Shown piece by piece: positions 1 to 64,000 of a stretch of DNA of 64,000 nt. The stretch comes from Rhea pennata (lineage: Eukaryota; Chordata; Aves; Rheiformes; Rheidae), in contig NC_084669.1 in assembly GCF_028389875.1 (NCBI RefSeq), forward strand, positions 30,554,567 to 30,618,566, written 5' to 3'. Both the position numbers and the translations under genes were made by a program. The notes under the pieces are model-generated. The model had not been told where the DNA came from. It saw nothing but the letters and a program-made list of their open reading frames with translations, and ran no database searches. Position 1 is the stretch's first letter. Every line of letters begins with the position of its first letter.

Positions 1-3000
1 ATTGAAGAAAACCACTGCCTCAAGTTATTTTAGGTTTTAATAGAGTAAGCATACTCATTGCACCCAAATGCATACTTCATTGGGATATGGTAGACTTGCT
101 ATTACAAGAATGATGCTGAAAGCTAAGGACATACAGATGGCTTTAAGTTTTGCTGTATTTGTTAATAGTCTGTTCACATACAGACATTCTGTAAAGAAGC
201 TTCACTTTTGTTAGGTGGAAAACTAAACAGGAAAAGATTTTTAAATGTCTGAATTTCTGATTCGTCCTACTTCATGATCTCAGCTTGTTATGTTTTCTTA
301 CAGATACACACGTTTTACCAAAAAAAAACCCTACTGAGGATTAAAAAAAATTTTTTTTAGTCTAAAGTGTCATCTTTTATTCCTAGGGTATCTCTGCAAG
401 GCAATGTCTTAGTCCTGAAGAGTGAAAAAGAGGATCTAAATATATTTTTCTGAAATGTGAATTAAATAATTGGAATAATAAGGACAAATTAAATGAAGAT
501 ACTTCTTTTTATAGGGTTTCTTGGTTGTAGATGGAAGAGATAATGGTAGCCATAGTTGGACTTAAGAGTTATTGTGGAAAATGATCAGGTGTAGAGATGG
601 AAGGTGAGAACTCTGTCAAGGCTGGATAGAGTGGAATAATCTATAAAAAACAGTTTGTAGAGGAAGATGTTTCAGATAACTAGCTGGCTGAGACACCAAG
701 AACAAAAATGAAGATGATTACGAAACCACCAAATATATGGAAGTGACAGCGAGGGGGAAAGGAAGTTGAGAAAAACAACCATTGTATGGAAGTTGAAACT
801 AATCATAACTGAAAAAAAAAGATAGAAGCTGTGCAAAGGACCACATTCTGTTGAGTTGGAAGATGCCTCTTTGAGAGGGATCTATTTGGGAAAGGTATGG
901 ACCTGCTGAGTCAGTGTGACTGTATGTAGATGTGTTATGGGAGCTTGAAGCAGAGAGGAAAAGTTAAATAACAGGTATAAACAGATAGAGGAAGTCTGCT
1001 TGAAACCTAACAGAACATTGCCAGGAAGCTGGAGAGGCAAGGAGGATAATATTGCAGTGTATATTGCAATGTATATGAAAAGGGTTAAGGAATGGTAAAA
1101 ACAAGAGTGCCTACAAGCTCCACCAGCTCATTTCAGAGACTGCCAGTACTAACACAGAAGTCTTTAATGCTAACCGTAAGCCATTTTACAAACCTCTCAT
1201 TGAAAGCTGTGGTCTTTCCTTTCATCTGAGGTATACAAAAATGTTTCAATTGACTTAAAAACATAAGTGTAATGCCAGTTTGGGGCTCTGACATTAACTG
1301 CAGTCTGAATATATGACTTTAAAAAGGGACCTGCCCTCAGTACATGCTCTGTTTCTTGACGAACGATGGAAGTCTTTAATAACTACCATGTTAACTGTTC
1401 TGGAAAATCCAGCTTAAGTTACTGGATCATGGATTTATACATTGTTGAAGTTCTTGATTAAATTCATCCTTTTCTGCTCTTCTGTACTTTCCAACACGTC
1501 AGACTGACTTGTAGGAGATATGAGGAGACTTGAATAAATACATTCTTCTATATGTTAGGAGGCTGTACTCATTCAAATGCTTATAAAACATACTCCCTCC
1601 TTTGTGAATATATGAAGGCTAAAACATAGTTTCAGTTCCCCCCAAAGGGAATGAAAACCTAGTAATACTTCAGAGAACTGAACCACGTTGTTCTTAGCAA
1701 AAGACAACATAGATCTCGTGGGTATGCCACCAGAGGGAGTATGCAGCTTAATGAATGAAATGCAGCCACATTTTGGGAAACTGAATTAGGAACTTTGTGT
1801 TGAAGTTCAGCATCACTTTTATTGCTTTTTAAGAGGGGCTATTAAAGGTTACAGTTAATTTGCATCGTCTTCAAACAACCAATAATTTTCCTTTCCACTG
1901 TGGGTCTAATCATCTCCTGCCATTCTGCCTCCACTCACTCTTTTCTGAACCTTTCTTCCCTCTCACCAAACATCTTGTGCTCATACCACTGGCATGGAAA
2001 TGTATTTGGCAGAAGCAGTGGCGAGAAGGGAGCCTCGCAGTGAATGTGCTGCTGCTGGAATAGAAACCCATCCGGCTGCTGGCAGACTCATTTCAGTGAA
2101 TTCCCTTTCAGCCCTACTCTCACTTCTGCTGGATGCCAAATCACTGTTTGTGTGGCCAGGCTCCGAGGGCCTGGGAGCATGTGAACCGGTGGCAACAGAA
2201 TATTTTTTCAAATTATTAATTTCAACTGAAAAATTAACTCCAGCTTTAAATAGTCTATTTTATCTTGGCTGGCTAGCTATCTAGCCTGCAGAAAACTTAA
2301 TTTTATTGGGCACCAGATTTAAGATAGAATCTTGATAGTATATATTGCTGAATAAAAGTAGTAAATACCTGCCTAGCTTTTCCTATATGACCTTTGTACT
2401 ACAGATTTTCCCAAGATCAGACGTGATCCCTGTGTTCTGACAATAGGAAAGTGCTAAGCTTGAAATGTGTTTCTAAATAACTGAATTCAGTGTAAAGGAA
2501 TACTAAACACTGTTTAAAGATGATTAAATGGCTTTAGCTGTGCACAATCCCAAGATATGTCTGAACCCTTTAAAAGATTAAGATGCCAAGAATGATGATG
2601 GAAATTGTGACTGCTATAGGGGTTAATACTGAACAACATACCCTCAAAACTTTCTGATTGAGGAAAGATCTGCTCTTCGCTAAAAGTGCAACAGAAGTGT
2701 CACCATTATTAATCACAGACTCAAGTCAACATACACACTTAAACGCAACAAAGAAATTCCAGACCATGTCTAATACTGCATTATATAACTTTCTGACATC
2801 TGCAAGAGTATCTTTTTTTTCTTCTGAGAAGCTGTTGATACAATCTCAGGAAGGAAATTGGCTTTGTAAACTAAATGTGTATAAACTATAGAGTGTTTTA
2901 ACTTTAATAAAACCTGGATCCATGTACCTGTACAAAATTTCTTGTTCCAACTGTCCTTTCATTGATTGTTTTCATAGCTCACAAATCTTTCATTGTTTTC

Positions 3001-3003
3001 CAG
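1..3003 (+). other. GLUD1: GLUD1 upstream intron (partial)
   Basis: No coding exon could be recognised here. The exon that follows begins at the codon after the human ...STIGHY segment, so the exon encoding that segment must lie before the window. The stretch is AT-rich and non-repetitive by eye, with several short chance open frames. A somewhat GC-richer patch lies around 1,990-2,190, followed by an AT-rich homeodomain-like patch around 2,199-2,260. Confidence 0.8.
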
Positions 3004-11763
<8,760 letters not shown>

Positions 11764-12997
11764 ACAGGCCATTACCGCTCCTTATTGTATCCCATCTTTC
11801 TTGCCGTTAATGTACCCTCTTCTTGAAAAAGCTTATCACAAGTTTACATGTAACCACAAAAATTTCTTTTCTTCTGACATTATAGTGGATTCTATTCTCA
11901 ATTAGTTTCAGTCCAAACTAGTTTTTTTATATAATAAAAATCCATGGATTAGGATATTGTATACAAGTATATATCTAAGGATAACCGTTCATCTGCACTT
12001 GTGGGGGCCATTGGGTATTTCACCTACAAAACAAAATGGTACATTTTACGTATGGAAGAGTGGTCTTGCCACCTGGGCCAATTCTCAAACTTAAGATCAG
12101 ATACTGTACTAGATGGGCGTTTAGCTCACTATTACTTCATGCACTTTTGTTTAATTATGTAATTTTGGCTTTGGCACTTTCAGTAAGGCCTTGTATGATC
12201 AATGCTGTAGCATTGTCAAAGGAAGAATGGGCCTCCAGCAGGGATTAACTTTGATAGGAGTCTAATTTTTATTTGTAGTAAAGCTTAAGGCCTGATTCTT
12301 TTTAGGCAATGTTTTTTCTTTAACTGTGCTGCTGTTATAGGACTGCCTTTAATTGCTTGTTCAAGCTAGCTTGACACAGTGAAATACGTAGAGAGGTGAC
12401 AAACTAGTATTTTTATAAGCTGAAACTATCAGGCAACTCTAATTTGGTTATGTTTTTAATCAGTTATCTATGTAACTATTCTGACTATAGGTTGTTTCCT
12501 TTTTTTTAAAAAAAAGGGATGGTCTGAATTCACTAAGTAATCCTACTCTAAATTTTTAACATTACTTTTCAGTCTTTTCCTTTCTAAGTCTTTCTGAAAA
12601 TTAGATATTGTCTTAGTGAACAACTAAAGTGAAATTGAACCCAGAAGTAGTTAGCCAAACCACAGAGGAGCTAAAATGCTGCTAAACTTAATCCACTGTC
12701 TTAACACATAGCCTTCTTATTTTTGCCTTCTTATTTTTTTGTAGTCTGGAGGTCTTGAACGTTTTAAATATGTTCAAATGCAACAAAATAGACCTTGACA
12801 TAATATTGGATCAAGCACAGTTTTTAAAGTTTAAGGCTTTTGTCCAGTGGAGTCCCATTGAAGTGCCAGGTTTTATTTATGTAATGAATATGAATGTTTT
12901 TTTTAAATGACAACTAGTCCCTCCCAGAAACTCATGGTTTTTTTCTAACCACTTTGTAACTGCATGACATAACCTGGTGAGAAGAGCAGTTATTAAA
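11764..12997 (+). other. GLUD1: GLUD1 3' UTR (extent uncertain)
   Basis: The sequence downstream of the stop has no further open frame of note. A canonical AATAAA lies at 11,933-11,938. An ATTAAA variant at 12,992-12,997 could serve a longer form. Which one is used cannot be told from sequence. Confidence 0.6.
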
Positions 12998-15712
12998 AAA
13001 AAGTTGACCTTTCCAAACCTAATATGCTGGTGTATTACTGTTTTCTATTTCATATACTAATAGGTTTCAGTAATGCCAAACAACTTGTGAATACCCATAT
13101 TTATTCACTACATGACTACTGATAATACGCTCTGAGTTATCACAAGGTGCTGACTAAAACACATCTTTATCTCATGAATTTGCCTGTTAACAAGACCTTA
13201 GAAACTAGATATGTTTTGTTTGGCAGATCATTTCAGGTCATTGCTGCGTCTCTGGAATTTGCGTGAAGAACTATTTTAGTAGTTAGCATGGAGCAATACA
13301 CCTGTGTGGTGCATTTAACTAGTGGCTTACTCCATCGTATGTGCTGAAATACAGGGTTATAGCAGTACTTTTAATTGCCTAAGTGTAGTATATTTTGCTG
13401 CCATTTATTTAAACAAAAACAAAGAATCGTTTGAACATGAAAAAATTACTGTGATCAAGGTAAGGTTCTCTAAACCAAAGGATCTGTATCTTGGATCATA
13501 TCTTTCAGTAGCGTTTTTACTTAAATATTTGCTAGATAGTAAAGTAAAACTCAAGGTAAGATTGTATACCTCTGACAAACTGCAACCTATTTCCACCAAA
13601 ATTTGGTGAAACACTACAGCAAGTAGCTATATTACACAGGATAGAAGGACTCTTAAAAGCTCAGTTGGATTAGGTCAGAGGATTCCTGTAACTGATGGGA
13701 TGGTTGAAAGCAAAGTAGCAGTTAAAAGTGAAGAAACTTGGCTGGCTGTACTGGCAATATTGTTCACCTACATCCTGCTGCCATTTCCTCTCCTTCCCAC
13801 CACTTTATTAAGTGCCCCCAGTTTGGCTATGCCTACTTGAAAAATGGGACCCTTTCAGTGTTGAAGCACTCTTAAAAGGATATGGAAAGCTGGCATAGAT
13901 AGCTAACTGAGATCTCTTCTACCTCTTACTCCAGAAGAAATCCAAAAGCTGCAAGGTGCCTGGCTTTAAATCTCCCATTTCATGAGCATCATGTAGTCTT
14001 GTAACAACCACGTGGTAATACACAGAACATGCTGAGACCAAGCAGACCTACGACCAGGTATAGTTTGACCAAATCCAGAGATGAGCCCTTAGCGTGACTG
14101 TATTTCTCCTTGTACAATTGATTGTAATGTTTACTGACCTCTTATTAAGAGCACCTGCGTTGTAGCCCTGCAAGGCATCAACCTGAGCATAACTGAAGAC
14201 TAGTATATAGGGAGAACTTGTGGTGCTTCCTGGCAAAGACCTGAGACTCAAGGAGACTGACTTCGGAACACAGCACGCCAGCTGATTTGCCCTTTACCTG
14301 TAGTGAAACAGGAACCAAAGGATACCAGTGAGTCTACACTTCTGACAGACACATCATCATTTTGAGACAGAGTATGCTAAGGGTTATGCTGTTGCTGAGT
14401 ATGACAGTATTGCTGAGCTCAGTCCTAATGCAGTCAGACAATTCAAAATGAAATCACATGTTCCTTACCACATTTTGTAACATACCTGTCACAGAACTGG
14501 GCAAAAGCAGCAGCAGCAGCGCACACAGGAAAAAGCAGTAAAGCGTCGTATGGTTTTGCTAAGAGTTAATCTAGTTTCAGGGTGTGCAGCTTGCAAAGCA
14601 GCTCCAGATTTTTCCTAACCACTGCAGAAGAAAGTGATGTAGAAGGCAGGCAGGTAGATTGAAGGTGCCCATGCTCTTCTTCAGCTGCAGCTGTAACTTG
14701 AGTGAGGTTTGGGGATCAAACTTCTTGGGGAACACCCTCTCTCCCCACACACATATGTGCACACTAATTCTGTTCTCTGGCTAACTTCTTATTGTCACTG
14801 CTCGTATTCACTCAGGTGCCACTAAACATTCACCAATAAAAGCGGTAGGATGTTTTGTTGGGAGTCAGTCAACACCTGAAGCTGGATTTGAGCACAAATT
14901 TGAAACTGCGCTGAACCATGCCTATTACCTAGAGCACAGTGTGTATGTGCAACCGTACGCAGTGTCATGCCACCTATTTCGATTGTTGGTGTTGGACGGT
15001 GTCCCAGCATATAGGCTTCCTGCAAGTGAGTTTCGTAAGGCTGACAACCACAATGTTCACACTTACCTGCCTCCTGCAAACCACTGCATGCAAATAAATA
15101 CATTTATCATACAGAAGTACCAGAAGAACAAGGATTTTTTTTCTCAGCTGAGGAATGAACTCAGTACTACAGCAGTGATGGCAACTGTCAGTTAGAAATA
15201 AGCTTTGAAGCAATGATAATTCCTGCTGTAATTGTGAGATGCCAGACTCTAAACAAGTCTACAAACTGGTGAGACTGCATTATCTGACTCCTTACGGATT
15301 GCCACAGCAGGTCCTTTCTTTCTCCTTGGTCTTTTTATTTGAATGCAGACTGGTAAGCCCAGGCTCTTATTTTCAGCTTGTACTTGATCACTCGCCATCC
15401 CGTCTGGCCTGTATTTGCAAGGAGCCAGGTGAATATGGCAAGTTACTCCATACGCCTTGCTGTGCAGAGCTGTCACAGTTACAACCCATGATCTAGCTCA
15501 GGCAGTGGCAGCAGTATGGCGGTGTTCAGTGCTCTGCCAGCAAGGATATGTTCTGCTTTGTGGTGAGCTTAGCTTGAGCATGAACAGGGTGCTGTGTTAC
15601 GGTGGTTACACATACCTTAAACACACCCGAGTCTTCATCCGCACAATATCCAATTCCAGTATTACAAATAGGGCCAGTGCTATGAGTACAGTCACAGAAA
15701 TGCATAGGTGTT
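12998..15712. other. Intergenic region between convergent GLUD1 and FAM25-like gene
   Basis: No gene was recognised. Open frames of 60-95 codons occur on both strands, overlap each other and show no splice logic or known family. A small CAG run lies near 14,505-14,520. Confidence 0.6.
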
Positions 15713-15850
15713 TACAGAGTCACAGAGTGGTTGAGGCTGGCAGGGGCTGCTGGAGATCGTCTACTCCAACCCCCCCTGCTCAAGCAGGGTCACCTAGAGC
15801 ACATATTGCACATCACCTTGTCTTGACGTGGGAGTTGCTTTCGAGAGACT
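15713..15850 (-). mobile_element. CR1 LINE 3' fragment
   Basis: On the plus strand the order is cacagagtggttgaggctgg, then tctactccaacccccc, then ctgctcaagcagggtcacct. This is the reverse complement of the chicken-repeat-1 3' end. Similarity fades after about 15,800 and the left edge is uncertain by a few bases. It is a 5'-truncated copy with no coding capacity. Confidence 0.85.
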
Positions 15851-16098
15851 TAGATGCGTGGGAGCATGACTTAAGCTCAGTGACAAAACAGGATGAAAAT
15901 CAGCTTGCAAACCCTCCGTTTACATCGTGCCCCCTCCGAGCTATCCCTCAGCTCGTACACAGAGGCAGTGTTTGGTTGTGTAGCACAGCTGCTGCAGTCT
16001 GCTCCAGAAACTCCAGTCTTTCTAGACTACAAGGCCAAATGTATATATAAGGAAAGGATTCCTAAAGAATACTTAGAAGCCATGTAGATTTTAAGATT

Positions 16099-16104
16099 TT
16101 TATT
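16099..16104 (-). promoter_or_regulatory. FAM25-like polyadenylation signal AATAAA
   Basis: TTTATT on the plus strand reads AATAAA on the minus strand, about 70 bases after the stop codon. This gives a compact 3' UTR. Confidence 0.7.
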
Positions 16105-16170
16105 ATCATTATTTAAGAGTACATGTAATAGAAGCTTGTTTACAAAAATTTCCGTAGTGTTACATTATCT

Positions 16171-16268
16171 TCACTGGCAAAAGCTTTTTCCCCAGGCAGT
16201 TGCTTGATTTGTTACATTTTTTACAGCTTTTTCACCAGTTTCAGCCACTTTGTTGACTTCATCAAGAG
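16171..16268 (-). CDS. FAM25A: FAM25-like exon 3
   Basis: The acceptor attttaaag precedes CTCTTGAT. With the carried-over G it encodes ALDEVNKVAETGEKAVKNV and continues to GKSFCQ-stop. It holds the Trp, the only aromatic residue in the C-terminal half apart from a Phe. Confidence 0.85.
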
Positions 16269-19200
16269 CTTTAAAATAGGAAAAAGGTAACTGTAGCATC
16301 CCTGTAATATGTTCCCCTCTCCCACTAGCAGTGAGTGGCAGGGACACTAGATGGGAAAGGGATGGGAAGCAGGAGAACCGGAGGAGTCTGTGTTGTAGCA
16401 CAGTCTCTGCACAGGTGGCTAAAGCGGCCTCGGTCGCTTTTCGCAGGTCAGCCCTGGCCCCGCAGCACGGCTGTGTGAGCTGAGGGGCTGTGCGCGACGC
16501 GGGTGTGCTGCTCGCTCCCAGCGTCTGCAGGCACCGTGGGCACCACGCGGTCTTGGGCCCAGAGGCATCGCAGCAAAGTGCTTGGCAGCCTCTTGCAAGA
16601 TGATGGGTGCTAGGAGGGAGGCGGGAAGGGAAGGGGACGACCCGTCTGGGATTTCACTGAAGTGACAGGATTGAAATAACGAGAAGTATTACTGTACCTT
16701 TCTGACCAGCTTCCTTAGCCTGTTCCACTACTTGCTGCACAGTCTGGCCCGCTGTGTTAACTGGAATTTTAGGAAAAGAAGTGTAAAATAAACAGTCTTT
16801 ACCCTTCCCCAAACTCAGTAATTACATTTCAGGAGGGATCCCTAAATGTTTCAGAACAACAAGAGGAAAAACTATTCCTTAAGAATGGGCACTTTGATGC
16901 AATAGAAGGGAGCTGCTATTAGGAATTTGGTTGTAGTTCCCCACTTTACCATGTAGTTTAGTATAGACTAAGATTATGGAAGTTATTTGCATCATTAAGG
17001 TGATGCAAATAAGGAAATAAGCCCTAATGGAGATTCAGATGCAATGGCCTTTCCTTTTACTGAAACCAGACAGGTTCTGCAGAGACCCGTCTCAGGCAGC
17101 TTTGTTGGGAAAGAGTCTCCCACCAGCTGCATTAAGCTTGCTGCTTGCTGTCTGGAAGTGCCATGCTAGGACCAGCACATGGAAACTTAATGTTCAGTCT
17201 AATATTTTCTCTTTTAGCCATAAAAAAATTATTCCTTAAGAGACCAAAGTAGTTGTAAAGATGTGGAGGAAATGTCCAGCAGAGGAGACACGGTGATGGC
17301 ATGAACAGTAAAATATAAACCTGTCTTAAAGGAGAGGAACTGCAGCCATAGAAAATACTAATAAAAGTGGGTATTCTGCCTCCAACAGCTATGACCAGGG
17401 AAGCCTGTCTTGCAAGAGCTGGTCAAGGAAAGATTGGGTAAAGGGCCTTCAGCTAAACCTGTGTTTGTTTTATTCACCCTGCCTCCAGTTAGGGCCTTCT
17501 GTTCTGCACATCAGCCACTGAAGGGTGGCCTGCCTGAACATACTGCGAGACCAGCGGCTCATGAAATAGGATGTGAGCGCTGCATACGTGACAAATGCTG
17601 AAGGAGGACAGCGTTTAATGGACTGGGAGCGTCTAAAGCTTCCAAGTCCCCCAGGCTGGTGCTGAATGGCTCTTCAGCAAGAGCTGCTTCATAAGGGCTG
17701 CCTCGTAAACCAGTGGCCTGTCTCACCATGGGTTGTAAGACACTTTTTACAGCTTAGTCGCTGCATTAATTGTCATCATGCATCACCTTTTGATGTAGCT
17801 TACTAATTGGTGAATAGTATATGCATGGGCAAGGAAAATGCCGTTTCTAGTGCTGTAAATTTATGGCTGTCTGGCCTTTTTGGAGCTCTGGGTTAGGTGC
17901 TAATTTTAGACACTTGGCAAAGACGGGTTGTGCCATTCTCAGCACAGCAGTTGCTCATGGGACTAAGCCTCAGGGCATACGCAGGCACCATGGAAGTAGT
18001 TTAGCGACTATATAATTAACAATTGCAGATCACCAGTTGACAAGTCTTGCTCTAGCTTAAAAACTGGCACAAGCCTCTCCTTTGTCTTATGCTAAACAGG
18101 GATTTGGAGGGTACCTCCATTTCTAGCGCTCCCAGGGTTGTGTGCCATGCTGGAAGCGCAGTTGCAGGCATCCAGCATCATGGGCCGTTTATTTACTAAT
18201 GACGTGCAAATCCCATAGGCAGCGCTCAGTGGAGTCAGCAGAAAGCCTCCTACGTATGTGCTATTATCCTTGGAAAGAGAAGAGACCCCACAGCTCAGGC
18301 CCCGTCGTCACCCATGGGTGGCAGAAGCGAAGCCAGTGCCTGGGAGCTTGGCTACTGTTTCGGGTCCCAGCACCAGCCAGGAGAGGTGCCGGTGGCTGCA
18401 GAACCGGGTCAGGTTCGAGCACCTGCGGAAAAGGGGAAGGACTGCTGCTACTAAACTTGTCTCTTGAAGTTTGTTGACTCTTAAACAGTTCAGTAGGCTG
18501 AGAAAACTACACTGAGGAAACTACTCAGCTCCTGTAAGATGGCAAACTCCACTTCTAAAACCCACACATGCGTCTTCTAGCATAAGAAACATAGATAATG
18601 TTCCTTAACATAAAAAAGGAATATAAAAAAAACCTCCACAAAATATGCCTTTCTAGGGCTGCTGTACAGCAATGCAAAAAGAGAAAATCTTTTTTTTTCC
18701 TCTCTTTCTTTTTTTTTTAAAGTGGTTACCTGTAACTGCCAAAGGCCTGTTGTTTGTTTTTCCTCAAAGCTTCAGCATAAAAATGGTTAAATTAAGAATT
18801 CACCCCAAATCTTTGGAAAAGGGGGCAGTGGGTGTGTGATTTGGGGTCTTTTGTCTTTCCAGGCAAGGATAACAGTAAATAAGTAGGAGGCTTTCACTTA
18901 TAACATTAAGTAAGGCCTATTGGATTTGCACATCAGCAAAAAGTAGAATATACACAAACAGGCAAGCAGGTGCTCAGCAGAAGTCCCATTAGTAACATTT
19001 CTGCTTCATTTGAGGTCACTGACAAAATGCCTGGTTTCAAGAGTTTTAACCAATAAGTTGTGTAAAGGAATAGGAAACACTCTCAACTACTCATATATTA
19101 CACTAAGCACATGCAGATGTTTCAGGAATTGCATCAGTTAAAAAAAAATCTCTTGTCTGTGTTAAAGCTTCATTAGCAATGGCTCATCTAAATGGCATGT

Positions 19201-19927
19201 TATTTAAATTCAGGACAGATTCTCAGAGTGCCTCAGCAGGAGTGAGCTGCTCCTGTGACTACACTTAGGCTTTTGGTGGAATAAGTGCCTCCAAATATTG
19301 GCTGGGCTAGAGCACTAACAGCAAACAGGAGCTACCTGCAGATGTGCTTGTGTGGGTCCAAGCTGGCAGACGACTTCAGGGAACTGATTACACTGCTACA
19401 TATGCTCATAATTACCATGACTACTTGTATTTATAGCTTTAATTTTGTATTTGTATATATGTATTTATATATATATATATATTTATATTGTATTTATATA
19501 GAGAGAGAGCTGAGAGGGGAGGCTGAATATATCTTCAGGCTCACCTCCCCTCTCAGCTTTCTGCTGAGCCCTCGTCTCTTCCGTGCATCACCTGGACACC
19601 CACACAGTAAAAGCCAGAGTGGGAAACTAGTAGTTAATATCGGTCCCTCCTTTACTATAGCACTAGAGGTTTTTAAGCTTAACAAGACAGACTCCAGACC
19701 ACACTCCGGAGGAGAACAGCTATAAAGTAGAGTTAATGCATAAGAGCAATTTGCTCCAAGCTGCCAGACAAAAGCCTACTGGGGCTGGGAGCAAAGTATA
19801 TGTCTTTTAAACACCTAAAAGAAAGCATCATGAGGAAAAGCAGTGGTTTGTATTTACCTGCCACCTGGGCAGCATGTTCAGCTTGTTGCGTCGCTTCCTC
19901 GGCAAGTTTCTTCCCTATCCCAAACAT
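16171..19927 (-). CDS. FAM25A: FAM25-like short amphipathic-helix protein
   Basis: Three exons (19,858-19,927; 16,698-16,760; 16,171-16,268) join in phase 1 and phase 1 to give 76 residues. It starts MFGIGKKLAEEATQQ and ends AWGKSFCQ. The body is Ala/Gln/Lys/Glu/Val-rich with hydrophobic residues every three to four positions, and a near-repeat of EAGQKALDEV by ETGEKAVKNV. No signal peptide, membrane segment or catalytic motif is seen. QQVVEQAKEAGQK resembles human FAM25A (VVKEVVGHAKETGEK) and human ADIRF (QQVVDQATEAGQK). The N-terminus resembles FAM25A (MLGGLGKLAAEG). Human order is SNCG-ADIRF-(AGAP11)-FAM25A-GLUD1, so its position next to GLUD1 supports FAM25. It is shorter than recalled human FAM25A (89 residues). 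The molecular function is unknown. It could instead be called a second ADIRF copy. Confidence 0.85.
16698..16760 (-). CDS. FAM25A: FAM25-like exon 2
   Basis: This exon is 63 bases, exactly the length of ADIRF exon 2. It encodes VNTAGQTVQQVVEQAKEAGQ plus Lys. The acceptor is aattccag and the donor is gtacag. It is too short to stand out as an open frame and was found by matching phase and composition. Confidence 0.87.
19446..19500. repeat. TA-rich microsatellite
   Basis: An irregular run of tatatt and (ta)n units within FAM25-like intron 1. It abuts a GAGAGA run and the inverted repeat that follows. Confidence 0.85.
19508..19558. repeat. 15-bp inverted repeat (hairpin)
   Basis: The left arm agctgagaggggagg (19,508-19,522) is matched exactly by cctcccctctcagct (19,544-19,558). 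A further ctga/tcag pairing is possible past a 5-base bulge. It is intronic and purine/pyrimidine-asymmetric. Confidence 0.9.
19858..19927 (-). CDS. FAM25A: FAM25-like exon 1 with start codon
   Basis: This exon encodes MFGIGKKLAEEATQQAEHAA then QVA plus one base. The start is the first ATG downstream of the predicted TATA-driven start site and has a purine (A) at -3 and T at +4. The donor is gtaaat. Confidence 0.87.
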
Positions 19928-20013
19928 GGTTGCTTTCTGCCTTCTCTCCTGGTGGACGATGGGCGAGTGAATCCTAAATTTGGTCCTGTTACGATGTTCT
20001 CCAAAGTGCAGCT

Positions 20014-20020
20014 TTTTATA
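20014..20020 (-). promoter_or_regulatory. FAM25A: TATA box of the FAM25-like gene
   Basis: The minus strand reads ctcTATAAAAAGCTGCAC, 87 bases upstream of the ATG. It predicts a start site near 19,985-19,990 and an untranslated leader of about 60 bases. Confidence 0.75.
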
Positions 20021-23000
20021 GAGAAAGCTGAACTCCTCCCAGGAGTTACACGGCAAATGCAAACGGGAACAATGAAAAGCCAGGAGCCCTTGTTGGGTGA
20101 TTAATACATGATGCATAAAAGGGCAATGAGATGTTAGTGTTTATTATGTTTTCCTCCCCAGAGAGAGGGCATGGATTTAATCAGCAGAAGTTTTCCATAG
20201 CTTTTGGAATAAAAGCTTTGTTTTCCCCATGCTGAGACACTGGGGACCAGAGCGTGTTCCCAGGCTGCCCGTAAGAACCTCCCCATGCGGGAGCCGTGGG
20301 AGGGGGTCCGGGCAGCCTGGCCCAGCCAACTCGGGCAGAACAACATCGCATCACAAAATGCTCAGCTGAAGAATTGCCTACATTAACTTCGGCATTTCCA
20401 AACCTTACATAGAAAAGTATCCAGTTCCAGAGGATTCTTGCCCAAATTTTTGTTTGCTTGGTTTTTTTTGGCCCTAGTCAGACCTGAAGTTCACAGTTAA
20501 AAAAAGAAATGGGAGGAGTTCATCCTCCTCCTTTTAACCAGTAAGTAACCCCCTGAGGGTTTCGGCGCAGGGAGGAGGCCAGTTCCACAGTGTATCTGCT
20601 TTATATTTTAACCTCTTGTTTCCAGGCACCAGACGGGTGGTGCCCAACCCCTCCGCCCAGACCCCAGGCAGCCCCAGCTGTGCCTCTCCCTGGCGAGCTG
20701 CCCATTGCCCGGACACTCATGGCCACCACGTGCTGCTCACCGCGCACCTCAGGGCAAGTGCACGGCTGAGTTTGCTGATAATTAAGTATTCAGCCAAAAG
20801 TCTCTTTTCTTCCAACCTTCACAGTTTCTGCTGTACCCCAGTCCAATGCAGTGTGGGGCTTGGGGTGCAGGGAGGGTTTATTTATACCATTTTATCTTCT
20901 CCAACAGAGAGATCACTCACTTTTTTAATGCAAACCATTCCCATATATGGTTAGGAAAAACAAGAAAAAAAGCAAAGATTTTGGTTTTCAACTAAAGTCT
21001 TACTTAAAGTCAAGCCTAGAGAAGCTGACAAAGTTTGGAAGTGACCAGAAGTGCAGTATAAAAAAGCCGCACTCCTTCACATGATGCAGAGCAATGAGAC
21101 AACTCTGGGGACGGCGAGGGGCAACCTGGGTGCCCACTGCCGCCACCAGCCCCACGGCCAGGCTGCAGTGGAGGCCTCGCTGGCGCTCCCAAAGCGCCGT
21201 GTCCTGCGGGGGTTTGGGGAGCGAGCGACGGCCGCAGTGTGGGCCCAAAGGACACAGGAGACGGCGGCTCCTCAGTGCCCAGCGGGCTGCACGGAGGGGT
21301 GCAAGCGGGGTTGAAAGCGACAGAAGAAAACACTTCCGCTACGTGCTGTCTAGCTCTCACGGCAAGCTCTACCTTCCGGAGTTTTAAAATCAAACTTGAG
21401 GGATAGAAAATTTCACAGGAAAAGCTGCAATTGCCTAGAGCAGGTCAGAGAGTTGCAATGTAAAGAAAAAAAAAAATGTAACAACTGTTCCTGAATAGGA
21501 AGCAGTAGTTGCTCTTAAGAGTAGATTGTTTGGCTGAAATCCCTGGCAACTTCCTATCGAAAGACCAGAGGGAAGCTGGGAGGCCTGGTGTGTACGTGCG
21601 TGTGTGTTTGCACACCGTGGCCAGGCACACCGTGGCACGTGCCAGGGCTGAAGGGGCTCTTCAAAGTGCAAAAAAAGTAGTAGAAACATCTCCTACCATA
21701 AGGCTTGCAAGCAAATGTAAAGTCACTCACGCCACATCAGTGCTGAAGGCTGCAGCGGTGCGCTCGTGGCTCCGGAGGTCCCGAAGCCGGGGCACCGCGC
21801 AGCCACCGCTGCTGGGGCCAGGCTGCGGTGCCCGTGACAGACGTCGGCTCCATGCTGTGGCTGCACAGGGAAGCTGCAAGCAAACGTTGTGAGGTGTAAC
21901 TGGACTGATAAAAGGCAAAGTTGGTTAAAAGAAAGAACTGTTAAGAAGAGCATTTCTGTTGCAGAGAAGACACCACAAATTGCATAATTCTGTATCTAAT
22001 AATAATGAATTCGGGAAAAGTTATTAAGAAGAGTATTGGCTACATATATTAGACTTAGTTCCAAAGTTTTATCATTTAAAACCATAGGCTCTGTTTTACC
22101 CTAGCATTAATGGCAAAGGAGGACACAATCTTTAGAAAAACCTGAGGGCTGCCATGAAAGCTGAAGGGCCAGATTTGCTTCCACCTCCTCCATGACCATG
22201 GAGCCACTCCGCACCGAAGGGAGCAATTCTCCCAAAAGGAAGTTTCCATCCGCTCAGTGCCTTCCCACCGTCTGGATCATGCACCAGCAAGCGTCCGCAC
22301 TGGGCAGCAAAAGCCACTGTGCCTGTGCTGAAGCTGTGGCTTGTAAGTGCAGACATACATACGAACCGTGCACCAGCGTCCGAGCCGCATGCCTCATGTG
22401 CCGAGCAGCAGCGATGGAGCCAACCGTTTAAGGGGATTATGGGTTTTAGCAGTGGAAAACCACATCTGTTCAATTCTTTTGCAATATGAACTGAGAAATG
22501 CTTTGGAAAAAAAAAGGAAAGAAAAAAAAGAAAGAAAGTTGCAAAGACTGGTGTATAAACCCCTACCATCTACAGTCAGGGAGCTGCAAATGCAACACCA
22601 GAGTCTGAAATTCCCAGCCTCAGGGATTCAGCCACTGCAGGTTTAACTACCTGGGAAGTAACCATGGAAAGTACTAAATAATTAAGTACTATTGAGTGCT
22701 GCCCAGTAACTGAGAGTGCAATAGTGTAGTGCTTTTTGTGTGAGCTTGTACTTGGGTAAATATTTAGGCTTTTAAAGCTTTAAATGACAGTGGACATTGC
22801 ATTGGGACACTGTGTGCAAGGCCCTGTACTATGTTTACTCACAGATGATGTATTACAGATAGGTTCCTCTAAAGGTTTTTAGTCCACGCAGCCCTTGTGG
22901 AGATTGCAGACGGCAGCATTCTTCAGGTTTGGCGGTGAGTCAGTCTGTCCTAGGACTGCATTAACAAGGATTAGTACACATAGCTTCCAAAAATACAGGG

Positions 23001-23919
23001 CAATCATATCTCTACCTAAAATTGGCCTAAATTGCCCTTTTTCATTCCATCCAGACACTTTTTGGTTAGTTTCTTGATTTTCTTTTTGAAAGACCCAGAG
23101 TAGCTTTTTATTGAAAGCTGGCTGGAAAGGCTTTGAGCTGGGGGAAAAAAATGCCAGTATTGCCTAGCAATGAGAAACATCCAAAGGCAAAGCTAAGAGC
23201 ACTTACTGTGAATAAGTGGGTATTAGTGCCTTTTTTATTGACAAAGGAAACACTAACTGGGTGTCCTGTTTGACTGCAGCCAGTCTCTGATTGCCCAGCA
23301 AGCAGCAGTCTAAAATAAATATTTCACTCTCCTAGCAAGAAGACTGCCCACTTTCCTGTCCCCAAGTGCTTGTGCGAGTGCATACCTGCTATATAGTCTA
23401 TCCTGGGTTGCCTACAAGCGACGTTCAGAAACTTCAGCTCATGCATGTTTAAAGAAATTAGAGAAGTGCTATATAGTGCTTTCTCTTATTCTGTCACTGG
23501 TACTGATTGCTAGTCTATGTTTAGTGTTATTACTGCAGGTGTGGACTGAGGGTCTCATTTTGTTCCCATAGGATTTAACAGAAGATTTCTTGTGGCCAAT
23601 ATAAGCAAGAAATCTAGGCTGGCAGCAGACATGACAGAAAGGATGAGGTGGTGGAGAGCAAAAGTCTCATTCACTTCCATATGCCATAGTATTCCCCTGG
23701 AGCTGCTCATTTACATACACCTGCTTACCTGTAAAATGGACTCAGTATTCATCTACCTTACCTGATGGTTACCGACCTCGTTGGACTTTGAATCAAAATG
23801 CACACAAAACTTGCAAGACCTTATGAGATCCTTTACTGAAAGTCCAATATAATAATAAGAATACATATCAAGGTGATATATATCCAACAGGAGGGCATGG
23901 GAGAAATATTACTGTATTT
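20021..23919. other. Intergenic region between FAM25-like gene and ADIRF
   Basis: GC-rich islets (about 20,250-20,330, 20,530-20,760, 21,090-21,310, 21,720-21,870 and 22,150-22,430) alternate with AT-rich DNA. They create overlapping open frames on both strands that look like compositional shadows. No known exon was recognised. A purine run lies at 22,505-22,538. A plus-strand TATA-like element lies at 21,057-21,066. Confidence 0.55.
21057..21066 (+). promoter_or_regulatory. TATA-like element facing right
   Basis: The sequence is gtgcagTATAAAAAAGCCGC. The bases after the TATA run (GCCGCACTCC) resemble those after the FAM25-like TATA box (GCTGCACTTT). No convincing gene starts downstream. Confidence 0.25.
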
Positions 23920-23925
23920 TTTATT
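23920..23925 (-). promoter_or_regulatory. ADIRF: ADIRF polyadenylation signal AATAAA
   Basis: This is the nearest canonical AATAAA I found on the minus strand after the ADIRF stop, about 440 bases downstream. An ATTAAA variant lies nearer, around 24,285-24,290. Confidence 0.5.
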
Positions 23926-24364
23926 TAACATAGAAACACAACATATTGGAGTAAATGAACAATTGACATGAAATATAACACCGACAACTTTGGATTACTG
24001 GAAGAAAGCTTAGTTTCATAATGTGAGTGTTCTGGTGTGCTGGGGTATTACTAGTTTCGGTATTTCTGTAAGTATACTCAACGAATGTGGCAATAATTAT
24101 TGTGTTATTGAAAGAGCAGGGCAATAACATTGCTGAAAACTTTTGATCCATTTTGAACAGAACATTGTGAACAGATGATACAAGATGTGCTAAAATACAT
24201 ATTTTTCCTACACAAAGGATAAGGAGGGCATTCTGTCCTAAAATGATGTATTTAGAGAGAAAGTTATCCATATCTCAAATAGCTTTAATTTTTCTACACA
24301 AAGGCATAGGGAACTGCAGAAGAAAGATGCATTTTACATACAGTACTGTTTGCTTAAGTTATTA

Positions 24365-24471
24365 TCATTTCTTAAATCCAAAATTTTTCCCCAAGCCAGC
24401 CATTGCTTCTGTAGCTTGTCCAGTTGCTTTTTCTACACCATCTTGAGCTGTCTTGCAAGCCTGATCAATAG
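24365..24471 (-). CDS. ADIRF: ADIRF exon 3
   Basis: With the carried-over G it reads AIDQACKTAQDGVEKATGQ, continuing to GLGKNFGFKK-stop. The acceptor is ctctttcag. DQACKTAQDGVEKATGQAT aligns with human DQLAKTTQETIDKTANQAS without a gap. Confidence 0.93.
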
Positions 24472-27400
24472 CTGAAAGAGAGGGAAAAATTTAACAGCTA
24501 AGCAAAAAACTTGAAAAATGCAACATCGTTAATATTTATGATGGGAAGGAGAGGTGAGAAAATGACTAGACTATCCCTATAAAAATATGGAGATACAGCT
24601 TAAAAGGAGGTTCTCTACAACTGGTTATTATTGGGTTTGGCAGCACATGTTTAGCATGAGCTGTAGCGTACTGTTAAACGGGAGAAGTTCCTTGGGAATA
24701 CTGGGTCCTGAGTTGAGGTGTTACTAGATAAATAACAGGACGAAGCTGATGAAGACACTGGCACTGCACGAGGTTAGTACGGGGGTAAGCACAGGCTGGC
24801 TGATGGAGGGCAGTGCTCCGGGCTAAGAAGCGCTGTGAGGTCTGGCAGGCACAGCTGTCTCCGTGTGACACGGCAGGCAAAGAGACGCCATCTCCTCTGT
24901 CCCCTTCTCTCGAGTTCGCGCATTCGAGGAGCTGCCAGGCTGAGCGGGCAGCGAGGCTCCCGGGAGCGGTGAGGCCAGAGCAGCTGGGCTGCCCTGTGCT
25001 TGCAGGAGTGCCCAGCACCCGAAGGGGAAACCAGGATACCGGTGTCCAGGGGAGGCAGCAGGCACAAATCCGCAGACCCTCTCCCTTTCTTCCAGAGTTT
25101 CTCTTCCCTGGGATCTCTGCTATATTTTGGCAGTTTTGTTGCAAAATCCTTCCTCATCTAGTGTTAATGAATGTAAAATCCTTTCCTGCTTGTCACATCC
25201 ATGAAGTCAAGAGAGGCATCTCCTTTGAGGGGATACTGCTGTTACATTCTGGCTTCATTCAACATGAACCCAAAGTTGCTAATTCTCCCCTCATTCTTAG
25301 AAAACAATTAAAATCGAGTGAGAACTGAACTGAGTTTTTAATTTAACTTGCCAGTTCCCTACCATCAGAAATGAAATACCAAAACTTTCTTCCCAACACC
25401 TTTTATAGCTTCCAGCATCATTAACGATTGACCTCAGCTGCTGCCTCAGCAGGTGCGCAGGGCAGACGTAGGGTTAAATTTGGCGGACTCCTGCCCTCAG
25501 GGCAGGAGAAATCAAGACGTAGTGTATGTTTACTTAATCTTCAAGAAAGAAGAGCAAAGTTTTGCCTGCACTGTTCCAAGAGCTCTTCCACAAAGGCAGC
25601 CAAAATCCGAGCATAACGCTGAGCGTAATGCAGGAGACATGGGCGGGGAGGGGGGGGGGTCAGCTACTGCAGTACATCTGCCAGTAAAGGCATGGAGCAA
25701 CTAAAGGGCAGCTCCTGACATCCTATCATGTGACTTTTGTGAAAAGTCAAAGTTTGTCACTAAAAACAGTGGATGTTCAGCCCCAAAACATGCAGGGGAG
25801 AAAGGGGAAACGAGCATTGATGTTACTTGTTTGCATTAAGTTGCTCGATCTCTTGTTGATTTGAGCATAATTTCCTCATACCTTTCTGGCTCGTTTCCAC
25901 AACCTGGTTGATTGCATCCTGAGTAGCCTGTCCCAATGTATTTGCTGTAATTAAATACAAAAGATCCATTTTCATCTGCTCACATTTATTTTCTCCTTCC
26001 CTCCGATTCTGTTAAGTGCTATAAACTCGTATAAATTCCTTACGTCAACAGGCATTTCTGCATGCATTTTGCTCCTGGGCTCCCTCTGAAGCATGCCTAC
26101 TGCCAGAGCAGCTGCAGGCAGCTGGGCACATTGCTGACAGGTAAGAAGACCAAAAGGAAGGAGATAAAGAAGCAAAGATCAGCAGCCAATTTTAATACTG
26201 ACTTATAGCTGCAGATTGCTTATTTTATACTACTTTTGCTTTTATCAATTTATATAGCTTATTCTGTTTGGAGATGTTTAGCAATCCAGCATGCATCTTC
26301 TTTGCAGGCCATTTGGAAGTAGTGCCTTTTTCAAAATAAAAGGAAAAATGCATTAAATAGAGTAGGACAGGAAGAGGGAGATTTTACAAAGAAGATTTAA
26401 ATAGATGTTCAGAGAAAGAGAAGCTGAAACCATAATGGAACATTAAGTACTAAAAAGAGTGAGATGCCATTTAAAATGTGGGATGTTCCACAGTTTATGA
26501 AAGAGTGGCAGACATTCTATTACTTTTGCTAGAAGAATAGCTCTGAAATGACCCCTCAACGGCATGAACACATTTAGGATGCAGCAAGAACTATTTTGTT
26601 TTTCAGAAAGGATTACTGTCATAGTTCTGGGTCTACTACATATTGGTCCTAGATGTACAAAAACTTGCAGCAGCTTCAAAGAAATCAGTGAGGTTACTCA
26701 CGTTCTTCAGTTACACAACGAAGTGTTTGGAAAGGATCAGAAATCTAGGACTGCATCCAAGACAAGTTATAGCCTGCTAGGAATGATCTGCACACAAGCA
26801 TTGTAATGAATATATTATAAAGTGCTAGAATAAACTAAACATATCTGGAAATTTTTCATTTAAAGGAAAAGCTATTATACCTTGCATTGAAAAATTAGTT
26901 TCCGGCATACGCAGTTTTTTTTAAGCCCTGCAAAATCTGGTAATCAGTGATAGGGAAGAACACAACAGAAATATATTTGTATTACTTATTATAAGCAGTC
27001 CATTTTAATCAATAGTTATTACAGGAATGCATTGCTATTCAAGCCAAGCAGTAAATAGGTTAATAAAAGGTTCAATCCAACTTCTTAAAAGGAGAATAGT
27101 CTAAAAAAAATTGCAAAGCATGAAAAAAAACACAATAACCTTTAAAAACAGAGTCAAATATATGGATTGCCAAATGTAAAAGGTTGTTACTGTCAGAAAA
27201 GGCCCCAATACTTTAAAAATATACAGTTTAAAGAATCGGTTCAGGAGCTATCCAGGTTGAGCTACGTTCAGCGAGCACTGAACGAGCTCTGGGTGGGTGA
27301 AGGGGGCTGACGGCGCAGAGCCAAGGTCTGTGGCAAGACAGAGGCATCGTTCCAAGTCGGGGTCTTCTTCAGGCAATGGCCCATCTGTGGCCCCCAGGAT

Positions 27401-27730
27401 GGGTGGAAAAGGAGCAGCACTGGGGGCTCGGCACGGCGGTGCTGGCTGCCTGCCGGGGGCTGGTGCGGGCTTGACCTGTCCTTGGTGTGGGTTTGCCCAC
27501 AAAAATCCTTCAAGATCTGTATTTTCCAAGCCTCAAATTACAGCTGTTGTTAACCAGGGATAAAGTAGCCCCACTGAACTTAGTGTAAATTCAGATTTTG
27601 GTTTGTGAAAGCAAAAGCAGACACTAGGCTCTCCTATAAATATATACAAAGATATTTAATCTTTCTTACCAGCATCTTTTGCTGCACCTTCTGCCTGTTG
27701 CTTCAGTCCCTGGAAGCTCTTACTTGACAT
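24365..27730 (-). CDS. ADIRF: Adipogenesis regulatory factor
   Basis: Three exons (27,670-27,730; 25,882-25,944; 24,365-24,471), joined in phase 1 and phase 1, encode 76 residues. That is the same length as human ADIRF as recalled. The start MSSKSFQGLKQQAEGAA aligns with human MASKSLQDLKQQVEGTA, and the end GLGKNFGFKK with GIGKKFGLLK. In mammals ADIRF (APM2/C10orf116) is a small, mostly nuclear adipose-enriched protein linked to PPARG and CEBPA expression. Nothing in the sequence shows a catalytic or DNA-binding fold; it reads as one long amphipathic helix rich in Ala, Gln and Lys. One Cys lies at residue 47. It lies between the FAM25-like gene and SNCG on the same strand, as expected from synteny, and has its own TATA box. 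Confidence 0.93.
24472..25881 (-). other. ADIRF: ADIRF intron 2
   Basis: Holds a GC-rich block (about 24,770-25,080) and a poly-G tract at 25,641-25,659 with potential to form a G-quadruplex. A minus-strand TATAAAAGG lies at 25,399-25,407, inside the transcribed region. Long open frames across the GC-rich block occur on both strands and match nothing I know. Confidence 0.7.
25882..25944 (-). CDS. ADIRF: ADIRF exon 2
   Basis: This exon of 63 bases encodes ANTLGQATQDAINQVVETSQ plus Lys. The acceptor is ttaattacag and the donor is gtatga. Its length, both splice phases and the VVExxQK end match the FAM25-like exon 2. Confidence 0.93.
27670..27730 (-). CDS. ADIRF: ADIRF exon 1 with start codon
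   Basis: Encodes MSSKSFQGLKQQAEGAAKDA plus one base. The start codon has C at -3 and T at +4. It was chosen because it reproduces the known N-terminus and is the first ATG after the TATA box. The donor is gtaaga. Confidence 0.93.
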
Positions 27731-27830
27731 AGTTGCTTTTGACACCTTTTAACTGTCGTCCACTTCAGTTAAAATAAAACATCTGGCAATGCAGAGCACA
27801 CTGTGAGAGGGGTGTCCTGACCTGTCCTGT

Positions 27831-27837
27831 TTTTATA
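27831..27837 (-). promoter_or_regulatory. ADIRF: ADIRF TATA box
   Basis: The minus strand reads agctgTATAAAAACAGGACAGG, about 100 bases before the ATG. It predicts a start site near 27,805. A TATA box fits the strongly regulated, tissue-restricted expression known for the mammalian gene. Confidence 0.75.
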
Positions 27838-30800
27838 CAGCTGCCAAGAGACCTGAAGACGCTCTGGCAAGAGGAGGGGGGCAGGAATTGGTACCGTGGG
27901 TGGAGTTTGAATTTGAGGAATGAAGAGTTGAAAAAGTAAACAGAAAAGCAATTTACTTACCCTTCCCAATGAGAAGGTGTGGCCAGCTAGGGATTTCTGC
28001 TTCATCGCATTTAAGATTTGCATTGTCTTTGCTTATAAGTTTTTTTTTTTAAATAAAAATGACACACACAGAAAAAACCAGTTCCAGCATAACAGAAATA
28101 TATAAACAGATAAACCCACTGAACAAAGCTTTATAAAGAGTTCTGGAAAACTACTGAACTGAATTCTAAAAATAGTATCTGGGCAAACTGAATTTTCATT
28201 CCAGTCAGGCTGTTTTCTTTTTCTTTCTCTAATTCTGTAAACTTTGCAGTAAAACTGAACCTTCTGAGAACAGGCTACAGCCCAAATTTCATTTAGGTTT
28301 TAGCAGTTAGTCCCTCCCCCAACTTTTTTTTTTTTTTTTTTTTTTTTGTCATAGGGAATATTTTTAGATGATCAGAGTTGTAATTTAAATACCCTTTTTA
28401 TAAGAAACTGCAAATCTGACCATCCTTCCAGTTGCCTGTTCAAGCTAGATTGCAAAGGCGACATTAATGCAGGCCTTCTCCAAGTTAGCTAGGTAATTAG
28501 TATCACTTACTTCCATCAGTCCTTGGGGCTGGAGTGTGGAGAGAAAAAAAGGAGTCAAGCTAGCAAAAACAGTTTTTACTAGTATAACTGCCCATAGTAT
28601 GGATTTTGCTAGTACGCAAATATTGTTTAAAAATCATTTCCTAATCGAACATCACTGCATAAATAAAAGCTTCTGACCTTAACCTCTGTCATTTTGCAGG
28701 TTTCTGTTAACCTTTAAAATTTATATTTTCGGCCACCAATCCCAAACCCAAAGCAACTGTATACAAACAGCTCGTGCATCTGGGCAGAGGCTTTGCCAGC
28801 TTTGTGGGACACACATACTTCATTACCGGTTTCCAGTTTATGAAGTATTTGTTTACGAATCATCTTGTTTCAGATGTTCACGCTCATAGCCACATTCATC
28901 ACGCCGAGTAAAGCTTTTTGTTAAGAAATGGGCACAAGAACAAGATACCACAGATAAACTAGGGTGGGAAGTGGCAAATCCCATAAGCTGAGAACTTCAT
29001 TAGTACCCCAACTGAGTAGGAGTAGCAGCAAACAGGCTTTACATGCAGACCTCTTCGGTTCCTATTCTGCCTCTTTTCAGAGCACTCTTCTGAGCTTTTG
29101 CACTCTCAACACCATTCATTTATTATTTCATCTGGCAACCCTCATTTCTCCTAGACAGGTCAATTAGCATTTTAATTCTATATTCATATCAGGTATCTTT
29201 TTCAGTTCCTTGCTTTTCTTTTTCTTATTTGGATTTTCAAGAACTCAGATAAAAGATACCTGATGTTTCACAGCTCTTGGCAGTTTTTTGACAAAGACAC
29301 TAATACAGATCTTTTTATCTTTTTTGCTCAAATCAGATAACCCATCAACAATATAAACATAAAAGAAGGCAGATTTCACCATAGTTCCTCAGAGATTGCT
29401 GCTTTCTTGATTAATTTGTTGGTGGGGATGGGGGAGCAAAGGGTCATGTGCATTAGTGAAAGCAAGAAAGAGGCTTTCCAACAGCCACCAGATTATTACA
29501 CCTTGAGAGAGGAATGCCCCAAGCTGTAATGGCGAATACCCTTTCAGCTGCCCTCTCATCTCTCCTTCCCTACTGAATTTTCACTTCAAGGGCTGTAGGC
29601 AGGTCATGATGGTCGCTAGGCAGCCTACCTGAGAGGGAGGAAAGGAGAGCTGGATAACATTTAAAATTGATGCACTCTCTTATACTGAACATTCACCATG
29701 TTGTACCAGCATTTTATAGACTCCATAAATAAACAAAAATATTGTTCTCTAATTCTGGTGGCAAACTGTGGATCGTGCTGTTCAGAGAGCCAATTAATTT
29801 ATCCCAGCTCCAGCAGTTGGTGGAAATCTTTGTCAGTCCTTTGAACTCAGGGGGGATGTCTGTTCTGTGCCACTGCTTGTTTTACCTTCTGCTCAGAACA
29901 TTAAATAGCATGACTTTGGGAATCATACTGCTAAGCTGACAGTGATGCAGGTTTTATTCGCAAGCTAAGGTAATCTGTGGTAATATATTTAATATAATAA
30001 ATCTGATTCCAAGCAAAGCAAATCAACCACCATCACCACCACCAACAAAAACCTAAAGCAAGAAAATTACCACTAAAGCAAGCAAACTTACATGACATGA
30101 TCCTTACAATACAACTCAGAGCAGCAGGAGCAGGGACCTCTAGATACGGTATATATTTCTAGAATGGGACAAAAAGGCCTGTGAGACAGACTTATGCAGA
30201 GACAGTAGAAAAAAAGTGGAATGTATTATATCATCTTTATTCACCTTCTGAATCAACATTGCTTTTTTAAAGCTGAGGCATTTTGAACTGATGCTAGATT
30301 ATATTAAGCGTTCAGAAATAAAAAGAATGACTGACCTAAGCAAAATGTAGGAGTTGAATTTCATATGCTCTGAAATTTACAGCCCTTTAGTCTTGTGTTT
30401 TCATTTTGTTCTATCACAAATATTGAGCTTACTAATGTAGACTGGATCTACTTTGGATTTTTTAAAAAAGTATTTCTATAGAGAATTTAGCCTTGTCTGG
30501 ACCTCCAAAAGGAATAATATCACACGAGAAACTGCCAAATGCTTTTTCTGAGAGACTATTTAAGTGAGTAGTACAATTAAAATAGTGCGTTATTTCTAAT
30601 TATAGATGAATAAATGAAGCAAACCAAACATACAGCTTTAAATTAACTCCTGTACTTATTCAAGATAGGTTATCTGACATCCCTTTCGTTGCCTGCATCT
30701 CCTGGCAGCAGATGTAAGTGTGCGCGCAAGTGTTTGTGATGGGCTTTCCCAGCATCTCTTACAAATGTTAGGATAAATATTGGAGTCATGGAAGGGCTGG

Positions 30801-33800
30801 ATGCCAGACTCTGGCCATCTGAGCATCTGCCTTTTCCTGTGACTTCAGCTGGAGCAGAATGCCGTTGTGGCTCTCCTGAGAAACCAGTGACTATATTTTC
30901 CAAGAAACTCATTTTTTTAAAGTGTGTAGTGCTTTGAAATGCTATGCCTTTGCTTTGGAGGGACTTATGCTATCCTGAATACCTGGGTGAGAAAAAAAGC
31001 TTTTTCAAGAACTTACTCTTTGTGAAGTCCAGCCTTTGTGCTTGTCTCTTTCATATGCTCTTCTATGATCTGTCACCTTTTCCAGAAAAGCTGTATACAT
31101 CACCAGATAGACTTGACATTCAAGCATTGTGGGATTGTTCAGTTCACTATTGTCAGTTCTCAGCATAACCCTGTAGTCTCATGAGAAGAAAAATTAGAGG
31201 TGGGGTAGGATGCTAACAAATATTTTGAAAGCTAAATACCAAAACCCTGTTGCCCATGTGCTCCCAACCTCTTGACTTCGCAGTATTGACTGAAGCTCCA
31301 GACTACTTTAACTACGTCTACCGTTTTCACTCTCATTCCTCTCATGAATTATCTCTTTCTGAATGGATTTCTTAGTCTTTGATTGTGCCACTCAGTGTAT
31401 CCTAAGTTTGAATCTAACCTCCTAAAGGGGAAAAGCCAGTCTGGGCTTTTGCCCCTGCGAGCTCTTGATATCTGCTGAGATGGCCAAGCGATGTTCCAGT
31501 TGGTGCCAGCTGTGGCAGCACATTGTGCAAGTAGACCTGCACACTGAGGTGCCCCTAACACTTCGATCAGATCATAAAAAGCTCTTTTACATGGTCACGT
31601 TGGAGCACATTGCTTGGCCAGAGCTGAGATGTGAAAAAGTGTCACCACCAATAGCTGAGCTGTCTGCTTACCTCCAATGTGTAATGTATTCTGCTGAAAA
31701 GCTGCTCATTTAGTTCCTCAGTCTTTTGCTCTGTATTCTGCTCCTTCTCAGCCTGTTGCCTCAACATCATTGCCTCTTATTGCAAGTAGCATGTTATTTC
31801 TGTTCAGGGATGAAAAAAAGATCTAATTCCTTAAGTTCTAAGAGGGCTCCCTGAGCTGTGACTCTACCTGGAGCTAGTTGGCAACTGTAAACATAGAGCC
31901 TAAATGGCTTTTAGTTAAATGTAAGGCACCACAGGGACATTAGGACTCATTCCGTTCTGTTTCCTTTTTTACCTCTTCTGAGGCAGGCTATGTCTTTGCA
32001 TAGACTCTCTTACATCAGTAGCATGAACCATTCTGCTTATATTAACTGATGGAGCTAAGAGATATCAATCAGAATGAGGGTTCATGTCTTACATGAGGGG
32101 CTAATTGGGTTGGAAATGTTGAAATATATTCATATATTAGGAATATATTCATAATCGTATCCATATTCATAGGAAACAGAACTGTTTGCTGGTATTAAGA
32201 TAGGATAATAAATCATGAGTTAGTCATTTAAGAGATCAAACCAAAGCTGATCTACTTAGGCTAATTTTGCCCTTCTGTTCCAATTTAGAAATAACTGTTC
32301 TGGGTGAAAAAAAAGTAAGTCTAACTGTTTCTTAGTTTACTTGAACATTCTCCAGAAATCATCAGTTAGCTCTGATCTAATGCATGAGATTTAAATAAGA
32401 CTAGTACATATGGATTTCTTTTCCTTTATCTTCTGTTTTCTGACCCTTCAGGCAAGATCTAGATCAAAGTTTTAGTATCTGCCATTTTTTGAAACACTAA
32501 GGACTAGAGACATACTTAAATACTGAGATTTTTGTGGTGTTTCACGAGATCCTGCTGCTCAAGCATCAAGAAAAAAACCTCTACACCTTATCTTTAAATT
32601 ACAAGAGTTAGGAAGATGAGAAAGGATTTACTGCCATCTTAAGATCTGTCACTAGGCTATGGCTATTCTGCATGAAGAACAATTTTTAAAAAAGCAGCCC
32701 TTTAATTCTAATCAGGTGTTCTCTAAGCCCAGTTTTAGGGTATATGCTATCTAAAGATGAAGGTAGGACTTTCAGATGAAGTGGGATTTTTAAGTGTATT
32801 ACCACCTTATTTGCATGTGAATTCATGGAATGCATGTCTAGGTATCCTTGGGAGACCCACTGCTTTCTCCTCTGCACTCTAGCCAAACATCTTTGAAAAA
32901 ATGAGGCCCTATATACTCTTTAGCCCTTGGCAAAAATGGAATTTTGCCAGTTTTGTAATTTTGTAATTGTGGGAGGAACTCTTAAAACCTGTGAACTTTA
33001 TCAGAGCAAATTACTTAATCAAGCTGAACTGCAGTTTTACACTCTAAGTTCTGCTGTTTCAAGGGGAAAAAATGACTTTCAGCATTTTGTTGGTCATTTG
33101 CATGGTAAAGTTGAGAAAGCATTTGGCAACGAGTCTTTCTGCCTTTTTGGAATGGGCGCTCTGAGCAAAACCTCCTGGGGAGGAGCATTTCATCAGGGAA
33201 AGAACTACGCTATGCTTTGCCTGGCATGGAGGGCCATGTTATCACAGTAGGATTAAACTAACAGTTTGTACTATATAGATAAATATCACACATACAGGGT
33301 CAACTTAAATAACTGAAAGGCTGAGATCTGTAAAAGAAACTCTTAGTCATCTAGATCATGACCTGTCGAAAGAAGAGTTTTCACTAACATTTCGCTACCA
33401 TATTTTTACCTTGGGCAGTAGGATATCCAGCATGTCTCTTGCAAAAGCATTTTCTACTACCTTCTGTTGCAGGATGTATTCTGACACATCTTCTCCATGT
33501 TGCCATTTTTCAGTTTCATTCCATCATCTCTAGTTAGGCTTGTTTAAATACTCATTAAAAGTACAGACTACTTTTCTATCCAATTAACTGGACACATGAA
33601 ACAAAGATTAATTGAGTAACTAGTATATAACCTTTAGGCTCTTTTACGACAAACCCTCCTACCTTAGGGGAAACAATTGTTCCCCACTCTTAACACATAG
33701 AAAGGCCACTCAGGCTGTAACCTCTGCTCTGCCTCTGGTTTCCTGCCGCTCCCCTGGGATGGTGCCGGCAGCAGGCAGCCTGAGGCACTGCGAGGCTTGA

Positions 33801-36231
33801 GGCTCATTGAGCCCTGCCACAGGCATGGTGGGAACATGATTCTCCCATTCAGTGGCACAAGATACTCATGAGGGAGGAAATTGCGAGTTCCGATCTCTTT
33901 CTTTAAAGCTTGTGATTGCCTTGGCTAAGATGCATAAATGCTCCTCCAAGCTCCTCATGCAACTAGTGTTTTTGATAGAGAAGGTGCTGAGATACTGAAT
34001 TTCCCTTTAGTCTTGCCATGACACAGCGCTTAGTAACATGAGAACCAGGCAAGAGTAGAAGTAGACCTTTAGCAAACATTAAGATATTTTAGGTGCCTCT
34101 GTGTTAAGCAATAGCTGAGTGGTGTTTCTAGGATTACGATTCTAAATATAGTTAAATTCTTCCCTTCCCATAGGAGAAATGTACATTGTCCCCATGGGAA
34201 GTGCTGCAAGCCTCTCTCATAAGCAGTTGCATAGCTCACTGCTAGAGAATAGCTTATTTGTACTCCTAATTTAGCAATTATATTCTTTCCCATTTGAAGT
34301 GCTTTTGATTCAGGGACAAAGCCTGCTTGGGAGGACAGGCATTTAGGGGTGGCTCACTCCTTGTTTTGTGTTACTCTGGTGCAGCTGATGTATGCCTGTT
34401 TTCCATATGTGCTCTAGCAAGGGAGGGTGCTGTGCTCTTCTTCCCCCCTGCTGACAGAATATTATTTTTGTATCGCCATAGAGTAGATCTTTAGAACAAG
34501 GTTTTCTCTCTCTATTTCTCTCTTTGTCAAGCACTAAGAATAGACTCTAGCCTCCTCCTGCTGGGCATGAGTGTCAGGACCCTTTATGCCCTCTTATCTT
34601 GTCCTCAGCTTTTGTTATTCTGCTCACTTGGCAAGTGCTGTAGATGTATTGCAGCTTCTACATCAGAATTGCTTCTACATCAGAAGAGAATACGTACATA
34701 TCAAATACAACTTCCTTTGAGGGATCTTGTTATCTCCGCTAGCACTCTTCTGTTCCTTTCCCCTGTTGAGATCAAATATCCATTCTGGATGGAGACTCTG
34801 GGGCTCTGCAAGGTAAAGCTTTGTATGTATTGCTAATGTGCAAGAGAGGCCGTTATCACACTTGCTAGGTCCTTTCATACAGTGAGTCTCTCCTCTAATA
34901 CCTTCTGCAGTCATCATCCTTATGCAGCTTAATAAAAATTAACGGTCTGATTTTGAAGTGAGCTGAACATCTACAGCTTATACTGGCTTCTCTTGAATTC
35001 CTGGGTGCTCTGCCTGTAGGTGAATAAAAAAATACCATTTTTAAATCCCTACATGTTGCTGAGTTTTATTCTTCATTATTGACAGTACTGGATTTGTAAC
35101 ATTTTTCAGTGTCTCCTAATTTGTGAATGTAAGAGTTCTCTATTCTTCTCATTCAGCAGCTTATCTGCTGACTGACTTACTGTTGTAACTGATAATCAGC
35201 CCATATATTCTTTTTACACTAATAATTCTTCTGAGCTAGTTTATGACACTCCCTTGATATTTGTTATTGGAGTCACTTATTTCACAATAACCCAGCCTGT
35301 GCGAGCCAGCAGTAACACAGTTTTGATCCAGCAGTTACAGCTCAAAGTTCTTAATTACATTCTACCATTCATTATATGCAAGATACCAGAAGAGAGTTTT
35401 CAAGTTCTAGTGTAAGCAGAATAAATAGAAAAGAATATAAACATAAACACTAACTAAGATCAGGGTGATTTTTGCATTCTTTTGTAAAGCCTCCTGTTTT
35501 CCAGTTTCCCCCACGTACAATTTCTTGAACTTGGAGATATACTTAAAAAGTGAAATACCTATTTTTAAACCTTGACAGGCAGAAAGCTGGCCTACCTACC
35601 CAACTGTCTTTGGAAATAGTTTTTCATTACTTCCCCATTCTCTCCAACATGATCTGAGGCTTTTACAGTCCTGAGAGCTATGGAATTTGGATGCAGATGA
35701 GTTGTAGTAGTCCACCTGCAGAAAAAAAAATACTATCCCAAGCAAACTTGAAGGGAGTAGTTAATTGATTAAAAAAAAAAAAAACCACATAACTGAGCAG
35801 AAATGGTCCCAAATTACCATTAGACCCTTAAATAGCTCTTAGATTAGTAGAAAATAAAAAACCAGTGTTATTTAAGTGTGTGGAAGTACTAACCTTGAAA
35901 AGAACAACTAGAACAGCCCTCTGTGCTTTTTTGCTCCCTGATACTCTAATACCATCTACAGGATGAGTTTATCAGTTTGGAAGGATTAAAGTCTAAAATG
36001 TGCAAACAAAACTGACAAAAATTTGTTCAAATATTTTTTTATTAGTTAAAAAAGAATATTTCCATGATATCTAGAGATACCATGTGCCTGTGCAGATGGA
36101 CATGAGACATTGATCAGTGTGTCCAACCACTGGAGCATCACAGCACTCAAAGCCAGTGGGTCAGGAAGCCACAAAGGACGTGGTTAGGGAGACACATACC
36201 ATAGTAAACCATTGCAGGAGTCTGACTTACA
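27838..36231. other. Intergenic region between ADIRF and SNCG
   Basis: No gene was recognised in about 8.4 kb. A T24 homopolymer lies at 28,324-28,347. Moderately open stretches at 31,266-31,371 (+) and 31,465-31,713 (+) show no known family, and the flanking frames are closed. The sequence is otherwise AT-rich and unremarkable. Confidence 0.55.
28324..28347. repeat. T24 homopolymer
   Basis: An uninterrupted run of 24 T. No recognisable element is attached, so it need not be a retroposon tail. Confidence 0.95.
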
Positions 36232-36237
36232 TTTATT
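36232..36237 (-). promoter_or_regulatory. SNCG: SNCG polyadenylation signal AATAAA
   Basis: TTTATT on the plus strand reads AATAAA in gene orientation, about 150 bases after the stop in exon 5. A second copy lies near 36,036-36,041. Confidence 0.6.
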
Positions 36238-36386
36238 GTGTGATTGGTTTATGAGGCAAGTGAAAGACTACAGTGCTGAATGCAGTTAGTCTATGGGTAT
36301 CAGGGTTCTCCTGTTGTGGTGTCAAGCTAGTATTTCCATATATGCTCCTGGAATTCTCTCTCTTGAGCTAGAAGTCCCCAGGTTGA

Positions 36387-36407
36387 CTAATTGCCTTCAA
36401 TTCCACC
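36387..36407 (-). CDS. SNCG: SNCG exon 5, last six codons
   Basis: After a strong pyrimidine tract (cctttctcttttcatag) the frame reads GGIEGN-stop in phase 0, matching the phase-0 donor of exon 4. Human SNCG also ends in a tiny exon (AQSGGD). It was identified by phase and position rather than by clear identity, so it could be another small exon nearby. Confidence 0.62.
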   Translation of the reverse strand, partial: GGIEGN

Positions 36408-39400
36408 CTATGAAAAGAGAAAGGCAAGAAAATAGATGAATATTTTCAGTGGAAAATATATATAAAATTATATCAGGAAAAAAAAACAATGGCAGTCACC
36501 ACATTAAAAATCATAAACAACAGCATAACAATAAAGACTGTACATTGTGCAGAAAACTGATGAATTATCCGTTCCCTCTGAGAATCAGACATTTATCTAG
36601 TCTAACACAGGTCTCTAGTGAAAATGAGGGTGTGATTTCAGTGTGTTAAGTGGAACTGAGATGAACTGCTGTCAACAGGAGCATCCTGCTTTCTGCTGCC
36701 ATGCGATTCTCCCTACCAGACACACACCCTGATATTGCACTTGTGCAGCCATAAGATCAGTAGCGTGCGTTTTCCAGACACACACGTGCCAGCACTGGCA
36801 CACAAGAGGCTATGGCTGGCAGAGGGTAGTAAGCCTTTTGGAAGCTCTAGGTACTGAAAACGCAACCCGAGTTTCAGAGAGGCTGCAAACTGAGGAGTAT
36901 GGGTGCTCACATTAGTGAGGGGTGCTGCAAAGAAGCAGCCAAAGGTCTGCTTGAGAATGTTTGTCTATTCAAAATGTCCATGTTGGGCAAAGAGGATTCT
37001 ACCTTCCTCATTCAAGAGCTGAAACTGGCCCAGAGACTGACACTCAACTCAGGGTTTTAAAAGGATATTGCAGCTAGAAAAAAGCAAAAAATTAAACTAA
37101 TTTAAATATAGAAAAATCTAACTTGTGTTAGCTCTTCTGAAAGAAAAACTATTTCAAGTGATGATTAAAACAAAAAAAACAAAACAAAAAAAAAAAAAAA
37201 AAAAGAGAGAGAGAAAGAGAGAGAACACAAATGTGACCGTTTACACTTCAAAATCAGCCAAAACCAAACAGCAGGTTAGAATCTGGCACATCTGTTGCTC
37301 ATGGCAACCCCTTGGACCTAAAAAGGGAAGTGGCAAAACCCTGAGAATCCCCGGGCTCAGATTTTGTCAGATATTTAACAAAAATGGCAATACTCTGGCT
37401 TTATGGGCAGCAGATCTCAAATCTCCAATGTACAGAAAGCAGAGGGAAATTTTTTTTTCTAGGAAAAAACATGAACACAAAAAAGACCATGGGCTACCTT
37501 CATGACTGAGGGACATCCAGGCTGTGGCTTCACCTTACCTCTCCGCTGCCTTCTGTGCCTTGCACTGCTTCTCCTGCCACCCCCGGCTGCTCAGGCTGCT
37601 GTGGCTGAGCCAGATCCTCCTGCCAAGTCACAAGGGGTAAGGTTGACCTTACAATCACAGGCAGAGTCATGGCCCTAATCTTAGACAGGCTACTTGCGTA
37701 GACCATGCAAAATGGGTTGGAACATTACATATGCAACTAAAATAGCAGGTATAATGCATGGTAAATATTGCTCTGAATCAATTTTTTTGTGCAGTTGGTT
37801 AGAGCAAATGTTTATAAAAGTGCAATTCAATTTCTTATACCCTCTTTTAGGTTCCTTTTTTTCATATGGAGAACTAGTTCTTTCTTTGAAATTTTCTTTT
37901 GCATTACCCAGTCCAAACGGAATTTTGACTCTTTCAGAGTGCAGAAACTTAGGAGGAATAAATACATTTTATTTTACCCGAAGTAAGGTAGATTATACAT
38001 AGCCTTTCAACACTTTATGTTCTTTGCAGTAAGCACTAATTTCACAGACTAATACTAATTTCATATACAGCAATATCATAGTGACTTTAATGTCATGCCT
38101 CAAATAAAATTTCACTATCAAAGGATAAGTTTTCATTTGTATTTAAAGTCCAAGCATTTTCATAAGCACCTTGAGCTCTTTTAGCTGCTTCCCCACATCT
38201 TTTAGCTACTGTGTTATTCAACGAAAAAGAGAAAAAATGCATTATTTACTACGAGGCAATTACTTTAAACATGTTTTTTTTCACATGGGCAGAGAAGACA
38301 TATGCTGGATATGCACACTGGATGCAGATAAAGCAAAAATGAACCTTTATGGAATCTGGGGTCATCTGTGAGACCAGGAGGAAGCAGAAATAGCAAGACG
38401 TCTAGAGTTCATCCCCAGCATATGAGGAAATGCAAATAGTATTACTGGCCTTCTCTCTTCTCTTTAAGCCCACATGCCCAGCAGCATCCCTTAATTTTTA
38501 ATCCGATTTCCCATATAAAATCAGGCCACCACAAAAGGAGGATGAGAGATATAGATTATATGAAGGGGAAAACTTGATTTTGAATAGAATGCAGACATAT
38601 CATTTGAATTTCAGTACTTTGGAAGCATGGAGCTACCCCTTTCCTAGTGCCACTGCTAACAGTGCAAATCAATTGTTCAGGTAAAATCTACTATAAAAAG
38701 AATTTTATGATCAGTGTGTTTTGGAGAACTCTATCTGAGATTTATGGGGAGATTACTTTAATCTGTGAGAAATCATACGTGCACCGTTTTGACATTAGGA
38801 GACTCTGTAAAGAAATATCTAATGAAGAAAATATGTGAAACCTGCATGGGTCTCATAGATCTTTGGAGGGGAGGGGAAGGAAATTCTACGATTCTATGAA
38901 AAGAAGGGAGCTTCCTTCAACATCCTCAGGCTCTATGATTCCTCAGTAATGCTTCATGCCACAAACAGACGGAGTCCAGCTGTACAACTACAAATATTTT
39001 CCTCTGCTCTTCAATGGTGAATATGCATTGTTAAAAGGGCGAGGTAGAAGAGCTTTTTAGGACAGAACCTGGACGAAAACCTTACTAAATACTCTTCATT
39101 TTCACATGTGTCCTTAGTTTCCTGTCCAATCAAAACTCTTCATCAGCAGGACAACAAAACTGAAGAAGAACTGGGAAGAAATGACATCAAACAAATAGGA
39201 CAAAAACAGGCATATATCACAAACACTCAAATATATAAATATAAGCTAGATTCCATGGGAATTTAAATTCCTAATTGGACTTCATTTTTAATAGGAAGGG
39301 GAACTAGGAAAGTGGTTTGCAGTCTATTTGTCCTACTATAGATTTGCTGCTCTCTATGCAAATTACAGTAATAGATCAATCCACCAAGAAATAAAATTGC

Positions 39401-42400
39401 CTAAACACCTGCTTTGGTCCAGTAATGGTTTCTGTTGTAGCTTCAAGCGTTCTCCTTACTTCTCTGCTGAGAGTTAATTAGCTTATGTATTGGTGATGTC
39501 TCTGTATGAAAAACAGTGTGATTTTTTTTTCCCTAAAAAGATATGCTCCTAACTTGCATGGCATTGTTGGCTGGAATGACTACTGCTATTAACAGTCTGA
39601 TCCGTGTTAAGTAAGCCTAGGTAATCTAATGACATCAAATTATGTGCAGGATGGAGATCAATATCTGGTCTCAAATTCCCCAGCCTAGCAGGGACCTAAG
39701 GCTGCCCGGGAGCCGTCACAGTTCTGTGGAATCACGTCGCTATGGCCTTTCGTAAGTGAGCTCTACTGTCGTCAGCAAAGAATGGCCACTGAGAATCACA
39801 TCCAGAGCTCTGTCCTGCTGCCGTCCTCACACGTAGGAAAGTAACTGAATTGGAGCATCCAGAAGTCCCTGAGAAACTTGATGTTAAAAATGACAGTGAG
39901 GCATAATAAGCAGCGACAGCAATAACGTGCAGGAATTGTCCCAATCCATAGACTGATATTGATATAAGTCTCCCCTATTCAAAAGGCAACCATTAAAACA
40001 GCTGTGCGTACACCAGAAATGAACATGCTGGATCATTAGCTGCTGTTGGATTGCACATCCCAACAGAGGCACTTTAACCCAAGTGAGCTTTTGACCCAAG
40101 TAGCTCACACAAAATGCCAGAAATGGCTAATGTATGCTTCTCGCTCCAAGAGCAAATTTAGAGAGGCTGATCACCGCTCTGTGATTTAAAGCACTTTTCA
40201 GCCATATGGTACAGTATAAAAATGAACAGCACTACACTTCACAGCTTAACAGTGCACATTATGTCAAAGCAGATAAATAACCTTAAACTGTATTTTAAAC
40301 ATTTTTGAAGAGTTTATAGACTGTTATGGTGAAAGAAAAGAAAATGCAGATTCCTGCAGCATAAGTCAGTGGCAACAGCTGCAACAGGAGGCACTTTGCA
40401 GCTTTTTGGAGGGTTAACAGCTGCCATGTGAAACTGTGGAGGTGAAGCAAAGGCGACAGCCCAAGGGGCTGAGTTGCCTTAGGAAAACTGGGAGGCAGTT
40501 CCTGTGACAAGGACCAGGACAGCGCATAGAGCTTTGCAGTCCAATCTTTCTGAAAGGAAACGACCACTTACTCTTCTCTGGAGAGGGGAGCTTACCCCAG
40601 ACAGATTCATAGACAGTTCAAAGAAAATGGGATCCCTCCCTTAGGACACTTCATCTGAGTGCAATGGGGGAGCTGAAGAGTCCCTGTTCAGTACTGTGCT
40701 GCTCCTTCTATCTCTTAAAACGCACTGTCTGCTAGGACTGCACTACAGAGGGATAAAAATGACTCATCCATCCATTTTTAGAAAAGGAAGGAACCGAGTT
40801 TCTTGAGAGTTTTCCTAAAGCACCATGGCAGGAACCAACACAATCACAGGATGAAGAGCTGTCAGGTAGTGTTAAGGTTTTCATCTCACAGCCCTTTTCT
40901 CACACACTTCCCTCTCACACACATGCCCAGAATAGCGAACAGGAGATGAGGGAAGGCTGCATTCTTCATCTGGGCATTAGCTGGGTGGGGATTACACTGA
41001 CAACCTGGTAAAACCACACACACAGGTTGACCACATAAGCTAAGGGTCTTTGTTTTGAAGAGCCAGAAACTGCTGGATAGCAACCCCAGCTATACCAGTA
41101 ATAAGCAGCGTGATGCTGTGCAAGAAAGTAAAGGTAAAAATTTCATGGGGACAGTAAGAACTCTGCCATTCATTTCAGTGGTGTTCATCTAATCAAGAGG
41201 GATGAAATGTTCTTATAGAAAGGTGTGTTGCAACCAGGGGTTATGTTATAAAAACAATGCTTTTTTTTTCTCCATCCTAAAAACACCTGAGGCAAATACC
41301 TTATTGAGATTCTCTTCCTTCTCTATCAGAGAAAGCATGCTGATGCTGGAATATAGCTGTTACCAGAAAGACAACAAATTCTGTGGTGAGCAAGCTTTCT
41401 TTTTGCTTTAAGGCTCTTTAAACAGTGGTGCACTGGCAACCTGCTACAAATTTAACAGTCCACAATGGGACATCAATTGCAAAAGGCAAAGAAAGGCTCA
41501 GCTCACTACAGTGCTCTTGCCTTTGGGTGTTGAAGCAAAAGCAATTGGCAGCATCCCCAAACCACTCCCTTGTAAGCCCTCAGGCAGCCTCACAGGCCCT
41601 GTGGGTGTGCAGTGCCAGACGGGTTCAGGCTGAATGCACCCTAAGTGACGCAGACAGCTCCAACAAAGCCCTGCCAGCATTTAAGGTGAGCAGGGCCACC
41701 TGCACAAGACACACAGATGGGTGTGCACATTTGCTGTCTTACTGCACAAATCACTTTCCTAAGGCAAACTCTTGGTGTAGTTTTCCATTCTAACCCAGCC
41801 TGCAGACAGACTCTTGCCGAGTACCTTACAGCTCACACGAGTGCAGGATTACCGGCGTGCAGCCTTTAGCCATGAAATGCACACTGTGTCTTGTTAAGTT
41901 TAAAGCTCCACCAGTGACGCTAACTCAGCTGTTCTGCACATCACCTGACACTGTGAGATGACAAGCGTATGCCTGGATATATTAATGAGAATAAGAAAGC
42001 AGCATAGAAAATGTGACTAGGTGCAAAGTAGCCCATCCAGGCTGGTTTCACTGTCTTCTCTGTGTCTCAGGGAGGTGTCATTGTTGAGTATAATGAAGCT
42101 TAAGTATAATGAAGAAGAGTTTCAGCTACTTTTTCTACTTAATCCTCATGTGTCTAAGCTGTTGATTTTCCTGTTCCTCCTGCTGGGTGTCTCCCTTGGT
42201 GCAGAGGCTTAGCAATTTTGCTCTCTGTGGCATCTCAGGTGCCCTTGGGTGCTCTGTCCTAGTTGCACTCACCCTACCAAAACAATCTTAAACTAAGTAG
42301 GTGCTTCATTAATTTCTGCCTTTAACTCCTTCAGCACAACTGTTAATATTAGTGGAATCGCACATTTTAAGCGAATAGAATTAAGACCATGTATAGGAAT

Positions 42401-42700
42401 GGTTCATATTCCAAATATGCAGTTGTTATGAAAATGATAACCTAAACTACTGGTACGGTGCACATGCATAGAAATGATGAGGTCATTTCAGATAACTGAA
42501 AACTGCTGAAATAATTAATTGTATGAAATAAAAAAAGATCAAAATTAATTTAAAATGACAGAACTGTGACTGACAACTAAATCATATAAAAACTGACAGG
42601 ACAAATGGATCTAAATGGAAGATCTAGGTGGAGGGCAAGAGAAGAATAATTATAGAGGAGTATCAGCTACTTGGAAAATTCCTCTAGTCCCTGAGGTGCA

Positions 42701-42740
<40 letters not shown>

Positions 42741-45700
42741 ATGCACACACACTTCTTCCCTACCACGTGGTGTCTGCAATGCAGCAAACTTTATGCTGTG
42801 TCATGTAGATGAAAAATTAATCCTATTCTAAGACAGGGATATTTAATGTGTGGTTATCTCACTGAAATTACTTAATGTCCACTCCAGTGACTGAGATGCA
42901 TGTAGAGCTACAGATCAAACACTACTGATAGTTATCATTCTTTGTATAGTGGAAAAAACATGGAGGGTTTATTAGCTTTTAATTTATGTATTTTTACTTA
43001 GTGCGTAAAACCTCCTCTAAAACAGTCAATTATTTCTTGTACTCAGTTAGCCAATGACAAAGTTCTACCAAGCGATGTCAGTGCTAATCAAGGCCGTGCA
43101 CATCTGGTGCCTGGCACCCCTCTTTTAGTGCAGAGCTATTTCAATTGCATTTTCTTCTGCCTGTATCGGAGTGCTCTCACTGAGGAGAGCAGGGAGCAGA
43201 AGGGGCTTGTCCAGCAGGGTGACAACTGCCCTATATGTATACCTGTTTCAGTATCTGTCATCTTAAGTGGAAAGCTGAATTATTCCAATGCTACAACACT
43301 CTCATAGGCCGAAATCGCTATTTGCTATACTCATGTAGCTCAATCACCCCATAGCTGTAAGCCCAGAGCAAAATTTAATCCAGAATCTTTAAAGTTCTCT
43401 GCTCATTGCTAGTATACATCTTTCACTGATACCCGCTGTCAAACACACAGATTAAATGTCAACAAGCTCTCTGTAATTGATATTAATACTAGGAACAGCA
43501 AGCTGAGAACATGCATCCTACGACATTCTAATACCCAGATTCAGGTCCTTCTGTAGCACTGCTCCCTGTTCACCATGTATTTACAAGATGCCCCAGCACT
43601 TTGAACAACCCCTCTATAAAGTCGACACTACGACTACGACTACTATCGACACTACGAGTAATTGACAACAGAAATTAAGCAACTGCTCTTTGCAATTAAA
43701 AAGGAGGATGACCAGATGGAGCATAAACAAGGCTCAGGACTGTATGTAACAACTATCTCAAACTTCAGGGAAGAAATTCAGGGAAGTTGGAGAGCTTATG
43801 TAGGATTGGAAGGGTTTAATATCATCTATTTATTTTTTTAAACAGGTAAGCGCTATACCTTTTCAGTCTTCTCAGTATACTTCCAACATGCCTCTCTATG
43901 TGCTACAGCTCCAGACACTGCCATCGGCAGCCTCTGGCTGTGTGTCCATTAACAAATTGTGCAGCACAACAGGAGTGGATCTGGAGAGGAAGCAGCTGGT
44001 GCTGAGAAGTGGCACAGCATTATTCCTTTAGGACTCTCCCTGCCGACCGGCCCTGGTGCCACGGACACTATCCCCTGAGCAGAGGGGATGTATTAGGCAG
44101 GCGCTTGGAGCAAGTCATCTGCTTTGGTGCCACCCAGAAGGAATCCAGTTCACACATTCTGAGACCACTCTCTGTCGTGAATCGAAGTATGGCGAGTGAG
44201 GATGACTGGAAGATTTGTACTCCTGACCTAAACTATAATGCTAGGGCAGATGGCCCCCCTCTCTCACTGACAGTAATGTTTTTCCTGAACTATCTTCTCC
44301 TGTGACTTCTTTTGCTTTGTTTTTCTCCTCCTGTTTTTCAGTCTGCTGCCCATCTCTGCCTTTACAGTTTCCTAGCTCCCTCATTCCTATGTCTGCCATT
44401 TGACCTATCACACATCCCACATTTTTTTCCTTCTTGACCAGTCCCCATTTTAATTTTAAGTGGAATGACATTAACAGAAGATGTCAGAATGACAGTTCAG
44501 ATGCTTAATCCTGTAACCCTCTAGAAAACTCATAGCTTCTGTGAATTGCCTGCAGTATGCATAATCCAGAACCATTACTAGGATGAAGGAATAGCTGATT
44601 TTCTATGGGACTCTCTGCAGCAGGATAGAAATAGATAGAGCAAATCAGCTAGAGGTGCAAAATTAACACTGCTAAGCTTTAGCTGATCAAAGCTAAAGAG
44701 CAGGGGCTTTAATTTATAACTAAAAGGAAAGCACATTGCTGCTGCTCAGTCCATGACCAAAGTGGGGATGGTTCAGTTTATGGGTGATGGGTTCATACCA
44801 TCAGCAAATTCCCAGCTTTCCTGGAGAGACTACCCCTGAGCTGGTCAGTCAAAAGGTACAAGAGGGTAGTCTATCCCCACTGAATGAGAAATCACTGTTT
44901 GCACTCCTGCAAACCAACTGTCCTTCCCTATGGCAATAAAGATTAATCTTATCCCAAGGGCTTAGCAGATCTTCTATATCTGCCCTTTTTACATGTTTTC
45001 AAGAGGACATTTTGCATCACTCATAGTTGCTGTTCTCCTGCTTTGTTAGACTATTCTCTCAGGATTTATAGTGTGTGTAGAAGTTTTGTTTCACATCACA
45101 ATGTGTTTACTGTTAGGTCAGGAAATTCATCAGCCAACTGTCTGAACAATTAAACAATTTTGGCCAGCCTCACTTCGCTTTCATTCCGGGTTTGGGTTTT
45201 GTGACTAATCCAGCTCACGTCACTATCAGCTCTATTGACTATGACCCTCTAAAGATGCGGAACAAAAACAAGTTTACCAAAGAACTGCCAAATATTTGCC
45301 TCTAGAATAGCCTCATGTACAGTACAAATGGTTGCTATTTACTATCATATGGTGAAAATACCTTGGCTAATGGTCAATTTTGCTTTCAGCCAAGGAATCG
45401 TTCTGCTCCTCTACATGCCCTTCATCCACTAAGTCGAACCAACTCAGTTCACCACATTATATTTGAGGACAGAAGATTTAATTCTGGCTTAATCAATGCT
45501 TTATTTGGGTCACATGGCCTTTATCAAAGGTTGTTGTCAAAATCAGCCCAATTAGAACACAAGATTAGACTTTTTGGAGTCTCCTATGGGACCACACTCT
45601 TCTGAGCCATACCGAGTTGTCTGAATTAATGCTGCCACCTACTGCTGACAAAACTGATGGTCCTGGTAGGGAAATAACTCTGCATTTCCATTCCAGGGGA

Positions 45701-48700
45701 TGGAAATTAGTAGAGAGGATAGGTGGTAAATATGAAATTTCAAAATACACCTCAAAGCGCTCTGTTGTAAAGATGCTGACTAGGTGGGAATATAACCACT
45801 GACATCCCCCCCCTTTTTTTTCATATCCCAACACATTCTGGCGCTTTGTCTCCTGCCAGACTTTTCACTTCAGTTTTTCTTACTTCTACTCAAGTCCATG
45901 AAAACCTTGCTTTTTTACATTAAAAAAGAACAGGAAAAAGACAAATTTGTTTTAAAATTAAAAAAAACTGTCTGTCCTGAAAAATTGCTATAACACAAAG
46001 GACAGTGTCCTCCAAATAAAAATACTAATCTTTAAGATCTTGATACAAACTTGTCTTGATGTTTGTAAGGGCATGCACTCCTTTACACTTTGAGGAAGTT
46101 CACATTTGGAGTCAGATGTAAACCAAATTTTATAGCAAAAAAACCCAAAAAACAAAAAACAAACAAACAAAAAAAACCAACTAATGTTTTAAGACCTCTC
46201 AGAATTTTAAAGTTTAAAGTAACTCCAAGTATATTGTATTTTCTCTCCTTTGTCTTTGGTGCTTAGAGTATCAGACTGCTTCTGAATAGTTTCATTTACT
46301 GCTATATCTACATAGAGTATGGCAGGAGACAGTGCTATTACCTTTAACAGCTGTTAATAACAACTACAATTAAAAGCATTATATATTAAACATATATTAA
46401 ACATTATATATTAACAGATATTGTTGAAACCATCAACTGTAAACATTTCCAAATATTTTAAGATGTGTAATACAAGCAAGACTTTTCTACAGGCTGCTGA
46501 AGAAACAAACTTACCTTTTTTATAACTCCTGTAGTGGCCACAATGGTCTCTGCTCCTTCTACGGTCTTGTTTGCCACTGTGTTCACGCTGGCTACTACAG
46601 CTTCTCCCACAACATTGGCCTGCTCTTTGGTCTTCTCAGCAACTAGGATTTCAACAAGAGAAAGTCAATGAACTCAGTATTGCCAACAGGCTCCCAAATC
46701 TGGGACAATATAATGATTGCACCAAACTAAGAATAAATTGGCTCAGGTATAGTCCTTATTTGGATTTTCTATGTGACAGCACATCTGAATTTAGATCATG
46801 TACATGACGGTTTTGTCTCACTCAAAATGCTGTCCAGGGGAACGCAGACACTGCAGCCTGTCAGTCTTCATGGGCAACTGAAAAACTCAGTGCAAGGGGC
46901 TAAGAGACAACTGTGCAAATAAAGCATTTTGCAATGTAGACTCTGTATGGCCTCCCCCCAAGTACCTGCTATGTGTCCCTTCTATATAAGTTAATAGATC
47001 TAGGCAGAAAGAAAAATCAGTCATGAAATTTCCTAAGGAAGGGATCCATTCATATCTGTTCAGGGTAGTCCGTGTGGTGGACCAGCCTTAGAGCTTGTGG
47101 ATCCTAGGCTGGTCCTGTAGGGTCCCTGACTCTGTGACAGGCTGACAGGAGGCTCCTGAAAACTAAGGCTTTGGCCCAACAGGAAATGATGCAAGTAAAG
47201 CCTCTCTGCATTCTGGACTGAACTCTTGACTTTATGAGATGTCTAAATCACTGTCAATCAGTAGAGCCTGCCAATAACATTTGTTAGATTTCTTTTGATC
47301 TGCTCCTCTGATTAAATATTTTCTCCCATCCACATGCACTGCAAGTGCCAGACCCTGACCCACTGCTCCTGGCAAGCAACTTTCATTCATCAAACAAAGG
47401 CCACGTGGACAGTGCTGCCTCCAAAAGGCCTCCCATTTGGCAGGAGTTATGGCCTTATCAAGAGGTTCAACAATTCACTATCGCCTTCCACATCTCTCTC
47501 GGGTTTTTGCTCTTACCTGAAGTCACACTATGCACTACGCCCTCCTTGGTTTTGGCACCTGTGAAAGCAAGCATATAGTCCATCAGCGTTATCTAGAAAA
47601 GAGTGCGTTGGTTTCTGGACCTGGATAGCTTTCCGTCCTTACAAGGTGTAGTGGGGGCTCCTGGTGCAGTTGGCACCTCCTGGAAGGAAGGGAGAACCTC
47701 TATTCCTACAGCTCGCAGAAGGGACCAGCTTCTCCTCCCACAGAAGTCAACAAGAACTTTTTTTGCTAGGAGTTGGATAACCTCAACCATGCATTGCTTG
47801 GACACGCCTGCACTTGAAAAATCTTGATTATTATGTGTTTAAGAAAGATTGTCTCTGGAATATTTCCAAAATTAGAACAACAGGTAAGCACAGGTAAATC
47901 AATGTCAGGTTAATTGTAAAAATGAACATATATTAAATGACCAGGTAAAATCTCACTATTTCAGCTTTTTAAAACATGGAGTCACCTCTTTGACTCCCTC
48001 CTGCCTTTCAGCAGAACATTTGGCCGCAGTACTCATTTAAGGCTTCTTTCTGTACACTTAATAGAGTCTAGAGAGGTTTGAGGCTGAATGTGCAAAACAA
48101 ACCCACCCACCTGCTACATGACACTGCATTCCCATTTCAGTGCTTAAGTCCAGGTTGTAAATGACTGCTTATAGCAATAAAGAGAATGCAATTGTTTCTA
48201 TTTAAAATTATGAAAATATACCATACATACCATTACATTGTAATTTACCTCAGTGTTCTCAAAGCACAAAAGCTAATGGGATGTGAGGCCATTTAGTCCA
48301 CAACAAAACTAGCCCTTAAGGAATAATAAGTAATCTCTGCAGTTCTTCTCTAAGCTTGAGATGACTTGCTATACCTCCCTTCTAATTGCATACTGCAGCA
48401 CATGCGTTATGTTAAATCATGTGGTAGATGGGAAGTCCCTACATTAACTACATGCTTTCACATTAGAAAAAGAAGAAATCTGTCTTTGTCAAAAGTTGAA
48501 GAAATATACTCTAAAGGTTCTCCTTCAATGGTTCCATCCTACTTTAATCTGTAAATCATGTACACATCTATATAGCCTCTTTTGCAGTTTTCATACCAGT
48601 ACAACAAAAAAAGACAGATTTTTATGGCCAACTTTCAAAGTGATAGAAATACAGAATCAGTCAGGTGCAGATGTACTGGAACATCCATGGTGTAATGGGA

Positions 48701-51700
48701 GAAGTTAGCTACAAACCACACCTAATTCTCATTAAAGCCTTAAAAAGCAAAACAAGTGCAGCACTCTGATAACAACCGATAGGGTAAAACAAAGCTGTCC
48801 TACTACAATATGCCCTAAACATTTCACTCCACCCTCCTGAATTGTGTATCCCAAAGAGATGAAATCCTTGTATTTTTTAGTTGTTGCAGCTATAAACTGC
48901 ATTTAATAATGACATACATGGCATGTATGTGCACTGCTGTAAGATGGATTTAATAATGATACATTTAAGTGTGTGTACAGAAGCATATTAGTAAGCATAC
49001 CAGATATGTCATGAGTTTAAGTCCCAGAACTGCCCAAATACACAAGTTTAAATTCAGATGTGATCCTGCTTCAATTTCTCCCCTTCCTCCAAGTGCCATC
49101 CCAACAGTTCATCTGGTTCCAGCACAACGTTCTCACGTTGTATTGATGTGACATGCAGTATCTTCTCATACCAGACACAGTGGTTCAAGCTTAGCCCTGC
49201 TTTGTTGCTTCTTAGTCAGAGTAATTCTAAGGTAAATCACTCACATGTGTTTCAATTTTGAAGTAAACTTCTTAAGTGAGACAAGAAATATACTTGTATC
49301 ATTTATATATATATTTTTACCAGGCTTTTTATCGAAGGTGATTATCTGGCCTTGACTCTTTTCCAGGGAGGTATTTTTAAAATGGACAGTAATTCAAAAA
49401 AAGAGGGATGCACATACAAGAAAAATATCTGAATATGTTTCATGACAGAAACAGAAGCAATAGCAGTAGGAAAAGCCACTGTCTGCAGCTTCAGTGCTTG
49501 CCTCATCTTTCTAAAACACTCCCATGACCACACCCAATGACTCAGACTTCTGCATTCGTTATGCACCATACAAAATCTGACCTTCCAGTAGATACCCTTG
49601 CTGGCCACCAGCATCTGTTGCATCAGCAAGCCATCATCTGATGCTCAGTCTCACTGTTACTCACTGTTAGTCTTTGCCTGCAGCTCATGTACTAAGAGCT
49701 AAAAATTCATACATCCTGCCTCTTCTGCTAAAGGAGTATCTGAGTGCTGTGCAACATCCATTAGAGCTCTGTATTTTGACAGGGGTTAGAGGTGGCGAAG
49801 CACTGTGCACTGGGGAAAGATTCATAGTAGAAAAGACTATAATGTGCAGTAATCTTGCAGGAGTACTTGCTGGAGTCACTTCTTAAGTAGAGCTTAGTGT
49901 GTTGCGGCTTTTTGAGACATGCTTGACAGTGAGTGATTCTTCCTGATTTGTAATATTAAATAGTGTTAATGACTTTATACTCAGTTCTGTGACTGATGAG
50001 GATTTTTCCTTTGTCTTGGTGATACCTCTGATGCAACGCTGCATTAACTTCCTCATCACTTATGCCCGTATTTAAACCAAATTAAAAAAATAGACGACAG
50101 AATTACTTGCTGGATACACATCAGCTGTGCAAGAATCCACTGCACCTTCTGCCTAGCCAAAGACACACACTCCCTCTCCCTCTCCCCATGCACTCCCTCT
50201 CTCCCTCCCTCTCTCTCTCTCTCCATACACTCTCTTCCCTTCCCTGCACCTCAGCAAGCCAGCCAGGGGCTACTACATTCCTATGGTCCCCTCCATGGTG
50301 GCAGCACCTTGAACCAGCCTAGCTAAACCACACTGCAGTGTTAGCATAGGCAAGAGGCATCTCAGGCACTGGCACAAGCTGTGGGAACTGTAGCTGCCTG
50401 GCTCAAGGAGGAGAGAAGGTGGCAGCAGAGCCCCAACGGCACAGCCAGCTCCAGACAGATGCTTCGGAAGGAGTATTCATTCCCTGGGGCTGCAGTGAGC
50501 AACTGACCAGGTTTGGTGGCTGTGCCTGGCCCTCAGTGAGCCCCATGAGCACTTTTTCTCCCTCCTTTCTTAACTTTATGAAAAGACCTTCAAGCTTCAA
50601 TGCAACTATTATTTTTGCCTAGCATTAGAAAACTCAGATTGCTTCACCTAACAGCCAAAATAACCTGTTGGGATAGGGCTATCCAAAGGGAGGAATAGTG
50701 AAAGAATAGTTCATTTCTTTAATTAACACCTTATGTGGCACAGAGCGAGGAAAAGTGGCACAGACAACTTACTAGTCCTACCAGTTTTAATGCACAAACC
50801 TGATCTCCACTTTCTTTGCTCATTTAAAATCAGTTCTATGAGATAATCAGCATCTGGCATTCACTTTTTCCTTTCTGTAAAAGGCTGAATGTTCCCAAAG
50901 GGCTGAGCATCTGCCCCCTACCCCCCTCACATGCAGTAGAAGCTGAGAACCAGCAGAATCAGTCCCAATACAAAGCGCTATCCAAAGCACTGTATGACTG
51001 GGTGGGAATTGGTGGTACTCCTAACAAAAAGGATGGGTGGGTGGAGGGGTAAATACTTCATCTTTAGCTTGATCCTTACCCAGTGATTTATATTTTAAAC
51101 GCTTTCAGAAAACCTTATTGAAAAGGTCAGAATGTGAGCAGACTACTTCAACCTCATGGCCACACAAAATGGAAAACAGGTCATAGGCTGAAGATGTAAA
51201 ACGTTACTGAAAAGAGATAGGAGAAATTATGTAAAAAATGCTGAATGATCCCTTCTGACATTGCTTAAATGAGGAAGCAGTTGCAGCAGCAATGCCACCA
51301 TCTGACACCTAGACATGAAGTTTCACAGGCTAGTGTTTCAAATACTGCTATTGGTCGAATTATTTCCAGGGATGCTGTTTACTTTTTTGCTCATGAGTCA
51401 GCTCTAAATTGAAACGTGAGCTGTAATATCTCATGAAGAGTACCTTCAGTTAACAAGCCAATAAAATTGAGATGAAGACATTAGTAAATTTGCTAAACAC
51501 AAAATCTGTATTCATTTGTAATTTTAAAATGTGTATCTGTAACTACCATCCATATAGATGTTTTAAACATGGTAGCTACATGCAGCTGTGGATGTTGTAA
51601 CATAATGGCAGTAAGAATCCGTGTGAAAACTTTCCTACTGAAGAATATAAATAAAAATCTTTCTCATATAAACATAAAAGACAAAAAGCTGTAAAAGATG

Positions 51701-52574
51701 CAGTAATCAGTACACAGCTAGTCAGTCTTGGGAATCTAAGACTTTATAGAGTCTACAGGATCTAGAATATCTGACCACCCAGCCACATAATTGTATGAAC
51801 TAGGGAAAACACCAGGTTTCAAGTGCAACCCTTAAACAGGGGTTTTCTGAAACAGAATATTAATTGCTAGAGAGATTTTTAGACAGGACATATGTGCTGT
51901 TATCCAGAATCTATCTTTTGGGCAAAATGAATTTAGGTGTCTCTTGTAAAGCAAGATCTATGTGTGTATGGGGCATAAAACAAGTCAGTAAGCAGGAAAA
52001 AGAGCTTAGGATAAAATGGCATGTTTGTGGAAAACAGGTATGTCCTACAATCCCCACTGAATAACAGTGTTCATTACTCTCAGGGACCTCACTCACTGTG
52101 CTTCCAACAGTGCTGAGGTGAAGGAGATCATCAGTGCACCGGAGAGTTGAGTGACTCAGCCTGAAAACAAGCAGTGAATAATCATAACACAAAACTTCCA
52201 CCTGAGCATCTGCTTGTTAACATTACATTAATTCTGCCTCCTATGAAGTATAGCCAGTTGCTATTTCCAATTTACAGTTCAGGAAACTGAGGCACAGAGA
52301 GGCTATAGCATCCCAGGCTTAACACAGTAAATCTGTAACAGAGCTAAGGACATGATCTAGAACTCCTGTCACTACATAATTTTGCCAGACTTTCTCAAAG
52401 AAAATCTGTATTACAGTTCATGCTCAAATATTGATTGAAAATATTTCTCTTACCTACATACATCACACCCTCTTTGGTCTTCTCTGCAGCCTCTGTCACT
52501 CCCTGCTTGGTCTTTTCTGCAGCAGCCACCACACCTTCTTTAGCAATGGAGAAACCTTTCTTAAACACATCCAT
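36387..52574 (-). CDS. SNCG: Gamma-synuclein
   Basis: Five coding exons (52,454-52,574; 47,517-47,558; 46,515-46,642; 37,539-37,619; 36,387-36,407) encode 130 residues; human has 127. The N-terminus [16 protein letters not shown] is diagnostic of SNCG. Imperfect 11-residue KTKEGV-type repeats fill residues 1-60: AKEGV, TKQGV, TKEGV, TKEGV and TKEQA. The mid region [20 protein letters not shown] is the gamma counterpart of the NAC segment. The tail [12 protein letters not shown]... is less acidic than mammalian tails. Synucleins are cytosolic and presynaptic, fold into an amphipathic helix on acidic membranes, and gamma is enriched in peripheral and retinal neurons. Exon 2 is 42 bases, as in mammals. 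The gene spans about 16 kb because intron 3 is about 8.9 kb; the human gene is only a few kb. Confidence 0.96.
37186..37224. repeat. A19 plus (GA)n purine tract
   Basis: A run of A passes into gagaga units on the plus strand, between SNCG exons 4 and 5. In gene orientation it is a long pyrimidine tract, but no AG acceptor with an open frame follows it. Confidence 0.9.
37539..37619 (-). CDS. SNCG: SNCG exon 4, C-terminal tail
   Basis: Acceptor gacttggcag, then [18 protein letters not shown] and VQGTEGSGE, donor gtaagg. EDL directly after the VIKK end of exon 3 is the mammalian junction (RKEDL). The tail is Gln/Pro/Gly-rich with only seven acidic residues in 27, fewer than in mammals. Confidence 0.9.
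38093..38208 (-). other. Candidate terminal exon inside SNCG intron 3
   Basis: Pyrimidine tract ttttttctctttttcg, acceptor aacacag, then an open frame to a tga stop. With a carried-over G it reads [19 protein letters not shown] followed by a polar, non-helical end. The entry phase equals that of FAM25 and ADIRF exon 3 and of SNCG exon 3. Joined to SNCG exon 2 it would replace exon 3; joined to exon 3 it stops at once. It may be chance. Confidence 0.3.
42705..42752. repeat. (GT)17 microsatellite ending in a palindrome
   Basis: Seventeen GT units run straight into GCATGC and (AC)4. The last 22 bases form a perfect alternating purine-pyrimidine palindrome, a classic Z-DNA-prone or cruciform-prone arrangement. 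Confidence 0.95.
43621..43660. repeat. Short CpG-bearing direct repeat
   Basis: The 12-mer tcgacactacga occurs at 43,622 and again at 43,646 (24-base period), with gactac repeats between. It concentrates several CpGs in an otherwise CpG-poor intron. Confidence 0.85.
45117..45605 (+). other. Unexplained open stretch with one internal stop
   Basis: It begins directly after a ttactgttag acceptor-like site. One frame is open for 62 codons ([20 protein letters not shown]...), has a single tag, then stays open for about 99 more codons to a tga. I recognise no family. It lies antisense in SNCG intron 3. It may be a decayed gene piece or chance. Confidence 0.2.
46515..46642 (-). CDS. SNCG: SNCG exon 3
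   Basis: With the carried-over G it encodes [20 protein letters not shown] and continues [23 protein letters not shown]. It enters in phase 1 and leaves in phase 0. It holds the hydrophobic core region that corresponds to the aggregation-prone NAC of alpha-synuclein. The acceptor is atcctag and the donor is gtaagt. Confidence 0.97.
47079..47115. repeat. 10-bp inverted repeat
   Basis: ggaccagcct and aggctggtcc are exact reverse complements separated by 17 bases, in SNCG intron 2. A modest hairpin with no evident role. Confidence 0.85.
47517..47558 (-). CDS. SNCG: SNCG exon 2
   Basis: This exon of 42 bases encodes [14 protein letters not shown] with the flanking split codons, one full 11-residue synuclein repeat. 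It is phase 1 on both sides. The length is identical to exon 2 in mammalian synucleins. Confidence 0.97.
50166..50236. repeat. CT-rich low-complexity tract
   Basis: Runs of ctccctctcc and ctctctctct with few purines, in SNCG intron 1. The mirror-like polypyrimidine strand could form triplex structures. No coding content. Confidence 0.9.
52225..52375 (-). mobile_element. MIR (CORE-SINE) copy
   Basis: The run ttcaggaaactgaggcacag followed by agaggctatag matches the MIR core in reverse orientation. The preceding cctatgaagtat...atttacag and the following taacagagctaaggac also fit. It lies in SNCG intron 1, about 80 bases inside the exon 1 donor. MIRs amplified before the bird-mammal split or near it, and recognisable copies are scarce in bird genomes, so good preservation is notable. 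Confidence 0.75.
52454..52574 (-). CDS. SNCG: SNCG first coding exon
   Basis: This exon of 40 codons plus one base runs from [20 protein letters not shown] to KTKEGVMYV. The start codon has a purine at -3 and G at +4, a strong context. The donor is gtaaga, phase 1. [10 protein letters not shown] differs from recalled human VGAVEKTKQG. Confidence 0.97.
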
Positions 52575-52607
52575 TCTTTTTGCTTGTTTGGGTATCACCT
52601 GCAGGAT
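52575..52607 (-). other. SNCG: SNCG 5' leader after a probable splice acceptor
   Basis: Thirty-three bases before the ATG, gene orientation reads ttttttactgttatccctcccacag, a good acceptor. No TATA box is evident just upstream. This suggests that the first coding exon is preceded by a separate non-coding exon; the best candidate lies at 55,567-55,632. Confidence 0.45.
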
Positions 52608-52859
52608 CTGTGGGAGGGATAACAGTAAAAAACACCAAGACAGTGACTGCAATATGCAGTCTTACCCTCTGTGGATATTCAGTTTCTCTGCCAATCTCTA
52701 TCTTTGCTCTTACTCCTCTGCTGGATGAAGACAGTGTGGCAAACCTCACAGCCTTTGCCAGCTCTTATTGATCAAGTGCACTGCAGCATAGCCAATGCCT
52801 GTGAATAGCTGATACTGAAATATTAATGAAATGGATCTGCCTGACAGGATTTAAGAAGC

Positions 52860-52902
52860 GGGGTGGGGGGGTGGGGGGGGTGGGGGAGGTGGGGAGGAGA
52901 AG
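52860..52902 (+). repeat. G-rich tract with quadruplex potential
   Basis: More than four runs of four or more G separated by single T or A bases, about 290 bases upstream of the SNCG ATG. In gene orientation the non-template strand is C-rich. Confidence 0.85.
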
Positions 52903-55566
52903 GACATTGGTAGACTTTCTGGAAAATTTCCAAATGGATAAGGCTTTTAAAATATACTGTAATGCTCTCACTCAAGGACACACTCAGATCCTTTCAAGTG
53001 GAGAGAGATTCTTATCTAAAGAGCTGAGTTCCTGAAAGCTCATCTCCCTGAGGTTGCAGCAAGAAGAAAATGCATGCTCTTGTGGGTTCCCTGAAGCTGG
53101 AGAGCATGTAAAGCAGGTAGGATTTGTAACAAAAGAAATAGGGTCACATTTCTTGGTCTAGCATTTACTAGAACTCTTCCAGCACAAAGCAGTAACAAGA
53201 CCATTATTGGTAGTAAATACTGACAGAAAAAGGGGCACAAAAGCCATTAACTAATGCCTGGTGCTCAGGTATAGAGAGCTGAAAGTCCCACTAGCTGTGT
53301 TTGCGAAGTCCAAAGGTGGCCCCTCAGGGAATTTAATATGAATTATGGTTTTTGCTTGGCTTCACATCCTGTTACAATGGTGCATTTCTGAAAAATCAGA
53401 TGCTTGTTGGGGGAAATCCTGTTTCCTATTTGTTTCTCTGAGCTGCAGTAGACAGAGCTCAGTGAAGCTGCTGCAGAATGATGCAACATTTTACACAGAC
53501 ACCATCACTTATGTCAGAGGTCTGTGTCTCAGGGTATAGTGGGGTGAGTAAATGATTGATCTGAGAACTGATTGTGAAAATCTTTTAGTCTGCAAGAAAA
53601 ACCCATCTAGACTCAAGGACTCACTAGTACAAAGAATATTAAACCATATGAACATTAGTCACAGTTGGAAATCCCAATATGCCTTAAGCTAAATTATCTT
53701 CTGAAATAGACCCTGAGTGGCCTAAATTAACTATTGTCTCACTAGCAAACTGAAATTTAAAGAAAATAAGATTAAAGCAATTGCTGCTGCATTCCTATTA
53801 TAACCGGGTGCCTAGCATTTTACCTGGTAAAAGCTGCCCACAAGGTGATAGCTTTTTTTTATGCTGCTGTATCTCATGAAGCACCAGTCTCTGAACACCA
53901 AATGTGACTAGCTTTGGCTGCTTTTTCTTACCAGGCAAAGGGATATTAAACTAGGAGGCCTAACTGCATTATGTGAGGGTAATACACTGCAATATCATGA
54001 AGTCTAATGGTCTGTAAGTCACTACAGCCATAAGCTACCAGCCTGGAAGATTTGCATAGGGAGTGACTATAGAGAAAAGATGGAAGTCTGAATAAAAAAT
54101 TTTGCATATGTACATACATGTAGACATGTGTGACATGATAGTTCTTACTGCTGAAGTGAAGCATATTTCTTTAGTTTTTGGGAGAGTCTTTATACTCCAT
54201 ACTGAAACACCTGAAAGGCTGTTGATCTGGAGAATAATACATAGTTTTCTCTTGTTCTCACATAGATCTTTTGCTCTCATAAATGGTTCTCCTCCATGAG
54301 GAAATGGAGAAACAATTCCATTTGAATGCAGAGGAGTCAAATCTGTGAAAGACTGATAAATTTGTTTATTGTTAGTTAAAAAAAAACCCTGCAAGATTAT
54401 GAAGGTGGCCATTACAATATGCTAACAGTGTACGAATTTCAGTTTAGATTGTTGTTATATCAAACCAAGAGATGTAATTGTTCTAGACTGATGCAATAAC
54501 TAGTGAAAACAGTTTTTTTTCTATGATCTTTCAAAATTTCCTTTAGAGGTGGCTGATTGAGTGCTACCCAAAGCTGGTGCCCATTTCTGCTCCTACTCTA
54601 CTCTTAAATTAGATATACATGTTTTATTGAATTGTGTAGCCAATTGTTTAACACAGATGCTCTTAGAGTCAGTGGTGAGACTCCCACTGCTTTCATTAGG
54701 AACAAGGCAGGTGTCACATTTTTAATATGTTTGGTAAAAAGTGAATTTGCCATTGGGGATCCTACAAGGCCCATTTACTCTTTCATTACGCTTTCAAGAA
54801 GCATTAAACCACAGTGTAGAGCTTCCCAGGGTTATGGCTGCTACAGGTATTTTCATGAGAACAGCCAGTCTTATAAGGCTGAATAAGTAGTATATTTTAA
54901 CTTTGTTAAGCTATTGTTCTGTCAGTGTAATTTGTACAATTGAATTCTACGTAGTTTTCATTGTTACCAAAGTTAACAAACACATGAAATATCTAGGCAC
55001 TCTGGAATATGAAACATGAATCATCATGAGATTCAATTAACCAGTGCTTAAATAGAATATTCCTTTCCTGCATTCTCCTCTCCTAATGACCTTCAGAAAA
55101 GGACTCACAGGAGGCATTTAAATTTTGTTGGATCACTCCTGAGAAAGCAAGCAGTTTGCATAGGCATTGTTCTATTTTCAGGAAAGCTCTGGACTCAGGA
55201 CAACATTGCAGGTGATCTATATAGAGCAGGCATCAGTAAAGGCTCCTAAACATTTCCCACCCCATGGCAACCATACTACCCTATTTTCTATTCCAAGTAG
55301 AGAATTCAGTCCTGATTTCTTGCCAATCCTGCCTCAGGCAAATCTAACAACAGGAGTTAAAATAAGCAACCTTGGCTTTAAGCTTTTACTGAGCTATGAG
55401 CTCTGTGCCTGAAATACAATCTTCCATTTATATTAGCTCTCCAACAATAGAAAAGCTTTAGTTAAAATTTAGAATAAAACAGGTAGTTACACCTGCTAAA
55501 ATCAAACACAGGCTTCCAACCCCCACACTCTTTCTTATACCAAAGGAAGCTGGAAAATCCACATAC

Positions 55567-55632
55567 CAGCCTGAAGAGCCATTTTTATATCTGCTTGGTA
55601 TGCAGAAGTCACCCCATCAAAACGGCAGCTAT
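55567..55632 (-). other. Candidate upstream exon of SNCG
   Basis: Acceptor-like ctttgtttcag, 66 bases, then donor gtatgt. One frame is open throughout (SCRFDGVTSAYQADIK then MALQA), leaving in phase 1, the phase of SNCG exon 1. An internal ATG near the donor could start a short MALQAG leader joined to exon 2, or the segment could be a non-coding exon joined to the acceptor at 52,607. Confidence 0.35.
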
Positions 55633-55663
55633 CTGAAACAAAGCAGCTTTTGTTCACCGTCTG

Positions 55664-55670
55664 TATAAAA
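55664..55670 (+). promoter_or_regulatory. TATA-like element facing right
   Basis: cgtctgTATAAAACTGTTCC lies just beside the minus-strand candidate exon and a GC-richer block (55,690-55,800). It could drive a rightward transcript toward MMRN2, or be chance. Confidence 0.25.
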
Positions 55671-58600
55671 CTGTTCCAGGCAAGCTTTAACAGCTCAGGT
55701 GGCTGCGGGAAAGCATGTATCGGGGAGCTGAGGAGGAGGGCAGGACATGATAAACGTGTTCTGGCTAAACGCGTGTTTGGCTCTGCAGCTCAGTAGCCTG
55801 CTTGCAAACTGTCATTCATTTACTGCTGCATCTATCTGGTGGGGTTTGACCACTGCGAGTCTCTCCCTGCCCAACATGAGTGGTTTTGAGAGTCCCTGAA
55901 AGGTGCAGTTGCCCACATCTGGCCTGCCTACCCGTCTCTGCAGGCACCAATGGCCAGCATCTCACCTGGGAGCATGCCTGTGCTGTGACAGGGCCGTCTG
56001 TCAGCAGCTCTGCAGCACCAGTCTAACTCGAGACTATTTTCTTCCCCAAAGTACAAACACTAAGGAAACACAGGAATGTAAAGGGGGGGGGGGGAGAAAT
56101 CAAGATTCCCTGTCCTCTGCTGCTGCCTTCTTTGTGTCTACAGCAGACTAAAATAGAATTTTACTTTGTTTGTTGCTCTTTACTCTTGTTTTCCCAGTCG
56201 CAAGTTACTCTGCATGCAAAACCTCAATCTTGCCATTTAATAAGGAACTCGCGTTGCAGACTATCAGCTGACAAAGGTATCTCATTGGATTCAAGGAATG
56301 GGATTTGGTCACATTCTATTTAAGTATCAAAATGGTGTATGACACTGTTTGAAAGAAAGGTAAGGAAAGGAAAGACAGTCAGTTGCTTTTGTGGTTAGTA
56401 AATATCCTTTGTTCAGGAAGTTTTTGTAAGCAGAATAATATTAATATATAGGATCAAACCTTGCTCCATATAAACAAAATCCCCTCCCCCCCCCCTCCAT
56501 TTATGGATGCTTCAGAGTGCAGAAAGGAGAACTGTCTGTCTCAGACCATTAATTTACATGCTCTAAAGAAAACAAGGAGTTCTGTCTGACATCCTCTTGG
56601 CAAACAATTTAAGACTTGAATCTCTGAGTGCATGTTTGCATAGCTAATGAGTAATTTCCTTTGTCAGAGAATAATAGTGTAAAGTCTGACAGATAAACAG
56701 CTTTTAAGCCACATATACAGAGAGGAGAGTGCTGCTAGCACAGCACTCAGCAGTCTTTAGTGACCAATCTCTATTGTTCAATATTGTTTATAGATTTTGA
56801 GCAAACTTAAAAAAAATAGTCAACAAGAAATCACCTTCCTCTTCTGAAGGACAAACTACTGAAAAGAATAACTTCTTAGCCATACTGTTTGCCTAGGAAA
56901 GAAATTTGCCAAAACTGTTCTTTCTGTGCTCTCCCCCTTACAAGCCTGGGCAGTGCGTGTGTATGTGAGTGCAGGAGCAAGATACAGAGAATTAGGTAGC
57001 ATTTCCCAGATTTAAAAACCAATGACTGACAGGCACTTGTACCCTTGCTTAACAGGTATCAACAAAAAAGTGTCTGTTCCTCTTCACAGACAAAATCCTT
57101 TCAGTTGTTCAGTCTGCTTCAGGGATTCGAAGCTGGGCTATATGAATCTAAAGCAATATATACTTACTAAAATAGCTTTTCTCAGCTTTCTAGACATTTT
57201 TTTCCAAAACTTTTTAAAAAGATACTCAGATTCTGAATTTAAGACCATAATATAGATTTAAGACCATTATGGGTAGATAGTGAATCAGAGAAGATACAGA
57301 AGAAATGAAAAATAATCTACTAATTGAAAATTTAATTACCAAGGGCTCTTTCTCCAGAGAGAAACTAATTGGTATAGTCGGTTGCATTTGCTATCCAAAT
57401 ATGTACAAACTATTTATTGAACATATTGTTTGGCACTGTTCGGTCACCAACCTCCTATTGAATAGTAGGTGCAGGACTGTCATTCTAAACAAAGAGAAAG
57501 TGGCCAAGATGAGAAAATGGATTTTAGATCTTACCAGCTTGTCTAGAAGGGCCTGCTGCTTTTTGACAACTTGATTATGGAACTGCAAATGGCACGTTAG
57601 AGTCTCCGGGCAGGCAACACTGCAGGGAGTTTACAGATAGGTTTAACATAATTTTTGGTAATTAACAGACAAGGCAAGAGTAGTCATGAAAGTTATCTGC
57701 AAGACCACAGGGTGTATGGGCAGTCTGGTGTAATTTGAAATATGAACTGTTACAGAATGAAAAGAGTGTAAAAAAGTATTTTTCAGAAATACTTGGGAAA
57801 AAAGCATTTTCATGAACAAGGGCACAGAAGGGGAAAAAAAAAATCACACACACAATTGACTGGGAACCAAGAATGGAGGAAAAGTATGTATCATCTGTCA
57901 CATTCAACTGCCAAAATAGAGTTTGCTTATTTACTTTACACTAGTTGTTTTGAGAAGTGCCAGAAACTTTGGAAAAGTATCAGGGCAGCTATCTAATGTC
58001 CCTATTATCATGTCACTTAATGATGGGGTATACTTCACTTATACTACACTTTCAAGTATGCTTCCAGAGTAACACCTGTTTCCAAATCATTTCGCAAACT
58101 ATGCTTTGAACTGCATTTATTTCACCCATTTCTTCCATTCCAACAACACTAATATCCTGAATAGATCTATAAGGCACCCCAAGCTTACAATAAAGCAGGT
58201 AATTGAACAGCAGATAGATATCTATGAGAGGTGGTGCACAGTTGTCTTTCTCATTCAATAATTACCTCCCGGAAGAGACTGACCTCAAAAGGCAATGAGT
58301 GAATTATGGAAAATGATCACATACATCTGCTTTCACTGCTTTCCATGCTGAAGCACCTGCTCAAAAGAGGAAAGGTTGTTATGCACGATATTCCTAAATA
58401 CAGACTCACATCCTCTGTAGATGTTAAGGAAGAAAACTTACAGCTCTATCTACCAGTAATTTGAATGTTATGAACAGACAGAACAACCTGAATGTATTAT
58501 CGAGGACCCTAGATCAGGACAGTTGATAAGACAAAAATCTTGACAAGTGTTGTTCTGTAACTTTGAGTTACTGATACTTTGAGTAACTCACACTTTCCAT

Positions 58601-60450
58601 GTATTCACTGCAGCATCATGCGCTATACTCATCACAAGAAAGATGTCAGTCCCCAGCTTGCTCAATATTTTAGCATCTTCCATAACTGCTTCTAAAAAAT
58701 CATGTTAAATTATTAACTTGCAAAGGCAGAGCAATTCATGCCTCTTGTTTGCTATGTTTGCAGGCAGTACAGTTTTAAAGATATATAGAACAAATTCTTA
58801 CACCTGGCAGAGACACAGCTGGATGGCAGAGAAACATTGCCCCACTACTTGTGGGATAACACATCTGACCGGAATAAAGATTTAATGAATGAGGCAAGAC
58901 TAAGTGGAAAGGCATATGCTGAAATATGAGTCCAAAGGTTTGGAAGTAGGTCCCAAATGCAGTAAATTCATTATTTGTAGGACAGAACTTCTTTTTTGTA
59001 AGCCATGATCCTGTGGCAGTTTAGATTTTAAGTCTACTGTTCATTTTGCTTCAGGTTTGTTTCAGTTCCTTCCCAATACTAGATCTCACTGAGTAAACAC
59101 ATACAATACTTAGGGTCATATCCAGTTTCTTGTAAGAAAGGTAAATTTGTATGTGAAGCCTGGCACATAAAATATTCATATATCAACATTAACATGTATC
59201 ATAGCTGGATGCACACATTATGAAATAAAAGCAGCAGGAAGGAACTGAGGTAAGTTGCTTGTTTCTTTTAGCCTTAAGTCCGAAATTTGTGATTTCATCT
59301 CCCAAGAGAAGCGCCTACAGCAAGGGCAGGTTTCATCCTTAGAACTACCAGCGTGTCTCTGCATCTTGCCCGAGGGGCTGCTGTTGCTGCCCTGTTGTTC
59401 AACTGCTCTTGCACAGTGGTGTCAGCCACAAGTCAGTTGGAGCATTTCTGTTATTTTTTTCCGGGTTCTTCCACAAAGCATATGCAGCAATTAGGAGGAG
59501 TCCAGGTCTAACCAGTGACAAGGAAATGCAAATCCATGGACTTGAATGACAAGCCTTTCCAAAAGCCTACAGAGATTTTATCCTCTTTGGGACCATACCT
59601 CATCATTCAAAGTGAGACATTATCTAGCAGCCCTGCACCAGAACTCTCATCTTTTTGTCAGTTGAGCATCTTTCTCCCTAATTTTATCCTTGTAAGTGCC
59701 AGTGTGTGACATGCTGTAAGACGAGAACAGAAATACACCATTTACTTTAAGATAACAGTAAAACTGAAAGCAGCACCATCAAGTGACTCAAAACCAATAA
59801 TGAAACTACATCCAACCACCATTTCTTTTTATTTGTAGGAAGAGACAACAGATGTAGCAACTATACAGCACCTTGTCATGTTTCTTTTTTTTTTTTTTAA
59901 TTAATTAAAAATACAGACAGTATGAGACTCAAGATCCACAGGTGGCAGCCCAGGTGGGAATTTTCAAACAAGCTCAGTCATGCTGACCTCTCTGAAGGTC
60001 TATTTCTTGAAATTCTTAAACTTTGATGAGAACAGAATATGATCCACATACAATTATTTTGCCAAGTTCACATAAAACGCAGAAAATGGCTGTTTGTAAG
60101 CTCTCTTTCATTGTATATTTACTGTGAATATCTTAATGACCATAATTTGTTCTATATACTGCAGATATTCTATTGCTAAATTCAGTGTATTTCAAGCTCT
60201 AAATCATAGTAATAATATTTGCAGATACTAGAGTAAGCAAATCTGTGACATTTTCTGGCACTGTAATGAGGGTCTGTTACACCACTCAGTATTTTCTTTC
60301 CTTTCTTTTCTCTTCCTTTCCTTTAAAACTAACATCCTTTTCCTGTGCCTGAGAGAGAAGGCAGTTGATAAAAGCTGAGTTCCTGTTCACAGATAAGTTT
60401 AGAAGGCAGCCAAACTCAGAAGTTCCTTGAATAAGTTATATTCATACCAC

Positions 60451-60477
60451 TTTTTTTTTTTTTTTTTTTTTTTTTTT
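60451..60477. repeat. T27 homopolymer
   Basis: An uninterrupted run of T about 240 bases before the MMRN2 start codon. It may interfere with assembly of the promoter region. Confidence 0.95.
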
Positions 60478-60719
60478 CTGTCAGACTTTTGAGCCCCACA
60501 CAGGAACCAGACTCACATTGTTCAATAGCCACGGACATTTCCACAGTAGCTGGGAGGGTCGAAAGCCTCTTCCGTTCTTTGTTATAAATTTTTTTTTCCC
60601 TTCCTTTTCCCAACTTTTCATTTAAAGAATATTACCAGGGGCATTCCAGAATTAATTCAGGCTGTGCTTCAGAGAAGAGAACAAGAGACAGGTGTAACTG
60701 GATAGGAGAAAACCTTACA

Positions 60720-61003
60720 ATGCTAGTGAAGTTTTTGCTTATCTACAATACAATAGGATTGGCAAAATTAGTCAAACACTCAAACCATCTTGGATACCAT
60801 GATGGTTCATTGCACAGCTCAAAGCCACAAATGTATGAGACTTCTACGTACCCTCAGTGGACCCCTCTACAACAAGCAGAAGAAGGTTATTGGGAGGCAG
60901 AAGTGCTCAGAGAGGATACTCAAGACTATCCTTCCAGTTCAATCTCCTCACATCAAGAAGAGAGAGAAGATATTGAAGCTGAAAGCCCACAGTCCCAAAA
61001 TAA
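60720..61003 (+). CDS. MMRN2: Probable multimerin-2 exon 1 (signal peptide and N-terminal linker)
   Basis: The ATG opens MLVKFLLIYNTIGLAKL, a plausible signal peptide, then a polar, Ser/Gln/Glu-rich segment ending DIEAESPQSQN. The donor is gtaagta, leaving phase 2. Multimerin-2 is a secreted endothelial EMILIN-family glycoprotein whose first exon encodes a signal peptide and an acidic Ser-rich linker before the EMI domain. The general plan and the length of about 95 codons fit, but identity to human is weak. The main support is position and strand: MMRN2 lies divergently next to SNCG in human. No EMI exon (NWC...CKTEK) was found before the window ends, so the bulk of the gene would lie to the right. 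It could instead be an unrelated small secreted protein. Confidence 0.5.
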
Positions 61004-64000
61004 GTAAGTACTAAATATGTGCACCTTACATATACTGACAGTGAAATCCTGTCTGATAAAAATAACCCGCTAATAAGGAACCCTTTTCCATAGAATTTCA
61101 TTATTAAAATATATTAGCTTTAAGGAATAAACCTATATCCAATCAGGATAAAACTATCCAAACTATGAATTCAAACCAAGAAAGGTTTCACAGTGAAATG
61201 CTTCTCATGGTAATCTATAGCAGAAGAGTAGGTCTGAATAGAGGAGGCACATGTTTTGCTAGGAAGATTTCTAAACAGTATGATTTTTAGAAGTTTTACA
61301 GGGTACGTAAGTAGGTCTCTAAAAGTTTAAAATAGATGAAACCTGAGCAGTAGAGTGAATGAATCTTTTATAGAGCTGATGGGTACTGCAGAGCCCTATT
61401 TGGAGCAGCTGAAACACCAGCACTGGGAGTGCTGTTCACAGTCCAATGCTTTCAGATGCACTGGTATTTTTCTCCTTGAATGCTTTTGAGCAAAGGAAAA
61501 GAGGGAGATAGAAAAGATTATAAAACCTTACTCACATCATGCTTCCCTTCCATGCAAAATTATTATTTTATTTCTAAATCTCATCTATGTGTAAAGTTAA
61601 GTTCTCTTTGCCTGTAGCAGGATGTGTATGCTAAAACCCCGTTTTCTCTCATGCTACATACTTCCTCTCCCAAATCTGTATCTCGCACCATTAAACTTAG
61701 GGCATTTTCTAAAGCTTCTAAGTGTTACTTCTAGTTTTCAGATGGAGAGTGTTCAATAATGACATGCACTATTAATTCAACAACTCTTGGATAATGCACC
61801 ACAGGCACCTTCAGAGCAAGGGAAATAAAGCAGAATTCCTATTTTTGAGTTGCATGTTGTATTACAAGGTGACAATCATTTGATTACTGATCAAAATGGT
61901 GAGAACCTTCTGAAACCTCCTAAATACTGCAAGAAGGTGTAAAAAGGTGCATGTATAGATCAACAAGATACTGTAATACACTCTCATAATAGATTTCTTC
62001 CTTTGCTGTGTAACTGTTCAGCACCTGCTATTACTCATTCTAGTTTCCTCCCAAGAAGAGAAATACTTCTTTTATAGAGATTCTTTCATAATGAATCAAA
62101 TCATCATGTCCTTCCCAACTGTCAAGCAATGTTGATGACTACATTCAAAATCTAGCCTGTCTGTGGCTTTAAGGTATTTGCCATTTTGCTAGAGCAATCA
62201 TATTTGTAGTACAAAAGGCTAGGAAGGTGGTATGACTTATTAAAGAAATTTGAGACTTTGAGAAGGACTAAGTACTAAACTGAGGGGAGAGAGTGAGAAC
62301 AACTCTCTCCACTTGCAATCACACTCTGAATCCTAGAAGTCATGGCAAATGGTCCAAGCAAGGTACATTCAGAATCCCCAAATCCTTGAGTCTGCATCAG
62401 GTGTTCATGGTCTCCAGTACCTAGTTATGCATACACAAGAAGTTGTCATGAATCTCGTATTTCCTCCCTACATATCTGGCATATGCCCTGGCTGTGCTAT
62501 ATCTGCCACTGAAGAGCAAATAAGAAAGTACAGTCTCTTCAACACCGTTCTAGGAAACATTAAAAAAAAAAAAAAAAAAAACTTTCATAACTGTGTCCAT
62601 GAGATCTATTTTTTCTAACAAGATCTCATAGATCTATTTCAGCTACTTGTTTTTTTTCCCCCATGTATCAGAAATAGTGGTTGTTAGAACATATTCTTAC
62701 AATTTGTTTTAAAATGAATTTTAAAGTATTATTTTCTCACTATGGTGATTTGAATAATTGGAGGCCATAATGACAATTATTTCCAAGGTAATTAGTCAGA
62801 CCATCCTCTAACTTCTCTTTCAATATGTAGGGCGAAATGACTCATTACATCCCAGTTAGATGCTCAGATATATGTTATTAATGCATTACCCTCAGAATAA
62901 CCAAGTTATTCTAATAAAGAGAGTTTCAAATAAGAAAATGTTAGAAGTCACTGGCCTTCAGGTGACTTTTTAATAAGAAACATGTGGGTAATTATCCTAA
63001 TTGTAGTTATTATTTAGAGGAAGAACTATGTAACAGTTTAATATCTCAGCTGCTGCTTGTATACCAGTAGCTTCTTAGTGCACCAGAGAAGGTCTGGATA
63101 TCTTGGACAAGTGTTTATAAGTGGGTCCATATGTGCCTGATCTTTGAGCAGAATTAAAAAGGGAAAATGAAAGCACAAGTATTTAAACAGATCCGTACTG
63201 TACAATTACTGAACTATATTAGCATCTGTTTTAGTGACAGAGGGTGAAGAGTAAAAACAGTAAAAACAGGTTCTGGATTTCATAACTATCCAGTGCAAAT
63301 AAAAGACCGCATTTATGGCCATAAGCCCATAAATAGGTCATAGATACATTTGCAGTGCTAACTTCTCATGTAAAACAGATACCTAGCCTAGAGCTTCACA
63401 GAAACAATCTGTTTTTACAGTGTGTGTAGATACAGGCAGATACAAGGAGAGTCTTGAGAAGCAGCCTGGGACTTGACCTGGAAATTCTGAAAGTGACCCA
63501 GTAAATATCAAATAAGACCTTTCAAGTTAGCTTTAACTCATCATCACCATCTACTGTTAGACTTACTCACCAGATTTAGCAAACTCACTGATGTTTGAAC
63601 ACTGAATATTGAAATGGGTAATACACCGTTATTGTAATTCTGGCAACTGCTTTGTGGATGACACTTGACACCTTGCTAAAACTTGTCTTAAACTAACCAG
63701 ACACCTTGGAGAAGACTTTTTTTCTTGTTAGGGCCACTTCCATCGAACAGCTGATTATGACCACACCTAGAAGCTCAGTGGCACACACAGCTGTTTGCCT
63801 TCCCTTTGGCTCTACAATTTAGACATGGGCAGATGGAATAGAAAGCATAGGTCTTTCTCACTGCTGCTGTATGACAGCCAGGAACATGGTGAACCAGCAA
63901 AAAGCAGATTCCTTGGCCCTGGGAAGAATGTGTCATCTTCTCTATACCCTTGCCAAGAACTTACCTTTGTTTATCAGAAATCCATGGAAAGACCTCCAGT
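61004..64000 (+). other. MMRN2: Probable MMRN2 intron 1 (partial)
   Basis: No coding exon was recognised after the donor. An A20 tract lies at 62,562-62,581. The rest is AT-rich single-copy-looking sequence up to the window edge. Confidence 0.45.
62562..62581. repeat. A20 homopolymer
   Basis: An uninterrupted run of 20 A with no recognisable retroposed body on its left. Confidence 0.95.

Follow-up and report, generated by a model that had tools for sequence, protein, structure and literature searches.

Two neighbouring genes in the genome of Rhea pennata, encoding ADIRF and a FAM25-like protein, are clearly tandem copies of one three-exon ancestral gene, as demonstrated by homologous sequences and matching intron positions. 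It is likely, in our judgement, that both copies encode 3-11 helices that fold on lipid, and that the gamma-synuclein gene SNCG, of the Parkinson's family and in the same locus, is an analogue next door. An initial annotation had proposed that all three genes constitute one tandem family. The pairing of FAM25-like with ADIRF as paralogues is upheld by our analysis, but the inclusion of synuclein as a third member is unsupported, given that shuffles preserving the helix design explain the likeness.

Gene models of the locus

The window is the entire 64,000-nucleotide stretch of DNA that was analysed. The genes FAM25-like, ADIRF and SNCG lie on the minus strand, adjoining GLUD1, and the earlier description of three neighbours on one strand, including its gene models, was correct. 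Their coding exons are as follows.

16171..16268, minus strand, FAM25-like exon 3, 98 nt including the stop codon
16698..16760, minus strand, FAM25-like exon 2, 63 nt, phase 1-1
19858..19927, minus strand, FAM25-like exon 1, 70 nt coding, ends in phase 1
24365..24471, minus strand, ADIRF exon 3, 107 nt including the stop codon
25882..25944, minus strand, ADIRF exon 2, 63 nt, phase 1-1
27670..27730, minus strand, ADIRF exon 1, 61 nt coding, ends in phase 1
37128..37136, minus strand, possible coding part of SNCG exon 5, two codons and a stop, read by eye
37540..37620, minus strand, probable SNCG exon 4, 81 nt, encoding the first part of the tail
46515..46642, minus strand, SNCG exon 3, 128 nt, ends in phase 0
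47517..47558, minus strand, SNCG exon 2, 42 nt, phase 1-1
52454..52574, minus strand, SNCG exon 1, 121 nt coding, ends in phase 1

As had been noted from the sequence, introns 1 and 2 of all three genes are in phase 1 (six of six introns), and the second exons measure 63, 63 and 42 bases. Each of these introns leaves a single codon base on its 5' side, and the splice sites are AG/GT. The reported range of 76 to 130 residues for the proteins holds at its lower end, where ADIRF and FAM25-like have 76 residues each, whereas SNCG has about 126 in the present model. The coding sequences of ADIRF and FAM25-like stop in exon 3, and neither protein carries an acidic C-terminal tail.

The Pfam synuclein model (PF01387) matches SNCG exons 1 to 3 with an E-value of 3.8e-51 and 173.3 bits, and this score rises to 187.7 bits when the probable exon 4 is included. 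The whole FAM25-like protein matches the Pfam FAM25 model (PF15825) with an E-value of 2.8e-7 and 31.1 bits, which passes the curated cut-off of 27. When all six frames of the window were scanned with HMMs of the family and of synuclein, only the known exons exceeded the threshold, and three other putative exon peptides had no Pfam matches at 0.001.

ADIRF and FAM25 as tandem paralogues

A BLASTP alignment of ADIRF with FAM25-like contains 28 identical residues among 62 (45%; E-value of 2e-12 for one comparison), and the codons split by both introns fall at the same aligned residues. When sequences were shuffled in a manner that keeps the helix angles, all four cross pairs between ADIRF and FAM25 proteins (from the window and from human) scored 4.6 to 8.7 SD higher than the shuffles. 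Profile alignment by hhalign gave a probability of 96.9% and an E-value of 1.4e-10.

The assignment of each gene to the FAM25 family deserves some care. Human FAM25A scores 122.6 bits against PF15825, whereas ADIRF remains under the cut-off of 27 at 15.0 bits for the window protein (E-value of 0.03) and 18.8 bits for the human sequence (E-value of 0.002). Thus, ADIRF is homologous to FAM25 by pairwise and profile tests, but is best termed a FAM25 paralogue lying outside the current Pfam definition of the family. Because the FAM25-like protein scores almost equally against human ADIRF (128) and human FAM25A (119), its orthology to FAM25 rests on the Pfam match and on gene position. The sub-threshold Pfam scores of ADIRF are what might be expected if the two genes were unrelated and had merely converged on one type of helix. 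This explanation is strongly disfavoured, given the identical intron positions and phases, the extent of sequence identity, the margin over helix-keeping shuffles and the profile match.

A common helix design

The amphipathic character ascribed earlier to all three proteins is borne out by our analysis. At 98.18 degrees per residue, the hydrophobic moment of the whole protein exceeds that of shuffled sequences for three of three proteins (p of 0.000 to three decimals, from 1000 shuffles), and the mean moment in 22-residue windows at the same angle yields p values of 0.000, 0.000 and 0.003. Self-similarity at a spacing of 11 residues is also evident in all five proteins evaluated (p of 0.000 to 0.002 of 500 shuffles), two of which are human. 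Only SNCG and the two ADIRF proteins, from the window and from human, have 11 as their strongest period, and both FAM25 proteins peak at other periods. ADIRF and FAM25-like are short, proline-free chains with an 11-residue periodicity, and in a 3-11 helix each carries a weakly hydrophobic face down one side.

Chains of this type would probably be disordered in water, and might fold as helices on droplets, vesicles or membranes by analogy with synucleins and perilipins. Their neighbour SNCG shares this physical design. ADIRF is reported to be present in heat-stable lysate and is predicted to be disordered (PMC9692912). Counted against a lipid-helix explanation is the regulation of C/EBPa and PPARg, in which ADIRF is described as having a role (PMC6964862). 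The same helix design is described for LEA proteins, apolipoproteins and perilipin 4 (PMC6164224, PMC5889406), and there is no evidence that these proteins share descent with ADIRF and FAM25.

Synuclein as a probable analogue

Synuclein (PF01387, SNCG) resembles ADIRF and FAM25 in being a neighbouring gene with a phase 1-1 exon 2, 11-residue repeats and 3-11 amphipathic periodicity. It differs in the length of exon 2 (42 versus 63 nt), in having extra exons beyond exon 3, and in lacking any profile similarity beyond the helix design. The repeat units compared in the initial annotation (EKTKEGV in SNCG; EAGQKALDEV and ETGEKAVKNV in FAM25-like) are indeed present, but a likeness of this kind would be expected from a shared 11-residue helix.

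The profile comparison that had been proposed as a check does not place synuclein in the family. With shallow profiles built from four ADIRF/FAM25 sequences and two synucleins, hhalign returned a probability of 0.9%, which is below that of an unrelated LEA control (8.4%, only roughly comparable because this control is a single, longer sequence) and above that of apoA-I (0.1%). The two window proteins alone against SNCG gave 0.3%. Synuclein pairs do exceed plain composition shuffles (p of 0.001 to 0.056), and only 2.7% of 150 such shuffled profiles score as high. However, under helix-preserving shuffles all eight pairs of ADIRF/FAM25 with synuclein are only 0.3 to 1.8 SD higher, and 36% of 150 column shuffles that keep the register reach the observed profile score. 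SNCG is slightly ahead of LEA in three of four queries under the face-preserving null.

In BLASTP against SNCG, FAM25-like has an E-value of 6.8 and ADIRF an E-value of 0.096 for a single comparison. When the DNA of the three gene regions was compared, two short matches linked ADIRF with SNCG (E-value of 0.085), and neither of the other pairs gave a match. Outside the family, the open reading frame of the window that best fits the family HMM is SNCG exon 1, at an E-value of 2.2. PF01387 matched neither ADIRF nor FAM25-like at E-values up to 10, in a search where the filters of HMMER discard most hits with E-values over roughly 0.1. Three sequence searches of the PDB, one with a profile of the two proteins, one with ADIRF and one with FAM25-like, retrieved 7, 7 and 19 distinct chains at E-values up to 10, with synuclein absent and designed helical proteins as the best matches at most. 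A scan of viral contigs, where vertebrate genes are not expected, yielded 353 pattern matches, none of them confirmed as relatives.

Since the likeness is explained by shared helix design, SNCG is most sensibly regarded as an analogous neighbour. Because the similarity is about that of any protein with the same helix, a shared origin is unproven, though testable, and we regard common ancestry of ADIRF/FAM25 with synuclein as unlikely.

Intron positions and a seven-codon difference

A hint of kinship with synuclein survives in gene structure, where intron phases agree and second exons are seven codons apart. Phase 1 introns are common, and for this reason we reject intron phase alone as proof of kinship. 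A shared motif was likewise rejected as proof, given that the introns are at least four residues apart in the best local alignments.

A loss of seven residues from synuclein repeats 4-5, preceding the vertebrate genome duplications (before WGD1), has been postulated (2023; PMC10451939). Restoring seven codons to SNCG exon 2 converts 42 bases to exactly 63, the length in ADIRF and FAM25-like, and this lends some weight to the argument from phase and exon length, which is real yet weak by itself.

An ancient local duplication could account for this arithmetic, which goes unexplained by pure analogy. Under this proposal, the gene that duplicated was situated between MMRN and GLUD, had three exons and encoded a 3-11 helix of 11-residue repeats, and the event preceded the first vertebrate genome duplication. 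One of the copies would have turned into synuclein by shedding seven codons from an exon 2 of 63 bases and gaining acidic tail exons. The other would have become the ancestor of ADIRF and FAM25, relatives of synuclein that have no tail, and would have been lost in several lineages. The adjacency, strand and order of the genes and the uniform intron phases are in agreement with such an origin. Furthermore, with the seven codons restored, the repeat rotation is identical at both introns (9 and 9 for ADIRF; 6 and 6 for FAM25-like). The direction of the hydrophobic face measured from intron 1 is nearly equal (319 degrees for ADIRF and 318 for SNCG). Despite these features, we consider this history rather improbable. 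There is no sequence signal beyond the helix design, intron-anchored offsets rank from 5th to 43rd of 150 (12 tests), and the intron-anchored rotation ranks only 3rd to 4th of 11. The intron-2 rotation ranks better without the restored residues (2nd of 11 for ADIRF and 1st for FAM25-like). Moreover, zebrafish and lamprey are reported to lack ADIRF (PMC6964862), and the ancestral seven-gene block has SNC beside GLUD with no such gene named (PMC10451939).

That reported absence, together with the position of ADIRF and FAM25 beside SNCG only and the end of their coding sequences in exon 3, would fit a later duplication from SNCG in a bony-vertebrate lineage, after the genome duplications, followed by fast divergence and loss of the tail exons. 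Such a scenario is very improbable, because there is again no sequence signal, and exon 2, which is 42 nt in SNCG, would have needed to lengthen by exactly seven codons prior to the divergence of ADIRF from FAM25.

Implications

The classification of these genes bears on several statements in the literature. ADIRF is said to have no clear paralogs (2020; PMC6964862), but if ADIRF and FAM25 form one family, then it does have one. Mice, which are described as being without ADIRF (PMC6964862), would then retain a relative in Fam25c (alias Fam25a), a urothelial gene whose expression is strongly reduced or absent on removal of Pparg (PMC12045629). A link between ADIRF/FAM25 and synuclein is proposed nowhere in the titles and abstract openings of the open-access literature searched (one library). 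If synuclein did belong as well, the origin of the ancestral synuclein gene, which has been called mysterious (2023; PMC10451939), would be answered, and ADIRF and FAM25 would offer natural tail-less comparators for lipid binding by synuclein repeats. The typical tail is likewise described as missing from ASYN4, a synuclein of lamprey (PMC10451939).

ADIRF and FAM25 as paralogues

The genes considered here are modelled as follows.

Gene models in the window
19858-19927, 16698-16760, 16171-16268, minus strand: FAM25-like exons
27670-27730, 25882-25944, 24365-24471, minus strand: ADIRF exons
52454-52574, 47517-47558, 46515-46642, minus strand: exons 1-3 of SNCG, the gamma-synuclein gene
37540-37620, minus strand: probable exon 4 of SNCG
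5098-5289, plus strand: glutamate dehydrogenase ORF, GLUD1 (PF00208, 2e-10)

In our judgement, which is not a computed value, it is almost certain that ADIRF and FAM25 are paralogues. A single BLASTP comparison of ADIRF with the FAM25-like protein gives 28 identities over 62 residues (E 2e-12), and aligning the two proteins brings together the codons interrupted by intron 1 (FAM25-like residue 24, ADIRF residue 21) and those interrupted by intron 2 (residues 45 and 42). We also used a face-preserving null, in which residues exchange places only with others at a similar helix angle, such that composition and amphipathicity are kept. All four pairings of an ADIRF with a FAM25 protein (window and human sequences) lie 4.6 to 8.7 SD above it, and hhalign of the ADIRF pair against the FAM25 pair from the same sources returns 96.9% (E 1.4e-10). 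The name FAM25-like rests on the Pfam match (PF15825) and position, since the protein scores 119 against human FAM25A and 128 against human ADIRF. PMC6964862 describes a segment lost in mouse that encodes human ADIRF residues 1 to 42 and terms it the first exon; its extent agrees with the position of ADIRF intron 2 here. Of the single tandem family proposed by the initial annotation, the ADIRF/FAM25 part is supported; the inclusion of synuclein is not supported by the profile and shuffle tests described below.

Gene architecture and helix periodicity

As originally read, introns 1 and 2 are in phase 1 in all three genes (six of six introns), and exon 2 measures 63 nt in FAM25-like, 63 nt in ADIRF and 42 nt in SNCG. 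The amphipathic pattern is likewise borne out in all three proteins by the hydrophobic moment at 98.18 degrees (p 0.000 of 1000 shuffles). When seven angles are compared, ADIRF has its largest moment at 96 degrees per residue, and FAM25-like and SNCG have theirs at 98.18; both values are in the region of the 3-11 helix. Self-similarity at 11 residues exceeds shuffles in five of five proteins, and the strongest period is other than 11 in both FAM25 proteins.

ADIRF and FAM25 share this periodicity with other 3-11 helix proteins, as these are described in PMC6164224 and PMC5889406. By analogy, both chains would probably be disordered in water and would probably fold as helices on lipid surfaces, the lipid step being one that we infer for both. 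ADIRF has been detected in heat-stable keratinocyte lysate and is predicted to be disordered (PMC9692912).

Relationship to synuclein

Measured against the face-preserving null, the eight pairings of ADIRF or FAM25 with a synuclein exceed the mean by 0.3 to 1.8 SD (p 0.06-0.36), compared with 0.3 to 1.0 SD for four pairs with LEA and 0.0 to 2.4 SD for four pairs with apoA-I, both unrelated helix-protein controls; the highest apoA-I value belongs to FAM25-like. SNCG slightly exceeds LEA for three of four queries and alpha-synuclein does so for two, the second only by a tiny margin. With hhalign, the four-sequence ADIRF/FAM25 profile reaches 0.9% with synuclein (score 14.2), 0.1% with apoA-I (10.6) and 8.4% with LEA (21.1), a single longer sequence whose score is only roughly comparable with that of synuclein. 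The synuclein score is reached by 36% of 150 register-keeping column shuffles and by 2.7% of 150 full shuffles, and the two window proteins give 0.3% against SNCG. In the profile comparison, with shallow profiles, synuclein thus does no better than an unrelated helix protein, the outcome that the initial annotation had named as refuting its duplication proposal. Pfam searches at E up to 10, whose filters drop most weak matches, list no synuclein for ADIRF or FAM25-like; the weak matches are of human ADIRF to Apolipoprotein (0.002), window ADIRF to apolipophorin-III (0.036) and FAM25-like to a phasin model (0.015). Two results lean toward relatedness: the ADIRF/FAM25-synuclein pairs exceed plain shuffles (p 0.001 to 0.056), and among window ORFs outside the family, the one that the family HMM matches best is SNCG exon 1 (E 2.2). 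Taken together, these sequence comparisons do not show that synuclein belongs to the ADIRF/FAM25 family.

Homologous introns should align similar residues. Offsets anchored on introns rank 5th to 43rd of 150 (12 tests), and the 21 residues flanking introns come 19th to 58th among 73 placements. When the repeat rotation is anchored on the introns, it takes 3rd place of 11 for ADIRF with its human counterpart, and 4th for ADIRF alone and for FAM25-like. This rotation suits the helix: the hydrophobic face points to 319, 270 and 318 degrees from the intron-1 codon, and to 67, 10 and 15 degrees from the intron-2 codon, in ADIRF, FAM25-like and SNCG, respectively.

A loss of seven residues by all synucleins, at repeats 4 and 5 and before the first genome duplication, has been postulated by Marin from the repeats (PMC10451939). 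SNCG repeat lysines 43 and 58 are spaced by 15 instead of 22, and exon 2 encodes residues 41 to 55, such that most of this stretch falls inside it. Restoring seven codons makes SNCG exon 2 63 nt long, matching ADIRF and FAM25, and both introns then share one rotation (ADIRF 9 and 9, FAM25-like 6 and 6) that otherwise differs (9 and 2, 6 and 10). However, residue agreement also gives good support to the unrestored intron-2 rotations (ranked 2nd in ADIRF and 1st in FAM25-like), which counts against this reading. Given that two rotations would agree by chance about one time in eleven, we regard this agreement as a hint, not proof. The link between exon length and the postulated loss is our own and not that of PMC10451939, in whose main text a term search finds no ADIRF, FAM25 or adipogenesis. 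As to timing, a 42-nt ADIRF exon 2 would be expected if ADIRF had split off after the loss.

We consider it unlikely, again as a judgement rather than a calculation, that ADIRF/FAM25 and synuclein share an ancestor through an early or a late split. Adjacency, strand, intron phases and the seven-codon arithmetic speak for it. Against it stand the outcome of the sequence tests, the poor match of residues when introns serve as anchors, and the report that zebrafish and lamprey lack ADIRF (PMC6964862).

Genomic neighbourhood

The exon at 5098-5289 lies beyond FAM25-like and is convergent with the three genes. We name it GLUD1 from its PF00208 match and gene order; two further candidate exons had no match in a Pfam search at 0.001. 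Its presence here is in keeping with PMC10451939, which describes a conserved SNC-GLUD neighbourhood. The turkey order given in PMC7460020 is FAM35A, GLUD1, ADIRF, SNCG, MMRN2, BMPR1A, from which the window probably belongs to a bird or a near relation of birds. This list passes from GLUD1 to ADIRF and SNCG without FAM25 (here at 16171-19927), and thus the annotation of some bird genomes may omit this small gene or leave it without a name. In human, candidate targets taken from genome browsers include SNCG, MMRN2, ADIRF, AGAP11 and FAM25A (PMC5354744).

The probable SNCG tail (37128-37620) is short and only moderately acidic, with 27 residues in exon 4 and then two codons, which brings the modelled SNCG protein to about 126 residues. 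A simple GT/CA-type repeat at 42615-42812 appears as a VCVCVC translation among the listed ORFs.
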